Below are positions 1 to 64,000 of a DNA stretch of 64,000 bases, in pieces (positions within the stretch are counted from its first letter, which is position 1; each line of letters starts with the position of its first letter). Source of the DNA: Rhodococcus qingshengii JCM 15477 (lineage in GTDB: Bacteria > Actinomycetota > Actinomycetes > Mycobacteriales > Mycobacteriaceae); NCBI RefSeq assembly GCF_023221595.1, contig NZ_CP096563.1, forward strand, positions 5,389,001 through 5,453,000. Reading direction: 5' to 3'. The position numbers were made by a program, and so were the translations under genes. The notes beneath the pieces are model-generated. The model was given only the letters and a program-made list of their open reading frames with translations, did not search any database and was not told the origin of the DNA.

Positions 1-154
1 CCAAGGTACCGAAAATCTTGCCCTGCAACCTATTCTGGCGGGGCGCTACTTCGATCGCTTCACCTGCGTCGACGGGTCGTGGCAGTTCAGCTCGAGACTC
101 TTCTGTCTGGACAACATGGGCGAGATGTCCGCGCATGCCAAGCGGGCACTGTAG
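1..154 (+). CDS. SnoaL-like (NTF2-fold) protein, C-terminal end only
   Basis: The reading frame open from base 2 runs to a TAG at 152-154 and encodes about 50 residues, including the short stretch AGRYFDRF followed by DGSWQF. A 'Y.D.f...DG.W.i..R' pattern is typical of the last strands of SnoaL/NTF2-like domains, which serve as small hydratases, isomerases or binding proteins. The start lies outside the window. The stop is 13 bases before the start of the F420 oxidoreductase, so the two are probably co-transcribed. Family assignment rests on this short tail and is tentative. Confidence 0.55.
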   Translation, partial: QGTENLALQPILAGRYFDRFTCVDGSWQFSSRLFCLDNMGEMSAHAKRAL

Positions 155-167
155 AGGAACGACGACT

Positions 168-1064
168 GTGGAAATCGGCGTCAACATCTTGGGCCTCGAG
201 GCCCTGTTCGACGGCAAGATTCGCCCGGTTCTGGACTTCGCCGCGCGTGCTGACCGTGCCGGGATCGATCTGATCTGCACCGGCGATCATCTCGGGTTCA
301 ATGCCGAAGCACACGCTCAGCGGGTAGCCGAACACAACTTCTTGTTCCCGTTGGATCACCCTTGGTACGAACCGATTTCACTTCTTTCCTCGATCGCCAC
401 AGTGACCGAACGCGCTCGCCTCGGAGTATCGGTTCTGATCGCCACTGTTCGCCCAGCCGCCCTGCTTGCCAAACAGGTTGCAACTCTCGACTCATTGTCC
501 GAAGGTCGAGCCGTCATGGGTTTCGGCGTCGGTTGGCAAGAAGCCGAATACACCGCTACCAACATGCCTTTCGACGCGCGATTCGGGCGCATGGAGGAGG
601 CTGTCGCAGCGTGTCGCGAACTGTGGACCAATGCTCCGGCCACCTTCAAGGGACGCGACTTCGCCTTCGAGAACTACCACAGCCTCCCGCTGCCGATCCA
701 AAATCGCGTACCGGTGCTCTTCGGTTTCGGACCAAGCCGGCGGAACTTCGACCGCATAGCACGCGTCGCCGACGGTTGGACCGTGAACCCGACCGACCTG
801 GGAACGTTCACCGACAGTGTCACATTGCTGCGCAACACGTTCGAAGCCCACGACCGCGAGCCGGATACCGCACGTGTGCAAGTGTCTGCGGCGCCGGTTC
901 GGCGCGACAATCGGTCCGTCGACCTCTCGGCAACCGCTGACAAGGTCCTGGACTGGTCCGACCGCGGCGCGTCTGCCGTGGTGCTTCGGCCTGCCGTATT
1001 CGATTGCGCTGCCGAAGAACTACCGGAATTACTCGACTGGATGACCAGCATCAAGGAGGCGTGA
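168..1064 (+). CDS. LLM-class F420-dependent oxidoreductase
   Basis: Predicted 298-residue luciferase-like (TIM-barrel) oxidoreductase of the kind that uses coenzyme F420 in actinobacteria. The start chosen is the GTG at 168, giving VEIGVNILG, preceded by an AGAGGA-like ribosome site. An in-frame ATG at 18 would extend through the upstream gene and gives a low-complexity, non-homologous N-terminus. Seen in the protein: an early 'TGDH' loop, a 'TVRPAALLAKQVATLDSLSEGR' type central strand-helix (shown only in part here) and 'GFGVGW', all characteristic of the LLM family. The substrate is unknown. It sits between two SnoaL-like genes, and its stop is 1 base from the next ATG, so this is probably a three-gene operon acting on one small molecule. 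Confidence 0.85.
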   Translation: MEIGVNILGLEALFDGKIRPVLDFAARADRAGIDLICTGDHLGFNAEAHAQRVAEHNFLFPLDHPWYEPISLLSSIATVTERARLGVSVLIATVRPAALLAKQVATLDSLSEGRAVMGFGVGWQEAEYTATNMPFDARFGRMEEAVAACRELWTNAPATFKGRDFAFENYHSLPLPIQNRVPVLFGFGPSRRNFDRIARVADGWTVNPTDLGTFTDSVTLLRNTFEAHDREPDTARVQVSAAPVRRDNRSVDLSATADKVLDWSDRGASAVVLRPAVFDCAAEELPELLDWMTSIKEA

Positions 1065-1065
1065 C

Positions 1066-1575
1066 ATGGACCAGGCACTGCAGGATCTCATCGACAAGCA
1101 GGCAATTCGTGAGGTGGTTCTGACGTACTGCCGCGGCATCGATCGCCTCGACTTCGATCTCGTCCGCAGCGCCTACCACCCGGACGCGATCGACCATCAC
1201 ACCGGATTCGACGGCACCATCGACGAGTACATCGCCTGGGCCACAACAAAACTCTCCGCGATCGGCGGCACGATGCACCACATCGGCAACCACCTGGTCG
1301 AACTGCACGGCGATCACGCGATCAGCGAGGCATATTCGATGTCCACACACTGGGGCGGGCCCGAAGACATCGGAATGATCAACTTCACCAGTGGTGCGCG
1401 GTTCATCGACCACATGGAGCGACGCGACGGCCGTTGGGCGATCAAGGAGAGATGGGCCGTACGCGAGTGGACTCGCTCGGACGAGGGCCGCTTCGTCAAC
1501 CCCGAAGGGCCTGGTCCGCGTGGGCGTCGAGATGCCTCGGATCCGCTCACCGCACTACGAAGGTCCCTTGAATAA
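1066..1575 (+). CDS. SnoaL-like / nuclear transport factor 2 family protein
   Basis: Predicted 169-residue protein whose first 130 residues have the SnoaL_4 pattern: a helical start (KQAIREVVLTYCRGID), then DLVRSAYHPDA.DHH, then a 'HHIGNHLVEL' strand, ending with 'RRDGRWAIKERW'. Family members are cytosolic cone-shaped hydratases, isomerases or ligand binders, often found in steroid and aromatic catabolic loci. The ATG at 1066 follows the upstream TGA by one base, with GGAGG just before, so translation is probably coupled. The last 35 residues (GPGPRGRRDASDP) look disordered. Specific function unknown. Confidence 0.8.
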   Translation: MDQALQDLIDKQAIREVVLTYCRGIDRLDFDLVRSAYHPDAIDHHTGFDGTIDEYIAWATTKLSAIGGTMHHIGNHLVELHGDHAISEAYSMSTHWGGPEDIGMINFTSGARFIDHMERRDGRWAIKERWAVREWTRSDEGRFVNPEGPGPRGRRDASDPLTALRRSLE

Positions 1576-1583
1576 CTTGGGGT

Positions 1584-2855
1584 TCAGTCTTCGAGGTCGA
1601 ATTCAACTCGCGCTCTCGCGAACAACATGCGGATATCCTTCCCGAACGTGACTGCTGCCGTTCCCAATGCATTGACCGCTGCGGTCAACGGGTCCGATTC
1701 GATCGCGTCGAAAATCGCATTGAGAGCGTAGGACGGGACATGAATATTCCCGTGATCGAACGGATTGGACTCCGGTTGCGGCGAATGGTCCACTATCTCG
1801 ATCTTGACTTCCAACTCCACATTCTCGGTCCCCGCACCGAATTCCTCCTCGTGTAGGTGCTCGAATGCCGCTGTGCGATTTCCGAAGGGTTCCGGAAGTT
1901 GTTGTCCCACATGCATAGCGTTGAGGGCCGGACGAACCCAATCCCTGTCGGCTAATCCCGCATGCTCATACGCCTGCACAGCGGCCCAAAACGCGAGTCG
2001 ACGAAGAGTCGCGACGTTCATGCGGACGACCGCTTCGACAAGTGGTCGGTCCATACGAGCTAGATCTTTGCCGGACTGGAATCGTTCGAGTTCAGGCATC
2101 GGATCTCCTCCCCACTCCTGCCGCTCTCGTTCAGCAGCTTCGGCGCGGAGGTCACTGATTTGCACAACCCTGGACGGCTCGCCGTTCTCGCCGTAAATCG
2201 TTATCCATTTCGACTCGATGTCCCGTTGTGGACGAGGAATCGGTTCAGGTATCGGTTCGTCCACAGGAACGCCATATCCCGGCATGTCCCACTGCAGCGA
2301 TGGCCGCACCTCGTCACCACCTGCAGGCCACATACGCACCCGCCAAACATCTCCGGGTTCCGTCGATCCGGGCCAGCCGTAGTTTACAAAACCGCGGCCG
2401 GCAATCTCGACCAGATATGACCCCTCGGGTACATCACAGACAATGAACTCCCCACCCGGAGGTGAATCAAAGCTGATTGACCCCTGCGGACCAACCGTCA
2501 GAAACGACTCACTGACCTGCTGCCATTTCTCGCGATCGGATGTGGGTCGGGAGGACCAGACTTCGACCGTTGTATGCATGTTGAAGTTGTTCTGGTGCGG
2601 GCTCAGGACAATCACAACTGTGCCGTCACTGTAAGCAGGGCGCGAAGCCATCGCGAGTTCGAGCAGGTCCGTTTCCCTCCCGAAACCGTCATCGTCGCCG
2701 TATATGTAAAACTGTCCATAGTCCATGAAGAGCACAAGCGACTGTTCACTGAGTTTCACCGCGTTGTCTGCCACAAGCCGATACTTACACAGTGGCACGA
2801 CAATCACGTTCGAGTTTCGAATGAACAGGATCCAAAACGCAAGCACAATAAGCAT
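1584..2855 (-). CDS. hypothetical protein, possible ComJ-like N-terminal region
   Basis: A 423-residue open frame with no confident family. The N-terminus as drawn begins with a hydrophobic stretch (MLIVLAFWILF). No good ribosome site precedes it, so translation could begin further in, for example at the ATG near 2726. Residues about 35-175 carry a 'YGQFYIYG ... F.VG..GSISFDSP ... VPEGSYLVEI' pattern that loosely recalls ComJ-type beta proteins; this is a guess from pattern only. The second half is helical and charged (EAAERERQEW, VEAVVRMNVATLRRLAFWAAVQAYEHAGL). Its DNA is visibly more AT-rich and less codon-biased than its neighbours, suggesting recent transfer. Stop-to-stop it converges on the SnoaL gene with 8 bases between. 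Confidence 0.55.
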   Translation of the reverse strand: MLIVLAFWILFIRNSNVIVVPLCKYRLVADNAVKLSEQSLVLFMDYGQFYIYGDDDGFGRETDLLELAMASRPAYSDGTVVIVLSPHQNNFNMHTTVEVWSSRPTSDREKWQQVSESFLTVGPQGSISFDSPPGGEFIVCDVPEGSYLVEIAGRGFVNYGWPGSTEPGDVWRVRMWPAGGDEVRPSLQWDMPGYGVPVDEPIPEPIPRPQRDIESKWITIYGENGEPSRVVQISDLRAEAAERERQEWGGDPMPELERFQSGKDLARMDRPLVEAVVRMNVATLRRLAFWAAVQAYEHAGLADRDWVRPALNAMHVGQQLPEPFGNRTAAFEHLHEEEFGAGTENVELEVKIEIVDHSPQPESNPFDHGNIHVPSYALNAIFDAIESDPLTAAVNALGTAAVTFGKDIRMLFARARVEFDLED

Positions 2856-2902
2856 TTCGGCCGATTCGGACTATTCCGACTGCTTTGAGAATTCAGTTCG
2901 CA

Positions 2903-2918
2903 TCGAACACACATTCGA
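2903..2918 (+). promoter_or_regulatory. Candidate LexA (SOS) box
   Basis: TCGAACACACATTCGA is a near-perfect match to the actinobacterial SOS box TCGAAC-N4-GTTCGA (one mismatch in the conserved positions). It lies 13 bases upstream of the HNH gene start. A -10-like TAGTAT follows at 2920-2925, about 7 bases before the ATG, so a LexA repressor bound here would cover the promoter. Confidence 0.65.
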
Positions 2919-2931
2919 ATAGTATGGATGC

Positions 2932-4428
2932 ATGGTCAACCCCACGACAGAGCTCTTCGGTATCTCAGCACAGCTGACCGGTACCGAAACTGATTGTGCG
3001 CTGGTTGATCTCATGACCGATCTGCACGCATGCGAGGCGATGCTGGTCGAACGCAAGCTCGCTGTGATTGCCGAGTTCTTTTCGCGGCGAAGCTCGGAGC
3101 ATGTCGCCAGTGGTGCGTGGTCGTCGACCGCACACGAGTTGGCGGAGTCGGAAGTCGGTGCGTCACTGACGATGGGTCGCGCGGCTGCCGGCAAGCTGAT
3201 CGGGTTGGGGTTCTCGTTAAGGACTCGTCTGCATCGCACTCGAGCGGCGATGGCGCGTGGCGAGTTGGATCTGTACCGAGTTGGTTTGATCGATTCCGCG
3301 ACCGCGAACGTGAAAGACGAATTGATCGACGAGGTGGAACGACTACTGCTCGAGCAGGTTCTCGCCCCACCAGTAGCAGGCGGAACGGGCTTGACGGGAA
3401 GACGACTGACAGCGGCGATCGATCGGATCGTGGCGATGGTGGACCCGGAAGGTATGCGAGAACGCCGACGCCGTGCTCTCACCGATCGCTTCGTCGGGGT
3501 CAGCGCTGCCGAGGACGGGATGGCAAAGATCTTGGGAAGCGTTCCGGCAGAGCAGGCTCGGGCATTCGACGGCCGACTACGCGAGTTGGCAGTGTCGGTA
3601 TGCCGAAACGACTCTCGAACGTACGAGCAGCGACGAGCCGACGCGCTCTTCGAGTTGACCAACGGATCACAATTCTTGCCGTGCAACTGTGGCCGAGCTG
3701 ATTGCCCGCAGGATCGTAGCGGTGGTGTTGTCGTTCGTCGGCCCGTGGTTCACGTCGTGATGACTGATTCCACTCTGCACGGTGGCGGCGAGCCCGCCCA
3801 CCTCGACGGGTACGGGGTGATCAGCGCTGAGCATGCTCGCGATATCGCCCGTGGCGCCGTAATTCGAAACGTCCGAGCACCTGCTGATGACGTCGCAGAG
3901 CCGGTGCCTGCTTCGGCGCGCGTCTACCGACCGGGCGCCGTTCTCGATACCTGGTTACGGATCATCGCGGGCAGCTGCCAATGGCTGCATTGTGATGTCC
4001 CGGCCTGGAATTCCGATCTGGACCACAATGAACCGTTCCATCACGGCGACCCCGAATGCGGCGGTAAAACGGTCGCGTCGAATATGAGTGCGTTCTGCCG
4101 CAACCATCATCGCCTCAAGCATTCCGACCGGTGGCGGTTCACGTCGAACGAGGATCGGACCATGTCGCTGACGTCGCCGACCGGGCATTGTTACCGAACG
4201 CGACCCGCAGGATTGATGGCTGGATCGCACGAACCGACACCGCCCCAGGGCGGTCGAAATCGGCGGACCCAGGCGGAGAACAAAGCTGCCCGTATCCAGA
4301 GTGAACGCAATCGCCAGCGCCGACGGATACAGAAACGAGCAGAGGAGCACGTTCAATACAAGCGGCGGAAATCACCGCGAGCCCGCCGAGAACCCAACGA
4401 CTACGGGGACGACCCGCCACCGTTCTGA
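2932..4428 (+). CDS. DUF222 / HNH endonuclease domain protein (13E12 repeat family)
   Basis: A 498-residue protein of the DUF222-HNH family, abundant in actinobacteria and related to the mycobacterial 13E12 repeat proteins. Residues 1-300 form the helical DUF222 part. Residues about 345-405 form an HNH nuclease motif: the C..L.CDVPAW segment, then 'DLDHNEPFHHGD' and 'NMSAFCRNHHRLKH', which supply the metal-binding Cys/His residues and the H-N-H core. The basic, Arg-rich C-terminus (QRRRIQKRAEEH, KRRKSPRARRE) suggests nucleic-acid contact. No Shine-Dalgarno precedes the ATG, and the -10-like TAGTAT ends 6 bases upstream, fitting a leaderless message. A probable LexA box at 2903 implies DNA-damage induction. 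The exact target and role are unknown. Confidence 0.88.
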   Translation: MVNPTTELFGISAQLTGTETDCALVDLMTDLHACEAMLVERKLAVIAEFFSRRSSEHVASGAWSSTAHELAESEVGASLTMGRAAAGKLIGLGFSLRTRLHRTRAAMARGELDLYRVGLIDSATANVKDELIDEVERLLLEQVLAPPVAGGTGLTGRRLTAAIDRIVAMVDPEGMRERRRRALTDRFVGVSAAEDGMAKILGSVPAEQARAFDGRLRELAVSVCRNDSRTYEQRRADALFELTNGSQFLPCNCGRADCPQDRSGGVVVRRPVVHVVMTDSTLHGGGEPAHLDGYGVISAEHARDIARGAVIRNVRAPADDVAEPVPASARVYRPGAVLDTWLRIIAGSCQWLHCDVPAWNSDLDHNEPFHHGDPECGGKTVASNMSAFCRNHHRLKHSDRWRFTSNEDRTMSLTSPTGHCYRTRPAGLMAGSHEPTPPQGGRNRRTQAENKAARIQSERNRQRRRIQKRAEEHVQYKRRKSPRARREPNDYGDDPPPF

Positions 4429-4468
4429 GATACCGAGCGGTGTCGAGGCGCGCCGACGGGTCGCAGGG

Positions 4469-4624
4469 TCAGTCTGACGTCGGCTTGGTGCCGTCTTCTG
4501 GTGCCGGATCGTCGTCGGCAAGCGGATCTATGGTGTCGACACCTTCAAGGACGGTCAGCTCTTCTTCCGCCTCGGCGAGGAGCCCTTTGGCTTCAGCTTC
4601 GACCTTCTTCACCCAATCGGACAT
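4469..4624 (-). CDS. Small acidic hypothetical protein, 51 residues
   Basis: A short reverse-strand gene. It starts at the ATG at 4624 (MSDWVKKVEAEAKGLL) and ends with TGA at 4469. The product has an amphipathic charged helix (residues 2-25, alternating K/E/A/L) followed by a disordered acidic tail rich in D and P (residues 30-51). A purine-rich GAAGAGAAGAGG lies upstream of the ATG. Codon use has the expected strong G/C third positions, which supports a real gene although no family is recognised. Its 3' end converges on the HNH gene. Confidence 0.6.
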   Translation of the reverse strand: MSDWVKKVEAEAKGLLAEAEEELTVLEGVDTIDPLADDDPAPEDGTKPTSD

Positions 4625-4759
4625 CCCGAGCCTCTTCTCTTCCGAAGCGAGTTCCCGCTGTAACTGAACTCAGACTACGTCGCCGGCGACGAATTTCGCC
4701 GTCCCCTCGGGTCAGTACTCATGACCGAGTAATCATGATTCACGAAGGACGGAGCACGC

Positions 4760-5584
4760 ATGCCCGGACAGTTGGAAGGCAAAACCGCACTGATCACCGG
4801 GGCCGCCCGAGGTCAGGGCAGGAGCCACGCCGTGCGATTGGCGCAGGAGGGCGCGAACATCATTGCGCTCGACATCTGCCGTCAGATCGAATCGGTGGCC
4901 TACCCGATGGGAACCGCCGACGATTTGCGGCAGACAACAGCAGCGGTCGAGAACCTGGGACGAAGTATCGTCGCGCGAGAAGTGGATGTTCGCGATCTGT
5001 CCGCACTGCGAACTGCGGTATCCGAAGGAATTGCGGAGCTGGGCAGCGTCGACATCGTCCTGGCCAACGCCGGTATCGGCATGATGTCCCCGGATATCGA
5101 CGATGCTCGCGCCTTCCGCGACCAGATGGAGGTCAACCTATTCGGCGTCTGGAATACCGTCCAGGCCGCAGCGCCCGCGATGATCGAACAAGGTACAGGT
5201 GGCGCAATAGTCCTGACCGGATCAACTCTGGGACTTGTCGGTCGTGGAGGTGACGGCACCGGCGGATCCGACGGCTACTGCGCGAGTAAACACGCCATCG
5301 TGGGGCTTGGGCGCACGTGGTCGCACTGGCTTGCTCCCCACAATATTCGTGTCAACTCCGTGCACCCGACTGGCGCGAATACACCGATGGTCGTCAACGA
5401 CGCGGTCGCGAAGCTGTTTGCGGACTCCCCGACATCGAGCGGAGCCGACGTGGGCAACCTCTTGAACGTCGAGTTGATCGAAGCTGCCGACGTCAGCAAC
5501 GCGATAGCCTGGCTGGTTTCGGATCAGGCTCGATACGTCACAGGTATCGCGTTGCCGGTCGACGCCGGGTTCACGGCCAAATAG
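4760..5584 (+). CDS. Mycofactocin-coupled short-chain dehydrogenase
   Basis: A 274-residue SDR. The N-terminal nucleotide motif TGAARGQGRSHA (residues 13-24) and the long insertion after ALDIC (IESVAYPMGTADDLRQT... through a VEN-LGRSI helix) mark the subgroup of SDRs found in mycofactocin-producing actinobacteria, whose NAD is thought to stay bound and be recycled by mycofactocin. The catalytic Ser (TGSTLG) and the YCASK motif are intact. The C-terminus 'ARYVTGIALPVDAG' is standard. Likely an alcohol or hydroxysteroid dehydrogenase; substrate unknown. An ATG with GGA-type ribosome site follows an AT-rich promoter stretch at 4700-4745. It is convergent with the next SDR. Confidence 0.85.
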   Translation: MPGQLEGKTALITGAARGQGRSHAVRLAQEGANIIALDICRQIESVAYPMGTADDLRQTTAAVENLGRSIVAREVDVRDLSALRTAVSEGIAELGSVDIVLANAGIGMMSPDIDDARAFRDQMEVNLFGVWNTVQAAAPAMIEQGTGGAIVLTGSTLGLVGRGGDGTGGSDGYCASKHAIVGLGRTWSHWLAPHNIRVNSVHPTGANTPMVVNDAVAKLFADSPTSSGADVGNLLNVELIEAADVSNAIAWLVSDQARYVTGIALPVDAGFTAK

Positions 5585-5615
5585 ACGCCGGATACACCGG
5601 CTGCGTCGCCGTCGA

Positions 5616-6404
5616 TCAGTCGACGGTCGGCGCCCACTGCACGCCGTTGATGTGCCCACCACCGTCGACGAAGAGGGTGTTGCCGGTGACGTAACGGCTG
5701 TCGTCACTTGCCAGGAAGGCCGCAACGGGGCCGATGTCGTCGAGGGGATCGCCGATCCGCCCCATCGGGTTCTGTGCGGCCATCACTGCCACGTTCTCCG
5801 GATTGGCTTCGGCGACACGCTTGTACGCCGCACTCTGCGCACCGGGACAGATGACGTTGCAGTTCACCTGCTTGGGAGCCCACTCGCGGGCAGCAGTGCG
5901 AGTCAGGGTTCGCAATGCTTCCTTCGCCGCGTTGTACTGCACCGAGTACATGTGAGCATTCACGCCGTTGAGGCTGCACATGTTGATCACGCGGCCCGTG
6001 CCGTGACGCTCCAGTTCCGGCAGGGCAGCCTGCATCGCCCAGAATGCCGCCATCACTGCCATGTCGAAACCGCCGCGCAATTGCTCGTCGGACATCTTCT
6101 CGAGCCGAGCGAAACCGAAAGTCCGCCAAGCATTGTTCACCAGGATGTCGAGGCGTCCGAACCGCTCGACGGACTTGTCGACCATGGCGACAACCTGAGC
6201 TTTGTCAGTGACGTCGGTCCGGACGAATTCCGCCTCCGCGCCCCATTCGTCCCGCAACCACTGGGTGGTTTCGAGGCCCGCCGCCTCGTCGATCTCGGCA
6301 ACCAACACCGACGCGCCTTCACGCGCGAACGCGCCCGCCACTCCGCGCCCGATGCCCATACCGGCACCGGTGACCACTGCTACACGTCCGTCGAGCTTGC
6401 CCAC
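5616..6404 (-). CDS. Short-chain dehydrogenase/reductase
   Basis: A 262-residue classical SDR: TGAGMGIGRG cofactor loop (residues 12-21), NNAW at the end of strand 4, catalytic Ser in MCSLNG, YNAAK active site and ending RYVTGNTLFVDGG. The second position of the catalytic tetrad motif is N rather than the common S, which is tolerated in the family. Probably NAD(H)-dependent oxidation of a hydroxyacyl or hydroxysteroid intermediate, given the neighbouring beta-oxidation genes. A strong stem-loop (6430-6469) separates it from the thioesterase-MaoC-thiolase operon on the same strand, so it is likely transcribed on its own. Confidence 0.85.
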   Translation of the reverse strand: MGKLDGRVAVVTGAGMGIGRGVAGAFAREGASVLVAEIDEAAGLETTQWLRDEWGAEAEFVRTDVTDKAQVVAMVDKSVERFGRLDILVNNAWRTFGFARLEKMSDEQLRGGFDMAVMAAFWAMQAALPELERHGTGRVINMCSLNGVNAHMYSVQYNAAKEALRTLTRTAAREWAPKQVNCNVICPGAQSAAYKRVAEANPENVAVMAAQNPMGRIGDPLDDIGPVAAFLASDDSRYVTGNTLFVDGGGHINGVQWAPTVD

Positions 6405-6429
6405 TGGGCCCTCCTTCGTCAGAACCCCT

Positions 6430-6469
6430 GTGCGCCTTTTTGGTAGTTCCCACTACCAAAAAGGCGCAC
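6430..6469 (-). terminator. Strong stem-loop, probable transcription terminator
   Basis: Two perfect 17-base arms (GTGCGCCTTTTTGGTAG and its complement) around a 6-base loop. Seen from the reverse strand, the stem lies just after the stop of the thioesterase gene and before the SDR gene, so it should end the five-gene operon coming from 12.6 kb. The A/T run lies inside the stem. Confidence 0.75.
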
Positions 6470-6482
6470 GGGGGCGAAGCCC

Positions 6483-7133
6483 CTACCTGGGGCGCGGCAC
6501 GGTCTTGTCGATGAACAGTCCCTCTACCGACACACACAATTCGCCGTCCGCAGTTTTGATCTCACCGACGGTGTGAATCTTGCGGCCGTCCTTGGACAGG
6601 AATTTGCCGCTGATCGTGAGGGGCTCGAACAGCGGAGTCGGGCGATGGTACCGAGTGCTCAATTGTGCTGTCATGCCGGAAGTTCCACCCCAGGCGTTCG
6701 CGACGCCGAGAACGTGATCGAGCAGCAGCGCCGAAACACCGCCGTGCACATGGCCGGGAGGGCCCTGGTACGGCAGCGTCAACGTGACCACTCCCTGCAC
6801 CGACCCGTCAGCGAGCCCTTCCAGAACGAGCGGCGGCGCAATGGCGTTCTCGGGGCCGGTCACGGGGTCGTGACGAGTCACGCCCTCACCGTTCCACATG
6901 TCGATCAAGCGCTCGGCCACCTCGGGTGAGTGCTGCTCGAGGTGCTCGGCAATGCTGTTGAGCTCCTCCGCAACCCGGTCCAGATTGGCGTTTCCGCGGT
7001 CGGTGCGCAGCATCGCGTCGACAACGCGACGCGCTGCTGCCGTGGCCCGGTCGACCGGGGCGTCCTGCGGCGGCGACGTCAGAATCGTGCCGCCCGGATG
7101 TGTCGCTGCTGTGGGGTGCGAACCGAGGTCCAT
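6483..7133 (-). CDS. PaaI-family (hotdog) thioesterase
   Basis: A 216-residue protein with a C-terminal hotdog domain of the PaaI/4HBT group: 'GPPGHVHGGVSALLLDHVLG' region with the HGG turn, then 'TAQLSTRYHRPTPL', then 'GKFLSKDGRKIHTVGEI'. The enzyme should hydrolyse acyl-CoA or aryl-CoA thioesters in the cytosol. The start used is the ATG at 7133, which overlaps the TGA of the MaoC gene by one base (TGATG), so the two are translationally coupled. An upstream ATG would give a poorly conserved leader lying inside the MaoC gene. In a steroid cluster it may release stalled CoA intermediates. Confidence 0.85.
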   Translation of the reverse strand: MDLGSHPTAATHPGGTILTSPPQDAPVDRATAAARRVVDAMLRTDRGNANLDRVAEELNSIAEHLEQHSPEVAERLIDMWNGEGVTRHDPVTGPENAIAPPLVLEGLADGSVQGVVTLTLPYQGPPGHVHGGVSALLLDHVLGVANAWGGTSGMTAQLSTRYHRPTPLFEPLTISGKFLSKDGRKIHTVGEIKTADGELCVSVEGLFIDKTVPRPR

Positions 7134-8002
7134 CAGTTGATCTCCATTGTTGCGTGCGTGAGAACCGGGGAGTTCTCGCGTTCGGGGCACGTCGCCGCCA
7201 ACGTCAGTGTGTTGCCGTCCTGCCATACCGAGGTGGTGATGGATTCGCCGGGGAAGAGCGAACCGGCAAACCGCACCGAGTAGTTCTTCACCCGCGTCGG
7301 ATCTCCGTCGAGAATCCCGTCTACCACGGCCTTGCAGACGATGCCGTACGACGCGAGGCCGTGCAGAATCGGTGCATCGAAGCCCGCCATCTTCGCGAAG
7401 GAGGGATCAGCGTGCAGCGGGTTCATGTCTCCACTGAGTCGGTACACCAGCGCCTGTGAGGGACTCGTGCTCGACGTCAGTACCTTGTCGGGCGCTCGAT
7501 CAGGCACCCCGGCAACAACTTCGGGTCCGGCGTTGCCGCCGAATCCACCTTCGCCGCGCGCCCAGATCTGCATTCCGGTGGTCCATAACGGATTCCCGTC
7601 CAGGTCCTCGGCCGCCGTCTCGAGAACGATCACAGCTGCCTTACCCTTGTCCCAGACATCGGCGACCCGAGAGGAAATACGGGCAGCACCCGTCGACGGG
7701 ATGGGCGCGTGAAGTGCCAGCGACTGCCCACCGTGCAGGATCTTTCGCAGATCGATGTCGATTCCCGGCATACTCATCGACGGTGCGGGCAGTACACCCG
7801 CCGAAACTCCCTGGCCTGCAACCATTGCAAACGTCGGGAGTACCTTCAGCCCCTTTTCGTACACCCAGGTCAGTTCGGCGGGATCGAGAGCATTCACCCC
7901 TGCCCCGAGTCCCAATTGGTAGAGCATGACGTCGCGATCGGTCCACGACGCCTCGCGCACAGTCGGTTCGGCGGCCAACGCCACCTCGAGATCGATAGCC
8001 AT
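7133..8002 (-). CDS. MaoC-like enoyl-CoA hydratase (double hotdog)
   Basis: A 289-residue (3R)-hydroxyacyl-CoA dehydratase / enoyl-CoA hydratase with an N-terminal degenerate hotdog (residues 1-140) and a C-terminal hydratase-2 domain (about 160-285). The C-terminal domain has the 'YRLSGDMNPLHADPSFAKMAGFDAPILHG' type catalytic loop (shown in part), with the D-N-H residues used for water addition. The family hydrates trans-2-enoyl-CoA in sterol side-chain and peroxisome-type beta-oxidation. The start is the ATG at 8002, which overlaps the thiolase stop by one base; longer starts read into the thiolase gene antisense to nothing known. The neighbours supply the dehydrogenase and thiolase steps before and after it. 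Confidence 0.87.
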   Translation of the reverse strand: MAIDLEVALAAEPTVREASWTDRDVMLYQLGLGAGVNALDPAELTWVYEKGLKVLPTFAMVAGQGVSAGVLPAPSMSMPGIDIDLRKILHGGQSLALHAPIPSTGAARISSRVADVWDKGKAAVIVLETAAEDLDGNPLWTTGMQIWARGEGGFGGNAGPEVVAGVPDRAPDKVLTSSTSPSQALVYRLSGDMNPLHADPSFAKMAGFDAPILHGLASYGIVCKAVVDGILDGDPTRVKNYSVRFAGSLFPGESITTSVWQDGNTLTLAATCPERENSPVLTHATMEIN

Positions 8003-9204
8003 CAGTTCTCCAAAGTTCCGGCTCGGTAGACCGTCACGACGCACGCGCCGCCCAGTCCGAGGTTGTGTTGCAAGCCAATACGAGCGCCTTCGACCTGCCG
8101 CGCATCCGCGGTCCCGCGGAGCTGCCACGTGAGTTCGGCGCACTGCGCCAAGCCCGTCGCGCCCAGCGGGTGTCCCTTCGAGATCAAACCACCCGACGGG
8201 TTGACGACCCACTGGCCGCCGTACGTGGTCGCGCCGGATTCGACGAGATTTCCGCCTTCTCCGACCGCGCACATCCCCAGGCCCTCGTAGGTGATGATCT
8301 CGTTGATCGCGAAGCAGTCGTGCAGTTCGATGACGTCGACGTCATCGATGGTGATCCCGGCCTGCGCAAAGACCTGCTCTGCCGCAGCTGCCGTCATAGG
8401 CGCGCCGACCACGTCGATCATCGACTTCTCGGCGAACGCTGCCTCGGTGTCAGTGGTCAACGCCTGTGCGACGATTTCGATCGCCCGGTCTTCGAGGCCG
8501 TGCTCACGCACGAACTTCTCGCTCACGACGATCGCGGCTCCGGCGCCGTCCGAGGTCGGCGAGCACTGCGAACGTGTCAGCGGCTCGTGAATCATCTTGT
8601 CGCCGAGTACCTGTTCGAGGGTGTACTCGTCACGGAACTGTGCGTACGGATTGTTCACCGAATGCTTGTGATTCTTGACCGCCACCGCTGCGATCTGCTC
8701 GACCGTGGTGCCGTACTTCTTCATGTGCTCGACGGCAGCGTTACCGAACAGCTGAGCTGTCATCGGCGATCGGGCGAACCCGTAACCCTCGACCATGATC
8801 TTCAGCTGAGAGTCCAAGGTCGTGACCTTGGGCATCTCACCGTTACCGGTCAACGCCGTTTTGGTCATCTTCTCGAAGCCGACGGCCAAGGCGCACTCGG
8901 CTTGTCCGGCCTGGACCCACTCGCGCGCCATCATCAGCGCCGTCGAGCCGGTCGCGCAGTTGTTGTTGACGTTGAAGATCGGAATGCCGGTCAGACCGGT
9001 CTCGTAGAGAGCTCGCTGTCCTGCTGTCGACGCGTTGAACACGTAACCGACCGCAGCACGCTGAATCTGGCCGTAGCCGATCCCGGCATCGGTCAGGGCA
9101 TTCGAGACGGCTTCGGTCACCATGTCCGGGTATTCCCAGTCGCGGGTCTCGATCTTCTCGAACTTGGTCATGCCGACGCCGATGACGAAGGTGCGATTGC
9201 TCAT
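8002..9204 (-). CDS. Lipid-transfer protein-type thiolase (SCP-x/Ltp-like)
   Basis: A 400-residue thiolase-superfamily protein. It begins MSNRTFVIGVGMTKF, the usual lipid-transfer/thiolase start, with NNNCATGS around the N-terminal Cys, 'HDCFAINE' and 'GGLISKGHPLGATGLAQ' in the C-terminal half. In sterol catabolism, proteins of this type act as thiolases or as aldolases (Ltp2-like, with a partner) that remove acetyl- or propionyl-CoA from steroid side chains. The ATG at 9204 follows the dehydrogenase stop by 7 bases with GGGAAAGTGA upstream. It overlaps the MaoC gene. The active-site histidine and Cys are present, so it looks catalytically competent. Confidence 0.87.
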   Translation of the reverse strand: MSNRTFVIGVGMTKFEKIETRDWEYPDMVTEAVSNALTDAGIGYGQIQRAAVGYVFNASTAGQRALYETGLTGIPIFNVNNNCATGSTALMMAREWVQAGQAECALAVGFEKMTKTALTGNGEMPKVTTLDSQLKIMVEGYGFARSPMTAQLFGNAAVEHMKKYGTTVEQIAAVAVKNHKHSVNNPYAQFRDEYTLEQVLGDKMIHEPLTRSQCSPTSDGAGAAIVVSEKFVREHGLEDRAIEIVAQALTTDTEAAFAEKSMIDVVGAPMTAAAAEQVFAQAGITIDDVDVIELHDCFAINEIITYEGLGMCAVGEGGNLVESGATTYGGQWVVNPSGGLISKGHPLGATGLAQCAELTWQLRGTADARQVEGARIGLQHNLGLGGACVVTVYRAGTLEN

Positions 9205-9211
9205 GTGCAGG

Positions 9212-11392
9212 TCACTTTCCCGGTTCAGGGTCGCGAGGCAGACCCAGGATTCGCTCACCGATGATGTTGAGCTGAACATTGGTTGTACCACCCGCGATGG
9301 ACATGCACTGCGAGTTCAAGAACATCTGGGTTGCAGACATCCGATGCTGTTCGCCCAGAAGTGAACTCGGTCCGGCCCACTCCATTGCCACGTCCCAGAC
9401 CTGCTGGATGTGCTCGACACCGATCAGCTTCGCCACCGAGGATTCGGCACCCGGCTGCGCGCCGGTGAGCGAGCGCAGCGTGGTGCGCAGACCGAGCAGA
9501 CCACCGGATTGCGCGTCGCACAGCACCTTTCCGAGCACGGTCAGCTGCTCGTCGTCGATGCCACCGGGCAGTCCGTCGACCAGGCTCAGAAGAGCCTCGC
9601 CACCCGATCCGAGCGACGAGTCGTTGGACAGCGAGACACGCTCGTTGGCCAGCGTGGTGCGAGCGAGCTTCCAGCCGTCGCCTGACTCGCCGACCAGGCA
9701 CTCGTCGGGAACGAAGACGTCGTCGAAAAAGACTTCGTTGAACAGTGCTTCACCGGTGATCTCGCGCAGCGGACGAATGTCGAGGCCACTGTTCTTGATG
9801 TCGATGAGGAAGTAGGACAGGCCCTTGTGCTTGGGTGCGTCGGCGTCGGTGCGCGCGAGGCAGATTCCCCAGTGCGCGTCGCGTGCCATCGACGTCCACA
9901 CCTTCTGGCCCTGCAACTTCCAGCCACCGTCGACCTTGGTGGCCTTGGTGCTCAGCGCCGCGAGGTCGGAACCTGCGCCGGGCTCGGAGAAGAGCTGGCA
10001 CCAGACGATGTCGCCGCGCAGTGACGGCGGGACGAACTTGGCAAGTTGCTCTTCGTTGCCGTGCGCGATGAGCGTCGGGATGACCCAGTTGCCGATGATC
10101 ATGTCGTGCGGCTTGATCTTCGCAGCGCGCAGCTCTTCGGCGATGACCAGCTGGCTGACGGCGTCGGCGGACTTGCCCCACGGAGCCGTGAAGTGCGGTG
10201 CGGTGTAGCCCTTTTCCGCGAGGTACGTCTTCTGCGCGGCACCTTCGAGTTCGAGCGCAGGACCGAGCTCGGCGCGAACGTCGGCGCGGACCGCCTCGGC
10301 CTCGGGCGGCAACTCGATGCTGAGCACGCGACGGGTGCCGGCAATGGTCAGCTCGGCAACGCGACGACGCCAGGATGCCGTGGAACCCAGCAGAATTCGC
10401 AGGGACTGCGCGCGGCGCAGGTACAGGTGCGCGTCGTGCTCCCACGTGTAGCCGATTCCGCCGAGCACCTGGATGCAGTCACGCGTGACGGAGAAGCCAG
10501 CCTCGAGGGCCGTGGCTCCGGCGACGGCTGCTGCGAGAGAAGCCTCTTCGGCACCGACGCCGTTGGCGGGAGTCAGCGCGCGCGCAGCGTCCCAAGCGCA
10601 GACGCGTGCCTGCTCGGAAAGCGCGAGCATACGTGCAGCCTTGTGCTTGACACCCTGGAACTGGCCGATCGGGCGACCGAACTGCTGACGTACCTTCGCG
10701 TAGTCGGCCGACGTCGTAACTGCCCAGTCGGCCAAGCCTGATGCCTCGGCCGCGAACAGTGTTGCGGCAATGTCGAGTACACGCTGGGTATCGATGGTGA
10801 GGATCTCGGAATCGGTGAGCACCAAACCGTCGACGGTGACCTCGGAGTTACGACGCACGACGTCGTAGCTGGCCAAGTCCGTGACCTCGAGGCGGTCACG
10901 TCCGAGCAGAACGAATCCGCTGTCCGTCGCGAGGAGGAACAGGTCAGCGACATGGCCGCCGAGAATAAGGCTGGACGTTCCGCTGAGGGTGGTGTTGTCG
11001 CCGTCGCGGGTGATCTTCAGCGAACCCGGCTGTAGTGCAACAGCTCCGAGCGTGCTGCCATCCACGAGCGTCGGCAGTCTGTCCGTTTCTCCGGCATCGC
11101 TGAGAACAGCGCTGACCACTACCGTCGGCAGGAATGGTCCGGGAACCATCGAGCGTCCAAGTTCCTCGACGACGATGGCGAGTTCGACCAATCCGTATCC
11201 TGCGCCGCCGAATTCCTCGGCTACGTGTAGTCCGAGAAGCCCCTGCTCGGCAAGCCCGTTCCAGAGTTGGGGGCGAGTTTCGACCTTCGCCTCGACGGCT
11301 TCACGGACGACGGTGGGTGTTGCGTGACGCGCCGCCCAGCCCCGTACGGAGTCGCGGAGGTCACGATCTTCTTCACTCAATCCAATAGTCAT
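9212..11392 (-). CDS. Di-domain acyl-CoA dehydrogenase (FadE34-like)
   Basis: A 726-residue fusion of two acyl-CoA dehydrogenase modules. Residues about 1-350 form one (LSEEDRDLRDSVRGW ... GGIGYTWEHDAHLYLRRA). Residues about 360-726 form a second with its own 'CQLFSEPGAGSDLAALST' FAD loop and 'MSIAGGTTNVQLNIIGERILGLP'. A fused pair of this length resembles mycobacterial FadE34, which dehydrogenates steroid-CoA esters with short side chains and normally works as an alpha2beta2-like unit. The role in sterol or bile-acid side-chain oxidation is inferred from this and from the FadA5-like thiolase, MaoC and KstD nearby. The ATG at 11392 is preceded by a GAGGTAG ribosome site. Confidence 0.85.
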   Translation of the reverse strand: MTIGLSEEDRDLRDSVRGWAARHATPTVVREAVEAKVETRPQLWNGLAEQGLLGLHVAEEFGGAGYGLVELAIVVEELGRSMVPGPFLPTVVVSAVLSDAGETDRLPTLVDGSTLGAVALQPGSLKITRDGDNTTLSGTSSLILGGHVADLFLLATDSGFVLLGRDRLEVTDLASYDVVRRNSEVTVDGLVLTDSEILTIDTQRVLDIAATLFAAEASGLADWAVTTSADYAKVRQQFGRPIGQFQGVKHKAARMLALSEQARVCAWDAARALTPANGVGAEEASLAAAVAGATALEAGFSVTRDCIQVLGGIGYTWEHDAHLYLRRAQSLRILLGSTASWRRRVAELTIAGTRRVLSIELPPEAEAVRADVRAELGPALELEGAAQKTYLAEKGYTAPHFTAPWGKSADAVSQLVIAEELRAAKIKPHDMIIGNWVIPTLIAHGNEEQLAKFVPPSLRGDIVWCQLFSEPGAGSDLAALSTKATKVDGGWKLQGQKVWTSMARDAHWGICLARTDADAPKHKGLSYFLIDIKNSGLDIRPLREITGEALFNEVFFDDVFVPDECLVGESGDGWKLARTTLANERVSLSNDSSLGSGGEALLSLVDGLPGGIDDEQLTVLGKVLCDAQSGGLLGLRTTLRSLTGAQPGAESSVAKLIGVEHIQQVWDVAMEWAGPSSLLGEQHRMSATQMFLNSQCMSIAGGTTNVQLNIIGERILGLPRDPEPGK

Positions 11393-11426
11393 GTCTACCT
11401 CGTCAATTCGACAGTGTCAGTACGGG

Positions 11427-12782
<1,356 letters not shown>

Positions 12783-13409
12783 TCAGTGCCGTGAGAGATT
12801 CACCAGAAGCAGGTCGCATCCCTTGCGGATGTCGTACTCCGCATCGGGGATGGAGATTCGACCGTTGAGGCACGATTGGATGACCCCGAACCACAACTGC
12901 ATCAGCAGACGCAACCCGGTGTTGTCTTCCTCGGTGGGGTTCTCGATCCCGGCCGCATCGAGAATGATCTGCCGGAAGCCGCGATCGATCTTTCCCACGT
13001 CCGGCACCGTCGCGACGTTGGCGGTACTGGACGACTGCAGCATCGCAGTCGAGAGAGCCGGCCGACGCAGTAACCCGCGAGTCGCGCGAACCAATACCTC
13101 GTACACCGCATCCTGCGGATTGTCCGACTGAACCTGATGCCTGACAAAGCTGGCACCGATCTGGTCGATCTGCTCGACCATCACAGCGACGAAGAGGTGC
13201 GTCTTCGAGGGGAAATAGCGATAAAGAGTGCCGATGGCCACGCCCGCCCGCTTGGCGACCTCGTGCATCTGTACCCGTGAGAGTTCCTTCTCGGTCCCCA
13301 ATTCGGCTGCCGCTTCCAGCATCCGCACATGGCGCGCCCGCTGCTCGTCCGAACTGGGCTCTGCAGCGTCCCTGACCTCGGCAATTCTCGGCAACGTCGC
13401 CCCCATCAT
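12783..13409 (-). CDS. TetR-family regulator, KstR-like
   Basis: A 208-residue TetR repressor. The N-terminal helix-turn-helix occupies residues about 22-70, with the recognition segment GVAIGTLYRYFPSK, which is very like that of KstR, the sterol-catabolism repressor. The remaining 140 residues are the helical ligand-binding half. The start used is the first of two consecutive ATGs (13409/13406); an upstream extension gives a non-homologous leader overlapping the kstD promoter. It lies between the divergent kstD gene and the fadA5-like operon and probably represses both, released by a steroid-CoA ligand (inference). Confidence 0.82.
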   Translation of the reverse strand: MMGATLPRIAEVRDAAEPSSDEQRARHVRMLEAAAELGTEKELSRVQMHEVAKRAGVAIGTLYRYFPSKTHLFVAVMVEQIDQIGASFVRHQVQSDNPQDAVYEVLVRATRGLLRRPALSTAMLQSSSTANVATVPDVGKIDRGFRQIILDAAGIENPTEEDNTGLRLLMQLWFGVIQSCLNGRISIPDAEYDIRKGCDLLLVNLSRH

Positions 13410-13559
13410 CGATTCTGTGTCCCGGTCGCGAACGACCTCGCCAATTCTCTCATCTCGACCACCCATCTCGGCATATTGCCCGCTCAGTGGGACCTGGCAT
13501 GGCCTTCTCTCCCCGTGCGGTATTCCGTGGACACCCCACCCTCTTGGAGTAAGGACGCA

Positions 13560-15095
13560 ATGATGCAGGACTGGACCACCGAGTGCGACGTGTTGGTAGT
13601 CGGCTCCGGCGGCGGCGCGCTGACCGGCGCATACACCGCGGCAGCTCGAGGATTGACGACGATCGTCCTCGAGAAAACCGATCGCTTCGGCGGAACTTCC
13701 GCGTACTCGGGCGCATCCATCTGGCTGCCGGGAACCCAAGTACAGGAACGTGCGGGACTCCCCGACTCGACGGAGAACGCACGCACCTATCTGCGCGCAT
13801 TGCTCGGCGACGCCGAGTCCGAGCGCCAGGATGCCTATGTCGAGACCGCTCCCGATGTCGTCGCACTACTCGAGCAGAACCCGCACATCGAATTCGAGTT
13901 CCGTGCGTTCCCCGACTACTACAAGGCCGAAGGCCGGATGGACACGGGACGCTCCATCAACCCTCTCGATCTCGATCCCGCCGACATCGGTGACCTCGCC
14001 GGCAAGGTGCGTCCGGAACTCGACCAAGACCGCACCGGTCAGGATCATGCTCCCGGCCCGATGATCGGTGGGCGCGCACTGATCGGCCGACTGCTGGCCG
14101 CAGTCCAGAGCACCGGTAACGCAGAACTTCGTACCGAATCCATCCTCACCTCCCTGATCGTGGAAGACGGTCGGGTTGTCGGCGCCGAGGTCGAATCCGG
14201 CGGCGAAACCCAGCGAATCAAGGCGAACCGCGGTGTGCTAATGGCAGCGGGCGGCATCGAAGGCAACGCCGAGATGCGTGAGCAGGCCGGCACCCCCGGC
14301 AAAGCGATCTGGAGTATGGGTCCCTTCGGCGCCAACACCGGTGACGCGATCTCCGCCGGAATTGCTGTCGGTGGCGCAACCGCTTTGCTCGATCAGGCGT
14401 GGTTCTGCCCCGGCGTCGAGCAGCCGGACGGCAGCGCCGCATTCATGGTCGGCGTTCGCGGCGGACTCGTCGTCGACAACGCGGGCGAGCGTTACCTCAA
14501 CGAGTCTCTCCCGTACGACCAGTTCGGCCGGGCCATGGATGCGCACGACGACAACGGTTCTGCAGTGCCGTCGTTCATGATCTTCGACTCGCGCGAGGGT
14601 GGCGGACTGCCTGCCATCTGCATCCCGAACACGGCGCCCGCCAAGCACCTCGAGGCCGGAACCTGGGTCGCCGCCGACACTCTCGAAGAACTCGCCGCCA
14701 AGACCGGACTGCCGGCCGACGCATTGCGCAGCACTGTCGAAAAGTTCAACGACGCCGCAAAGCTGGGAGTCGACGAAGAGTTCCATCGCGGCGAAGACCC
14801 GTACGACGCATTCTTCTGCCCACCCAACGGCGGCGCGAATGCGGCACTGACGGCGATCGAGAACGGTCCGTTCTACGCGGCCCGCATCGTCCTCAGTGAC
14901 CTCGGCACCAAGGGCGGATTGGTCACCGACGTCAACGGTCGAGTCCTGCGTGCCGACGGCAGCGCCATCGACGGCCTGTACGCCGCCGGCAACACGAGCG
15001 CGTCACTGAGCGGCCGCTTCTACCCCGGTCCTGGCGTTCCGCTCGGCACGGCCATGGTCTTCTCGTACCGAGCAGCCCAGGACATGGCGAAGTAA
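13560..15095 (+). CDS. kstD: 3-ketosteroid delta-1-dehydrogenase
   Basis: A 511-residue FAD enzyme that inserts the C1-C2 double bond into ring A of 3-ketosteroids, the step that with 9-alpha-hydroxylation opens ring B. The FAD dinucleotide motif GSGGGA is at residues 15-20. The three active-site tyrosines and glycine known from Rhodococcus erythropolis SQ1 KstD1 appear conserved: Tyr in FPDYY, Tyr in LPYDQ, Tyr and Gly in FYPGPG. The sequence differs clearly from KstD1, so it is one of the additional paralogues; which number is not decided here. The ATG at 13560 follows GTAAGGA. A tandem ATG at 13563 is possible. It is divergent from the KstR-like regulator. Confidence 0.9.
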   Translation: MMQDWTTECDVLVVGSGGGALTGAYTAAARGLTTIVLEKTDRFGGTSAYSGASIWLPGTQVQERAGLPDSTENARTYLRALLGDAESERQDAYVETAPDVVALLEQNPHIEFEFRAFPDYYKAEGRMDTGRSINPLDLDPADIGDLAGKVRPELDQDRTGQDHAPGPMIGGRALIGRLLAAVQSTGNAELRTESILTSLIVEDGRVVGAEVESGGETQRIKANRGVLMAAGGIEGNAEMREQAGTPGKAIWSMGPFGANTGDAISAGIAVGGATALLDQAWFCPGVEQPDGSAAFMVGVRGGLVVDNAGERYLNESLPYDQFGRAMDAHDDNGSAVPSFMIFDSREGGGLPAICIPNTAPAKHLEAGTWVAADTLEELAAKTGLPADALRSTVEKFNDAAKLGVDEEFHRGEDPYDAFFCPPNGGANAALTAIENGPFYAARIVLSDLGTKGGLVTDVNGRVLRADGSAIDGLYAAGNTSASLSGRFYPGPGVPLGTAMVFSYRAAQDMAK

Positions 15096-15111
15096 CCAGC
15101 ACAACGAGGAC

Positions 15112-15145
15112 GTGGGGCAGGCAATGTCAGAATCACCTGCCCCAC
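15112..15145. terminator. Stem-loop after kstD
   Basis: GTGGGGCAGG pairs with CCTGCCCCAC across a 14-base loop, 16 bases after the kstD stop. The following ACTCTTTCG is only moderately T-rich. Placed between convergent genes, it can serve both strands. Confidence 0.65.
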
Positions 15146-15258
15146 ACTCTTTCGCACGGCGACGCGATTTTGTATCACTCCAGGTCGATACCGGGCAACC
15201 CGTCCACACTCTTCGCGTTCTTCTCGGCGCGATAGGCGATGAGCCGCTCCGGCCCCCT

Positions 15259-15726
15259 CTACTCCGCTACGCGGTCGAGCACGTCACGATCGGATTGGTA
15301 GTCCATCAGCGGTACTGCGTATCCGCACGAATCCGAAATGCGCGTCAGATCGACCACGACGATCGACCGCAGCCCCGGGTGCTCAGGGAACCTACCGACA
15401 AGCTCGTTGAACGGTTCCGACCCTGCAAGCAGAACGTGTCCGTGACCGTGCAGTCGTACGATCTTCGGTGGTCCGTCAAACGCCATGAACATCAGTGTTA
15501 TTCGGGAGTTCTCGCGCACGTGCGCGATGGTTTCCACACCGCTGCCGGTGAGGTCGAGGTACGCCACCCGGTTGGATGTCAGCACCACAAACGATCCGAC
15601 TCCCCCTTTGGGTGAGCAATTGACCAACCCGTCAGCAGACAACGGTGCGGTGGCAACGACGAACAGCGGTTGAGCCTGCAACCACGTGGTGAGCTTTTCA
15701 TCGATGCCTTCGTAGACGCGCCCCAT
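15259..15726 (-). CDS. Pyridoxamine 5'-phosphate oxidase family protein, C-terminus cut by in-frame stop
   Basis: A 155-residue flavin-nucleotide-binding split-barrel protein (MGRVYEGIDEKLTTWL... NCSPKGG ... VAYLDLTGSG ... HENSRITLMF-like core). The family is usually about 180 residues. Directly after the TAG at 15259-15261 the same frame stays open for 27 more codons to a TGA at 15175-15177, encoding GPERLIAYRAEKN and ending GLPGIDLE, which is the normal C-terminal signature of this family. So a single codon change has apparently shortened the protein by 28 residues, or it is a pseudogene, or a sequencing error. The split-barrel core is intact, so residual flavin binding is possible. Confidence 0.75.
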   Translation of the reverse strand: MGRVYEGIDEKLTTWLQAQPLFVVATAPLSADGLVNCSPKGGVGSFVVLTSNRVAYLDLTGSGVETIAHVRENSRITLMFMAFDGPPKIVRLHGHGHVLLAGSEPFNELVGRFPEHPGLRSIVVVDLTRISDSCGYAVPLMDYQSDRDVLDRVAE

Positions 15727-15756
15727 GTCGAGAGTGTAGTTCGCGCCGACTGGACG

Positions 15757-16773
15757 TCACGGGGCAGACGCTGCGGCGGCTCGAATCTCCTCACACATCG
15801 CTGCGAAGACGCGGTCGTCGGCGGGATTCGCCGGCACCGCCAGTGCAATGCCGTCGCAGAGACTCGCGTATTTCGAACTCAGCACCTCGGGGAGTTCGGC
15901 GTAGGTGCATTGCGTGACCAGCCTGTCGAGAACATCGTCGGTGAGGACGGCAGGTAGTCGAGCCCAATCACCTGCCCGCGCCATCACTGTCAGTTCTTCC
16001 CCGACCTCGGATAATCCGAGGACCTCCAGCGCGACTCGGTACGCCGGAGTGGAGTAGAGAAAGGCAAGTTCACTGCGCACCGCTTCTCGTTGAGCAAGTA
16101 TCGCGGCAGGATCTTTGCCGGTGATCATCTTCGGAACGGCAATCAGTCGCGGCTTCCTTCCTCCTGCCGTCAACGATGGAATGATCCTCTCCGCGAGCAC
16201 CTTCGGATGGGAGTTGGTGGGGTGAGAAACAAAACCGTCGGCGACGGCTCCCGCCAGTGAGCACATGCGAGAGTTCACTCCCCCGGTCCAGATCTCCGGA
16301 GCCGGAACATCGAGCGGCCCCGGATTGAAGTAGGGCTGCAGCCGGTCGAAGGTATAGTGCGTTCCCGCATGGTCGAGTTCACCGCCCTCCTGAAACACTC
16401 GGAAGATCTCGCGTACAGCGCTGACGTAATCACGCAGTTGCGCAACAGGATCCGTCCACGGCATCGAGTACCGCCCGACGATGTTCCCACGCACCTGCGT
16501 CGCAAGCCCCAGTTGAAATCGCCCACCCGAGAAACCCGCAAGATCCCAGGCAGCCAAAGCCGTCACCATGGGACTGCGCGCAAACGCGACAACCATCGAC
16601 GTCCGGACAGTGAGAGTACTGCTGTGCTCGACGGCCAGGGCCGCCACCGCAAACGGATCACGAATGGTTTCGGAGATGTGCACCGTGTCGAAACCAAGGT
16701 TCTCGATGCGTCGGACGTGCTGAGCTACCTGCCGCAGCGGAGTGTCGGCAGGTAGCGAGGTCACCAATTCCAT
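15757..16773 (-). CDS. LLM-class F420-dependent oxidoreductase (TIGR03617-type)
   Basis: A 338-residue luciferase-like oxidoreductase. Family marks are 'AQHVRRIENLGFDTVHISET' near the N-terminus (shown in part), 'ARSPMVTALAAWDLAGFSGGRF', 'LGLATQVRGNIVGRYSMPW' and 'PEIWTGGVNSRMC', a pattern of the actinobacterial TIGR03617 subgroup predicted to use F420. The ATG at 16773 follows the SMP-30 gene stop by one base (TGATATG), so it is in an operon with the lactonase, suggesting a lactone or cyclic ketone/alcohol pathway. The substrate is unknown. Confidence 0.85.
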   Translation of the reverse strand: MELVTSLPADTPLRQVAQHVRRIENLGFDTVHISETIRDPFAVAALAVEHSSTLTVRTSMVVAFARSPMVTALAAWDLAGFSGGRFQLGLATQVRGNIVGRYSMPWTDPVAQLRDYVSAVREIFRVFQEGGELDHAGTHYTFDRLQPYFNPGPLDVPAPEIWTGGVNSRMCSLAGAVADGFVSHPTNSHPKVLAERIIPSLTAGGRKPRLIAVPKMITGKDPAAILAQREAVRSELAFLYSTPAYRVALEVLGLSEVGEELTVMARAGDWARLPAVLTDDVLDRLVTQCTYAELPEVLSSKYASLCDGIALAVPANPADDRVFAAMCEEIRAAAASAP

Positions 16774-16774
16774 A

Positions 16775-17656
16775 TCAGATCAAAGGCTCCAGGCGAATCG
16801 ACAGCAGCTTTCCTTCGGTATCCACCTTGCGAGCGTGTTCATTGAAATCCGGGGCGGCACAAACGAACAGGGTACGACCGTCGGAACCGCCGAGTCCGCA
16901 AGCGAAGACACCGCTGTCGAAGGCAATTTCGTCGACTATCTCCCCGCTGGCGCCCACATGAAGAACACGGCTTCCGAGGGCATCGGCCACCCACATCGAA
17001 TCGTCTCCGTCGATACAACACCCGTCCGCCGCAACGACGATCTGAGCGAGGGTGGTCTCCATCTCGGGTCCACCAGGCACCGGCCCGAACGACGCCCAGT
17101 CGCGGCGTTCACCCAGAGAGCCGTCGGCCTGGACGGCAAACGCACTGATTCGATTTCCCAGCGTTTCGTCCACGAGCAGATCTCCGGTCGACGTCAGAGC
17201 CATTCCATTGGGGAAGTGGAGATCTCGCGCGACGACGTGCACCGATCCGTCCGGGTCGACGCGGAGGAGATCTGCCGTCTCGACGGGGGCCAGGTTCATC
17301 AGATCGAACCCGAAGTTGCCCACGTACGCTCGTCCCTGTGCGTCGACCAGCATGTCGTTGACGTTGGCACTGACGTACCCGGACAAGTCTGCGTGCACCA
17401 CCAACTCGCCATCGGATTCTCGCCGCAGAATCTTCTGGTCCCGCATGGAGACGACCAGTAATCTGCCGTCCGGAAGCCACCCCAGCCCGGACGGCTGCCC
17501 TGGAACCTCCGCCTCGACGCGTATGTCTGTCCCGTCCTCGCAGGCCGAAATCACCTGGTAGGTGTAGAAGTCCGATACCCAGATCCGGTTCTCGTGCCAG
17601 CGCGGGCATTCGAAGTAGGTGTATCCCTCGAGAACTACCGCAACTTCTGGTGCCAT
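16775..17656 (-). CDS. SMP-30/gluconolactonase/LRE-like lactonase
   Basis: A 293-residue six-bladed beta-propeller of the SMP-30/gluconolactonase group. The opening 'LEGYTYFECPRWHE' carries the metal-binding Glu, 'SANVNDMLVDAQGRAYVG' the central Asn/Asp, 'FPNGMALTSTGDLLVDE' the second Asn and 'IDGDDSMWVAD' the catalytic Asp. These supply the usual Ca/Zn site for lactone hydrolysis. The start chosen is the ATG at 17656, with an AGGAGAG ribosome site; an earlier ATG at 17698 lacks one. Co-transcribed with the following F420 oxidoreductase. Confidence 0.87.
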   Translation of the reverse strand: MAPEVAVVLEGYTYFECPRWHENRIWVSDFYTYQVISACEDGTDIRVEAEVPGQPSGLGWLPDGRLLVVSMRDQKILRRESDGELVVHADLSGYVSANVNDMLVDAQGRAYVGNFGFDLMNLAPVETADLLRVDPDGSVHVVARDLHFPNGMALTSTGDLLVDETLGNRISAFAVQADGSLGERRDWASFGPVPGGPEMETTLAQIVVAADGCCIDGDDSMWVADALGSRVLHVGASGEIVDEIAFDSGVFACGLGGSDGRTLFVCAAPDFNEHARKVDTEGKLLSIRLEPLI

Positions 17657-17737
17657 CAGGCTCTCCTGCGTCGGTGACGAATGGACTATCAGCCCCATTC
17701 AATCACCGGCACCGCTGTCGCGGTGTCCGATTCCCGA

Positions 17738-18199
17738 CTAGTCGCCGGCGCGAACTTCGTCCAACACGTCGAAAGCGGATTCCCATCCGTCGTACACATT
17801 CCCGTCACCCTTGAATCCCGGAATTCCTACCAGGTGGAAGGTCATCTCGGTTTTGTCACCCCGTTCTGCGAGCGTGACCGTTATCCGAGGTGCGGCATCC
17901 ACCGGATCACTCGGATTTCCCCAGGTGAAGACCAGCCTCTTCGGCTCGTCGACCTCGAGATAGGTTCCGCCGGTGGGGTACTCGGCTCCGTTCTCGTCGT
18001 TGATCATCAGGTAGCGGTACGTTCCGCCAACTCTGGGATCGATCGTGACATGCTCACGGGGACTGCTGACACCCTTCGGATGCCACCAGCGCGCCGCCTC
18101 GTCGGGGTCGGTCCACGCCTGCCAGACAAGGTCGCGCGGCGCGTCGAAGATCCGGGTGATGGTGAATTCTGCAGTGGCATCGGCATTCCGGTCACTCAT
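17738..18199 (-). CDS. SRPBCC / AHSA1-type domain protein
   Basis: A 153-residue Bet v1-fold protein of the AHSA1 (Activator of Hsp90 ATPase homology 1-like) group: 'TRIFDAPRDLVWQAWTDPDE', 'WWHPKGVSSP', 'YLEVDEPKRLVFTWG' and the closing 'GWESAFDVLDE'. Such small cytosolic proteins bind hydrophobic ligands, and in actinobacteria they are often paired with an ArsR regulator. Its ATG lies inside the last codons of the ArsR gene (8-base overlap, ATGAGTGA), so translation is coupled and the pair forms one unit. Confidence 0.87.
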   Translation of the reverse strand: MSDRNADATAEFTITRIFDAPRDLVWQAWTDPDEAARWWHPKGVSSPREHVTIDPRVGGTYRYLMINDENGAEYPTGGTYLEVDEPKRLVFTWGNPSDPVDAAPRITVTLAERGDKTEMTFHLVGIPGFKGDGNVYDGWESAFDVLDEVRAGD

Positions 18200-18551
18200 T
18201 GTCCTTCTCCTTCTTCGGTCGACGTTGCTTCAGCTCACGTAGACGCTCGTCGAGGAGGTCGAAGCGTTCGTTCCAGCCTCGCCGGTGTTCGTCGACCCAG
18301 GCGCTGGCGTCGTCGAGACCCTCTGCGCGAAGGGTGCACGTGCGCCATTGCGCGGTGGCGGTTCGTTCGATGAGACCGGCTCGCTCGAGCACCTTCAGAT
18401 GCTGAGAGATGGCAGGTCGACTCATTTCGAACGGCTCGGCCAACTCACCGACGGTCATCGAACCATCAGTGAGGCGAGAGAGCATTTCACGCCTCGTCGG
18501 GTCGGCCAATGCGCTGAACACTGCATCGAGTCGGCCACTTCGCTCGTCCAT
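18192..18551 (-). CDS. ArsR-family winged-helix regulator
   Basis: A 119-residue ArsR/SmtB-fold repressor: 'VFSALADPTRREMLSRL' first helix, recognition segment 'MSRPAISQHLKVLERAGLI', and a wing 'QWRTCTLR'. No Cys cluster for metal sensing is visible, fitting the ArsR subgroup that partners AHSA1/SRPBCC proteins. The ATG at 18551 follows an AAGGAG ribosome site that is part of a 14-base palindrome, so self-repression by blocking transcription or ribosome access is likely. Confidence 0.88.
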   Translation of the reverse strand: MDERSGRLDAVFSALADPTRREMLSRLTDGSMTVGELAEPFEMSRPAISQHLKVLERAGLIERTATAQWRTCTLRAEGLDDASAWVDEHRRGWNERFDLLDERLRELKQRRPKKEKDNE

Positions 18552-18560
18552 GTAAGCAAC

Positions 18561-18574
18561 TCCTTAATTAAGGA
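18561..18574 (-). promoter_or_regulatory. Candidate ArsR operator overlapping the ribosome site
   Basis: TCCTTAATTAAGGA is a perfect 14-base palindrome, AT-centred, 10 bases before the arsR-type start codon. On the reverse strand its right half supplies the AAGGAG Shine-Dalgarno. Confidence 0.55.
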
Positions 18575-18616
18575 ATAGCTTAAACATAGGACTCGACATC
18601 TTGCGCGTCAACCCTT

Positions 18617-19909
18617 TCAGCTCCAGGTATATCGAAGCCGCTCGACGGTTGTCGCCTCGTCCATCTGGGAGAAAGTCTCGCGCTCAACTCCCTTCACTGA
18701 CACCATCGCTTCGATGATCGGCTCCCCGAAGATTTCCTTCGCCACCGAGGAGGAGTTGAACTTCTGCACTATCTCGCGCAGATCGGTGGGGACTCGGGTC
18801 ACCCCGCGCTCATCACGTTCCGCCTCCGTGAGAGTCGACGGGTTCACCACAATTTCCGGCGGCAATGGCGAGGCATTGCCGATACCGATATGCGAAAGGC
18901 CAAGTATCGCAGCGGTCGCCAGATACGGGTTGGCCGATGGATCGACGATTTTCACTTCGGCGTTGGCGCCGTGTGGATTCGACGGTGACTCGGCGCAGAA
19001 CCTCAGTGCCGCTTCCCGGTTCTCGAGCCCCCAACAGACGTAGGCCCCCGACCAATTGTCCGGTCGCAGCCTGACCTCGGAGAGCGGTGAGGACGCAAAG
19101 ATGGCCGTGAATTCCGTGAGGTGAGAGAGGATTCCACCCAAAGCTGACGATCCTTTGTCGGTCATCCCGTACTCCTGCCCGCCACCGGAGAAGACGGGTC
19201 GCCCACCTGAGTTCAATGAAAAGTGCTGGTGTGCACCGTTCCCTGCACCTCCGACCGTAGGTATCGGTGAAAACGAGGCCGCCAATCCATGGGCTCTGGC
19301 AGTGCGGCTGATCAAGATCCGGGCCAGTATCACCAGGTCGGCAGCCTGAACAGGAGTTGCCGGAGCGATGGAGATCTCGAATTGATCCGGTCCGTACTCT
19401 GCATGCACTTGCTCGATATGAAGTTGTGCGCGTTCGGCATTGCGCAGAAGGTCCTTGAGGAAGTCCTCGCGGCGCAGGACTGCACCTAACCCGTACGCCG
19501 ACCACGCTCCGTCACACGCATCACCGAAAAGAGTGAACTCGATCTCGTGACCCACCCGAGCTTCCAGTCCGTCGGCGGCAAGCCGCGCCACGACGGCAGT
19601 GAGTGCGGACCGAGTACACACGGCAGCCGTCGCACCGTCTTGATCGTGCAACGTCGCCGGCGCCCACGACACGCCCCCTCCGAGATCACGGAGGTCGGAG
19701 CGGTCGATACGCAACCGGAGATCACCCACGACGGAAAAGGAATCGGTGAAGGCAATCCGATCGTCGCTACAGAAGACGTTCCAGCTCGGTGAGACTCCCG
19801 CACCGGCTTTCTCGAAGACACCGGTTCGGCCGGCCGGCATCACCTTCGCGCGCGCGACACCCGCCATGTCGACGATCGAGCCGATGGTCAGAGCCGGTAC
19901 TTCCCTCAT
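18617..19909 (-). CDS. Glutamine synthetase-like protein (probable gamma-glutamyl ligase)
   Basis: A 430-residue member of the GS fold but not the housekeeping GlnA. The metal-binding HEIEF and 'YGPDQFEISIAP', the ATP-site 'NGAHQHFSLN' and the Arg-containing 'RPDNWSGAYVCWGLENREAALRF' segments are present, so it should form a gamma-glutamyl phosphate and transfer it to an amine. Relatives glutamylate polyamines, ethanolamine, aniline or isopropylamine as the first step of amine catabolism. Here it is 38 bases downstream of an HsaA-like hydroxylase, suggesting an amine-bearing aromatic or steroid-derived substrate (inference). The ATG at 19909 is used; no better start is seen. Confidence 0.83.
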   Translation of the reverse strand: MREVPALTIGSIVDMAGVARAKVMPAGRTGVFEKAGAGVSPSWNVFCSDDRIAFTDSFSVVGDLRLRIDRSDLRDLGGGVSWAPATLHDQDGATAAVCTRSALTAVVARLAADGLEARVGHEIEFTLFGDACDGAWSAYGLGAVLRREDFLKDLLRNAERAQLHIEQVHAEYGPDQFEISIAPATPVQAADLVILARILISRTARAHGLAASFSPIPTVGGAGNGAHQHFSLNSGGRPVFSGGGQEYGMTDKGSSALGGILSHLTEFTAIFASSPLSEVRLRPDNWSGAYVCWGLENREAALRFCAESPSNPHGANAEVKIVDPSANPYLATAAILGLSHIGIGNASPLPPEIVVNPSTLTEAERDERGVTRVPTDLREIVQKFNSSSVAKEIFGEPIIEAMVSVKGVERETFSQMDEATTVERLRYTWS

Positions 19910-19947
19910 CCAAAGGCAAATACCCCACCCGGTGACGCGCCAACCCG

Positions 19948-21114
19948 TCAGATCAGGTTGTCCTCCACCGGCAGTCCGAACGCCGCCCGGCCGTAGAGCG
20001 CCAACGCGCGCTCGGGTTCGTTGGCAACGTGAACGCTGCCCGCATGAACGTCACGCCACGCACGCTCGATCGGGTTTCCGCGAGAGAGGGAGTTCCCGCC
20101 TGCCGTCTTGAAAAGCATGTCGATCGCTTCCACCGAGCGTTCCGTCGCACGAACCTGATCACGACGCGCACGCAGCCTCATCGAGAGTGGGAGCTCCTGA
20201 CCGGCCACAGCAAGTTCGTACATCTCCCGGATATTGCGATCCATCTGCAAAATCGCAGCATCGATCTCCGACGACGCACGTGCGACGGCGACCTGAGCGA
20301 ACTGATCCTCGCTGAACCGTCCACCACCCAAACTCAGACGGACGCGCTCACGCATCACGTCCAGGTACCCCTCGTAACAACCGGCGACGATGCCCACACA
20401 CGGCGCGGCAACCGTCGAGGTGAAGATGCTCCCGAACGGAAGTTTGTACAGCGGGCCAGGATTGACCGCTTGGCCAGGCCCACGCAGTTGTGCGGTCTCG
20501 TAGTTGCGCTTCAATCGGTGCTCGGGAACGAAGGCCTTCTCGACCACGATCTCGTTGCTCGCGGTGCCCCGCATACCCACGACATCCCACACGTCACGGA
20601 TTTCGTAATCGGTGCGCGGCACCAACACCGTCATGAAATCGACGGGACGACCATCCATGCCGACCACCATCGCTCCCAGCAACGCCCAACTCGCGTGGTC
20701 GCAACCGGAGGAGAAACCCCACTGGCCCGATAGCTCGTAGCCTCCGTCCACCGCCGTCAGTCGACCGACCGGCGCATAGGCGGACGAAATGAGCGTCGTC
20801 TGATCCTCTCCCCACACGTCGGCCTGCGATCGGTCGTCGAAAAGTGCAAGATGCCACGGGTGCACCCCCACCACCGACGCGACCCAACCGGTCGAGCCGC
20901 AGGCAGCCGAGATGGCCCTGACCACTTCGTAGAACTGAACCGGGTCGCTCTCGGCACCTCCGTATCTTTTCGGCGCCAGCATGGAGAAGACGCCGGCTTC
21001 GGACAGCTCCCGGATGGTCCGTTCGGAGATCTTGCGCGAATCGTCGACCTTCTGAGCGCGGGCCGCGATCTTCGGGAGCAGATCACGGACTGAACTCAGA
21101 ACCTTGTTGACCAT
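19948..21114 (-). CDS. HsaA-like flavin-dependent hydroxylase (acyl-CoA dehydrogenase fold)
   Basis: A 388-residue oxygenase component strongly resembling HsaA, which hydroxylates 3-HSA at C4 in steroid ring A/B degradation using reduced flavin from HsaB. Seen: 'CGSTGWVASVVGVHPWHLALF', 'WGEDQTTLISSAYAP', 'SSGCDHASW', 'GRPVDF', 'DVWDVVGMRGTASNEIVVE' and the C-terminal 'RDVHAGSVHVANEPERA' (each a short fragment). The start chosen is the ATG at 21114 with an AGGAG site; a longer start has none. No flavin reductase partner lies in the window. Because a GS-like gene follows it in the same operon, the true substrate may not be 3-HSA but a related phenol. Confidence 0.85.
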   Translation of the reverse strand: MVNKVLSSVRDLLPKIAARAQKVDDSRKISERTIRELSEAGVFSMLAPKRYGGAESDPVQFYEVVRAISAACGSTGWVASVVGVHPWHLALFDDRSQADVWGEDQTTLISSAYAPVGRLTAVDGGYELSGQWGFSSGCDHASWALLGAMVVGMDGRPVDFMTVLVPRTDYEIRDVWDVVGMRGTASNEIVVEKAFVPEHRLKRNYETAQLRGPGQAVNPGPLYKLPFGSIFTSTVAAPCVGIVAGCYEGYLDVMRERVRLSLGGGRFSEDQFAQVAVARASSEIDAAILQMDRNIREMYELAVAGQELPLSMRLRARRDQVRATERSVEAIDMLFKTAGGNSLSRGNPIERAWRDVHAGSVHVANEPERALALYGRAAFGLPVEDNLI

Positions 21115-21351
21115 GGGAGACACTCCTCGCACCGAACCGTGAGGGAGCGGATCGGCAGATAGACATAACGGCTGCCCCGTCACGATATGTCGGTCACGCG
21201 TTCCGGTGATCGGAAGTCCCGGAGGCCGGGATCAGCCGCCGGATCCTCGCGCTCGCCGCTGGTCCCGGCCAGTGAGACGAGACCCCAGAGGCAATTCACG
21301 CTCCCCTAGCGTCGGGCGTCGACACTGCCCCTGGAAAGGACGGGACTCATC

Positions 21352-22515
21352 GTGACGATCACTCAGTCCGACAACGACGAGGTTCGCGAGATCCAAGCTG
21401 GAACCGCGCCTACACGCTTTGCGCGTGGATGGCACTGCATTGGACTCACGGAGTCCTTCAAGGACGGCCAGCCGCACTCCATCGAGGCGTTCGGCACCAA
21501 ACTGGTCGTCTTCGCCGACAGTGAAGGCAACGTCAAGATCCTCGACGCGTACTGCCGTCACATGGGTGGCGACTTGAGCCAGGGCACCATCAAGGGCGAC
21601 GCCATTGCCTGTCCGTTCCACGATTGGCGCTGGGGCGGCAACGGCAAGTGCCAGAAGATTCCGTACGCACGCCGCGTCCCCCCGCTGGCCAAGACGCGCG
21701 CCTGGCAAACCCTCGACCAAGACGGCATGCTCTTCGTCTGGCACGACCCCGAGGGCAACCCGCCGACCGACGACGTGGCTATCCCCCGCATCGAAGGCGC
21801 GCTCAGCGACGAGTGGAGCGACTGGGTCTGGTACACCACGACCGTCGACACCAACTGCCGCGAAATCGTCGACAACATCGTCGACATGGCGCACTTCTTC
21901 TACGTGCACTACTCCTTCCCGACGTACTTCAAGAACGTCTTCGAAGGCCACGCCGCAACGCAGTACATGCGTGGCGTCGCTCGCTCGGACATGCGTCCCC
22001 ACGCAGCAGGCACCCCGAAGATGGTCGGCAGCAACTCGGTTGCCACGTACTTCGGCCCCTCCTTCATGGTCGACGACCTGACCTACGAGTACGAGGACTA
22101 CAACGTCGACTCTGTGCTCATCAACTGCCACTACCCGGTCAGCGCTGACAAGTTCGTGCTCCAGTACGGCATCATCGTCAAGAAGTCGGATCGCTTCCAG
22201 GGTGAAGCCGCCGACGCGATGGCCGCGAACTTCGGCACGTTCATCGCCAAGGGCTTCGAGCAGGACGTCGAGATCTGGAAGAACAAGACTCGCATCGAGA
22301 ACCCGCTCCTGTGCGAAGAAGACGGCCCGGTCTACCAGCTCCGTCGCTGGTACGAACAGTTCTACGTCGATGTCGCGGACATCGCTCCCGAGATGACCGA
22401 GCGCTTCGAATTCGAACTCGACACCGCGCGACCCGTCGCAGCCTGGCAGAAGGAAGTCGAAGACAACCTCGCTGCAAAGAAGGCAGACGAAGATGCAGCC
22501 TCTTCAGTGCGCTGA
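21352..22515 (+). CDS. kshA: 3-ketosteroid 9-alpha-monooxygenase, oxygenase component
   Basis: A 387-residue Rieske non-haem iron oxygenase. Rieske ligands: Cys68, His70, Cys87 and His90 (YCRHMGG ... CPFHDW). Mononuclear iron site: Asp178, His181 and His186 in IVDMAHFFYVHYSFP. The sequence agrees throughout with Rhodococcus KshA, which with reductase KshB hydroxylates 3-ketosteroids at C9 and triggers ring-B opening together with KstD. Start is a GTG at 21352 after GGAAAGGA. It is one of the multiple KshA paralogues expected in Rhodococcus; the paralogue number is not assigned. It overlaps the next gene by 23 bases and is divergent from the HsaA-like operon. No kshB is in the window. Confidence 0.92.
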   Translation: MTITQSDNDEVREIQAGTAPTRFARGWHCIGLTESFKDGQPHSIEAFGTKLVVFADSEGNVKILDAYCRHMGGDLSQGTIKGDAIACPFHDWRWGGNGKCQKIPYARRVPPLAKTRAWQTLDQDGMLFVWHDPEGNPPTDDVAIPRIEGALSDEWSDWVWYTTTVDTNCREIVDNIVDMAHFFYVHYSFPTYFKNVFEGHAATQYMRGVARSDMRPHAAGTPKMVGSNSVATYFGPSFMVDDLTYEYEDYNVDSVLINCHYPVSADKFVLQYGIIVKKSDRFQGEAADAMAANFGTFIAKGFEQDVEIWKNKTRIENPLLCEEDGPVYQLRRWYEQFYVDVADIAPEMTERFEFELDTARPVAAWQKEVEDNLAAKKADEDAASSVR

Positions 22516-22789
22516 GTGCAAGGCTCAGGTCCTGGTCCAGAAGAACAGTTGGGAACACACCACCGTTCAGTGGAGTGACCAGGCCCGCGCCCAGTGCCTC
22601 GAAATCGCCGACGACCGTGAATTCGGGCAGCGAGAGGGACGACCCGGTGCCCCTCGCAAGCAGTGCGGCGCCTTGATCGCGTCCATCGTGAACGCTGCAA
22701 CAGCGGGCGAACTCGAGATCCTCAACGACGAGCCGGTGCCTCAGCCGATCGTCGACGACAGCGAACCCGTACCGACTCCGTTTCACTAG
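22493..22789 (+). CDS. Small Cys-containing protein overlapping kshA
   Basis: A 98-residue protein with an N-terminal CAEC (Cys6, Cys9) and two more cysteines (Cys35 and Cys59), a spacing that could bind zinc, followed by an acidic, proline-rich tail (EPVPQPIVDDSEPVP). No family is recognised. Its ATG at 22493 lies 23 bases inside the 3' end of kshA in another frame, so translation is probably coupled to kshA. Codon bias is normal for the genome. The tight link suggests an accessory factor for the oxygenase or its electron transfer, but nothing in the sequence proves this. Confidence 0.7.
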   Translation: MQPLQCAECKAQVLVQKNSWEHTTVQWSDQARAQCLEIADDREFGQREGRPGAPRKQCGALIASIVNAATAGELEILNDEPVPQPIVDDSEPVPTPFH

Positions 22790-22819
22790 TCAAGCCAACA
22801 TCTTTCGAAGAAGGTAGTA

Positions 22820-23608
22820 ATGATCGATCCTCAGTACTACGGCCCGTGGGCAGTCATCGCCGGCGGTTCAGAAGGTGTCGGCGCAGGGTTCGCCGACGAG
22901 CTCAGCAAGATCGGCATCAACCTCGTTCTCATCGCCCGCAAGCCGGGCCCGCTCGAGGAGACCGCGGCCAAGGCACGCGCCAACGGCGTCGAAGTACGCA
23001 CTCTCGCATTGGATCTGCTCGTTCCGGACGCGCTCGATCAGATCAAGGCTGTCACCGACGACGTCGAGGTTGGTCTCCTCATTTTCAACGCCGGCGCCAA
23101 CAGCTACGGCCACGAGTTCGTCACCGGAGATCTGACGGGATTTGCCGGAGTCATCGAGCTGAACATCAACAAGCAGCTCGAACTCTCGCACCACTTCGGC
23201 GGATTGATGAAGGATCGCGGACGCGGCGGCATCATGCTGCTCGGTTCGCTGGCCGGATTCATGGGCTCCGAGCACCAGAGCATCTACGCGGCGTCCAAGG
23301 CATTCGGGCGCATCTTCGCCGAAAGCCTGTGGCTCGAACTCCAGCCGTACGGCGTTCACGTCGTCGAGTTCATTCTCGGTGTCACTCGCACACCCGCTAT
23401 GATTCGCGCGGGACTGAACTTCGACATCCCGGGCATGAACGTCGCAGAGCCCGAAGATGTTGCACGTGAAGGTCTCGAACACCTTGCCGACGGCCCGATC
23501 TGGGTGGCTGCAGGAAACTACGAAGGCGCCAAGAAGCGCAGCGGCTTCCCCCGAGACAAGATGGTCAAGGGCGCTGCCGAAGCGATGCGCAAGCTGCTCA
23601 ACCGCTGA
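22820..23608 (+). CDS. Short-chain dehydrogenase
   Basis: A 262-residue SDR with a slightly unusual cofactor loop, AGGSEGVGAGFA (residues 14-25), NAGAN after strand 4, and an intact YAASK catalytic motif (Ser in LLGSLAG). The body resembles the subgroup often annotated as SDR family reductases in kshA/hsa neighbourhoods. It probably oxidises or reduces a hydroxyl on the steroid or its ring-opened derivative. The ATG at 22820 follows AAGAAGGTA. It is the third gene of the kshA transcript and ends just before a strong stem-loop. Confidence 0.83.
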   Translation: MIDPQYYGPWAVIAGGSEGVGAGFADELSKIGINLVLIARKPGPLEETAAKARANGVEVRTLALDLLVPDALDQIKAVTDDVEVGLLIFNAGANSYGHEFVTGDLTGFAGVIELNINKQLELSHHFGGLMKDRGRGGIMLLGSLAGFMGSEHQSIYAASKAFGRIFAESLWLELQPYGVHVVEFILGVTRTPAMIRAGLNFDIPGMNVAEPEDVAREGLEHLADGPIWVAAGNYEGAKKRSGFPRDKMVKGAAEAMRKLLNR

Positions 23609-23613
23609 CATCT

Positions 23614-23659
23614 GCTGTGCGCCTTTATTAACCCCCCGACGTTAAGAAAGGCGCACAGC
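23614..23659 (+). terminator. Stem-loop that also covers a ribosome site
   Basis: Arms of 19 bases (left 23614-23632, right 23641-23659) pair with one mismatch around an 8-base C-rich loop. It follows the SDR stop and ends exactly one base before the next ATG; the GAAAGG ribosome site of that gene is inside the right arm. It shares the GTGCGCCTTT/AAAGGCGCAC core with the terminator at 6430. Confidence 0.6.
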
Positions 23660-24118
23660 ATGAGCATCGACATCACCACTCTTCTCGACGAACGCGAGAT
23701 CACCCGCTCCATCTTCGAGTTCGCCCGAGCCATGGATGCGCGAGAGTGGGATGAACTCCACCGGATCATGACGCCGGACGCTACGGCAGAATTGGGCACC
23801 GGAACTCTGCGCGGACCCGCCGAGGTAGTGGCGTCCATCCGCTCGTTCCTCGACGAGTGCGGTCCCACCCAACATCTGATCGGTAACGTGCTGGTCGAGG
23901 TGGTCGGCGATCTCGCCACCAGCCGCTCCTATGTCAGCGACATGCATGTGGGCACCGGGAGCAAGGCTCACCTGAACTTCTTCACCCTCGGCGACTACCA
24001 CGACTCATGGGCGCGGATCGACGGAAAGTGGCGAATGACGCACCGCACCAAGCATTCACACGCCAGTCAGGGATCCATCGAGGTTCTGGGCGCCGGCCCC
24101 AGCGGTTGGCGGAGCTGA
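23660..24118 (+). CDS. SnoaL-like / NTF2-fold protein
   Basis: A 152-residue SnoaL_4-type protein: 'DEREITRSIFEFARAMDAREWDELHRIM' opening helix-turn, 'TPDATAELG', 'TQHLIGNVLVEV', 'SRSYVSDMHVG', and a 'WARIDGKWRMTHR' closing strand (each a fragment of it). Members include steroid isomerases and dehydratases, which fits the kshA context. Its ribosome site is buried in the preceding stem-loop. The stop lies 1 base from the stop of the convergent SDR, with no terminator between. Confidence 0.8.
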   Translation: MSIDITTLLDEREITRSIFEFARAMDAREWDELHRIMTPDATAELGTGTLRGPAEVVASIRSFLDECGPTQHLIGNVLVEVVGDLATSRSYVSDMHVGTGSKAHLNFFTLGDYHDSWARIDGKWRMTHRTKHSHASQGSIEVLGAGPSGWRS

Positions 24119-24119
24119 T

Positions 24120-24914
24120 TCAGCTCAACATCGACGAACGGCCGGTCGCGAGCGGACTCTTGCTGGTGAGTCCGCCGTCGACCACCAGGGTCTGCCCCGT
24201 CATGTAGCGAGATTCGTCCGAAGCCAGGTAGACCATGGCATGCGCGATGTCTTCGGGTTCGCCGAGGTAAGGCAGGGCGTTTGCCTGCTTCATGCCGTCG
24301 ATGACATCAGCGGGGATGTTGTCCACGAGAGCGGGTGTCATGATCGCGCCCGGCGCTACGGCATTGCACCGAACACCGTTTGCTCCGTACTGGACTGCGA
24401 TGTACTGCGTCAGACGAATGACTGCCGCTTTGGCGGATCCGTAGGCAGACTGCAGGGAATCCCCGATCAATCCACCTACCGAGGCCGTGTTGACGATCGA
24501 TCCTCCACCGGCACTGTTCATGTGCGGAATGGCAAGTCGTGAAGCGACGACAGTGCTGCGGACGTTGAGCGACATCACGCGATCCCACTCGTCCAAGTCC
24601 ATCCGGAGCAGGTCGAGATCCTTGCGCGGGTTACTACCGCCCACGTGATTACACAGGACGTTGATGCCGCCGAATTCGGTGACCGCCTTTTCGATCATCG
24701 CTGCCAGAGAGTCCTCGTTCATGACATCGACGCCGAAACCCACTGCATTGCCACCCGTCTCGCGAATCGCCACCGCCGCTTCCTCTGCACGCGCAGGATC
24801 GAGGTCGGCGACCAACACCTTGGCGCCCTCTGCCGCCATGAGTTGTGCTGCTGCACGCCCGATTCCACTGGCGGCGCCTGTGATCACTACACTCTTGCTT
24901 TCGAGCCTGTTCAT
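24120..24914 (-). CDS. Short-chain dehydrogenase
   Basis: A 264-residue classical SDR: TGAASGIGRAAA at residues 12-23, 'NHVGGS' in place of the usual NNAG, catalytic Ser in NTASVGG, YGSAK, and 'SRYMTGQTLVVDGG'. The His in the NNAG position is noticeable but occurs in the family. The ATG at 24914 with AAAGGAACAG is preferred to a longer start at 24992. Likely NAD-dependent alcohol oxidation; substrate unknown. Convergent with the SnoaL-like gene. Confidence 0.83.
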   Translation of the reverse strand: MNRLESKSVVITGAASGIGRAAAQLMAAEGAKVLVADLDPARAEEAAVAIRETGGNAVGFGVDVMNEDSLAAMIEKAVTEFGGINVLCNHVGGSNPRKDLDLLRMDLDEWDRVMSLNVRSTVVASRLAIPHMNSAGGGSIVNTASVGGLIGDSLQSAYGSAKAAVIRLTQYIAVQYGANGVRCNAVAPGAIMTPALVDNIPADVIDGMKQANALPYLGEPEDIAHAMVYLASDESRYMTGQTLVVDGGLTSKSPLATGRSSMLS

Positions 24915-25128
24915 ATCTGTTCCTTTCGCGGAGAATCGCCGTACCCGGATCTCACGTGCCCGGAGTTGACAGCTCGGCGATTGCCCGATCACTACCAGTC
25001 AACGCAGGATCGACAGCCTCGTCCAACTTTCTTGAATGAACTCACAAGTACGTGACCACGGCCCGCGCACCTGCTACACCGCCGAAATCGAGTGGCGACG
25101 GAAGACCTCACTGTGCTGAAGTGGCACT

Positions 25129-25707
25129 ATGCAGAATTCTGTTCGACCGCTGTCCATCGACGACCTCGACCGTGCCGCCGAGGTTCTCGGCGAGGCGTTT
25201 GCCGACTACCCCTGGACGAACTGGTGCGTCGCCGAAGACTCCCACGTGGAACGCGTCGCGACTCTGCAACGGATCTACCTCGAACACCTGGCACTACCGT
25301 TCGGGCGTTCCTACATAGACGATTCCGGCAACGGCGTCATCGCAGTCCTGCCGCCGGACGCTCCAGAGCCTGATGAAGCGACCGTCGAGAAGATCGTCGA
25401 ACTGCACGGAGATCGGTTCGAGCGCGTTCTTCAGGCTGACGAACAACTGTCTGCGCTTCCCGTCCCCGACAACGCGTGGTCGTTGGCAACGATCGGTACG
25501 ACGCCGCGCTCACGCGGAACCGGATTGGGTTCTGCGCTACTGAAACATGCTTTGGCGGAACTGGATCGAACCGAACAGAATTGCTGGCTCGATACGTCGA
25601 CCGAACGAAATCTACCGCTGTACCAACGGTTCGGTTTCACGATCGTCGGCCAGACCTCGCTCCCCGACGGACCGGACGTATGGCGGATGCATCGACTTCA
25701 GGGCTGA
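25129..25707 (+). CDS. GNAT-family N-acetyltransferase
   Basis: A 192-residue GNAT protein. The acetyl-CoA loop is 'GTTPRSRGTGLGSALLKHAL' (motif A, R-G-x-G-x-G/S), followed by 'NLPLYQRFGFTIVGQ' typical of motif B. The substrate cannot be read from the sequence. No clear ribosome site precedes the ATG at 25129, so leaderless translation is possible. Its 3' end overlaps the ClbS/DfsB-like gene on the other strand by 10 bases. The 213 bases before it (24915-25128) show no gene or clear element. Confidence 0.83.
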   Translation: MQNSVRPLSIDDLDRAAEVLGEAFADYPWTNWCVAEDSHVERVATLQRIYLEHLALPFGRSYIDDSGNGVIAVLPPDAPEPDEATVEKIVELHGDRFERVLQADEQLSALPVPDNAWSLATIGTTPRSRGTGLGSALLKHALAELDRTEQNCWLDTSTERNLPLYQRFGFTIVGQTSLPDGPDVWRMHRLQG

Positions 25708-26204
25708 TTGTTCGACTTCAACTCTCGCCGAATCATTTTCGACAACGACGCGTATTGGGTGATCGTGTTGACGGCGATCCACCTCGAGACCGGCCACGTC
25801 CGGGTCCACGAGAAAACCCCGACCGACAGCAGTTGATCGTCGTCAAGGGTCTCGATGTAGTTGCGCAACATCGCAACAGCAGCTCCCAAGCGGTCACGAA
25901 GCTCCTGAGCCGGAATGCCGATGCTCGCGTCGACAACCGACTGGTTCAGTGCGGGTGTTTGCGTCCACTTGTAACCCGCCGCCGGCGTCTGCGGAGCCTC
26001 GTCTCGCAGCCCGGCACCTATCCACTCTGCGACGGCCTCTGCCCACCAGACACGCACAGCGAGTACGTCGTGCACCGTCCACGCGTCGACGGCAACGGCG
26101 TCGAACGCATCGGCCTCGGCGACGCCGTCGAGTAACGCTTCGAGTTTCGAATACGCCGAGTCCAGCTCGCTCACCAGTTCTTCGCGTGACCAGGTCTGCG
26201 CCAC
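25698..26204 (-). CDS. ClbS/DfsB-family four-helix bundle protein
   Basis: A 168-residue protein with the DUF1706/ClbS pattern: 'SREELVSELDSAYSKLEALLDG', 'DAWTVHDVLAVRVWWAEAVAEWI', 'GYKWTQTPALNQ' and 'WIAVNTITQYASLSKMIRREL' (each a fragment). ClbS is the colibactin self-protection cyclopropane hydrolase; DfsB-type relatives have broader or unknown roles in detoxification. Trp and Arg residues at the C-terminus are conserved in the family. It stands alone between a GNAT gene and a hydrolase operon, so there is no biosynthetic cluster context. ATG at 26204. Confidence 0.8.
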   Translation of the reverse strand: MAQTWSREELVSELDSAYSKLEALLDGVAEADAFDAVAVDAWTVHDVLAVRVWWAEAVAEWIGAGLRDEAPQTPAAGYKWTQTPALNQSVVDASIGIPAQELRDRLGAAVAMLRNYIETLDDDQLLSVGVFSWTRTWPVSRWIAVNTITQYASLSKMIRRELKSNNQP

Positions 26205-26237
26205 AATGCCTCCGAACGATCAGTGGAGAAGAAAGAA

Positions 26238-26266
26238 GCGGGACCATCTCGACTCGATGGCCCCGC
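26238..26266 (-). terminator. Rho-independent terminator of the hydrolase operon
   Basis: On the reverse strand, GCGGGGCCATC pairs with GATGGTCCCGC (one G-U) around a 7-base loop, then TTCTTTCTTC. It follows the alpha/beta hydrolase stop by 25 bases. Confidence 0.8.
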
Positions 26267-26291
26267 CTCCAACTTTAACGTCCTCCCGGAT

Positions 26292-27239
26292 TCAGTTCAG
26301 CTCACCCAAGAACCTTCCGAGGTTCTCGGCGATTTCCTTCGACCTGGTGTGGTGCAGGTAGTGGTCTCCGTCCAGCAAGATCACCTCTCCGTGATCGACG
26401 GAGGCTGCCTGCCCCTCGTGCAGCTCTGTCCAGCCCTGAACTTCTGAATTGTTCACGGCGAACAACAGAATCGGAAGATCGGCTGGGAACGTCTTGCCGA
26501 TTGCTTCAGCGAAGTTACTGGAAAGATGATCCATCTCGTTGAGATAGGTATCGCTGAAGTTGTTCTTCGCAGTCAACTGTCGCATCTCGTCCTTTGCGGC
26601 GGGATCGAGGTACTCGTCCGAGGCTTCACCACCGACGACCTTGGACAGCAATTCCGCCAAGCCCAATTGCCTTCCAACTCGGAGTGCGTCGATCGGGAAT
26701 TTGGTATCCATGTTCGGCTGCCCTGGAACACTGCTGTCGATACCCACGAATGCGGTGACCTCGTCACGGTACTTCGCGGTGTAGTCCAGCGCATAGAGAC
26801 CAGTGATCGAGTGCCCCATGAGGATGTATTCGTCAATTCCCAGCGACTGTACTGCCGTATGAATCTCTTCGACGATGTTCGCAGTCGTGCGATCCTTGTC
26901 CGTTCCGTCACTGTAGCCGTAACCGAAGGGCTCGATCGTGACGACGCGGTAGTCGGGTGCGAGCTCGTTGACAAGCGGTGTGAAGTCGAGAATCGGTGCG
27001 GACGTTCCGAACCCGGGTAACAGCACTATGGTCTGATCGCCGTTGCCGCGGATCGAGTAGCTCATGTTCTTTCCGTCGACGGACACGAACTGGTTGCCCG
27101 TCTCCCCGGCCGGAACGCTCGCTTTGCTGGAGCCGACATTGAACACGAGCGCTATCGATACCAGCACAACCAGAACTACAGACACCGAAGCAACCAGCTT
27201 CAGTGCAACGGTACGAATCTTCTTCATTCTCATCCTCAT
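26292..27239 (-). CDS. Membrane-anchored alpha/beta hydrolase
   Basis: About 315 residues. A positively charged N-terminus (MRMRMKKIR) is followed by a hydrophobic segment, residues about 7-30 (LVASVSVVLVVLVSIALVF), that should anchor or export it. Then an alpha/beta hydrolase fold: 'LLPGFGTSAPILDF' oxyanion loop, nucleophile Ser in GHSITG, and a C-terminal His in 'DGDHYLHH'. An acid candidate is not certain. The start is ambiguous between ATGs at 27239, 27233 and 27227, all giving the same membrane segment. It is 20 bases downstream of the dipeptidase gene. Substrate unknown. Confidence 0.8.
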   Translation of the reverse strand: MRMRMKKIRTVALKLVASVSVVLVVLVSIALVFNVGSSKASVPAGETGNQFVSVDGKNMSYSIRGNGDQTIVLLPGFGTSAPILDFTPLVNELAPDYRVVTIEPFGYGYSDGTDKDRTTANIVEEIHTAVQSLGIDEYILMGHSITGLYALDYTAKYRDEVTAFVGIDSSVPGQPNMDTKFPIDALRVGRQLGLAELLSKVVGGEASDEYLDPAAKDEMRQLTAKNNFSDTYLNEMDHLSSNFAEAIGKTFPADLPILLFAVNNSEVQGWTELHEGQAASVDHGEVILLDGDHYLHHTRSKEIAENLGRFLGELN

Positions 27240-27259
27240 CTTCTCGGGCGTCGATACGG

Positions 27260-28339
27260 CTAGGAAAGGCTCGACATCGAGGCCGCGCTGGTCTCGTCGA
27301 GCACACGCAACACGTTGTTGCCCATCAGCTTTGCCAAGTCCTCCGCGGACCAACCGCGTTCCGCCAGACGGTCTATCAACACCGCGAAACCGGATACGTC
27401 CTGCATACCGTCCGGAAAGTCGTCGAACCCATCGTAGTCACTGCCCAAACCGATGTGGTCGATGCCCGCGACGTCTCGGGCATGCTCGACGTGGTCGGCG
27501 AGATGGTCCACTGTCATCGCCGGTCGTGGGCCGACTCGCCCGCCTTTGAACCACTCGTTGTACTCGGCAGAAAGGAACATGGGTACAAAGGCGATCATGA
27601 TGACCCCGCCGTTGTCCGCGAGCAGTCGCATGACGTCGTCGGGAACATTACGGGGGTGACCGCATAGCTGAGAGCACGACGAATGGCTGAAAATCACCGG
27701 CGCCGACGACGTCTCGATGGCATCTCTCATCGTTTCCACCGAGACGTGCGACAGGTCGACGAGTACGCCGAGCCGATTCATTTCGCGCACGATCTCGCGA
27801 CCGAAGTCGGTCAGCCCGCCGTGTACTCGAGTGTCCGTCGCGGAGTCCGCCCACCCGGTGTTGTCGTTGTGCGTCAGCGTCATGTACCGAAGACCAAGGC
27901 GCGCCATCATTCTCAGGACACCGAGCGAGCTGCCGATGCTGTGACCGCCCTCCGCGCCCAACAAGGACGCGACCTTGCCCTCGCTCCAGATGCGACGCAC
28001 GTCGTCACCTGTACGCGCGAATTCGAAAGTATCCGGATATCGCTCGATCATCCGGTACACGTAGTCGATCTGTTCGAGTGTGTACTGAACCGCCTCTGGC
28101 TCCGTCCGGTCACACGGGGTGTAAACCGACCAGAACTGCGCACCGACGCCGCCGCGACCGAGTTTGTCGATGTCGGTTTGGAAGATGGAATCCTTCTCGA
28201 GATTCTCCACCGAGTATGCGGCAGTTTCGCGAGCCGTCCAGGCCAGATCGTTGTGACCGTCGATGACCGGCGCAAGGCCGTAAGCATCGAGTGCCGCGGG
28301 GTGATTCACGTCCGGAAAAGGAGCGAGAGGTTTCATCAT
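27260..28339 (-). CDS. Membrane dipeptidase (renal dipeptidase family, M19)
   Basis: A 359-residue zinc dipeptidase-like protein. The DGHNDL motif near residue 27 gives the first His and Asp ligands, 'LLGAEGGHSIGSSLG' the bridging Glu, 'VDLSHVS' and 'IFSHSSCSQLCGHPRN' further His ligands, and 'HIGLGSDYDGF' the last Asp. These are the full M19 binuclear site, which cleaves dipeptides, including D-residues, or related amides. No signal peptide is seen. The ATG pair at 28339/28336 follows GAGGAAAACTC. Probably an operon with the downstream hydrolase. Confidence 0.88.
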   Translation of the reverse strand: MMKPLAPFPDVNHPAALDAYGLAPVIDGHNDLAWTARETAAYSVENLEKDSIFQTDIDKLGRGGVGAQFWSVYTPCDRTEPEAVQYTLEQIDYVYRMIERYPDTFEFARTGDDVRRIWSEGKVASLLGAEGGHSIGSSLGVLRMMARLGLRYMTLTHNDNTGWADSATDTRVHGGLTDFGREIVREMNRLGVLVDLSHVSVETMRDAIETSSAPVIFSHSSCSQLCGHPRNVPDDVMRLLADNGGVIMIAFVPMFLSAEYNEWFKGGRVGPRPAMTVDHLADHVEHARDVAGIDHIGLGSDYDGFDDFPDGMQDVSGFAVLIDRLAERGWSAEDLAKLMGNNVLRVLDETSAASMSSLS

Positions 28340-28361
28340 GAGTTTTCCTCGAAAAGTAGTG

Positions 28362-28400
28362 CGGGCAGGTCGAGGGCCCTCATCGCCTTCGACCTGCCCG
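28362..28400 (-). terminator. Stem-loop between serine hydrolase and dipeptidase genes
   Basis: Perfect 12-base arms CGGGCAGGTCGA / TCGACCTGCCCG around a 15-base loop, followed on the reverse strand by CACTACTTTTCG. It should stop transcription from the class-C serine hydrolase before the dipeptidase operon. Confidence 0.65.
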
Positions 28401-28431
28401 AGATTTCATTCAGCGGAGAGAATCGCCGCGA

Positions 28432-29847
28432 CTAGTCGGAAATCTTCTTGAAAAGCCTTGTCATGTACAGATATTGCTCGCCATCGATCGTGAGATGAGC
28501 CATCTCACCCGAAGCGCTCTCGTTACTGATCAAGAACCGGGAGGCGGACAGAGGTACGACCTTGGTGGGCGGAGCCGGCGGCTCGCCGTCGATCTCGACC
28601 TTGGCGAAGTTCTGCACCTGGAATCCGCCGTCCTCGCCGCGCGTGAGTTCGATTCGCACGGTTGTCGATTCATAGGTTCCGAGAATGTGCGACAGGTCGA
28701 TGTCTTCCGCATTCGGCTCGGACTTCGGTTCCGGCAGAACGAGATCGAGCTCCTGGGCGATCTCCTTCTCGATGTCGTGGGCCAGGGCGCCGCCGCCACG
28801 CGAGTTGGTCACCACGGCCATGGCGAGACCGAGCTCGGGGAAGGTGTGAAAACGAGTGATCTGGCCGATTGTCGCACCACCGTGCTGCGCGGACGTCACG
28901 CCGCCCCAGTCGGACAGGATCCAGCCGAGACCCCAGGCCTGATCGACGCTCGAGACCGCGGTCAGGTCGAATTGCGGAGTGCGCATCAGGCGCGCGGATT
29001 CTTCGGACAGAATGCGTTCACCCGTCAATGCGAGTCCGTCACGCATGTGTGCAGCACCGAAGGTCAGGAGCGAGCTGACCGATCCGGTGATGATTCCGGC
29101 CGGACCGATACCGCGCGGAAGCAGCCACTGCTTGGTCGGAATCACCTTGTCCGGCGACGTCCGATCCGGGTTGGCCACGTGGCCGACGGCCGTGCGGAAC
29201 AGCGGCGCGTCCTTGGCCTTGGTGATGATGTGCGTCAATCCGAGTGGCTTCCAGAGATATTCGACCAACGCCTCGTCCCACGTCATCTCACGAAGGACCT
29301 CGACGATGCGGCCGGCAACGGCAAAACCCGCGTTACTGTAACTCAGATGCCCGCCGGGCTCGGTGACGCTGATCGCGGTCGCGAGTTCGTCGACGTACTT
29401 CTCGACGCAGTCGTCACCGTCACCGGTGTCGTTGAACAGGTCTCCGTCGATACCGCTTGTGTGCGTGAGCAACTGGCGGATCGTGATTTCCTTCGTGTTG
29501 GAAGGATCCGCGATCGTGAACTCCGGAAGCACCTCGACCACCAGGGTGTCCAGCGTCAGCTTGCCCTCGTCGACGAGCTGCATGATCAGCGTCGTCGTCC
29601 AGATCTTGCTCGCGGATCCGTACTGGAACAGGGTGTCTGCGTCGACGTCGACGCGCGTGTTCAGGCTCGTCACTCCGGTGGTGATGACACGGATGTCCGC
29701 CGCGCCGTCTTCGCCCAGCGCGATCACACCGACCTGCGCGCCCGGTACCGAATGCTTGGCTGCCAGTTCGTCGAGGCGTTCCTGCCACTTCGGGGCGACA
29801 AGTAGGTCCTTGGGCAAGTCGGTCACAGGTCGAACTCCTTCGATCAT
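28432..29847 (-). CDS. Class C beta-lactamase-like serine hydrolase
   Basis: A 471-residue penicillin-binding/beta-lactamase fold protein (Pfam Beta-lactamase). The nucleophile motif is SASK (YGSASKIW), the second motif YSN (SYSNAGFAVAG) and the third region 'QHGGATIG', replacing KTG. An extra C-terminal domain (residues about 370-471, beta-rich) resembles those of EstB/D-aminopeptidase-type enzymes. No export signal is visible from the ATG at 29847, chosen because an upstream start gives a poorly conserved leader. It may be an esterase or peptidase rather than a drug-resistance enzyme. Confidence 0.83.
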   Translation of the reverse strand: MIEGVRPVTDLPKDLLVAPKWQERLDELAAKHSVPGAQVGVIALGEDGAADIRVITTGVTSLNTRVDVDADTLFQYGSASKIWTTTLIMQLVDEGKLTLDTLVVEVLPEFTIADPSNTKEITIRQLLTHTSGIDGDLFNDTGDGDDCVEKYVDELATAISVTEPGGHLSYSNAGFAVAGRIVEVLREMTWDEALVEYLWKPLGLTHIITKAKDAPLFRTAVGHVANPDRTSPDKVIPTKQWLLPRGIGPAGIITGSVSSLLTFGAAHMRDGLALTGERILSEESARLMRTPQFDLTAVSSVDQAWGLGWILSDWGGVTSAQHGGATIGQITRFHTFPELGLAMAVVTNSRGGGALAHDIEKEIAQELDLVLPEPKSEPNAEDIDLSHILGTYESTTVRIELTRGEDGGFQVQNFAKVEIDGEPPAPPTKVVPLSASRFLISNESASGEMAHLTIDGEQYLYMTRLFKKISD

Positions 29848-29969
29848 GGAAGCGAGCGGCGTAGACGGCGTTGCTGGGATCCGCTCAGGTCTCACTCGTC
29901 GGGAAGTGAGGTTGCGGAAGCAATAACCGTCCACCCATGATCTCAGTGTGCTCGCAGTCACGTCCTGGT

Positions 29970-30007
29970 CGATTGCACCGAAGTCGACCCCGAAAATGGT
30001 GCAATCG
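29970..30007 (-). other. Inverted repeat beyond hutC
   Basis: CGATTGCACC pairs with GGTGCAATCG across 18 bases, about 37 bases past the hutC stop. It may be a terminator or an operator of the serine hydrolase gene; no T-run follows. Confidence 0.4.
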
Positions 30008-30043
30008 GACGAGCGAGTGTTCAGGATTCGCCATTCGAAACGA

Positions 30044-30799
30044 TCAGCGCTCGAAGGTTCCTTCCAAGCGATTGCGTGAACCCGGATGGATCAAGCGCGC
30101 CGCGCTGACCAATCCGTTAGCCGACCACGTGCGGCGGCGAATCAGCAGGCACGGTTCCCCGCGATCGATGCGTAAGAGCTCGCATTCGTCCGGGCTACCC
30201 AACACCGCTTCCACGACATGCTCGCCGCGAACCAGAGGCGCAACGTCACTCAAGTAGTTGTTGGGGGTGATCGCGGTGAAGTCCTGGCGCAGATAGTCTG
30301 GCGCCTCGTTCGGATTCACGAATCGGTCTTCCACCTGAATCGGAGTTTCGTCCTCGAAGTGCACCATCAGCGAATGGAACACCCGTTTGCCCACCGATTC
30401 ACGAAGGAACGTCTGCCCGTGGTCGGTTTCTTCCTCACGAACGAAGACGACCTCGGTTCGATGACGGTGGCCGCGGCGCTGAATCTCGTCGGCGATGTTC
30501 TTGACTTCGAACAGCGGGGACGCGGTCTTCGTGGCGGCGACAAAAGTACCGACCCCCATCATCCGCACGATCAGACCGTCGCTGGTGAGTTCGCGAAGCG
30601 CTCGATTGATCGTCATTCGTGACAACCCCAGCGCACTGACCAGTTGATTCTCCGAAGGCAGCTGATCGCCTTCGGTCCACCGACCCGAGTTGATCTGCGA
30701 GACCACGAGGTTCTTGACCCGTTCGTAGGCAGGGGCGGACTCGCCGCCTGCCTCGTTGAACAGCACGGCGAGTTCTGCGTCCACTTCGGCAATCGCCAT
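30044..30799 (-). CDS. hutC: HutC, GntR-family histidine-utilisation repressor
   Basis: A 251-residue GntR/HutC regulator. The DNA-binding half (residues 20-90) includes 'PAYERVKNLVVSQINSGRWTEGDQLPSENQLV' and recognition helix 'SRMTINRALREL'. The C-terminal UTRA ligand domain includes 'FEVKNIADEIQRRG' and 'ERFVN-PNEAPDYL', ending in the usual 'ANGLVSAARLIHPGSRNRLEGTF'. In other bacteria HutC binds urocanate and releases TGTATATACA-like sites. Here it is separated from the hut genes by 9 kb and lies 109 bases downstream of the NAD-glutamate dehydrogenase on the same strand. The start at ATG 30799 is preferred to tandem GTGs just upstream. Confidence 0.85.
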   Translation of the reverse strand: MAIAEVDAELAVLFNEAGGESAPAYERVKNLVVSQINSGRWTEGDQLPSENQLVSALGLSRMTINRALRELTSDGLIVRMMGVGTFVAATKTASPLFEVKNIADEIQRRGHRHRTEVVFVREEETDHGQTFLRESVGKRVFHSLMVHFEDETPIQVEDRFVNPNEAPDYLRQDFTAITPNNYLSDVAPLVRGEHVVEAVLGSPDECELLRIDRGEPCLLIRRRTWSANGLVSAARLIHPGSRNRLEGTFER

Positions 30800-30908
30800 C
30801 GCCACCACCCGTTCGTCGAAAACCACCGAGTCGGTTCTCCCGTTCGGCCTCCGAAGTCTATCCGCCTCGTGCACCTTTCCGATCCATCCGCGAGCGTCCG
30901 CGCCGGAC

Positions 30909-33900
30909 CTAACCCACCATGCGCCGCAATTGGCTCGTCGCAACCGAAAGCGCAGCAAGATCGTGTTGCCCGGACGCCTCGATCTCTGCGAGCGCGAGAG
31001 TGGACCTCTCGATTCTCGACGCATTCCTTTCTTCCCACCTCGAGAGTTTTTCCGCTGTCGTGTCACCCGCTTCCGCGTCGGCCAAGACGTCGAGGGTCAG
31101 GGCCCGCACCGTCGAGTACAACTCGTCCCGCAACGACAACCTCGCCAACGCGTTCCATTTTCCGTCCTTGCTCAATGCCGACACTCGATTGAGCATCGGG
31201 ACGAGCCCAACATGCTCACCGAGCCGGAAATAGAGTTCGCCGGTCTCCGAGATCGTCCGATCGGCGAGGTCCGCGATCTCCACCACGTCGAGCAGTCCGA
31301 ACTGATCGAGCAATATCTCCACTCGCCTGACCAGGTTCTCCGGCGCGCCTTTGTCCGTGATGAGGACCGTTCGCGCAGCCAGGTTCCGCTGATCTGCGCC
31401 TACCAGCCAGCCATCGAGCTCTGCCGACGCCTCCGCGATGCGATCACCGAATCTGCTGATCTCGGCCCCGACGGCCAGCGGTTGCGGACGACGTGTCAGC
31501 ATCCACCGTGACGCCCGGTCGAGCAGTCGCCTGGTGAGCAGGATCAACTCGTCGGACACTGCGGTCGAGATCGAGGCTTCGCTGATGTCGTGCCACAACC
31601 CCCACAGTCCGAACACCTCGGAGACCACCGTGAAGGCACGTACTGCGTCTTCCGGATCAGCGCCGACTTCTTCACCGAGCCGATACGCATAGGTGATGCC
31701 GCCTCGATCGATGACGTTGTTCGTCAGCACTGTCGCGACGATCTCGCGACGAAGTGGGTGCCGGTCGAGGGCGTCACCCCCTGCAACTCGAACGCCCTCC
31801 GGAAAATAGTTCGCCAGCACCTGGCGGTAGATCTGGTTGTCGATCGAGCTTCCTTCCAACAAGGTGGATTTCAGATCGAGCTTGACGTGGGCCATCAGTG
31901 TGGCGAGTTCCGGCGACGTCAGCCCCGTTCCCGACTTCTCGGCCGCGGCGAACTGCTTCTTGGTCGGAAACCCTTCGATGACGCGGTCGACGATTCCGCG
32001 AGATTCGAGGTTCGAAATCACTCTGCCGTGCACACCGATCATCGCCCCCGCATCCGCACGCGTGGTACCCATCAGTTCGTTCTGTGAACGGTTGTCTGCA
32101 AGAACGAGTTCGGCGACCTGATCGGTCAACGTTTCGAGCAGTGCGTCGCGATGTGAGTCCGCGACGACGCCTGAGCTGATCAGGGAGTCGAGAAGGATCT
32201 TGATGTTCACCTCGTGATCGGAGCAATCGACTCCCGCGGAATTATCGAGGGCGTCTGTATTGATCCGCCCACCGATGCGCGCGTATTCGATTCGTCCGGC
32301 CTGGGTGAGGCCGAGATTGCCTCCTTCACCGATCACTCGGGCACGCACTTCGTTGCCGTTCACCCGAACGGCGTCGTTGCTCTTGTCGCCGACTTCGAGG
32401 TCGGACTCACCGGAGGCCTTGACGTACGTTCCGATGCCGCCGTTCCACAACAGATCTGCCGGGGACCGCAGAATCGCCCGAACCAGTTGCGGTGGAGTCA
32501 GTTCGGTGACGTCGCCCTCGAGGCCCAGGGTTTCTCGCATCTCGTCACTGATCGGAACGCGCTTCGCCGAGCGTTCCCACACTCCGCCGCCCGCGCTGAT
32601 CAAGGTCGGATCGTAGTCGGCCCACGAGGATCGTGGGAGTGCAAAGAGACGTGATCGCTCGTCGTACGAGCGCTCAGGCGACGGGTCCGGATCGACGAAC
32701 ACGTGCCGATGATCGAACGCCGCGATCAGGCGAATGTGCTTGCTGCACAACATACCGTTGCCGAAGACGTCGCCACTCATGTCTCCGATCCCCACCGCGG
32801 TGAAGTCATCGTGCTGGGTATCGAGGCCGAGCTCACGGAAGTGCCGCTTGACACTTTCCCAGGCGCCCTTCGCCGTGATACCCATGGCTTTGTGGTCGTA
32901 GCCGACCGACCCGCCGGACGCGAAGGCGTCGCCGAGCCAGAATCCGTACTCCGCGGCAACCTCGTTCGCGATGTCGGAGAACTTCGCAGTTCCCTTGTCC
33001 GCGGCGACAACAAGATACGTGTCGTCCCCGTCGTGGCGAACGACCCGCCGCGCCGCGACAACGGCCCCGCTCTGCTTGTCGACGTTGTCGGTCAGATCGA
33101 GTAGTCCGCGAATGAAGGATCGGTAGCAATCGATCCCGGCCGCCAACGCAGCTTCTCGGTCTGCGTCTGCGCCCAGCCCTGGAACCGGTGGGCGTTTGAC
33201 GACAAATCCGCCCTTCGCTCCGACAGGCACGATGACTGCGTTCTTGACTGCCTGCGCCTTCACCAATCCCAGTACCTCGGTGCGAAAGTCCTCTTTCCGA
33301 TCCGACCAGCGCAAGCCGCCGCGAGCCACCGTACCGAAGCGAAGGTGCACACCTGCTACATCGGGTGAGTACACGAATATCTCGAACTTCGGTCGAGGGA
33401 AGGGCAATACGGACAGCTTCTCCGAATCGAACTTCAACGAGAGCGCGCCGAGCGATTCAGTGGGATACACGAAATAGTTGGTACGCAACGTGTTACGGAC
33501 CAGCTCGGACAACGCGCGCAGGATCCGATCGGCGTCGAGTCCTTGCACTTGTGCCACGGCCGTTTCCACGTCCGCTGCTGCACGTGCACCTCGATCTCCG
33601 TCGACGACGTCCGGATCGAAACGGCTCTCGAACAATTCGCACAATCTGCCGGCGATCTCGGGATGATCGGCAAGTACCTCGGCGACGCGACCGGTGCTGT
33701 AAGGAAATCCCGCTTGCTGCAAGAACTCCGCGTACGCCCGCAGCACCACTACCTGTTTCCAGCCGAGTCCCGCGATCGCGACCAATTCGTTGAACGAGTC
33801 CGGCTCGGCGTCACCGTTTCGAACCGCGGCAAACGTCGCCCCGAATCGCGCGGCAAAGTTGTCGAAGCCTTCGACCGGAGCACTCGGGTAGTAGAGCGTG

Positions 33901-35555
33901 AACTCGTAGATCCTGGACTGTTCGGTTCCCACCGGTGCGATCTCGTACGGACGTTCGTCGACCACTTCGACGCCCAGGCTCTGCAATACGGGCAGCACCT
34001 CGCCCAGAGAGAGCGGATCACCCGATACGTACAGTCCGAGACGGTGAGTACCCGGTCCGTCGACAGATCGGGCCAACCGTGGACTTACTTCTCCGGGCGC
34101 GAGGCCCTCGAACACCGCCATGTCCTCGGCGGCTCGGACAGCGTCGAAATCCTGCTTGTATGCCACCGGGACGCGCTCGGCGAACCGAGCACGCCTGCGC
34201 CGCTCGTCGTAGTGCGAAGCATCCAGAACGAATCGTTCGTCCCACGTCAGGCACGCGTCGACGACGAGGTCCCGAATCTCCCGTGCTTGTCGCGCCGACG
34301 CGAAGTTCGCGCCGCCGCCGACTGTGGCCGTGAAATGTACGACGGCCAAGGGGGATTCCGAGACTCGACTGGAGAACTCGATATTGTGGGCACCGAGTGC
34401 GTCGGCGAGTACCGACTCGGCCGTTGTTCTGATCGTCGTACTGAATTTCTCGCGCGGAACGAAGAGCAAAGCCGACAACTCTTGATCTCGCCCTGTCGCC
34501 GGGGAACTTCCCACCGGTTGCAAGAACAGATGGATCGATGTGCGGCCGTCCACGGAAGTGAGTTCGTCCAGCGCGTCCGCGATTCGGGCCGGCTCGGCCG
34601 CCATGAGCACTGTGACCGGAATCGACTGAATCACTGCCAGCATCGATTGTCCGACAAACGAATCGACGGTGGATCCTGAGGCCTCGAAGATGTCTGCGAC
34701 GCGTCCTCGCACGAGCGGGGTTCGCCTGACGTCGGCGACGATACCGGTCGCGGTGAAGAACCCGACGAATCGGTACGCACGGTCGCCGACGGACACGTCG
34801 ATCTCGGTGGCGTATTCGGATCCACCGAACCCTTGCCGGAGGTACACCACTGCAATCGCGAGGGGCGCCGCTTTCGAATCCGAAGAGCCGGTTGGATCGG
34901 GGAGCACGCCGATGGCGTACGGCTCGTCACTGTCGACAGTTCGCGCACCACCGATGACACTGAAGTTTCCGGCGCTGCACCACCGGAGAAAGTCAGCTTC
35001 TTCGGCGTAGCCGTTCGAGTCCAGTTGCTCGCGCGCCTCGTCGACGAGGTCCCGCAGGGGCACGGAATCGCGGAAGGCACGCGCGATACGGTCGAGGATT
35101 CCGGCGACGTCGTCCGCGATCACCTGCGCCTGCGCGTTCGAACAGTGTGCGGGTAGTCCTATGTGGATCCATGATTCGGTGCGCTCCCCGGCCCGGGCGT
35201 CTTCGGTGCTGTGCGCCGGTTGCACGGCTGTGCGAAGCACGGGGTGCACCACGAATTCCGGTTCCACGCGGGCACGGGCAAGTGTCGCCAAGACCGCTTC
35301 GACGAGCTGCGGCATGTCGTCGCCGACGTATTGAATCGCGGGGCCGTCCCCTAACTCCCCGGCCGGCGCGAGTCGCGAGATCGACGAGTTGTGTCCTCGT
35401 CGACGCGAAAGGTCCATGTGCGCGGCGACAATCGCCAGCTTGCGGTCTTCGGCGAGCGCAGCGTATCGATCCGCCGACAAGCCCTCGAAATACGTACTGG
35501 ACACCCTCCTCACATTCTCGGAGTCCGGTGTCGTGTCGACTGAAACGAGGCTCAT
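30909..35555 (-). CDS. gdh: NAD-specific glutamate dehydrogenase, large (180-kDa) type
   Basis: A 1548-residue protein of the large NAD-dependent glutamate dehydrogenase family, converting glutamate to 2-oxoglutarate and ammonium in the cytosol. The first ~700 residues are the regulatory ACT-like region. The catalytic part contains 'GGLRWSDRKEDFRTEVLGLVKAQ', 'KNAVIVPVGAKGG' with the catalytic lysine, 'GDMSGDVFGNGML' and 'NGGIGTYVKAS' near the nucleotide domain (each in part). Length is slightly below the usual 1600-1650. The ATG at 35555 (MSLVSVD) with GAAGG is preferred to a longer start. A 13-base inverted repeat lies 59 bases upstream. It links histidine catabolism, whose end product is glutamate, to the TCA cycle. 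Confidence 0.9.
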   Translation of the reverse strand: MSLVSVDTTPDSENVRRVSSTYFEGLSADRYAALAEDRKLAIVAAHMDLSRRRGHNSSISRLAPAGELGDGPAIQYVGDDMPQLVEAVLATLARARVEPEFVVHPVLRTAVQPAHSTEDARAGERTESWIHIGLPAHCSNAQAQVIADDVAGILDRIARAFRDSVPLRDLVDEAREQLDSNGYAEEADFLRWCSAGNFSVIGGARTVDSDEPYAIGVLPDPTGSSDSKAAPLAIAVVYLRQGFGGSEYATEIDVSVGDRAYRFVGFFTATGIVADVRRTPLVRGRVADIFEASGSTVDSFVGQSMLAVIQSIPVTVLMAAEPARIADALDELTSVDGRTSIHLFLQPVGSSPATGRDQELSALLFVPREKFSTTIRTTAESVLADALGAHNIEFSSRVSESPLAVVHFTATVGGGANFASARQAREIRDLVVDACLTWDERFVLDASHYDERRRRARFAERVPVAYKQDFDAVRAAEDMAVFEGLAPGEVSPRLARSVDGPGTHRLGLYVSGDPLSLGEVLPVLQSLGVEVVDERPYEIAPVGTEQSRIYEFTLYYPSAPVEGFDNFAARFGATFAAVRNGDAEPDSFNELVAIAGLGWKQVVVLRAYAEFLQQAGFPYSTGRVAEVLADHPEIAGRLCELFESRFDPDVVDGDRGARAAADVETAVAQVQGLDADRILRALSELVRNTLRTNYFVYPTESLGALSLKFDSEKLSVLPFPRPKFEIFVYSPDVAGVHLRFGTVARGGLRWSDRKEDFRTEVLGLVKAQAVKNAVIVPVGAKGGFVVKRPPVPGLGADADREAALAAGIDCYRSFIRGLLDLTDNVDKQSGAVVAARRVVRHDGDDTYLVVAADKGTAKFSDIANEVAAEYGFWLGDAFASGGSVGYDHKAMGITAKGAWESVKRHFRELGLDTQHDDFTAVGIGDMSGDVFGNGMLCSKHIRLIAAFDHRHVFVDPDPSPERSYDERSRLFALPRSSWADYDPTLISAGGGVWERSAKRVPISDEMRETLGLEGDVTELTPPQLVRAILRSPADLLWNGGIGTYVKASGESDLEVGDKSNDAVRVNGNEVRARVIGEGGNLGLTQAGRIEYARIGGRINTDALDNSAGVDCSDHEVNIKILLDSLISSGVVADSHRDALLETLTDQVAELVLADNRSQNELMGTTRADAGAMIGVHGRVISNLESRGIVDRVIEGFPTKKQFAAAEKSGTGLTSPELATLMAHVKLDLKSTLLEGSSIDNQIYRQVLANYFPEGVRVAGGDALDRHPLRREIVATVLTNNVIDRGGITYAYRLGEEVGADPEDAVRAFTVVSEVFGLWGLWHDISEASISTAVSDELILLTRRLLDRASRWMLTRRPQPLAVGAEISRFGDRIAEASAELDGWLVGADQRNLAARTVLITDKGAPENLVRRVEILLDQFGLLDVVEIADLADRTISETGELYFRLGEHVGLVPMLNRVSALSKDGKWNALARLSLRDELYSTVRALTLDVLADAEAGDTTAEKLSRWEERNASRIERSTLALAEIEASGQHDLAALSVATSQLRRMVG

Positions 35556-35613
35556 GTCAGCACCTTCCGCCGAAAGCCACGCTGCTTCCGACTTGTAGTG
35601 GGTTCGATCCGCA

Positions 35614-35647
35614 ATCAACTTGTCTATACAGGCTTAGACAAGTTGAT
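35614..35647 (-). promoter_or_regulatory. Inverted repeat upstream of gdh, with embedded HutC-like site
   Basis: ATCAACTTGTCTA and TAGACAAGTTGAT form perfect 13-base arms around 8 bases. Within it, CTTGTCTATACAGGC (35619-35633) agrees at 13 of 15 positions with CCTGTATATACAGGC in the hut permease promoter. Confidence 0.6.
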
Positions 35648-35742
35648 CATTGCAGAACGTGAGCCGCGACACAACAGCTTCACCCCTGGACAAATTCGCC
35701 ACCCTCGGCCATAGTCAGTCCATGCCAACTAGTGGCAATTAG

Positions 35743-35759
35743 ATTTCATTAGATGAAAT
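35743..35759 (+). promoter_or_regulatory. Dyad upstream of the acyl-CoA dehydrogenase operon
   Basis: ATTTCAT-TAG-ATGAAAT, 30 bases before the GTG start. A second weaker dyad, TGCCA-ACTAG-TGGCA, lies just upstream near 35722. Candidate operator for the IclR regulator at the end of this operon. Confidence 0.4.
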
Positions 35760-35788
35760 TCTTAACCATCCCGCCTCGAAGGAGCCCC

Positions 35789-36958
35789 GTGACTACCCAG
35801 ACCGCGCCCGACACCGACAGCGTTGATCTCGCAGAGTTCCGCAGCACTGTCCGAGCCTTCGCCAACGCCGAGATCCACCCAGGAGCAGCCGCACGCGACG
35901 AGTCCAAGGAGTTCCCGGCGCAGCTGGTCAAGCGCCTCGGGCAGCAGGACCTCATGGGCATTTCCGTGCCCGAGGAATTCGGCGGGCTGGGTCTGTCGAC
36001 ACGAACCCAACTGGTCGCCATCGAAGAAGTTGCACGCACCGACGCCGCGCTGGCATCGATCTACACCGCCCACTACCTGGGCCTCGAGCCGATTCTCGTC
36101 GGCGGCTCCGAAGAGCAGAAGCATCGCTGGTTGCCTCAACTCGCGTCGGGCGAACTACTGGCCGGCTTTGCACTCACAGAACCCGATGCCGGCTCCGACA
36201 TCGCCTCGATGCGTACCGTCGCCCGACGCGAGGACGACGGCTGGCATCTCTCCGGATCGAAGACGTACATCTCCAACGCCAAGGAAGCCGACCTGGTCGT
36301 GCTCTTCGCCAAGACGGACCCGAGCGCAGGATTCCGAGGCATCACCGCCTTCGTCGTCCCCAAGGGAACTCCGGGAATCAGCTACTCGGAGCCGCAGGAC
36401 AAGATGGGAATTCGTTCGGCCCCGACGTACACCGTCTACCTCGACGACGTCGTTCTGCCGCTCGACTCCGTGATCGGCACCGAAGGTCGCGGCGGCAACA
36501 TTGCCTTGACCGCCCTGAACCGAGCACGCATCGACGTAGCGGCAATGGCAAACGGCATCGCTTTGCGCGCTTGGGAACTGGGACGCGAGTACGCAACGGA
36601 GCGAAAGCAGTTCGGCACGCCGATCTTCGACTTCCAGGCAATCCAGCTACTCCTCGGTGGCTGCGACGCGCAACTTGTCGCATCACGCGTCACCGCAGAC
36701 TGGGCCGCCGACGTCAAGGACGCCGGTCAGGACATCCGCCGCGCCGCATCGATTTCGAAGTACGTCGCCACCGAAGCCTGCTTCTCGATCGTCGATCAAA
36801 CCGTACAGATCCACGGTGGCGCAGGTTTCATGCGCGAATCGGAAATCGAACGCCTGTACCGCGATTGCCGCATTCTCCGCATCTTCGAGGGCACCTCGCA
36901 GATCCAGTTGCTCACCATTGCCGGCAATGCTCCGTCGCCGCGTTCCACCGAGTTCTGA
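35789..36958 (+). CDS. Acyl-CoA dehydrogenase
   Basis: A 389-residue flavoprotein of the short/branched-chain acyl-CoA dehydrogenase type. FAD contacts: 'FALTEPDAGSDIASM', then 'GWHLSGSKTYISN'. Catalytic Glu in 'ILRIFEGTSQIQ'. The start chosen is the GTG at 35789 with a strong GAAGGAG site; an ATG at 35753 would add a non-homologous leader and overlaps a dyad. Eleven bases separate it from a CoA-transferase gene, and an IclR gene follows. The trio suggests activation of an acid by CoA transfer and then dehydrogenation, as in dicarboxylate or branched-acid breakdown; the substrate is not known. Confidence 0.87.
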   Translation: MTTQTAPDTDSVDLAEFRSTVRAFANAEIHPGAAARDESKEFPAQLVKRLGQQDLMGISVPEEFGGLGLSTRTQLVAIEEVARTDAALASIYTAHYLGLEPILVGGSEEQKHRWLPQLASGELLAGFALTEPDAGSDIASMRTVARREDDGWHLSGSKTYISNAKEADLVVLFAKTDPSAGFRGITAFVVPKGTPGISYSEPQDKMGIRSAPTYTVYLDDVVLPLDSVIGTEGRGGNIALTALNRARIDVAAMANGIALRAWELGREYATERKQFGTPIFDFQAIQLLLGGCDAQLVASRVTADWAADVKDAGQDIRRAASISKYVATEACFSIVDQTVQIHGGAGFMRESEIERLYRDCRILRIFEGTSQIQLLTIAGNAPSPRSTEF

Positions 36959-36969
36959 AAGGCGCGGAC

Positions 36970-38112
36970 ATGACTGCACTTCCCCCACTCGACGGCATCC
37001 GGGTCATCGACCTCTCACGCGTCCTTGCCGGACCCTACTGCACCGCACTGCTTTCCGACGCCGGTGCGGACGTCGTCAAGATCGAATCCGAACACGGTGA
37101 AGACTCTCGGCACCTCGGCCCGTTCCGCGACGGCGAGAGCATCTACTTCAACGTGCTCAATCGTGGCAAGCGTTCGGTGGCACTCAACCTCAAGAACGAC
37201 GGGGACCGTGAGGCGCTATTAACGCTCATCGAGACCGCCGACGTCGTCGTCGAAAACTTTCGCCCTGGAGTCACCAAGCGCCTGGGAATCGACTACGAGG
37301 CTGCGCGGGCTCGCAATCCGCGGATCGTGTACGCGTCCATCTCCGGTTTCGGACAGGACGGGCCCATGTCCGGAGCCGCCGCCTACGACCTTGTAGTCCA
37401 GGCTCTTTCGGGCATCATGAGCATCACCGGTTCGGAGGAATCCGGGCCGACACGGTTGGGTGAGTCGTTCGGAGACCTGGTCGCCGGGCTGTTCGCCGCC
37501 TGGGGAATCAGTACCGCCCTGCTGAGTGCACGGGCGAGCGGACTCGGGCAGCACCTTGACGTCGCGATGTTCGACAGCATGCTCGCCATGCTGCCGACAG
37601 CACACAGCCAACTGCAATCCACCGGGCTCACTCCCCCACGCGTCGGCAACCGTCATCCGGTGTCAACACCGTTCGACACCTACAAGGCCGACGACGGACT
37701 CTTCGTCCTCGCGGTTGCGAGCCAGTCGGGTTTCGAGAAGCTGGCGCAGACGATGAATCGCGTCGACCTGATCGCAGATCCTCGATTTGCCGACGACACC
37801 GCCCGGACCGAGAACGAACCGGCACTGCGCAAGGAGATCGAAAACTGGGCTGCCGGAAAGACCGTCGCCGACGTGGTCGGTATTCTCGGCGACGCGGGCC
37901 TCGCCGGCTCGGAAATCTGGGACGTCCAGCAGGCACTCACCTCCGCGCAGACCGAGTATCGCGGAGTCGTCGAATCGTTCGAGCACCCGGTAGCAGGAAA
38001 AATCTCCTACGTACGACAACCCGTCGTGTTCGGTGATAGCCGACGCCCCGATGTCCGCCGCAGTCCCCTGCTGGACGAGCACCACGGTGAGGTACTGCCG
38101 GGCTCGCGATAG
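36970..38112 (+). CDS. CaiB/BaiF family (class III) CoA-transferase
   Basis: A 380-residue class III CoA-transferase. Family marks: 'GIRVIDLSRVLAGPYCTALLSDAGADVVKIE', with the catalytic Asp later in 'QHLDVAMFDSMLAML' (family convention: Asp after the GxxxDLV region, here 'AAYDLVVQA'), and 'GNRHPVSTPFDTYKADDG'. It should move CoA between an acyl-CoA donor and a free acid. The ATG at 36970 follows AAAGGCG. Middle gene of the acyl-CoA dehydrogenase/CoA-transferase/IclR operon. Confidence 0.88.
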   Translation: MTALPPLDGIRVIDLSRVLAGPYCTALLSDAGADVVKIESEHGEDSRHLGPFRDGESIYFNVLNRGKRSVALNLKNDGDREALLTLIETADVVVENFRPGVTKRLGIDYEAARARNPRIVYASISGFGQDGPMSGAAAYDLVVQALSGIMSITGSEESGPTRLGESFGDLVAGLFAAWGISTALLSARASGLGQHLDVAMFDSMLAMLPTAHSQLQSTGLTPPRVGNRHPVSTPFDTYKADDGLFVLAVASQSGFEKLAQTMNRVDLIADPRFADDTARTENEPALRKEIENWAAGKTVADVVGILGDAGLAGSEIWDVQQALTSAQTEYRGVVESFEHPVAGKISYVRQPVVFGDSRRPDVRRSPLLDEHHGEVLPGSR

Positions 38113-38149
38113 ATTCAGCGCAGACATCCCTCGGCACTTGGAGTAGGAC

Positions 38150-38812
38150 ATGGCCCCCGGCGACGTGACCCGCAGCGCGAATCGCACGTTCGAACTTCTC
38201 GGTGCGATCGTCGAGCACGGCGGGTTGACGCTCGGCGACGCCGCCAAGGCAACCGATCTGGCAACCAGTACCGCGCTTCGCCTGATCAGAAGCCTCGAAC
38301 AAACCGAGTTCGTCGTCCGCGGCGAGGACAACGTCTATCGCGTCGGCCCGCGGCTACTACAGATCGGGGCTCGCGCTCTCGGTGACAATCAACTGTTGCC
38401 GAGAGCGCGGCCCGCGATGAAGGCCATCGCCGAAACCACCAGAGAGTCGACCTACCTGTCGACGAAGGGACCGAAAGACACTGCGCTGTATCTCGATCAG
38501 ATCGAGGGCACGCACGCGATCCGCCACATGGGGTGGGTGGGCCAGAGCGTTCCCCTGGACGGCACCGCCGTCGGCGCAGCGTTGAGCGGCAAGGTAGGCG
38601 AGAGCGGGTACGCCATTGCGCACGACACCATCGAGGATCACTCGACCGGAGTTGCCGCGCCGATCTACAACGCGGTCGGTCAGATAGCCGGAGCGCTCAG
38701 CGTCGTCGGCCCGACATTCCGTCTGACGGACGAGGTCTGCGCCAGCCACGGTCGTGTCTTGGTGGAGCACTGCGCCCGGTTGTCCGCGGAACTCGGCAGC
38801 CAGACACCCTGA
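38150..38812 (+). CDS. IclR-family regulator (acyl-CoA operon)
   Basis: A 220-residue IclR regulator: N-terminal winged helix (residues 1-70; 'TSTALRLIRSLEQTEFV' recognition helix) and a C-terminal effector domain (residues 80-220) with 'GQSVPLDGTAVGAAL' and 'GVAAPIYNAVGQIAGALSVVGP'. It is slightly short for the family (about 250). Third gene of the preceding operon, 37 bases after the CoA-transferase, so it probably controls it. The next gene is a second, different IclR protein. Confidence 0.85.
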   Translation: MAPGDVTRSANRTFELLGAIVEHGGLTLGDAAKATDLATSTALRLIRSLEQTEFVVRGEDNVYRVGPRLLQIGARALGDNQLLPRARPAMKAIAETTRESTYLSTKGPKDTALYLDQIEGTHAIRHMGWVGQSVPLDGTAVGAALSGKVGESGYAIAHDTIEDHSTGVAAPIYNAVGQIAGALSVVGPTFRLTDEVCASHGRVLVEHCARLSAELGSQTP

Positions 38813-38836
38813 CCACCCCGAGCACTTGGCGATTCA

Positions 38837-38852
38837 GTCTCGTATCCGAGAC
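38837..38852 (+). promoter_or_regulatory. IclR-type operator, copy 1
   Basis: GTCTCGTATCCGAGAC, a 16-base palindrome with one central asymmetric pair, 51 bases before the second IclR gene. Two variants of the same word lie upstream of hutH, so this is probably the autoregulatory site of that regulator. Confidence 0.7.
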
Positions 38853-38903
38853 AATGTGGTTCCCCGCTCCCACCTCAGCCCTACCCGTAAGGACACACCC
38901 CAT

Positions 38904-39695
38904 ATGACGACGAGCCGCGTGAAATCTGCTGAGCGCGTGCTCGACGTGCTCGATCTCCTGGCCCGCCGGGGTGTGCCGCTGGCGACGGCAGAAATCTCCA
39001 GCGCCCTCGAGCTGCCGAAGAGTACGACGCATCACCTCCTCAATGTCATGCGGGATCGACGGTTCGTCTCGTACTGGGCTGATCAACGCGCCTGGACCCT
39101 GGGTGTCTCGGCGTTCGAAGTCGGTGCGTCGTACATGCGGTCCGGCCCACTTCACCGTGAGGGCCAACGATTCATGCTGGCACTCACTCAGTCGACCGAC
39201 GAGACCTCCCATCTGGCGGTACTTCAGGGTTCTGACGTCATCTACCTCGACAAACGTGAACCTCTGAAGCCCGGCGTTCGGTTGGTGACCGAGATCGGGA
39301 CCCGCCTTCCGGCGCATCTCACCGCAGTCGGGCGGGCGATTCTGAGCCGTCTGGATGCGGAACAGATCAGCGCGCTCTACGAGGGGTACACCTGGCCGAC
39401 GCGGACCGGAACGGGTCCGTCGACGCTCGCCGAACTGCGAGAACTGCTCGCCGCAGCACGTGAGAGCGGATATGCGGTCGAAGAGAATGCGACGACATCC
39501 GGGATCAACTGCATCGCCAGCCCCGTGATCACACGGGACGGTCGTCCGGTCGCAGCTCTCGGCGTCACCTTCCTCTCCGGCTCCAAATCGGCCGAGGAGA
39601 GTGCCCTGATCGCCGACCGAGTGCGCGCCGTCAGCGCCGAGTTCTCCGCCGATCTCGGAGATCGAATGGTGGAGACCCCGACCGCAGACATGTAA
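38904..39695 (+). CDS. IclR-family regulator of the hut operon (probable)
   Basis: A 263-residue IclR protein. Winged helix at residues 5-70 ('LATAEISSALELPKSTTHHLLNVM' recognition region), effector domain with 'TSHLAVLQGSDVIYLDK', 'LPAHLTAVGRAILS' and 'GINCIASPVITRDGRPVAALGVTFLSG'. It lies directly upstream of hutH, and 16-base sites of the same sequence occur before its own gene and before hutH. It is therefore probably the histidine-pathway activator or repressor, acting with HutC. The ATG at 38904 follows GTAAGGACAC; a longer frame overlapping the previous gene is unlikely. Confidence 0.85.
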   Translation: MTTSRVKSAERVLDVLDLLARRGVPLATAEISSALELPKSTTHHLLNVMRDRRFVSYWADQRAWTLGVSAFEVGASYMRSGPLHREGQRFMLALTQSTDETSHLAVLQGSDVIYLDKREPLKPGVRLVTEIGTRLPAHLTAVGRAILSRLDAEQISALYEGYTWPTRTGTGPSTLAELRELLAAARESGYAVEENATTSGINCIASPVITRDGRPVAALGVTFLSGSKSAEESALIADRVRAVSAEFSADLGDRMVETPTADM

Positions 39696-39733
39696 CAAAA
39701 TTCTCCGTTTCGCACTCTGTGGGCCTTGTTTTC

Positions 39734-39769
39734 GTCTCATATTCAAGACTAGAGTCTCGTATACAAGAC
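39734..39769 (+). promoter_or_regulatory. Two IclR-type operators before hutH
   Basis: GTCTCATATTCAAGAC (39734-39749) and GTCTCGTATACAAGAC (39754-39769) are direct copies 20 bases apart, two turns of the helix. A -10-like TTAGAT follows at 39774, and the -35 position falls between the sites, as expected for an activator. Confidence 0.7.
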
Positions 39770-39804
39770 TTTGTTAGATAGCCACGCATCATCATTGGAG
39801 TCCC

Positions 39805-41373
39805 ATGAACGCCACCCCTGCCACCCAGACAGCCACCCGAACCATCGAGGTCGGAATCGGCGCTGTCACCATCGCCGACGTCGTCGACGTCGCGCGCAAC
39901 GGATACGGCGTTGCATTGACCGCGGAATCACTGGCCGCGATCGCCGAAAGTCGTGCACGCATCGAAGCGCTGGCCGCAGACCCCACACCGGTCTACGGAG
40001 TTTCCACCGGATTCGGCGCACTTGCCACCCGGCACATTCCGGCGCATCTGCGGACACAGTTGCAGCGCAGCCTGATCCGCTCACATGCGGCAGGTTCGGG
40101 ACCGGAAGTCGAACGCGAAGTGATCCGGGCCTTGATGCTTCTGCGTCTTTCGACGCTCGCCACCGGGCGAACCGGAGTGCGCCCTGTAGTCGCACAGGCG
40201 TACGCCGACCTACTCACCGCAGGCATCACCCCGGTGGTGCACGAATACGGCAGCCTCGGATGCTCGGGAGATCTGGCACCACTGGCGCATGTGGCGATGG
40301 CAATCATCGGTGAAGGTTCCGTCCGCACCGCCGACGGTGAACTCACCGATGCGGCAACGGCATTGGCTGCCCATGGTCTCGAACCGGTGGTTCTGGCCGA
40401 GAAGGAAGGCCTCGCCCTGATCAACGGTACCGACGGGATGCTCGGTCAACTGGCCCTTGCGATCACCGATCTCGATCATCTGCTCAAGTTGGCCGACATC
40501 GCTGCCGCCATGAGCGTCGAGGGCTTGCTCGGCACCGATCAAGTGTTCGCCGCCGATCTTCAGGCGCTTCGCCCCCACCCCGGACAGGGCGCGGCCGCCT
40601 CGAACATGGTGCGCTTGCTTGCCGACTCCCCGATCGTCGCCAGCCACGCGGGCCCTGACTGCACCAGAGTTCAGGACGCGTACTCACTGCGGTGCGCACC
40701 GCAGGTCGCCGGCGGCGCACGCGACACCGTCGATCACGCCCGACTGGTTGCCGGGCGCGAATTGGCCAGTGCTGTCGACAATCCCGTCGTCACTCTCGAC
40801 GGAAGGGTTCGGTCGAACGGTAACTTCCACGGAGCTCCCGTGGCTTACGTCTTGGACTTCCTCGCCATCGTGACCGCGGATGTCGCGGGGATCAGCGAAC
40901 GCCGAACCGACCGCTTCCTCGACGCAGCACGCAATCACGGTCTGACCCCCTTCCTCGCCGACGACCCCGGTGTCGACAGCGGACTGATGATCGCGCAGTA
41001 CACACAAGCTGCCATCGTGTCCGAACTCAAGCGACTCGCGAGCCCGGCCAGTGTCGATTCGATTCCCTCCTCGGCCATGCAGGAAGATCACGTCTCCATG
41101 GGATGGTCGGGTGCACGCAAGCTCCGCCGGTCCATCGACGGTCTCACCCGAGTTCTCGCGATCGAGATACTGACTGCAGCAAGAGGAATCGATTTGCGCT
41201 CCCCACTCGAGCCCTCCCCCGCCACCGGAGCCGTCCTTCGGACCCTGCGCGAGAAGGTGCAGGGGCCGGGTACCGATCGCTTCCTGTCCCCCGAGATCGA
41301 GGCCGCGGTGGACTTGGCGGCATCGGGTGCACTTGTTGCGGCCGCGGAGAACGCGATCGGCGCCCTGGCATGA
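39805..41373 (+). CDS. hutH: Histidine ammonia-lyase
   Basis: A 522-residue histidase that converts L-histidine to urocanate and ammonia. The self-made MIO cofactor triad is Cys153-Ser154-Gly155 (GSLGCSGDLAPL), the Cys form seen in some actinobacterial histidases rather than the usual Ala-Ser-Gly. 'YGVSTGFG' and 'RVQDAYSLRC' carry other active-site residues. The ATG at 39805 is preceded by GGAGTCCC. The TGA overlaps the next ATG (ATGA), so the aminotransferase is translationally coupled. Confidence 0.93.
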   Translation: MNATPATQTATRTIEVGIGAVTIADVVDVARNGYGVALTAESLAAIAESRARIEALAADPTPVYGVSTGFGALATRHIPAHLRTQLQRSLIRSHAAGSGPEVEREVIRALMLLRLSTLATGRTGVRPVVAQAYADLLTAGITPVVHEYGSLGCSGDLAPLAHVAMAIIGEGSVRTADGELTDAATALAAHGLEPVVLAEKEGLALINGTDGMLGQLALAITDLDHLLKLADIAAAMSVEGLLGTDQVFAADLQALRPHPGQGAAASNMVRLLADSPIVASHAGPDCTRVQDAYSLRCAPQVAGGARDTVDHARLVAGRELASAVDNPVVTLDGRVRSNGNFHGAPVAYVLDFLAIVTADVAGISERRTDRFLDAARNHGLTPFLADDPGVDSGLMIAQYTQAAIVSELKRLASPASVDSIPSSAMQEDHVSMGWSGARKLRRSIDGLTRVLAIEILTAARGIDLRSPLEPSPATGAVLRTLREKVQGPGTDRFLSPEIEAAVDLAASGALVAAAENAIGALA

Positions 41374-42443
41374 GCGCGCCCGGTGCGCTGAGGCCTCGCC
41401 CCCGACCCGAAATCGAAGCGCTCCCTCGATACTCCAAAGCCGCCGGCCTCGAGCAGGTTCGGTGGCGGGCGTCGAGCAACGAGTCGACGGTTGCACCCTC
41501 GGCGGCCATTCTCGAGGCCGTCAATCTCGCGGCCTCACACTCACACTTGTATCCGTCGCTGTTCGGCGACACACTGATAGCCCGGTTGAGCGACCGTCTG
41601 GGCGTGGGCGACGACCAGGTACTGGTCGGCGCCGGGTCGTTGGCACTGCTCCAGCAGGTATTGACCGCATACACGGGCCCTGGCACCGAAGTCGTCTACC
41701 CGTGGCGCAGCTACGAGGCGTACCCGATACTGATCGGAATCGCCGGGGCGAGCGGTGTACCCGTCGCACTCGATTCCGAACATCGGCACGATCTGAGTGC
41801 AATGTCGGCAGCCGTGACTCCGCGGACCCGCGCAGTACTCGTCTGCAACCCCAACAATCCGACCGGAAGCGAGTTCTCGACCGCCGAGTTCGTCTCGTTC
41901 GCCCGCTCGATCCCGGGTGACGTCCTCATCCTTCTGGACGAGGCTTACCGGGAGTTCGCGACCAGCGATGTCGACGGCGTCGACCTGTTTCGAGCCTTTC
42001 CCAACATCGTCGTCTTCCGAACCTTCTCCAAGGCTTACGGATTGGCCGGACTTCGTGCCGGCTATGCCGTCACCAACTCGGCGATCGCAGCGGATCTTCG
42101 CAGCGCTGCACCGCCCTTCGGGCTCAGCGCCGTTGCCGAGGCCGCAGCCTGCGCGGCCCTGACCGATCCGGCACACACCGATTCGATAGTCGAAACGGTG
42201 ACCGCGGGTCGCTCTCACCTATGTGAGCAATTGGCTCTGCGCGGCGTCGAGACGGTCCCGAGCGGTGCCAACTTCGTGTGGATCCCTCTCGGCAAGAGAG
42301 CTTCTGCACTCGAAGCGGCCTGCGTCGCGCAGGGTGTCTCGGTCCGGATGTTCCCCGGCGAGGGTGTGCGGGTGACCGTAGGTGAGCGGGCAGCAGAAGA
42401 CGCCGTGATCGCCGCTGTGGATGCACTCGCACACAACCTTTGA
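41370..42443 (+). CDS. HisC-like class I/II aminotransferase in the hut operon
   Basis: A 357-residue PLP aminotransferase of the histidinol-phosphate aminotransferase type: 'RWRASSNESTVAPS', 'VLVCNPNNPTGSEF', 'LLDEAYREF', and PLP lysine in 'FRTFSKAYGLAGLRAGY'. The C-terminal 'GANFVWIPL' is as in HisC. It overlaps hutH by 4 bases and is followed by a FAD-linked 2-hydroxyacid oxidase, so its likely role is histidine/imidazole-pyruvate exchange rather than histidine biosynthesis (inference). Start at ATG 41370; upstream in-frame ATGs lie inside hutH. Confidence 0.87.
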   Translation: MSAPGALRPRPRPEIEALPRYSKAAGLEQVRWRASSNESTVAPSAAILEAVNLAASHSHLYPSLFGDTLIARLSDRLGVGDDQVLVGAGSLALLQQVLTAYTGPGTEVVYPWRSYEAYPILIGIAGASGVPVALDSEHRHDLSAMSAAVTPRTRAVLVCNPNNPTGSEFSTAEFVSFARSIPGDVLILLDEAYREFATSDVDGVDLFRAFPNIVVFRTFSKAYGLAGLRAGYAVTNSAIAADLRSAAPPFGLSAVAEAAACAALTDPAHTDSIVETVTAGRSHLCEQLALRGVETVPSGANFVWIPLGKRASALEAACVAQGVSVRMFPGEGVRVTVGERAAEDAVIAAVDALAHNL

Positions 42444-42459
42444 CCGACTGGAGAAAAGA

Positions 42460-43824
42460 ATGTCCGTCCACGAACTTGCTCGGTCGATCGGTTCGAGTCG
42501 CCTGATCACCGACCCTGCGGTAATGGACTCGTACCGCCGTGACGAGGCCCATCTCGCCGAACCCGGCCATCCGGTAGCCGTCATGCTCGCCGAAACTGCG
42601 GCCGACATTTCCGAGGCTCTGAAATGGGCTACTGCTCACCGTGTCCCGGTGGTAACCCGCGGTGCGGGAACCGGTTTGGCGGGCGGCGGGGCAGCCGTCG
42701 AGGGCTGCCTGGTCATCTCGACCACTCGTATGCGCTCGATTCTCGAGGTCAATCCGGACGATCAGCTCGCTGTCGTGGAAGCCGGGGTGATCAACGCCGA
42801 CATCAGTCGAGCAGCAGACGAGTACGGGCTGATGTACGCCCCTGATCCGAGCAGTTTCGAGATCTCCACGATCGGCGGAAACATCGCCACCAACGCCGGT
42901 GGACTGCGTTGCGTGAAGTACGGCGTCACCCGCGATTCAGTCCTGGGTCTCGAGGTTGTGCTCGCCGACGGTCGGATCGTGCGGACAGGCCGAAGGACCG
43001 TCAAAGGTGTTGCGGGATACGACTTGACCAGTCTTCTCGTCGGTTCGGAGGGAACACTCGGAGTCGTCACGAGTGCCACGCTGAAGTTGCAGCCCAAGCC
43101 CAAGAGAGCACCGGTCACCGTCGTCGGCAGTTTCGATTCTCTCCGCTCCGCAGCGGACGCAGTTGCCGCGGTCGTTCGCGACGGGATCGGACCGAGCCTG
43201 CTGGAGCTGATCGATCGAGCAACGCTGCGCGCAGTCGACGACTGGAAACGAATCGGATTGGAAGACAACACCGCCGCGATGCTGATCGCACAGGCCGACG
43301 GGGTCGATGCCGACGCAGCAGCCGCGGCGATGCAGAAACACTTCGAGAGGGCGGGCGCCGATTTTGTCGCCGTCTCGCAGGACGCGGCAGAAGCCGCACA
43401 GCTACTCGAGATTCGCCGACTCGCCTATCCGGCTTCCGAACGACTCGGGCAATGTCTCGTGGAAGACGTCGGGGTCCCGCGGTCGAAACTGCCCGACATG
43501 CTCGAGAGTATCGACCGAGCGGCCGCCGAGCACATGGTCAAGATCATGACTGTCGCGCATGCTGGTGACGGCAACGTCCATCCGACCTTCGTCTTCGACC
43601 GCGCTGCCGACGGCTCGGTCCCCGAAGCCGTGTGGACCGCCGCGGACGAGGTCTTCCGGCGTGCTCTCGAACTCGGCGGAACTCTGACCGGAGAGCACGG
43701 CGTCGGCGTTCTGAAGCGTCGCTGGCTCTCTCTCGAGCTCGGCGAGGACAGCATGCAACTGCACCGATCGATCAAGGCTGCCTTCGACCCGCTCGGAATC
43801 CTCAACCCGGGTAAGGGTTTCTGA
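42460..43824 (+). CDS. FAD-linked 2-hydroxyacid oxidase (GlcD/D-lactate dehydrogenase type)
   Basis: A 454-residue VAO-fold flavoprotein. The PCMH-type FAD domain (residues 30-215) has 'VPVVTRGAGTGLAGGGAA', 'PDPSSFEISTIGGNIATNAGG' and 'GSEGTLGVVT'. The C-terminal FAD-oxidase domain has 'AHAGDGNVHPTFVF' (metal/substrate His) and 'TGEHGVG', ending 'FDPLGILNPGKGF'. Such enzymes oxidise D-2-hydroxyacids to 2-oxoacids. In this operon a plausible substrate is imidazole-lactate, giving imidazole-pyruvate for the adjacent aminotransferase. Start at ATG 42460 (GGAGAAAAG before it). Confidence 0.87.
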   Translation: MSVHELARSIGSSRLITDPAVMDSYRRDEAHLAEPGHPVAVMLAETAADISEALKWATAHRVPVVTRGAGTGLAGGGAAVEGCLVISTTRMRSILEVNPDDQLAVVEAGVINADISRAADEYGLMYAPDPSSFEISTIGGNIATNAGGLRCVKYGVTRDSVLGLEVVLADGRIVRTGRRTVKGVAGYDLTSLLVGSEGTLGVVTSATLKLQPKPKRAPVTVVGSFDSLRSAADAVAAVVRDGIGPSLLELIDRATLRAVDDWKRIGLEDNTAAMLIAQADGVDADAAAAAMQKHFERAGADFVAVSQDAAEAAQLLEIRRLAYPASERLGQCLVEDVGVPRSKLPDMLESIDRAAAEHMVKIMTVAHAGDGNVHPTFVFDRAADGSVPEAVWTAADEVFRRALELGGTLTGEHGVGVLKRRWLSLELGEDSMQLHRSIKAAFDPLGILNPGKGF

Positions 43825-43873
43825 TTTCTCGCGTGGTGTTACACAGCATTTACGCGAAAACGGGTCCCGGGTA

Positions 43874-43902
43874 TTGACGCCTGTATATACAGGCATATAC
43901 AT
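43874..43902 (+). promoter_or_regulatory. Promoter of the permease-hutUIG operon with HutC-like operator in its spacer
   Basis: TTGACG (43874-43879) and TATACA (43896-43901) form a -35/-10 pair with a 16-base spacer. The perfect palindrome GCCTGTATATACAGGC (43879-43894) fills that spacer and matches the TGTATATACA core bound by HutC proteins. Confidence 0.7.
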
Positions 43903-43925
43903 TTATCCGCAGTGACAGTGACCCA

Positions 43926-43967
43926 GCGCACAAAGCACAAGGCGCAAAGCACCAAGCACGAAGAAGG
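43926..43967 (+). repeat. Heptamer direct repeats in the permease leader
   Basis: About five to six 7-base units related to AAGCACA/AGGCGCA/AAGCACC/AAGCACG follow one another without gaps, purine-rich and in the predicted 5' leader of the permease message. Confidence 0.5.
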
Positions 43968-44027
43968 TGGGCAATACCCCGACGTCGATTCCGTCGCTCG
44001 ACGGGCTCGCAGCAGAAAGACAGGCCT

Positions 44028-45464
44028 ATGACTCACGATGGACCGGCCGAGGTCATCCTCACTCCGGAACGACGCACTATCGACGTCGTCCCGGATGCAG
44101 AACGACACGGCACCCCGCGCAGCCAGTTCACTCTCTGGTTCGGCGCCAACATGCAGATCACTGCAATCGTCGACGGCGCTCTCGCCGTCGTATTCGGCGC
44201 GGACGCCATCTGGGCGATCGTCGGACTTCTGATCGGCAACATCTTCGGTGGCGCTGTCATGGCGCTTCACTCCGCACAGGGCCCGCGTATGGGTCTCCCC
44301 CAGATGATCTCGAGTCGCGCCCAGTTCGGCGTCAAGGGAGCAGTCGTACCGCTTGTTCTCGTCATCCTGATGTACCTCGGCTTCGCTGCCACCGGCACCG
44401 TGTTGGCCGGACAGGCCGTCAACAAGATCCTGCACATCGACAGCCCCACCGTCGGCATCGTCGTCTTCGGTCTCCTCACCGCATTCGTCGCGGTCACCGG
44501 CTACAAGCTGATCCACATCGTCGGCAGGATCGCCACCGTCGTGGGCATCGTCGGATTCTCCTACCTGGCCGTTCGACTGTTCCTCGAGTACGACGTCGCC
44601 TCGTACGTCGGCATCAAGGGCTTCGACATAGTCACCTTCCTGCTCGCGATCTCGCTGGGTGCCGGTTGGCAGCTCACCTTCGGCCCGTACGTCGCCGACT
44701 ACTCGCGTTACCTGCCGCGCAGCACTTCCGAGAGCACCACGTTCTGGTCGACGTTCCTCGGTAGTGTCATCGGATCGCAGTGGTCCATGACCTTCGGCGC
44801 TCTCGTCGCGGCCTGCGCCGGCGACGCGTTCCTGGGTAACCAGGTCGGCTTCATGGGAGATCTGGCCGGACCCGCTGCCATCGCCTTCCTGATCTACTTC
44901 GTCATCCTGGTCGGCAAGCTGACGGTGAACGTGCTCAACGCCTACGGCGGATTCATGTCGATCCTGACCACCGTCACCGCCTTCAACGGACAGTCTCGAA
45001 TCTCGAGCACCGCGCGCACCCTCTACATCCTCGGTTTCACTGCGGTCTCGGTCTTGATCGCCATCGCCGCCAGCGCCGACTTCCTGGACAACTTCAAGAA
45101 CTTCGTCCTGGTGTTGCTGATGGTGTTCACGCCGTGGAGTGCGATCAATCTGATCGACTACTACCTGATCTCCAAGGAACGCATCGACATTCCGGCGCTG
45201 TACGACGTCAACGGTCGATACGGAGCATGGAACTTCACCGCATTGGCTTGCTACGCCGCCGGCGTTCTCGCCCAGATCCCGTTCCTCGCCCAGAAGATGT
45301 ACACCGGCCCCGTCACGGACATGCTCGGCGGCGCCGACATCTCGTGGCTCGTCGGCATCGTGTTCACCGGGCTGATCTATTACCCACTCGCCAAGCGCAC
45401 GAGCAATCCCCCTTCGTCGATGATCTACCCCGATCACACCGCGATGACCGACTCTCGCGTCTGA
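44028..45464 (+). CDS. NCS1-family (purine/cytosine permease-like) transporter
   Basis: A 478-residue membrane protein with about 12 hydrophobic segments and the NCS1 marks 'FTLWFGANMQITAIV', 'QGPRMGLPQMISSRAQFG', 'DIVTFLLAISLGAGWQLTFGPYVADYSRYLP' (in part) and 'VFTPWSAINLIDYY'. NCS1 carriers bring nucleobases, allantoin, hydantoins or related ring compounds in with Na+ or H+. Its place before hutU and behind a HutC-type operator suggests uptake of histidine, urocanate or another imidazole. The ATG at 44028 has AGACAGGCC upstream. Confidence 0.87.
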   Translation: MTHDGPAEVILTPERRTIDVVPDAERHGTPRSQFTLWFGANMQITAIVDGALAVVFGADAIWAIVGLLIGNIFGGAVMALHSAQGPRMGLPQMISSRAQFGVKGAVVPLVLVILMYLGFAATGTVLAGQAVNKILHIDSPTVGIVVFGLLTAFVAVTGYKLIHIVGRIATVVGIVGFSYLAVRLFLEYDVASYVGIKGFDIVTFLLAISLGAGWQLTFGPYVADYSRYLPRSTSESTTFWSTFLGSVIGSQWSMTFGALVAACAGDAFLGNQVGFMGDLAGPAAIAFLIYFVILVGKLTVNVLNAYGGFMSILTTVTAFNGQSRISSTARTLYILGFTAVSVLIAIAASADFLDNFKNFVLVLLMVFTPWSAINLIDYYLISKERIDIPALYDVNGRYGAWNFTALACYAAGVLAQIPFLAQKMYTGPVTDMLGGADISWLVGIVFTGLIYYPLAKRTSNPPSSMIYPDHTAMTDSRV

Positions 45465-45506
45465 TCCCCCAACGTCTTTCGAACTTCAGCAAGCTAGGAG
45501 AACACA

Positions 45507-47180
45507 ATGGAAATCAGCACCCCCGGCCACGAGCCGCGCCCCGTCCGCGCTCCCCGCGGCCCCGAGCTCACGACGCTCGGTTGGCAGCAGGAGGGTGCCC
45601 TGCGCATGCTCATGAACAACCTCGACCCCGATGTTGCCGAGCACCCGGACAGCCTCGTCGTCTACGGCGGAACCGGTCGCGCAGCGCGTAGTTGGGCTGC
45701 CTTCGACGCCATGGTCGCCACGCTGAAGACGCTGAAGAACGACGAGACCATGCTGGTGCAGTCCGGCAAGCCGGTCGGTGTCTTCCGCACCAACGAGTGG
45801 GCACCGCGAGTGCTGATCGCTAACTCCAACCTGGTCGGTGACTGGGCGAACTGGGAAGAGTTCCGCCGTCTCGAAGACCTCGGCCTGACCATGTACGGCC
45901 AGATGACCGCAGGCTCCTGGATTTACATCGGCACCCAGGGAATCCTGCAGGGTACGTACGAGACCTTCGGCGCCATCGCGAAGAAGCGCTACAACGGCTC
46001 ACTCGCCGGAACGATCACCCTCACTGCGGGTCTCGGCGGCATGGGCGGCGCTCAGCCTCTCGCCGTCACTATGAACGACGGCGTCGCGATCTGCGTCGAC
46101 TGCGACATCACCCGCATCGACCGTCGTATCGCCCACAAGTACCTCGACACCAAGGCAGACAGCATCGAGCACGCGCTCGAACTGGCGACCGCGGCACGCG
46201 ATGCCAAGAAGCCACTCTCCATCGGCCTCGAAGGCAATGCGGCAGAGATCTTCCCGGCGCTGCTGGAGATGAAGGCCCCCATCGACATCGTGACCGACCA
46301 GACCTCGGCGCACGATCCCCTCGCCTACCTGCCGATCGGCATCGACTTCGGCGACATGAAGACCATGTCGGAGAAGGATCCGCAGAAGTTCACCGAAGAT
46401 TCCCGCAACGCGATGGCCGCACACGTCAAGGCCATGGTCGGATTCATGGACGCCGGCGCCGAGGTATTCGACTACGGCAACTCCATCCGCGACGAGGCCC
46501 GCAAGGCCGGCTACGACCGTGCATTCGACTTCCCCGGATTCGTTCCCGCCTACATCCGTCCGCTCTTCGAAGAAGGCCTCGGCCCCTTCCGCTGGGCAGC
46601 GCTCTCGGGTGATCCCAAGGACATCGAGGCCACCGACAAGGCCATCCTCGAACTCTTCCCCGAGAACGAGCACCTGCGCCGCTGGATCACCATGGCCGGC
46701 GAAAAGGTTGCCTTCGAAGGCCTTCCGGCTCGTATCTGCTGGCTCGGATACGGTGAGCGCCACCTCGCCGGCCTCAAGTTCAACGAGATGGTGGCCTCGG
46801 GCGAGCTCTCCGCACCGATCGCCATCGGCCGCGATCACCTCGACTCCGGATCGGTCGCCTCGCCGTACCGCGAAACCGAATCGATGATCGACGGGTCCGA
46901 CGCGATCGCCGACTGGCCGCTGCTCAACGCCCTGGTCAACACCGCGTCCGGCGCTTCGTGGGTTTCACTCCACCAAGGCGGCGGCGTCGGGATGGGGCGC
47001 TCCATCCACGCGGGACAGGTGTGCATCGCCGACGGCACCGAACTCGCAGCCAAGAAGCTCGAAGCAGTTCTCACCAACGATCCCGGGATGGGTGTCATCC
47101 GGCATGCGGATGCAGGATACGACCACGCCATCGACACGGCAGCCACCCGCGGCGTCCGCATCCCGATGACCGAGAACTGA
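45507..47180 (+). CDS. hutU: Urocanate hydratase
   Basis: A 557-residue urocanase, of the normal family length, which uses NAD+ as an electrophile to turn urocanate into 4-imidazolone-5-propionate. '[17 protein letters not shown]', '[18 protein letters not shown]', '[17 protein letters not shown]' (NAD loop) and '[13 protein letters not shown]' are diagnostic, and the catalytic Cys lies in the '[11 protein letters not shown]' region. The ATG at 45507 follows CTAGGAGAA. Second gene of the permease-hutUIG operon. Confidence 0.95.
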
Positions 47181-47217
47181 AACAGCTTCACCACCTCACC
47201 CTGAGTTAGGAATTACA

Positions 47218-48408
47218 TTGACCACGAATGGTTCTCGAACCACCGTTCTGACCAACATCGGAACCCTCGTCACCAATGACCCGACTCTGGGTGAGGGCAA
47301 ACTCGGCGTACGACACGACGCGGCAATCGTTTTCGACGAGGGCGTTGTTGCTTGGGTCGGCGATTCCGCCGACGCCCCGGCTGCCGATATCGGTCAGGAT
47401 ATCGGCGGTCGGGCCCTGCTCCCCGGATTCGTGGAGAGTCACTCGCACCTGGTGTTCGGTGGCGAGCGGGCCGAGGAATTCGCAGCTCGCATGGCGGGCG
47501 AGAAGTACGCGGCGGGCGGTATTCGCAACACCATCGAAGCGACGCGCTCGGCCACCGACGAACAATTGCAGGCCAATGTTCGACGCCTACTCGACGAATC
47601 CCTGCGCTCGGGCAGCACAACCGTCGAATGCAAGACCGGATACGGGCAGAACACCGAGAGCGAACTACGCAGCGCACTGATCGCCGGACAGTTCACCGAC
47701 GAGGTCACACTGCTGGCCGCCCACGTTCCACCACCCGAATATGCCGGTCGCGTCGATGACTACGTCGCCATGGCGTGCGACGAGATGATCCCTGCCTGTG
47801 CGCCACACGCGAAGTGGATCGATGTCTTCTGCGAGCGAGGCGCGTTCAACCGCGAACAGGCACATGCAGTCCTGAGCGCAGGCGTCGCCGCCGGACTGAT
47901 CCCCCGCGTCCACGGCAATCAACTCGGCGAAGGGCCAGGAGTTCAACTCGCCGTCGAGATGGGAGCCGCATCCGTCGATCACGTCACCTACGTCACCGCC
48001 GAGGACATCGACGCCCTGGCTCAGAGTTCCACCGTCGCAACACTGTTGCCAGGTGCCGACTTCTCCACCCGCAACAAGTACCCCGACGCCCGCGCACTGC
48101 TGGACGCCGGCGTCACAGTAGCTCTCGGCGCCGACTGCAATCCCGGCACCTGCTACACCACCAGCCTCCCGTTCTGCATAGCAATTGCGGTGCGAGACAT
48201 GCACATGACACCCGCCGAGGCAGTCTGGGCAGCCACTGCAGGAGGCGCCCGGGCGCTGCAGCGCACCGACGTCGGAACCCTTTCTCTCGGAACACGTGCC
48301 GACGCCATCGCGCTCGATGCACCGTCGTACCTCCACCTCGCCTACCGCCCGGGCGTGCCACTGGTGCGCGAGGTCTGGAAAAACGGCGCACTCGCCACAA
48401 GCTACTGA
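47218..48408 (+). CDS. hutI: Imidazolonepropionase
   Basis: A 396-residue amidohydrolase that opens the imidazolone ring to N-formimino-glutamate. Metal ligands: SHSHLVFGG near residue 80 and further His in '[10 protein letters not shown]' and 'PRVHGNQLG', catalytic 'DHVTYV' and Asp in '[11 protein letters not shown]'. Start is a TTG at 47218 with AGGAATTACA before it; no ATG is nearer. It is in an operon with hutU and hutG. Confidence 0.94.
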
Positions 48409-48429
48409 AATACTCACCGGGAGGCCGTC

Positions 48430-49398
48430 GTGGCACATCAGATCGCAGTCGACATCGAACCCAAGCCGTGGACCGGGCGCTCCGACGGCACCACTGCCGA
48501 GCATCTGCGGTGGCATCATGCCGTGCAACCGTATTCAGCCGAAACAGCTCCCGGCGACTGTGTTCTGATCGGATTCTCCAGCGACGAAGGAGTCCGCCGC
48601 AACAAGGGCCGCCGCGGTGCCGCGGATGGCCCGGACGCTTTGCGAGCCGGGTTGGCTTCCATGGCGCTGGCCGAACCACTGCAGATTCAGGACGCCGGAA
48701 CCGTTGCCGTGTCGGGTGAAGAACTCGAGGCCGGTCAAGCCGCACTCGGGAACGCCGTCAGCGCAGCGCTTGATTCGGGACACTTCCCTGTGGTTCTCGG
48801 GGGAGGACACGAAATCGCCTACGGCACATACCTCGGCGTCGCGGGCTCCGAGTTGCGAACCGCTGGAGCCAAACTCGGAATCCTCAACTTGGATGCGCAC
48901 TTCGACCTGCGGGGCGATCCGATACCCAGCTCCGGCACACCCTTTCGTCAGATCGCCGAGGACGAAGCCGCGGCAGGCACCTCGCATCAGTACAGCGTGA
49001 TCGGAATCAGCCAACCGAGCAACACCACGGCACTGTTCGACACGGCTCACCGCCTCGGTGTTCGCTATCTGCTCGACGAAGAATGCGGAGCGATCGGCCG
49101 AGGCGTCGTGGATCAGTTCCTCGCAGACTTCCTCGACGACGTCGATCTGGTCTACCTGACCATCGACCTCGATGTCCTGCCTGCAGCTGTGGCGCCGGGC
49201 GTCAGCGCACCTGCGGCCTACGGAGTCAGCCTCGAAACCATCCAATACGTATGTGACCGAGTCACGTCCAGCGGAAAACTCGCGGTTCTCGATGTCGCCG
49301 AACTGAACCCGAGCCTAGACGTCGACAATCGCACTGCCCGAACGGCTGCTCGTCTGATCCACCGGATAGTCACGAAGCACGTGCCGGTTCAGCGCTAG
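48430..49398 (+). CDS. hutG: Formiminoglutamase (arginase family)
   Basis: A 322-residue manganese hydrolase of the ureohydrolase family that releases glutamate and formamide from formiminoglutamate. Ligand motifs: GGGHEIAYG, 'NLDAHFDLRG' and 'TIDLDVLPAA', with 'GVSAPAAYG' near the end. Start is a GTG at 48430 with GGGAGGCC upstream. The stop TAG overlaps the stop of the convergent TetR gene within CTAG. Last gene of the hut operon; the product glutamate could feed the gdh enzyme 13 kb away. Confidence 0.94.
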   Translation: MAHQIAVDIEPKPWTGRSDGTTAEHLRWHHAVQPYSAETAPGDCVLIGFSSDEGVRRNKGRRGAADGPDALRAGLASMALAEPLQIQDAGTVAVSGEELEAGQAALGNAVSAALDSGHFPVVLGGGHEIAYGTYLGVAGSELRTAGAKLGILNLDAHFDLRGDPIPSSGTPFRQIAEDEAAAGTSHQYSVIGISQPSNTTALFDTAHRLGVRYLLDEECGAIGRGVVDQFLADFLDDVDLVYLTIDLDVLPAAVAPGVSAPAAYGVSLETIQYVCDRVTSSGKLAVLDVAELNPSLDVDNRTARTAARLIHRIVTKHVPVQR

Positions 49399-50048
49399 CC
49401 TCGGCGCGCCTCGAGCGCATCGAGGATGAGATCGAGACCGTAGGCGAACTCATTCGTGTGGTCGTAATCAGGACTCAGACCGTGATCGACGATCATCTCG
49501 TGAAGGAAGGGCAACTCTTCAGCCGGAAGGCGCTCGAGGATGTCACTCGCAACTTCTTCGACGTCGCCGGGTGCGCTCATCGGTAGATTCGCCTCCTGGA
49601 GAACATATCCGCCGATATAGCTGTCGATCAGCGAGGCTCCGTGCGCGGCCATCGGGAGTGTGAACCCGGCCTTCCGGAGGACTCCGAGCACAGCGTCGAG
49701 ATGACGCAGGGTCGCCGAGCCAGGGCTGCGTCGCGAATCCAGCAGACCGAGAGCCCAACGGTGCTGCGACAGGACTCTGCGAGCGGAATAGGCGCGTCCA
49801 CGAATTGCGTCTCGCCAATCCACACACTCACTGTCGGGCAGGTCGATCGCCTCGAAGACCGCATCGACGACGCCGTCGAGAATCGCATCTTTGTTGGGCA
49901 CGTGGTGGTAGAGCGACATCGCCTCGATGCCCAGCTCCTGAGCCACCCGTCGCATCGTGACGGCCTCGACACCACCCGCGTCGGCAACGCGGATCGCACC
50001 CTCGATTACGCGAGTCCTGTTCAGCAACTGTCGCGGCTGCCGTGACAC
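49395..50048 (-). CDS. TetR-family regulator (triple-operator locus)
   Basis: A 217-residue TetR protein: HTH residues 15-60 with 'VTMRRVAQELGIEAMSLYHHVPNKDAILDGVV', and a TetR_C-type C-terminal domain as in tetracycline-class repressors ('GRAYSARRVLSQHRWALGLLDS'). Start is taken as the GTG at 50048 with GGAGGGGA, because an ATG at 50102 would sit inside the operator array. Three evenly spaced operators lie between it and the divergent deazaflavin reductase gene. Confidence 0.83.
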   Translation of the reverse strand: MSRQPRQLLNRTRVIEGAIRVADAGGVEAVTMRRVAQELGIEAMSLYHHVPNKDAILDGVVDAVFEAIDLPDSECVDWRDAIRGRAYSARRVLSQHRWALGLLDSRRSPGSATLRHLDAVLGVLRKAGFTLPMAAHGASLIDSYIGGYVLQEANLPMSAPGDVEEVASDILERLPAEELPFLHEMIVDHGLSPDYDHTNEFAYGLDLILDALEARRG

Positions 50049-50084
50049 ACAGACTCCCCTCCGAGGAACGAATACGTTGACAAC

Positions 50085-50136
50085 CTTACATCCGTAAGTC
50101 ACCCTTACAGGTGTAAGTCAGCCTTACGCTCGTAAG
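50085..50136. promoter_or_regulatory. Three phased TetR operators
   Basis: CTTACATCCGTAAG (50085-50098), CTTACAGGTGTAAG (50104-50117) and CTTACGCTCGTAAG (50123-50136): consensus CTTACN4GTAAG repeated exactly every 19 bases in the divergent promoter. Confidence 0.8.
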
Positions 50137-50158
50137 GCGCTCGCGAAGGGAGATCACA

Positions 50159-50533
50159 ATGCCGATGCCGAGATGGTGGGGACATGTCAACAAACGAGTG
50201 TTCAACCCGCGTGCAATTTCGAGCGGTAAATGGCCGGTACTGACTCACGTCGGACGCACATCCGGCACGACCTACCGGACACCTCTCGACGCCTATCCGG
50301 TCGAGGGTGGCTACGTCTTCATTCTGGTGTACGGATCAGGCTCGGACTGGGTGCAGAACGTCTTGAAAGCGGGAAGTGCTCGACTGTCGGTCGACGAGAC
50401 GGAGGTGCGCCTTGGCGCCCCGCGCCTCGTCGCGAAAGACGAAGCATTTCAAGCACTTTCCTCAGACGTCTCCCAACCCCCGAGGCTGCTCCGCATCACC
50501 GAGTACCTTCGGATGGATCTGATTACGGCCTGA
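50159..50533 (+). CDS. Deazaflavin (F420)-dependent nitroreductase family protein (Ddn-like)
   Basis: A 124-residue split-barrel reductase of the Ddn group: 'PVLTHVGRTSGTTYRTPLDAYPVEGGYVFIL', 'YGSGSDWVQNVLKAGSARL', as in mycobacterial Ddn and relatives that reduce quinones or nitro compounds with F420H2. The ATG at 50159 follows AAGGGAGATC. Short-range TetR control through the upstream array implies induction by a toxic or signalling small molecule. The substrate is not known. Confidence 0.85.
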   Translation: MPMPRWWGHVNKRVFNPRAISSGKWPVLTHVGRTSGTTYRTPLDAYPVEGGYVFILVYGSGSDWVQNVLKAGSARLSVDETEVRLGAPRLVAKDEAFQALSSDVSQPPRLLRITEYLRMDLITA

Positions 50534-50542
50534 GGCTGCCAT

Positions 50543-51094
50543 TCACGCGAGGACCTCACGCACGGCGGACCTGACTTCGTCCATGCTGCAACCGGATTCG
50601 ATCAGTTCAGTACCCGTATGCACCAGCGAGTTGATCAACTTGGCGGTGAGCTTCGGGTCCGACACGCCACGGAGACGGAGGGCCTCGACCAGAGGAAGCA
50701 CAAGACTGTCGTGCATTTCCATGATCCGCGAATCTCGAAACATTTGCGGGGTCAGCGTCGCCAGCGCTCCGACTATCGCATGCTCCCCGTCGGCAACCAG
50801 TTGGAGGTTTGCCTCGACGTACGCCCATACCGGATCGTCTGCGCCTGCCATCGCCTCGACGATCTTGTCGTTCCAGCGCGGGAACATGTCTTCGACGACG
50901 GCACTGAGGAGATCTTCCCGGGACCGGAAGTAGTGGTAGGCACTCGACCTGGCGAGCCCTGCCTTCGCTGCCACCTCACCGAGCCCCGGCGGCCGGTCCG
51001 GGGCCTCGGACAGAAGAGCGTGTGCAGCGTCGAGGAGGGCACGGCGCTGAGCAGCACGATGCTCGACCACAGTGGGCGCATCGATCCTCGGCAC
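50543..51094 (-). CDS. TetR-family regulator of the ABC export operon (probable)
   Basis: A 183-residue TetR protein with HTH 'PPGLGEVAAKAGLARSSAYHYFRSREDLLSAVV' (residues 34-66) and a short C-terminal domain. It follows the permease and ATPase genes on the same strand, 27 bases after the ATPase stop, so all three form one operon in the order permease, ATPase, regulator. A long palindrome before the permease gene is its likely operator. ATG at 51094 with GAGGAGATTC. Confidence 0.83.
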   Translation of the reverse strand: MPRIDAPTVVEHRAAQRRALLDAAHALLSEAPDRPPGLGEVAAKAGLARSSAYHYFRSREDLLSAVVEDMFPRWNDKIVEAMAGADDPVWAYVEANLQLVADGEHAIVGALATLTPQMFRDSRIMEMHDSLVLPLVEALRLRGVSDPKLTAKLINSLVHTGTELIESGCSMDEVRSAVREVLA

Positions 51095-51121
51095 CGAATC
51101 TCCTCCAGTCCCCTCGCGGGC

Positions 51122-51808
51122 TTACTCGCTCTGACGCAACCGACCGTCAACCATTTCGAGGATGCGGTCGCAGTGCCCGAGCACGTCGTGATCGTGGGTC
51201 ACCATGATCGTAGCGACGCCTGCCTCGTGAGTTTCGCGCGAGAGCAGTTCGACCACCTCATGGCTGCGTTTGCGGTCGAGAGCAGCCGTCGGCTCGTCGA
51301 CGAGCAGTAGCGAGGGATTGCTCATCAATGCCCGAGCGATACCGACGCGCTGGCGTTCACCGCCGGAGAGTTGACCGGGTCGACGATCTGCACGGTGACT
51401 CATACCGACCGAGTCGAGCAACTCCTCGGGATCGCGACCCGGCCGCCCCGTGAGCTTGGGAATCAGCCGAAGCTGATCGCGCGCCGTCAGCGCTGGAATC
51501 AGGTTGCCGGACTGAAAGACGAAGCCGACCTTGTCTCGTCGAAGTTTGGCGAGAGCACGGGCCGGCATCGCCGACACGTCCACGCCGTCGATGACAATCG
51601 TTCCACTCGACGGCCGACCGAGTCCGCCGGCCACAGCGAGCAAGCTCGACTTTCCAGCGCCTGACGGTCCGACGATCGCGACAAGTTCGCCGCACGAGAC
51701 CTCCAGGTTCACGTTGTCGAGGGCGAGCACGGTGGAGTCACCGTCACCGAATCGAAGACTGACAGCGGTCAATACCAATCCGGTTGTGGTCTTTTCGACT
51801 GTGGTCAT
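51122..51808 (-). CDS. ABC transporter ATP-binding protein (LolD/MacB type)
   Basis: A 228-residue ATPase. Walker A GPSGAGKS (residues 47-54), signature LSGGERQRVGIARAL, Walker B LLLVDEPTAALD and the switch His in 'TIMVTHDHDVLGHCDR'. The closest subfamily is that paired with FtsX-type permeases (lipoprotein, macrolide or peptide mechanotransmission). The ATG at 51808 overlaps the permease gene by 4 bases. Confidence 0.92.
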   Translation of the reverse strand: MTTVEKTTTGLVLTAVSLRFGDGDSTVLALDNVNLEVSCGELVAIVGPSGAGKSSLLAVAGGLGRPSSGTIVIDGVDVSAMPARALAKLRRDKVGFVFQSGNLIPALTARDQLRLIPKLTGRPGRDPEELLDSVGMSHRADRRPGQLSGGERQRVGIARALMSNPSLLLVDEPTAALDRKRSHEVVELLSRETHEAGVATIMVTHDHDVLGHCDRILEMVDGRLRQSE

Positions 51809-52935
51809 CGGTTTTCTCCCAATGCGGTGAGCGGGTTGACACGGGTAACACGGACGATGGCAACGGCTGCGCCGACCAGCCCGAGTACCGCCAAGAGCAC
51901 TGCGCCGTTGACGACTGGGCCGGACTCGAGGGCGAACGGCATCCCCCCGCCTTCGAGCCCCGAACCGAGCCCCAAGCCCAGCAACACACCGAGGCCGATG
52001 GAACCAAGCAGCACTACCAGTGCCTGCGCCATGCCGTCACGAAGCAGGAAGCCGGTAGAGGCTCCCATCGCGCGCAGCACTGCGAGTTCACGACCGCGCT
52101 GAACCGTCCAGATACTGAAGAATGCACCGACCACCAGGGCCGAAATCGCGTACAGAAACGCCTTGATCATCGACATAGTCATCATTTCCGCGGAGAACCC
52201 TGGTGAGGAGTCGAAAGATTCCTCGAGCGTCTTTGCGGACGTTCCCGCCGCCGCATCACCCGACACGAGATCCGGTAACGCGCCACCAATGCCCCGAATC
52301 GCAACAACACTTGCTTCGGAATAGGCACTGGCATTGGCGGTTTCGCCGATCTTGGCACCGGCGTGAACCTCCTGCCAAGTACGCAGGGGCAGGTAGGCGA
52401 CGTCGACGTGACCGAAAGTGCGCTTGTCTTCGGTGAATCCGACAACTGTCAGCTCCGTACCGAGTCGATCGAGTATCACGGTGTCACCGATCGCAACACC
52501 GTCGTCACGGAAGGTAGAGCTGACGATGATTTCCGTGTCGGCTTGCAGCCCCCTCCCGTCGGCGGAGACGGGCTCGAGGAAGGAGCCAGGTTCGATGCCG
52601 AAGAGCGTGAGATCGACAGGCGTGCCACTGCGAGTTTTTGCATTGACGATCATGTTGCCGAAGAGCTCGGCGTCTTGGACATCGGGTTGCATACGCCATG
52701 CCTGCGCCTGCTCCTCGGTGACGACCGAGCGCGAAAACGCTGAGTCGGCTTTGGTGTCCGGTGCGAAGGCAAACGCCTGAATCGGCGTCCGCTGCAAAGC
52801 GGAGACACCGTCATTTACCAGTCCGGACGAGAGGCCGGACAGAATCACCATCAGGATCGAGATGAGGGCAACCACGGCACCCATCAAGAGGAATCGATTT
52901 CGCGCAAACCACAGTTCACGCAGGGCGAGGAACAT
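51805..52935 (-). CDS. FtsX/MacB-type ABC transporter permease
   Basis: A 376-residue permease: one N-terminal membrane segment (about residues 15-38), a large extracytoplasmic domain (40-240), then three more membrane segments in the FtsX domain (about 250-375; 'AVLRAMGASTGFLLRDGMAQALVVLL'). This four-segment layout acts with a LolD-like ATPase to push a substrate out or drive envelope proteins. The start used is the ATG at 52935 with TTGGAGC; an in-frame GTG at 52968 is weaker. First gene of the operon with ATPase and TetR. Confidence 0.85.
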   Translation of the reverse strand: MFLALRELWFARNRFLLMGAVVALISILMVILSGLSSGLVNDGVSALQRTPIQAFAFAPDTKADSAFSRSVVTEEQAQAWRMQPDVQDAELFGNMIVNAKTRSGTPVDLTLFGIEPGSFLEPVSADGRGLQADTEIIVSSTFRDDGVAIGDTVILDRLGTELTVVGFTEDKRTFGHVDVAYLPLRTWQEVHAGAKIGETANASAYSEASVVAIRGIGGALPDLVSGDAAAGTSAKTLEESFDSSPGFSAEMMTMSMIKAFLYAISALVVGAFFSIWTVQRGRELAVLRAMGASTGFLLRDGMAQALVVLLGSIGLGVLLGLGLGSGLEGGGMPFALESGPVVNGAVLLAVLGLVGAAVAIVRVTRVNPLTALGENR

Positions 52936-52980
52936 TCGGGAAGCTCCAAAGTCGTCGATACGAGTCACGCCGACTTTTAT

Positions 52981-53015
52981 CGACGCCTTGTCGAAATCAT
53001 ATCGACAAGGCGTCG
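52981..53015 (-). promoter_or_regulatory. Long palindrome before the ABC operon
   Basis: CGACGCCTTGTCGA and TCGACAAGGCGTCG, 14-base perfect arms around AATCATA, 46 bases upstream of the permease start. No T-run follows on either strand in terminator fashion, so an operator is more likely. Confidence 0.6.
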
Positions 53016-53077
53016 AAAAACCATGTGAGGTGCGTTACTACTTCCCGTAGTAGACACTCGAGGCGCTGAGCGTCGTA

Positions 53078-54028
53078 TCAGCCCCCGACGCCCACCGGTC
53101 GATCCCCGACAATCGAGATTCGATCCATCACACGACGAGCCGGGAAGTAGTCACTGGCCGCGTAGTGCTGGCAGGTCCGATTGTCCCAGAAGGCAACAGT
53201 ATTCGGCTCCCACTTCAAACGGACCTGAAATTCCGGACGATTGACGTGGCGATACAGCATCGTGAGAAGTTCGTTCGATTCTTCTTCTGACACACCCAAG
53301 ATCCGTTGCGTGAAGGTCATGTTGACGAACAACACCCGCCTGCCACTTTCCGGAATGATCCGAACCACCGGATGCTGCACAGCGGGGAACTTCGGACGCA
53401 ACATCTCGACCGCATCCACCGGCATCGACCTGCCGAACGAGTTGATCCAATCGTGTTCTGCAACAAGCGGGTCGATACGCTTCTTGATGTCTTCAGGAAG
53501 CAGATCGTAGCCAGCTGCAGTATCGGCCCACAAAGTGTCACCACCCACCTCCGGCACCTCGACCGCACGAAGAACTGCTGCGAACGAAGGAAACTCGTGC
53601 CACGTAACGTCGTTGTGCCAGTTGTTCTCGACTCCGCCGACCATCGCATCCTTCGCCAGTGTCGTGACATCGACGTCCGTCTGCCCGGGCTGCGTGTACT
53701 TGAAGAACGGATGCTGTTCGAGATCGCCCCAACGCTCGGCAAAAGCTCGATGTTCCGCTCGGTCGAGGTCCTGATCGCGGAAGAAGAGGACTTTCCATTC
53801 GAGGAGAGCTCGGCGGAGTTCCGCAATCACGGCATCAGACAGACCCCCACCGAGTCGAATACCGGAGATTTCCGCTCCGATCGTCGGCGCGACCGCCTTG
53901 ACCGCAAAGTGTTCGTACGGTGCCGGAACTACCGACTCGGGATTCCGGTGAGCAACGAGTGGACCGTACGCAGCAAGCGGGTCGGTGGGGATCGGAAAGA
54001 TTGTTGCCGCAGGAAAAAGGGTAGCCAT
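53078..54028 (-). CDS. TauD/TfdA-family Fe(II)/2-oxoglutarate dioxygenase
   Basis: A 316-residue dioxygenase. The iron triad is His and Asp in 'NWHNDVTW' and the distal His in 'CQHYAASDY', with the 2-oxoglutarate Arg in the closing 'RRVMDRISI' segment. 'VLFFRDQDL' and 'WADTAAGYDLL' are typical of taurine/2,4-D type enzymes. It probably releases sulfite, phosphonate or an alcohol from an ether or sulfonate; substrate unknown. The ATG at 54028 follows GAGGAAGTG. Divergent from the MerR gene, with no close partner gene. Confidence 0.88.
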   Translation of the reverse strand: MATLFPAATIFPIPTDPLAAYGPLVAHRNPESVVPAPYEHFAVKAVAPTIGAEISGIRLGGGLSDAVIAELRRALLEWKVLFFRDQDLDRAEHRAFAERWGDLEQHPFFKYTQPGQTDVDVTTLAKDAMVGGVENNWHNDVTWHEFPSFAAVLRAVEVPEVGGDTLWADTAAGYDLLPEDIKKRIDPLVAEHDWINSFGRSMPVDAVEMLRPKFPAVQHPVVRIIPESGRRVLFVNMTFTQRILGVSEEESNELLTMLYRHVNRPEFQVRLKWEPNTVAFWDNRTCQHYAASDYFPARRVMDRISIVGDRPVGVGG

Positions 54029-54125
54029 CAGGACACTTCCTCGAAATCGACGATGTCGTAAAGGACAAAAGTCAGATTAAGTTCACCGCCTTAAAGTGTC
54101 AACGGTCACGTTCTCCGGCGCGAAT

Positions 54126-54148
54126 CTTGACCCTGACGCCGCGTCAAG
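54126..54148 (+). promoter_or_regulatory. MerR-type promoter dyad
   Basis: CTTGAC-N11-GTCAAG spans the spacer of a TTGACC -35 (54127-54132) and a weak -10 near 54152-54158, a lengthened 19-20-base spacing. This is the hallmark of MerR-activated promoters and lies 55 bases before the merR gene. Confidence 0.65.
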
Positions 54149-54203
54149 GTTGGAGAATGGTTTTCACTGACGGAATCCGATTCGATCACGGGAGGGCAGG
54201 GCG

Positions 54204-54971
54204 ATGATGACCATCGGCGAGCTGGCCAAATTGGCCGGCACCACCGTCAGATCCGTGCGCTACTACCACTCGAACGGCCTTCTCGAAGAACCACAACGCC
54301 AACCCAACGGCTACCGCATGTACCGGGCGGTGGACCTGGCACGACTGAGTCGCATCCGCCGCCTGCGCGATCTGGGGATTCCTGTTGCCAAGATCGCCGA
54401 ACTACTCGACGGCGACGCTCACGACACTCGGTCCGCACTCGATGCCCTCGACAAGGAATTGGCGACGAAGGCCGAACAGATCGCTGTTCAGCGTGCGCAC
54501 ATCGAGTCGCTACGCCGCAATGCCGATCCTGAACTACCCGACGCGTTTTCGGAAGTGCTCGCACAGTACGTCGTTGCCGGTGCGCCGACAGCGTGGATCG
54601 ACAACGAGCGTGAACTTCTGATCCTCGCACTCACGGTCTCCGGGGGCGATCCCGAGGTCTGCGATTCACTCCTGTCCGCCCATCGCCGGGTATTGGCCGA
54701 GCCGAACCGCGAGCAGGCCATCGAATTGATAACTCGTATGTATGCCCTCGCCGACGCACCGGCTGACGCGGACACGATTGCGGCCCTTGCCATTCAGTTC
54801 TGCGACTTCACCGAGCGCGTGCTACCCGAACAGGCTGCACCGGAGGACGCTTCCCCCACCCGGCTGGTAGCGGTACTGCGCGAACACCAAGCGGATCGAC
54901 GAACCGTCACCCAGGAAAGATTCGCGAAGGCTGTGGCCGCGGAGTTCGCCGCCCGTCAATCCCGCCTCTGA
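54204..54971 (+). CDS. MerR-family regulator
   Basis: A 255-residue MerR activator. HTH residues 3-70: 'IGELAKLAGTTVRSVRYYHSNGLLEEP', wing 'GYRMYRAVDLARLSRI'. A dimerising helix follows (residues 80-115), then a large C-terminal effector domain lacking Cys, so it is not a metal sensor and resembles the drug/TipA-like class. Two tandem ATGs (54204 and 54207) follow GGGAGGGCAGGG. The MerR-type dyad just upstream suggests it controls itself and possibly the following lipoprotein gene, 78 bases away. Confidence 0.86.
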   Translation: MMTIGELAKLAGTTVRSVRYYHSNGLLEEPQRQPNGYRMYRAVDLARLSRIRRLRDLGIPVAKIAELLDGDAHDTRSALDALDKELATKAEQIAVQRAHIESLRRNADPELPDAFSEVLAQYVVAGAPTAWIDNERELLILALTVSGGDPEVCDSLLSAHRRVLAEPNREQAIELITRMYALADAPADADTIAALAIQFCDFTERVLPEQAAPEDASPTRLVAVLREHQADRRTVTQERFAKAVAAEFAARQSRL

Positions 54972-55049
54972 AAAACCCTGATTAGCCCCCACATTCGAAG
55001 TGGGGTGACCAACACTGCCCGAAAATGGGCTCAACGCAAGGACACGACA

Positions 55050-56606
55050 ATGACTGGATTCACCATGCCCAGATCACGCATGCCTCGATCACGAAGGTGG
55101 CTGGCTACCACAATCGCCGCTGCCGCACTCGCCGTACCTGCATTGGCGGCGTGCTCGGATCCTGCTACTCCGCAGGAAGATCCACAATCGAATCTCAGCG
55201 CGTTCTACGAACAGGATCTCGAGTGGGGGCCATGCGCCACAGACACCGGAACGTCGACCGCAAGTGAATGCGCCATGGTCACAGTACCTTTGGACTATTC
55301 CGCCCCCGACGGCAAGACGATCGAAGTGGCGATCTCGCGGGTCGCATCCACCGACCCCGCACAGCGACGCGGGATCCTGCTCACCAACCCCGGCGGCCCG
55401 GGCGGCCGAGGACTGGGATTGCCCGAGATTCTGAATGCGGGCATGACACCGGAAGTCGCAGCGGCATACGACGTCATCGGCACGGACACCCGAGGACTCG
55501 GCAAGAGCACACCGATCGACTGCGGCGTCGAACAGATGACATGGATGCGGTCGCCGGGCACCACGGACGAGGGATGGAACGAGAGTGTTGCGCTCGCACG
55601 CGAGGCCGCTGACACATGCTGGGACAAGTACCCGGACTATCTGCCGCACATCAATACTCAAAACATCGCCCGCGACCTCGACGTGATTCGTGGCGCCCTC
55701 GACCAGGAGAAGGCGTCGTACTTCGGGTGGTCGTACGGCACATACCTCGGTGCAACCTATGCTCAAATGTTCCCGGACAGGATCGACCGTGTGGTTCTCG
55801 ACAGTGCACCGGATCCGAAGAAATACGGATACGAGATGTTCCAGGACATGGGCCCGGCCAACGAGAAAGCGATCGACGGATTCTCGCAGTGGGCAGCAGA
55901 ACACAACTCCACCTATGCACTCGGATCGACGCCCGCCGAAGTTCGCGCCCTCATCGAGAAGCTGATCTCGGACGCGGCCACCACTCCGATACAGATCGGT
56001 GATCATGCCGTCGACGATCACGTCCTTCCATTCCTGATGTACGTCAACGGAACCGGCGACACCGAGAAGGAAAGTGAGGCATTCGCACAGGTATTGTTTC
56101 AGTTGCGCGATCTCGCCGCAGGCAAGACCGTCGAGAACATCCATCCCCAGCTGACGGGATTGATGCAGGCATGGTTCCAGACCGAACTGGGAACCGGTCC
56201 TGACTATGCCGGGACAATCGCCATCGTCTGCGGAGACGTATCGATGCCGAGCGATCCCCAGTGGTACCGCAACAAGTTGGAGGAGCACCGTGATGATCAG
56301 CCGATCTTTGCCGGCACACACAACACGATCATGCCGTGCGCGTTCTGGCGCAGTGAGGCCCCTACGCGGATCGACATCGACAACAACGTTCCGGCATTGC
56401 AGATCCAGGCAACCGGTGACACCCGCACGACGTACGACGAAGGCCTCGGCATGCATGAAGCGATGAAAGGCTCACGGCTCGTGACAGTTCCAGGCCGCAC
56501 TCATGCGGTGTTCCCGGGCTACGCGAATACTTGCGCGAACGCCGCCGTCAACTCGTACCTGCTCGACGGCTCACTGCCGGCCGAAGACGTGGTGTGCGAG
56601 TCGTGA
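55050..56606 (+). CDS. Secreted lipoprotein alpha/beta hydrolase (tripeptidyl-aminopeptidase-like)
   Basis: A 518-residue exported hydrolase. The N-terminus is basic, then hydrophobic, ending in a lipobox LAAC with Cys35, so it should be a lipoprotein. The alpha/beta domain has 'NPGGPGGRGLG' oxyanion loop, nucleophile Ser in GWSYGTYLG, Asp candidate in 'ALQIQATGDTRT' and His in 'GRTHAVF', with a C-terminal TAP-like domain. Family members are secreted aminopeptidases and esterases (SCO-type). ATG at 55050 with AAGGACACG. It converges on the acyl-CoA synthetase gene with 2 bases between. Confidence 0.88.
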   Translation: MTGFTMPRSRMPRSRRWLATTIAAAALAVPALAACSDPATPQEDPQSNLSAFYEQDLEWGPCATDTGTSTASECAMVTVPLDYSAPDGKTIEVAISRVASTDPAQRRGILLTNPGGPGGRGLGLPEILNAGMTPEVAAAYDVIGTDTRGLGKSTPIDCGVEQMTWMRSPGTTDEGWNESVALAREAADTCWDKYPDYLPHINTQNIARDLDVIRGALDQEKASYFGWSYGTYLGATYAQMFPDRIDRVVLDSAPDPKKYGYEMFQDMGPANEKAIDGFSQWAAEHNSTYALGSTPAEVRALIEKLISDAATTPIQIGDHAVDDHVLPFLMYVNGTGDTEKESEAFAQVLFQLRDLAAGKTVENIHPQLTGLMQAWFQTELGTGPDYAGTIAIVCGDVSMPSDPQWYRNKLEEHRDDQPIFAGTHNTIMPCAFWRSEAPTRIDIDNNVPALQIQATGDTRTTYDEGLGMHEAMKGSRLVTVPGRTHAVFPGYANTCANAAVNSYLLDGSLPAEDVVCES

Positions 56607-56608
56607 CC

Positions 56609-58129
56609 TCAGCCCGTCAGCTCGCTCTTGATCTCGTTCTTGAGAACTTTGCCGACCTTGGAGCGAGGTAGATCGTCCCAGACGATGACTTGCTTCGGAG
56701 TCTTCACACTTCCGATGCGAGCCTTCACGAAAGCCATCACCTCGGCGCCGTCGATGTCGGCGCCGAGGTGCGGTTGCACCACTGCCACAACGCGTTCGCC
56801 CCACTTGTCGTCCGGCAACCCGATCACTCCGCAGTCCTGAATCCCCGGATACGCCATGAGTGCCTGCTCCACCTCGACCGAATAGACGTTGAAACCGCCG
56901 GTGATGATCATGTCCTTCGCACGGTCGACGATGAACAGGAAATTGTCCTCGTCCAGGTACCCGATATCGCCGGTGTGATGCCAGCCGTGGGCTGACGCTT
57001 CCGCGGTTGCGTCGGGGTTCTTGTAATAACCCGCCATCACCAACGAACTGCGAATCACCACCTCACCACGCTCGCCATGTCCGAGCAGCGCGCCTTTGTC
57101 GTCCATGATCCCCACGGTCACCAACGGCGACGGTCGACCCGCCGACGAAAGTCGTGACGTTGCGACAGTGCCGTCCGAGCCGAAGTGCTCCTTCGGTGAC
57201 ATCGTCGAGATCATCATGGGGGCTTCACTCTGCCCGAACAGCTGAGCCATGACCGGGCCGATCTTGTCGATCGCCTCCGCGAGTCTGGTCGGGGAGATCG
57301 GCGCCGCTCCGTACCAGAAGCATTGCAGCGAGCTGAGATCCGTGGCCGACAGGGCCTCGTGCTCGAGCAGCATGTAGATGAGCGTCGGCGGCAGGAAGGT
57401 GTGAGTCACCTTGTGCTTCTGAACGTTCGCGAGGAAGTACCCGAGATCGGGCTTCGGCATGATCACCACTTCGCCGCCGAGGGCCATGATCGGGAAGCAC
57501 AGAACACCGGCGGCGTGAGTCAGCGGTGCCAGCGCCAGATACACCGGGCGCCCCTCGAACGGATAACTCATCAAGGTGATTGCGGTCATCGTCTCGATGT
57601 TGTGCCCGGTCAACATCACTCCCTTTGGCCGTCCAGTTGTACCACCGGTGCCGACCAGCATGGTGACGTCGTCGGGCGCCGCGGCGTCGAGTTCGTCTTC
57701 CCCGAGCCAGCTTTCGAGGGACTGTGCCGAATCCCACTCGCCGTCGATACAGACGAGCGTCACCAACTGGGGAAGAGCATCCTTGATCTGGTCGACGAGC
57801 GGCGCATAGGACTTCTGGAAGAACAGAGCGCGACAATCGAACAGATCCAACAGGTCTCGGTTTTCCGCAGCTTCGTTGCGAGGGTTGATCGGGCACCAGA
57901 CTGCGCCAGCCCTACTGATACCGAATACGCAGGAGAACGAGATCGGGTCGTTGCCGGACAAAATCGCGACCTTTTCGCCCGCCGCGATGCCCGAAGCCGC
58001 GAGCGAAGCTGCGAAGCGTCGGCTGAACTGCTGCACCTCGCCGTAGGAGAGAGTGCGCTCCCCCATCGTCAAACACGGTGCAGTGGAACCAAGAGAGGCT
58101 CCCTTGTCGAGATAGTCGGTCAAACGCAT
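56609..58129 (-). CDS. Acyl-CoA synthetase (AMP-binding)
   Basis: A 506-residue ANL-family ligase. ATP loop 'VGTGGTTGRPKGVMLT', 'YGAAPISPTRL', 'FGQSEAP', 'HTGDIGYLDEDNFLFIVDRAKDMIITGGFNVY', and the catalytic Lys in 'RSKVGKVLKNEI' (each in part). It should make an acyl-AMP and then an acyl-CoA; substrate unknown, perhaps a ring or side-chain acid given the SDR and saccharopine-like neighbours. ATG at 58129 with GGAGGCTCCCC. Third gene of the leftward group starting at 60.2 kb; a stem-loop precedes it. Confidence 0.89.
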   Translation of the reverse strand: MRLTDYLDKGASLGSTAPCLTMGERTLSYGEVQQFSRRFAASLAASGIAAGEKVAILSGNDPISFSCVFGISRAGAVWCPINPRNEAAENRDLLDLFDCRALFFQKSYAPLVDQIKDALPQLVTLVCIDGEWDSAQSLESWLGEDELDAAAPDDVTMLVGTGGTTGRPKGVMLTGHNIETMTAITLMSYPFEGRPVYLALAPLTHAAGVLCFPIMALGGEVVIMPKPDLGYFLANVQKHKVTHTFLPPTLIYMLLEHEALSATDLSSLQCFWYGAAPISPTRLAEAIDKIGPVMAQLFGQSEAPMMISTMSPKEHFGSDGTVATSRLSSAGRPSPLVTVGIMDDKGALLGHGERGEVVIRSSLVMAGYYKNPDATAEASAHGWHHTGDIGYLDEDNFLFIVDRAKDMIITGGFNVYSVEVEQALMAYPGIQDCGVIGLPDDKWGERVVAVVQPHLGADIDGAEVMAFVKARIGSVKTPKQVIVWDDLPRSKVGKVLKNEIKSELTG

Positions 58130-58147
58130 GGGGAGCCTCCAGGGCGG

Positions 58148-58176
58148 GGCTCCCGGCGTGCTACACGCCGGGAGCC
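58148..58176 (-). other. Intercistronic stem-loop
   Basis: Arms GGCTCCCGGCGTG and CACGCCGGGAGCC around CTA, GC-rich and perfect, between the saccharopine-like gene and the acyl-CoA synthetase gene. No T-run follows, so it may be a processing or stability element rather than a terminator. Confidence 0.5.
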
Positions 58177-58202
58177 GTGAACATGATGACGAGGACGACG
58201 AG

Positions 58203-59324
58203 TTAGGCGTTGATGGTTACTTCCGGCTCCAGAGCCAGCCCGAAACTACGTAGCGCGCCGAGCAGTTCGCGATGGCCGAACGCCTGGCAAGCCGAGGCAA
58301 GCCCGGTCCGCTTCGGCGCCTGCTGGAGCAGAGAATGCGCTGCATAGGCGTGCAGGAGGCCCGTCTGCTTGTAGTTACAGTTTCCGTGGATCACGACGTG
58401 CGAGCGACCCAGCGGGCCCGACGCGTAGACGGAGTCGAGTGAGGTGTTGATGCGCGGATTTTCACGAGGGGGCATACCGGCCTGAACCGATCCGGCGATC
58501 TCGGCCAAGGCGGCTTCCTGCTCGTCGGCGGGCAGGGTCTTGATCTGCTCCTCCACGATCTTCTGCGTCGCGACAACGCCTTCCATCACGGTGCGGTCGA
58601 ACACTCCGCCCGCAGCCTTGACGTTGGAAACTCGCGGATCGTTCTTGAACCACACCGGGTGGCATGTTCCGCCCCACGGCAATGCAAGCGCAGTTTCGTG
58701 CTGGCCGGGAACGACGACGTCGAAAGTCTGGCCGGGCGCCCACTGCACGTACTTGTTCTGCTCGAGGTAGTACCAGTTTGCCTTGAGGATGGTGAAGATC
58801 GTCTGAGTGGACGCGTAGGTGGGAAATCCCTTCCACAGCACGAGGATGTCGAGCGTATCGAGCCCCGGCGTTTCCAGTGCGATATTGGCCGCGATCTCAC
58901 CGGTGGTGTACATCTGCGCGATACCGGGCGAGAGAAGCAGGCCCTTCTCCTGATACTTGTCGCTGAACTTCTCCTGGACGTCGAGTACCCAGTCCTGCTC
59001 ACCGGTGGTATCCATGTAGTGGCAACCGGCATTCAACGCAGCCTCGACGACGGTGCCGCCGAGCTTGATGAACGGGCCGACCATATTACTGACAACCTGT
59101 GCGCCGGTGAACAATTCGGTGAGAGCCTCGACCGTGTGCTCGACCTCGACGACCTCGTGATCGACGGTGTCCAATCCGGGGATCTTGTCGAGGACCTCTT
59201 GGATGCGAGCGGCGTCGCGGCCGGCTGCGATGAACGGGATGTTGAACTCGCGCAGGTATTCACACACCAGACGGCCGGTGTACCCGGAGACGCCGTAAAC
59301 GATGACTGGCTTCTTTTCGGACAT
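58203..59324 (-). CDS. Saccharopine dehydrogenase-like NAD(P)-binding protein
   Basis: A 373-residue protein starting with a Rossmann motif, 'IVYGVSGYTGRLVCEYL', as in the saccharopine-dehydrogenase/trans-acting enoyl reductase family, then 'NMVGPFIKLGGTVVEAALNAGCHYMDTTGEQ', which is shared by the family. The rest lacks the lysine-pathway enzyme pattern. Members act as reductases for lipid or polyketide intermediates, so lysine metabolism is unlikely. ATG at 59324 with GAAAGGTTC. It lies between the SDR and the acyl-CoA synthetase in one group. Confidence 0.82.
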   Translation of the reverse strand: MSEKKPVIVYGVSGYTGRLVCEYLREFNIPFIAAGRDAARIQEVLDKIPGLDTVDHEVVEVEHTVEALTELFTGAQVVSNMVGPFIKLGGTVVEAALNAGCHYMDTTGEQDWVLDVQEKFSDKYQEKGLLLSPGIAQMYTTGEIAANIALETPGLDTLDILVLWKGFPTYASTQTIFTILKANWYYLEQNKYVQWAPGQTFDVVVPGQHETALALPWGGTCHPVWFKNDPRVSNVKAAGGVFDRTVMEGVVATQKIVEEQIKTLPADEQEAALAEIAGSVQAGMPPRENPRINTSLDSVYASGPLGRSHVVIHGNCNYKQTGLLHAYAAHSLLQQAPKRTGLASACQAFGHRELLGALRSFGLALEPEVTINA

Positions 59325-59379
59325 GTTCGTGGAACCTTTCGAAGACGTGAGAAGGGTGTACGTACGAATGAAGGGCGAG

Positions 59380-60183
59380 CTACATGCCCATGCCACCGTC
59401 GACGGGGAGGCCGATACCGGTGATGAATCGCGCGGCGTCGGAGGCCAAGAACACAACGGCGTCAGCCATGTCGTTCACTTCACCGAGGCGGCCGAGCGGG
59501 GTGAGGCCGATGACGTCTCCGACTGCTGCTTCGGCGCTGGGCCAGAGACCGAGCTTCTCCATGTCCGCCGCGAGTCCGAGACCCATCTCCGTGGCGACAA
59601 GACCCGGGTAGATGCAGTTGACGCGGACTCCGTAGCCGAGCTTGCCCGACTCGGCGGCGGCAACTCTGGTGAAGCGATCGACCGCGGACTTGGTCGCGGA
59701 GTATCCACTGATCCCGGGAAACGGAATGGTTGCGGCCACTGAAGAGATGTTGATGACGGAACCGCCGGTTCCGGCTACGCCACCCGGACGCATGCTGCGC
59801 AGTCCGTGTTTGGTTCCGAGCGCTGTTCCGAGGATGTTGACCTCACACATACGGCGGATGTCGTTCGGATCGAGGTCGACCACCAGCGAGGAAATCTCGA
59901 TGCCTGCGTTGTTGACGAGGATGTCGAAGCCGCCGAGAGTCTCCGCGGTGGCGGCGACTGCCCCTTCCCAGTTGGCATCGTCGGTGACGTCCAGCTTTAC
60001 GAAGCCGGTTTTGACTCCGCCCGAACCAACAGCCTCTGCGGTGGCACGACCCTCGTCTTCGAGAACGTCGCCGATCATCACTGACGCCCCCGCCTTCGCC
60101 AACGCCTCAGCCATTCCGGCTCCGAGCCCCTTGGCACCACCTGTGACCAGTGCTTTTCGTCCCTCGAGATCAAACACGCTCAT
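59380..60183 (-). CDS. Short-chain dehydrogenase
   Basis: A 267-residue SDR: TGGAKGLGAGMA (residues 13-24), NNAG, NISSVAA Ser, YSATK, and a 'RFITGIGLPVDGGMGM' end. The body resembles 3-alpha/20-beta-hydroxysteroid- and cyclohexanol-type dehydrogenases. ATG at 60183 with GGAGGCAGTC. First gene of the leftward group, transcribed from the region holding the TetR dyad at 60278-60313. Confidence 0.86.
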   Translation of the reverse strand: MSVFDLEGRKALVTGGAKGLGAGMAEALAKAGASVMIGDVLEDEGRATAEAVGSGGVKTGFVKLDVTDDANWEGAVAATAETLGGFDILVNNAGIEISSLVVDLDPNDIRRMCEVNILGTALGTKHGLRSMRPGGVAGTGGSVINISSVAATIPFPGISGYSATKSAVDRFTRVAAAESGKLGYGVRVNCIYPGLVATEMGLGLAADMEKLGLWPSAEAAVGDVIGLTPLGRLGEVNDMADAVVFLASDAARFITGIGLPVDGGMGM

Positions 60184-60277
60184 TTTCGACTGCCTCCATG
60201 ACTGAAACGACTCTCGCGATGCCACCGTTCACAGCGACGCTGCCAAGTGGTGTGAGTCACAGAGTATTCAACTTTGG

Positions 60278-60313
60278 ACGAGTGTCAAGATAAATCTTGA
60301 CGACTGTCAAGAT
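60278..60313. promoter_or_regulatory. TetR operator region (SDR/TetR divergent promoter)
   Basis: GTCAAGATAAATCTTGAC (60284-60301) is a perfect dyad with 7-base arms. The word ACGASTGTCAAGAT occurs twice (60278-60291 and 60300-60313), 22 bases apart, so one full and one half site are likely. Confidence 0.6.
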
Positions 60314-60406
60314 TTTGTTACACGCTCGTCAAAGACCAGGGGTTACACTGATTCGGACGCGGTGATCGTGCCGCTGTGGAAACCGCAGGGAACAGGACGT
60401 GCCATC

Positions 60407-61129
60407 GTGACCACGACAGTCGAGAAGCCTAGTGAGGCAGGGAAAAAGGCTGCACCTAGCTCACCGGGCCAGCAGTCCGACTCCGCGAAGCGGTCCGACT
60501 CCGCCAAGCGGTCCAACGCAGACAAGGTGTCGCGTCGCCAGGTCGACAAATTCTCCGAGCGACGTGATCAACTCGCCGAGGCCGCACTGCAAACCCTGGC
60601 CGAATTGGGCTACGCACGCACGAGCCTGCGCGAAATCGCCCAGAATTCGGAGTTCTCCCACGGCGTCCTGCACTACTACTTCAGCGACAAGGTCGATCTC
60701 ATCACCCACTGCGTGCGCCACTACAAGGCACGCTGCGTCACCCGCTACGACGGCATCGTCGCCACCGCGAAGACACCGGAGGAACTGAAAACCGGTTTCG
60801 GCGCACTGCTCGCCGAGACCATGATCGAAGAACCCACGATGCACCGCCTCTGGTACGACCTGCGCGCGCAGTCGATGTTCGAGGAGTCGTTCCGAGCCGA
60901 CGTCGCCGCGATCGACGAGAGTCTCGAAAACATGATCTGGCGCATTGTTTCTCGCTACGCCGAGCTTCTCGACGTAGAGGCATCGGTCACCTCGGCGGCG
61001 ATGTACGCAATCTTCGACGGCCTGTTCCAGCAGAGCCTGCTGCGCCATCTGTCCGGCGATCAGACTGCCGCAAACTATCTTTCGGTGAGCGTCCAGCAGA
61101 TGCTGCCTCTGGTAGTGCCCACTCCCTGA
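60407..61129 (+). CDS. TetR-family regulator
   Basis: A 240-residue TetR protein. An N-terminal low-complexity stretch contains the exact repeat SDSAKRSDSAKRS; the HTH is at residues 55-100 ('TSLREIAQNSEFSHGVLHYYFSDKVDLITHCV'). The recognition helix has GVLHYYF in place of the usual GxxYxYF. Start is taken as the GTG at 60407 with AACAGGACG; an in-frame GTG at 60362 is also possible. It is divergent from the SDR group and probably represses it. Stop-to-stop it abuts the next TetR gene. Confidence 0.82.
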   Translation: MTTTVEKPSEAGKKAAPSSPGQQSDSAKRSDSAKRSNADKVSRRQVDKFSERRDQLAEAALQTLAELGYARTSLREIAQNSEFSHGVLHYYFSDKVDLITHCVRHYKARCVTRYDGIVATAKTPEELKTGFGALLAETMIEEPTMHRLWYDLRAQSMFEESFRADVAAIDESLENMIWRIVSRYAELLDVEASVTSAAMYAIFDGLFQQSLLRHLSGDQTAANYLSVSVQQMLPLVVPTP

Positions 61130-61723
61130 TCAGCGAGCAGCGATGCCTTCCGCGACGTACCTGGCTCCGCGATCGAATTCTCCGACCACGTCGTAATCGG
61201 CGTCTTGCCGCCAGAAGCGGACCAACGCTCCGTACGTACCACCGATCATCTGTGCGAGAAAGAGCGGCGGGTAGTCCGATCTCACTTCGCCGGCTTCGAT
61301 ACCGGCAGTGACGATCCGGAGAAGTTCCACGTGGAACCGATGATCGTGGGCCGCCCCCGCTCCGGAGGAGGCGAAGTCGCGCTCGAGTTCTGCAGTCACC
61401 ATGCGCAGATAGCGCGGATGCATGATCGCTTGCTGCGCAAAGTCCTGAAAAATCCGGGAGATCCGATCAGAAGTCGGCATCGGCGATTCCATGAGCTGAT
61501 CCACCAGTGCCGCAAGCTGATCGAGATGATCACTGTGCAGCGCCTCGAGAACCGAGTCCTTGCCCTGGAAGTAATTGAAGAAGGTGGCTCGCGACACCTC
61601 GGCTCGCTCGGCGATGTCGTCGACGGTCGTGCTGGCGAAACCCTGCGCCGAGAACAGAATTCGAGCAGCCGAGAGCAACCTGTCGTTGGTATCGCGCTTG
61701 TTCTGTTCTCGTTTGGAAATCAC
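61130..61723 (-). CDS. TetR-family regulator (crotonase locus)
   Basis: A 197-residue TetR protein with HTH 'ASTTVDDIAERAEVSRATFFNYFQGKDSVLEAL' (residues 30-62) and a TetR_C-type end 'MIGGTYGALVRFWRQDADYD'. ATG at 61723. It is divergent from the enoyl-CoA hydratase gene, and a small dyad, TGGACT-AC-AGTCCA, sits at that gene's start, so it is the likely local repressor. Confidence 0.83.
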   Translation of the reverse strand: MISKREQNKRDTNDRLLSAARILFSAQGFASTTVDDIAERAEVSRATFFNYFQGKDSVLEALHSDHLDQLAALVDQLMESPMPTSDRISRIFQDFAQQAIMHPRYLRMVTAELERDFASSGAGAAHDHRFHVELLRIVTAGIEAGEVRSDYPPLFLAQMIGGTYGALVRFWRQDADYDVVGEFDRGARYVAEGIAAR

Positions 61724-61823
61724 GTCGACCTGCCCTTCTCCGCCTCAGAACACAGTCTTCGCCACAGTCCGGAATGTGTCCAATGTCCGTCCCGTCAGGT
61801 GACGCACCTCCGCCTCCGATAGG

Positions 61824-61837
61824 TGGACTACAGTCCA
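61824..61837 (+). promoter_or_regulatory. Candidate TetR operator at the crotonase start
   Basis: TGGACT-AC-AGTCCA ends 3 bases before the preferred ATG of the enoyl-CoA hydratase gene and would block its ribosome site or promoter. Confidence 0.45.
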
Positions 61838-61840
61838 ATT

Positions 61841-62602
61841 ATGTCGACTGTTTCCACCGAACGCCACGACCGCGTTCTCATCGTCAGGATCGAACGCGAA
61901 GAACGCCGTAACGCGATCAACCGTGAGACTGCCGAGGGAATCGAAGCCGCGCTGAATATTCTCGACGACGACCCTGATCTGTGGGTCGGCATCATCACCG
62001 GAACCCCCAACATCTTTTGCGCCGGAACCGATATCCGAGAGCGGGCCGACCTCCGCATGCCTCGCGGCGGAGAGTACGGCGTCATCCGGCGCCGGCGGAA
62101 CAAGCCCCTGATCGCTGCAGTCGAGGGCTACGCGCTTGGTGGCGGTTTCGAAATCGCACTGGCCTGCGATCTGATCGTCGCTTCCGCCACAGCGCAATTC
62201 GGCCTTCCCGAAACCAAACGCGGTCTGGTTGCGACGTCCGGAGCACTCTTTCGGGCGCCTCGCGCGCTTCCGATCAACGTCGCCCGCGAACTCTTGATCA
62301 CCGGCCGCACACTCGATCCCGAACGGGCAAAGGACCTCGGCGTCGTCAATGCAGTCACTGCCCCTGGTAAGGCACTCGACGAGGCACTGGTGATGGCAGC
62401 GGAGATCTGCGAGTCCTCCCCCACCTCCGTGAGTCTGAGTCTGAAGGCCATCGAGGCTCTCTACGCCGACGCCGACGCCGACGGATGGAAGGTCACCGAC
62501 GACGCCAAGGACGCAGTGTTGCGCTCTCCGGACATCGCCGAAGGACTCGACGCTTTCGCCACTCGTCGGACACCCCGATGGAGCGGACTGCCGCCCGCAT
62601 GA
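61841..62602 (+). CDS. Enoyl-CoA hydratase/isomerase (crotonase family)
   Basis: A 253-residue crotonase. Oxyanion loops 'NIFCAGTDIRERAD' and 'GYALGGGFEIALACDLIVA', and the acid/base Glu in 'FGLPETKRGLVATSGA'. A second conserved Glu in the first loop is replaced, so hydration or isomerisation of an unusual acyl-CoA is possible. The ATG at 61841 is preferred; a GTG at 61823 would include the operator. The C-terminus 'RTPRWSGLPP' matches many actinobacterial crotonases. Confidence 0.85.
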   Translation: MSTVSTERHDRVLIVRIEREERRNAINRETAEGIEAALNILDDDPDLWVGIITGTPNIFCAGTDIRERADLRMPRGGEYGVIRRRRNKPLIAAVEGYALGGGFEIALACDLIVASATAQFGLPETKRGLVATSGALFRAPRALPINVARELLITGRTLDPERAKDLGVVNAVTAPGKALDEALVMAAEICESSPTSVSLSLKAIEALYADADADGWKVTDDAKDAVLRSPDIAEGLDAFATRRTPRWSGLPPA

Positions 62603-62709
62603 CAGACCACAATCCGAGACAGATTTCCTATACGTCTGGTCGGAAAGGGTATGAACCGGTTACAGTCTCTCCTGTGACGGGAATCGGCGCATACGAGACG
62701 GGCACGCTG

Positions 62710-62772
62710 CTGACGCGGCGGCGCCATGTCGACTTTGCGCATGTCTGTACATCCGGGTGTCCGATCTACTGA
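62710..62772 (+). CDS. Putative Cys-containing leader peptide before osmC/metY
   Basis: A 20-codon frame (TRRRHVDFAHV then CTSGCPIY) ending in TGA, 71 bases before the osmC start. The RRRHVD start and two late cysteines recall leader peptides of sulfur genes in actinobacteria. Only a CTG is available as start (62710 or 62707), so translation is uncertain. The stop codon lies in a small stem-loop, CCGATC-TACT-GATCGG (62761-62776). Confidence 0.45.
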   Translation: MTRRRHVDFAHVCTSGCPIY

Positions 62773-62781
62773 TCGGACCTA

Positions 62782-62804
62782 CGACGTGAGCGCCGCTCAC
62801 GTCG
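62782..62804 (+). other. Stem-loop in the osmC/metY leader
   Basis: CGACGTGAGC and GCTCACGTCG, 10-base arms around GCC. It follows the candidate leader-peptide stop by 10 bases and precedes the osmC start by 39. Confidence 0.55.
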
Positions 62805-62843
62805 ATACTCGTATGTACACCCAGATCAGGGGACATTTCTGTC

Positions 62844-63359
62844 ATGACCACCGCCTCCATCTCACACCTGAGTTCCGTCGTAGCAGCCAACGCCGACGCC
62901 ATCGACAAAGACGCGAGCAAAGCACACGTCGTATTCAAGGCTTCCGCCCAGGCGCACGACGCCGTTGCCAGCACCATTTCTCTCGGTAAGTACAGCGTCG
63001 AGGTCGACGAGCCACCGGCCCTCGGCGGCGAGAACACCGCAGCCAATCCTGTCGAGTACTACCTTGCTTCCCTGCTCTCCTGCCAGGTGGTCACCTACCG
63101 CGTCTGGGCGGACAAACTCGGTATCGCTCTCGACGACATCTCGGCCAGGGCCGAAGGTGACCTCGACGTTCGTGGATTCTTCGGCTTCGACGACGCCGTT
63201 CGCCCGGGATTCTCCGAGGTCCGCGTGGTCGTCACCCTGACCGGCCCCGAACGCCGCGAGCGCTACCTGGAACTGCAGGAAACGGTCGACGCCCACTGCC
63301 CCGTACTCGATCTCACCCGCAATCCCGTCCCAGTGCATACAGTCGTCGAAACCGCCTGA
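62844..63359 (+). CDS. OsmC-family protein
   Basis: A 171-residue OsmC/Ohr-fold protein with the two reactive cysteines in '[17 protein letters not shown]' and '[21 protein letters not shown]'. Members reduce organic hydroperoxides or act on sulfur species in the cytosol. The ATG at 62844 has ATTTCTGTC upstream, with no strong ribosome site, which fits leader-based control. It lies 37 bases before metY on the same strand. Confidence 0.88.
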
Positions 63360-63396
63360 CCCGCACCAACCCACCTTCACCACGGAGTATGAATTC

Positions 63397-64000
63397 ATGA
63401 GCGAGAACACCCCCGTCGATACCGATCCGACCGCCGATTGGTCGTTCGAAACCAAGCAGGTCCACGCCGGACAGGGCCCGGACAGCGCTACCAACGCTCG
63501 GGCGCTTCCGATCTACCAGACCACCAGCTACGTCTTCGACAACACCGACCATGCGGCGGCGCTCTTCGGCCTCGCCGAGCCGGGCAACATCTACACCCGC
63601 ATCATGAACCCGACGCAGGACGCCGTCGAGCAGCGCATCGCCGCCCTCGAAGGCGGAGTCGCGGCTCTGCTGGTTGCGTCCGGTCAGGCCGCCGAATCCT
63701 TCGCGATCCTCAACCTCGCCGAGGCCGGGGACCACATCGTCTCAAGCCCTCGCCTGTACGGCGGCACGTACAACCTCTTCCACTACACGCTGCCCAAGCT
63801 CGGTATCACCGTCGACTTCGTCGAGGACCCGGACAACCTCGATCACTGGCGTGAGGCAATCCGTCCGAACACCAAGGCGTTCTACGGCGAAACCATCTCC
63901 AACCCCAAGAACGACGTGTTCGACATCCCCGGCATCAGCGCAGTCGCCCATGAGCACGGCATCCCGCTGATCGTGGACAACACGGTCGCAACTCCGTACC
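63397..64000 (+). CDS. metY: O-acetylhomoserine sulfhydrylase, N-terminal part
   Basis: The first 201 codons of a PLP enzyme that makes homocysteine from O-acetylhomoserine and sulfide (methionine route); the gene runs off the window. Seen: '[31 protein letters not shown]', '[38 protein letters not shown]' and '[13 protein letters not shown]', all family marks. The ATG at 63397 follows CACGGAGTATG. Its PLP lysine lies beyond the end. The leader peptide, stem-loops and OsmC upstream suggest sulfur-dependent control. Confidence 0.9.

Follow-up and report, generated by a model that had tools for sequence, protein, structure and literature searches.

Predicted HutC control of a hut-linked NAD-glutamate dehydrogenase gene in Rhodococcus qingshengii and its relatives

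In Rhodococcus qingshengii JCM 15477, the gene of the repressor HutC is not located beside the hut genes but behind a gene for a large NAD-glutamate dehydrogenase (gdh), which raises the question whether one repressor gates both histidine breakdown and this dehydrogenase, as had been proposed from the sequence of the window (the whole stretch of 64,000 nucleotides that was analyzed) alone. The genomic comparisons described below make it highly likely that HutC represses two units, permease-hutUIG and gdh-hutC, from which urocanate would release it, with HutH probably being gated separately by an IclR-type regulator.

Genes and predicted operators of the locus

The features of the locus are listed in Table 1. 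The HutC protein consists of a GntR winged helix and a UTRA effector domain and is 58-63% identical (best segment) to HutC of Pseudomonas; it scored 292.4 bits with the sister model NF011575, under that model's cut-off of 424. The hut-linked dehydrogenase contains the catalytic domain Bac_GDH_CD (822.9 bits) and the domain GDH_C (327.7 bits), both above cut-off. As the sequence-only reading had stated, hutC follows gdh on the same strand at a distance of 109 bases (30800-30908). A consensus scan of this gap revealed neither a promoter nor a terminator, and judging from this arrangement both genes are probably co-transcribed. No Rfam families were found in the window at the gathering threshold and no tandem repeats in 35000-50000.

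Table 1. Genes and predicted regulatory elements discussed in the text (positions in the window).
Feature	Position	Strand	Evidence or remark
hutC, GntR/UTRA repressor, 251 aa	30044..30799	-	TIGR02018, 282.7 bits (cut-off 220)
gdh, hut-linked NAD-glutamate dehydrogenase, 1548 aa	30909..35555	-	Bac_GDH_CD + GDH_C domains; ATG at 35555
Inverted repeat, 13-base arms, 8-base spacer	35614..35647	.	encloses predicted operator
Predicted composite HutC operator of gdh-hutC, CTTGTCTAAG + CCTGTATAGACAAG in gdh direction	35619..35642	-	63 bases before ATG
Palindrome GTCTCGTATCCGAGAC before iclR2	38837..38852	+	
iclR2, IclR-type regulator adjoining hutH, candidate HutR-like	38904..39695	+	IclR domains; palindrome upstream
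Palindrome GTCTCATATTCAAGAC before hutH	39734..39749	+	
Palindrome GTCTCGTATACAAGAC before hutH	39754..39769	+	20 bases further
hutH, histidine ammonia-lyase	39805..41373	+	TIGR01225, 635.8 bits; without HutC-type site upstream
Promoter-like pair TTGACG-18-TACATT spanning permease-hutUIG operator	43874..43903	+	consensus match only
Predicted HutC operator GCCTGTATATACAGGC of permease-hutUIG	43879..43894	+	overlaps -35-like hexamer by one base, fills 15 of 18 spacer bases
NCS1-type permease	44028..45464	+	TIGR00800, 118.5 bits, under cut-off 353.1; adjoins hutU in several relatives
hutU, urocanate hydratase	45507..47180	+	TIGR01228, 897.7 bits
hutI, imidazolonepropionase	47218..48408	+	TIGR01224, 360.3 bits
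hutG, formimidoylglutamase	48430..49398	+	TIGR01227, 298.5 bits

The recurrence of the permease-hutUIG palindrome before gdh, on which the proposal had been based, was reproduced: GCCTGTATATACAGGC (43879-43894) and CTTGTCTATACAGGC (35619-35633) have 13 of 15 letters in common. The same holds for the inverted repeat around the latter, whose arms ATCAACTTGTCTA (35614-35626) and TAGACAAGTTGAT (35635-35647) are separated by 8 bases. Perfect 13-base arms are rarely produced by chance (30 shuffles together yielded 4); such arms are also present at four other places in the window, hence their length is not distinctive and was discarded as evidence. Likewise discarded was the similarity of the two palindromes at up to three mismatches, since it was found at 12 places genome-wide, compared to 18 for the backwards-read pattern; for the window itself, 0.04 matches to the 16-mer were expected at this stringency and two were seen. 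The evidential weight comes instead from the HutC-type motif, whose 13-base pattern, CYTGTMTAKACAR, occurs at only two places in the whole 7.5-Mb genome, namely the gdh and the permease-hutUIG sites. The pattern of the composite operator occurs at one place; both patterns were drawn up after the sites had been seen. A weight matrix built from 35 hut-locus sites outside Actinobacteria, themselves selected by means of a similar model, ranked the gdh site first (20.8 bits) and the permease-hutUIG site second (19.2 bits) in the window, followed by the next site at 12.2 bits. Of its training sites, 33 were located before hut genes, and reversed sequence yielded 0. In its base pattern, the dyad before gdh is a predicted HutC site overlapped by a half-site at a distance of one helical turn, a composite structure that the sequence-only reading had missed. 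In the surroundings of the dyad, a consensus scan detected no promoter for the gdh strand.

Layout of the locus in relatives

The sequence-only reading had regarded the position of hutC apart from the hut genes as an undescribed layout. The separation is real, but, as gene order in relatives indicates, it is a split that was derived in the R. erythropolis clade. The nearest outgroup and many further loci have gdh-hutC and hutU or permease-hutUIG in divergent orientation around a shared intergenic region, which carries a predicted composite operator. Among the named actinobacterial HutC loci, 19 of 24 show the order gdh, then hutC, with both genes read from one strand (54-136 bases apart in 14 of them); the 19 include loci of Prescottella, Gordonia and some Nocardia. 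No tblastn match to the gdh of the window was found in 44 non-actinobacterial HutC loci (up to 10 kb on each side).

With some probability, which we consider well short of even, the site before gdh is an operator for HutC autoregulation only and gdh a mere upstream passenger without a special role in histidine use. This is what would be expected from R. marinonascens and several Nocardia-type loci (L054, L056, L057, L186-L188), where the same operator precedes hutC and gdh is absent. Two of these loci, L056 and L057, seem by eye to have kept a leftover of the 5′-end of gdh in the interval from the operator to hutC, which suggests that gdh can be lost. Against a passenger role speaks, besides the 19 loci mentioned above, that in 17 of the 18 Rhodococcus genomes with HutC a Bac_GDH gene is found at most 5 kb from hutC, each of these genomes having one or more further NAD-GDH matches. 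Furthermore, gdh would be controlled by HutC even in the case of pure autoregulation. The hut-linked gdh appears in the phylogeny as a distinct paralogue forming a single branch, with moderate support (75/71), and no HutC-type site was found in the regions preceding eight other NAD-GDH genes.

Conservation of the predicted operator and its co-occurrence with HutC

An absent or degenerate dyad in relatives of the same gene order had been named as the observation that would speak against HutC control of gdh. In the four close relatives keeping the gene order of the window (L035-L038), the 24-base operator is unchanged except for two inner bases. In the nearest outgroup (G017), 20 of 22 aligned operator bases are identical, in comparison to 125 of 199 for the remaining promoter. 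The comparison with other Rhodococcus genomes, which the same reading had suggested, revealed the pattern in 17 of 18 genomes with HutC and in none of 10 without it, in a scan that was not blind, as the pattern had been written after seeing the sites. The sole HutC genome lacking it is a 74% complete assembly, in which the contig seems to stop just before the site; two of the HutC-less genomes (L164, L165) keep hutU, without the HutC pattern. In total, the 28 genomes contain 24 distinct pattern places, 23 of them being hut/gdh promoters and one preceding a histidine-ammonia-lyase-like gene, while the backwards-read pattern matches in 15 of the 28, the genome of the window not being among these. 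Beyond the genus, the exact pattern is missing from five of 12 HutC genomes of the order, and in L070 and L189 (HutC 56-57% identical) the region separating hutU and hutC has a GTCT-type palindrome in its place. For 19 of the 44 non-actinobacterial HutC loci, no site was found at the threshold used; the HutC sites at hutIG of P. aeruginosa are reported to deviate from the consensus (PMC12772324). The gdh promoter contains a HutC-type operator that relatives retain and that HutC-less genomes lack, and gdh is, on these comparisons, very probably a new member of the HutC regulon in this Rhodococcus and its relatives.

Instead of HutC, the dyad might serve one of the two IclR regulators or the acd-coaT operon, which is transcribed divergently. 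Since acd starts on the opposite strand 146 bases beyond the operator, an additional effect on the acd-coaT operon is conceivable. As the sole role of the dyad, however, this is quite improbable: the composite operator is also found in loci with hutU or the permease, in place of acd, divergent from gdh; the 10 HutC-less genomes do not contain the pattern; the palindromes at iclR2 and hutH differ in sequence; and a promoter-like pair as well as a small palindrome belong to acd itself. A resemblance of the two palindromes by chance, with which the 12 loose matches (fewer than in the reversed control) and the four other 13-base arms would agree, is hardly credible given that the refined pattern is confined to these two promoters in the genome and that the outgroup operator is conserved above the rest of its promoter.

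Control of hutH and comparison with known systems

A scan of the window revealed no HutC-type site upstream of hutH, a gap that the sequence-only reading had not noticed; control by HutC via hutH's own promoter was rejected for this window, GTCT-type palindromes being present there instead. Their exact pattern, GTCT-N8-AGAC, occurs nowhere else in this genome than at hutH and iclR2, and because of this confinement an IclR-type repressor, with iclR2 as candidate, may gate the HutH step. Such palindromes were found neither in L164 and L165 nor before hutH in loci of other species (L050, L052, L055, L057, L163, L184-L186), which limits this reading to the R. erythropolis group. The earlier proposal that one repressor could gate both steps is supported for gdh and hutUIG, whose sites are conserved and track HutC, but it is incomplete, since hutH may answer to an IclR-type regulator.

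In the proposed scheme, HutC would act on permease-hutUIG via 43879-43894 and on gdh-hutC via 35619-35642, and as the latter operator precedes gdh-hutC, HutC would also set its own level. During histidine use, HutH, probably under separate control of the neighboring IclR-type regulator, would produce urocanate, which, by analogy with Pseudomonas, would release HutC. This would jointly induce uptake, the three hut enzymes acting after HutH and the hut-dedicated NAD-glutamate dehydrogenase, and we infer as the metabolic purpose that histidine carbon flows via glutamate to 2-oxoglutarate. ACT1 and ACT2 were missing in the three hut-linked dehydrogenase copies tested for them (Prescottella/R. hoagii, Gordonia and Nocardia). 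A more speculative view, to which we would give only about one chance in three, is that in the R. erythropolis clade two unrelated repressors share the pathway, an IclR-type HutR gating HutH only and a Proteobacteria-type HutC, fed by urocanate, gating the later steps and the dedicated NAD-GDH, and that the loss of ACT1/ACT2 in some Prescottella, Gordonia and Nocardia reflects an exchange of allosteric for purely transcriptional control. If the proposed scheme holds, a pathway-specific repressor would have its own copy of an enzyme of central nitrogen-carbon metabolism, the breakdown of one amino acid would be independent of the general glutamate dehydrogenase of the cell, and one of the several NAD-GDH paralogues of Rhodococcus genomes would have a plausible job. 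The loci would also offer a natural series for the growth and break-up of a regulon, comprising the divergent pair, the split unit, the apparent loss of gdh with a remnant, and the missing ACT domains.

An IclR-type hut regulator, HutR, is known from Corynebacterium resistens, with its motif tabulated in PMC8222616. Similar to what is given there, palindromes of the type GTCT-N8-AGAC precede hutH and the iclR gene next to it in the window; in contrast, they are confined to hutH and iclR2 here, hutUIG having a predicted HutC site. The HutR operator GTCTGWWATWCCAGAC has the same GTCT/AGAC ends as the palindromes of the window and differs in the inner bases. The likeness to the tabulated HutR 14-mer is loose, the hutH sites showing two and three mismatches and the iclR2 site more than three, in a search that gave 17 matches versus 8.6 expected. 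A literature search on imidazolepropionate breakdown genes gave nothing useful.

For Proteobacteria, PMC5343134 lists hut enzymes and transporters as HutC targets and, for two species, also the biosynthesis of histidine. The regulon predicted here resembles this in the repressor family model (TIGR02018) and in hut enzymes and transporters as targets; the TGTATATACA-type operator of the HutC loci fetched for comparison was also found before the hut genes of the window. It differs in that glutamate dehydrogenase is not among the targets named there. The window dehydrogenase itself resembles the large NAD-glutamate dehydrogenase of PDB 7a1d (1374 bits with phmmer), having the ACT, helical-motif, catalytic and C-terminal domains of that family, from which it is set apart by its linkage to hut and its predicted HutC-type operator.

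HutC-type sites before gdh and the permease unit

In the sequence-only reading, the likeness of GCCTGTATATACAGGC in the promoter of the permease-hutUIG unit to CTTGTCTATACAGGC before the large NAD-glutamate dehydrogenase gene (gdh) had led to the proposal that one repressor, HutC, gates both histidine breakdown and glutamate dehydrogenase. Both sequences and the dyad at the gdh promoter are located as described there, and the annotation agrees with the order hutH, permease, hutU, hutI, hutG and, by gene coordinates, with hutC following gdh by 109 bases on the same strand. The similarity figures were numerically correct, but alone they do not prove a link between HutC and gdh: with up to three mismatches, the 16-mer GCCTGTATATACAGGC occurs twice in the window, with 0.04 expected, and at 12 places in the whole genome (G000) vs 18 for the pattern read backwards. 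Perfect 13-base inverted-repeat arms were found at five places in the window and four times summed over 30 shuffles; the further places in the window are 6431, 52980, 56738, and 58148.

Coordinates of the features in the window
Feature	Position	Strand	Description
hutC	30044-30799	minus	TIGR02018, 282.7 bits (cut-off 220)
gdh	30909-35555	minus	Bac_GDH catalytic domain, C-terminal domain, ACT domains
Dyad, gdh promoter	35614-35626 / 35635-35647		perfect 13-base arms, 8-base spacer
CTTGTCTATACAGGC	35619-35633		left part of dyad
Palindrome before acd	35743-35759		ATTTCAT-TAG-ATGAAAT, imperfect in close relatives; candidate IclR-type operator
Gene cluster	35789-43824		acd, CoA-transferase, two iclR, hutH, HisC-like, GlcD-like genes
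Palindrome before iclR2	38837-38852		GTCTCGTATCCGAGAC, GTCT-N8-AGAC type
Palindrome before hutH	39734-39749		GTCTCATATTCAAGAC, GTCT-N8-AGAC type
Second palindrome before hutH	39754-39769		GTCTCGTATACAAGAC, GTCT-N8-AGAC type
GCCTGTATATACAGGC	43879-43894		permease-hutUIG promoter

Read in gdh direction, the gdh operator is CTTGTCTAAG followed by CCTGTATAGACAAG and combines a full 14-base HutC-type site with an upstream half-site at a 10-base offset, about one helical turn; CTTGTATATT-CCTGTCTATACAAG in the R. hoagii/Prescottella loci has the same orientation. The permease operator shares one base, the last, with a -35-like hexamer and occupies 15 of the 18 spacer bases of TTGACG-18-TACATT. By eye, TTGACA (as TGTCAA after the operator) is positioned for the hutU/permease direction in most divergent loci. 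An operator over promoter elements would, on the usual reading, repress RNA polymerase sterically.

Distribution of the refined pattern

Since the refined pattern CYTGTMTAKACAR was drawn up after sites in named relatives had been inspected, its genome counts are not blind; it occurs at exactly two places in the 7.5-Mb genome, one in the gdh promoter and one in the permease-hutUIG promoter, and at 24 distinct places across 28 Rhodococcus genomes, 23 of which are, by coordinates, at hut/gdh promoters. The remaining place (G001, locus L194) lies about 97 bases upstream of a histidine ammonia-lyase-like gene. HutC-type sites at L194:2451 and L161:2177 precede such genes, which score under the hutH cut-off and may form a third target of HutC in some strains. 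Of the 28 genomes, 15 contain a match to CYTGTMTAKACAR read backwards; G000 is not among them. The pattern is present in 17 of the 18 Rhodococcus genomes with a HutC orthologue (identity at least 74%) and in none of the ten without; a search of G010 and G024, which lack HutC and retain hutU, found no site. The single exception, G016, is a 74% complete assembly, and its hutC contig (L047) appears to start slightly before gdh, short of the position of the R. jostii site (L048). Order-wide, HutC was found in 12 of 397 genomes and CYTGTMTAKACAR in seven of these 12 vs 11 of the 385 others (one-sided Fisher 7.6e-8). Outside the genus Rhodococcus, five of the ten HutC genomes of the order carry the pattern, relatives of some of these ten having been inspected before it was set.

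A site scoring at least 19 is located before gdh or hutC in 25 of 26 actinobacterial loci whose layouts were compared, and L190 contains a weaker form only. Among the loci outside this comparison, L163, L166, L171, and L185 carry the site, L039 has sites and no gdh in the locus, and the sequences of L042 and L047 end short of the gdh promoter. Scanning of L070 revealed no HutC-type site, and L189 and L191-L193 have none before hutC, with weaker sites elsewhere only.

Across 822 kb from 44 HutC loci outside Actinobacteria, requiring a half-site score of at least 20 yielded 35 sites in 25 loci and none in the other 19; 33 of the 35 lie within -400 to +50 bases of the matched hut-gene start, and the reversed-sequence control gave zero sites at this score. 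A weight matrix of these 35 sites ranks the gdh site (20.8 bits) and the permease site (19.2 bits) ahead of the next place in the window (12.2 bits), the matrix being not wholly independent because the sites were picked by a model informed by actinobacterial ones.

Control of gdh by HutC is very probable. HutC would repress both permease-hutUIG and gdh-hutC, and urocanate, the product of HutH, would relieve this repression, a role assigned here because excerpts of PMC8871633 state it for Pseudomonas.

Layout of the locus and the hut-linked dehydrogenase

In the window hutC stands apart from the hut genes; this is a derived split of the R. erythropolis clade, since relatives show divergent layouts. 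In the nearest outgroup (G017, HutC 91%), hutGIU and gdh-hutC diverge from a common intergenic region that contains two sites. Divergence of hutU from gdh was also observed in R. hoagii/Prescottella (L040, L041, L043), Nocardia testacea, Gordonia sihwensis, N. albiluteola, and one of the two hutC loci of N. donostiensis X1654 (L045 with gdh, L057 without). The R. opacus/jostii/koreensis/wratislaviensis group has the permease-hutUIG unit divergent from gdh, and R. marinonascens and several others have hutU directly divergent from hutC. In the R. erythropolis clade the split contains acd-coaT-iclR-iclR-hutH-hisC-like-glcD-like, with a HutC site retained on either side; acd-coaT-iclR also adjoins hutU in L040, L041, and L043-L045. 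The species name of the window follows from its near-identity with L035-L038. The cluster could feed two compounds into the hut pathway: imidazolepropionate, activated with CoA and dehydrogenated towards urocanoyl-CoA, and imidazolelactate, oxidized and transaminated to histidine; the papers listed in literature searches on such a funnel showed no genes for it.

Of the 24 named actinobacterial HutC loci, 19 carry gdh in the same orientation as hutC and upstream of it, the others being L039, L054, L056, L057, and L070. The gap measures 54-136 bases in 14 of the 19, about 1 kb in L040 (where it holds an HpcH/HpaI-type gene), L041, and L043, 3.35 kb in L052 with hutH inside, and about 7 kb in L042. 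An apparent gdh 5′ remnant between HutC operator and hutC (by eye) suggests loss of gdh in L056 and L057. In Prescottella agglutinans (L039:4617-9616), hutC adjoins an ammonia-lyase-like gene, a transporter, and a HalD-like 2OG-Fe oxygenase; two overlapping HutC-like sites with three mismatches each lie at 8098-8121.

G000 contains four Bac_GDH genes, and eight gdh genes other than the hut-linked one (from G000, G017, G015, G006) carry no HutC-type site in their upstream stretches. Because the 23 hut-linked rows in a tree of 56 catalytic domains fall on one side of a moderately supported branch (75/71; 77% of 200 bootstraps), the hut-linked gdh was likely, if not firmly shown to be, recruited once. 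Three tested copies (L040:5576-8983, L049:6495-9950, L055:6545-9949) are short, at 1134-1151 aa, and have neither ACT1 nor ACT2; both domains are retained in the long copies of the window, L046, and L161; by tblastn extent, the copies of L041, L043-L045, L050, L184, and L185 also look short. The absence of these domains possibly reflects a loss of allosteric control.

A candidate second regulator and comparison with known systems

The pattern GTCTYRTATNCRAGAC, derived from the three palindromes before hutH and the adjoining IclR-type regulator gene iclR2, occurs in G000 at these three places only and in 6 of 28 Rhodococcus genomes: all five members of the R. erythropolis group have it at matching places, and G011 has it at a single one. 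In a looser scan, GTCT-type palindromes turned up before iclR2 in L040, L041, and L043; L070 and L189, both with an iclR-like gene beside hutC, carry one in the hutU-hutC interval, and the scan showed none before hutH in other species. The palindromes possibly point to a second hut repressor, and an IclR-type protein may repress hutH. The HutR motif of C. resistens, GTCTGWWATWCCAGAC (PMC8222616, in excerpt), has the same ends, the overall likeness being loose.

Among the open-access papers listed in literature searches, no title or abstract opening connects HutC with glutamate dehydrogenase; PMC6237876 and PMC9491525 contain both terms. The P. aeruginosa HutC sites at hutIG reportedly show little similarity to the known consensus (PMC12772324, in excerpt). 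Proteobacterial HutC regulons are described without a glutamate dehydrogenase target in the portion seen of PMC5343134. According to excerpts of PMC8871633, HutC acts on ntrBC, so that wider nitrogen control by HutC is known in principle.
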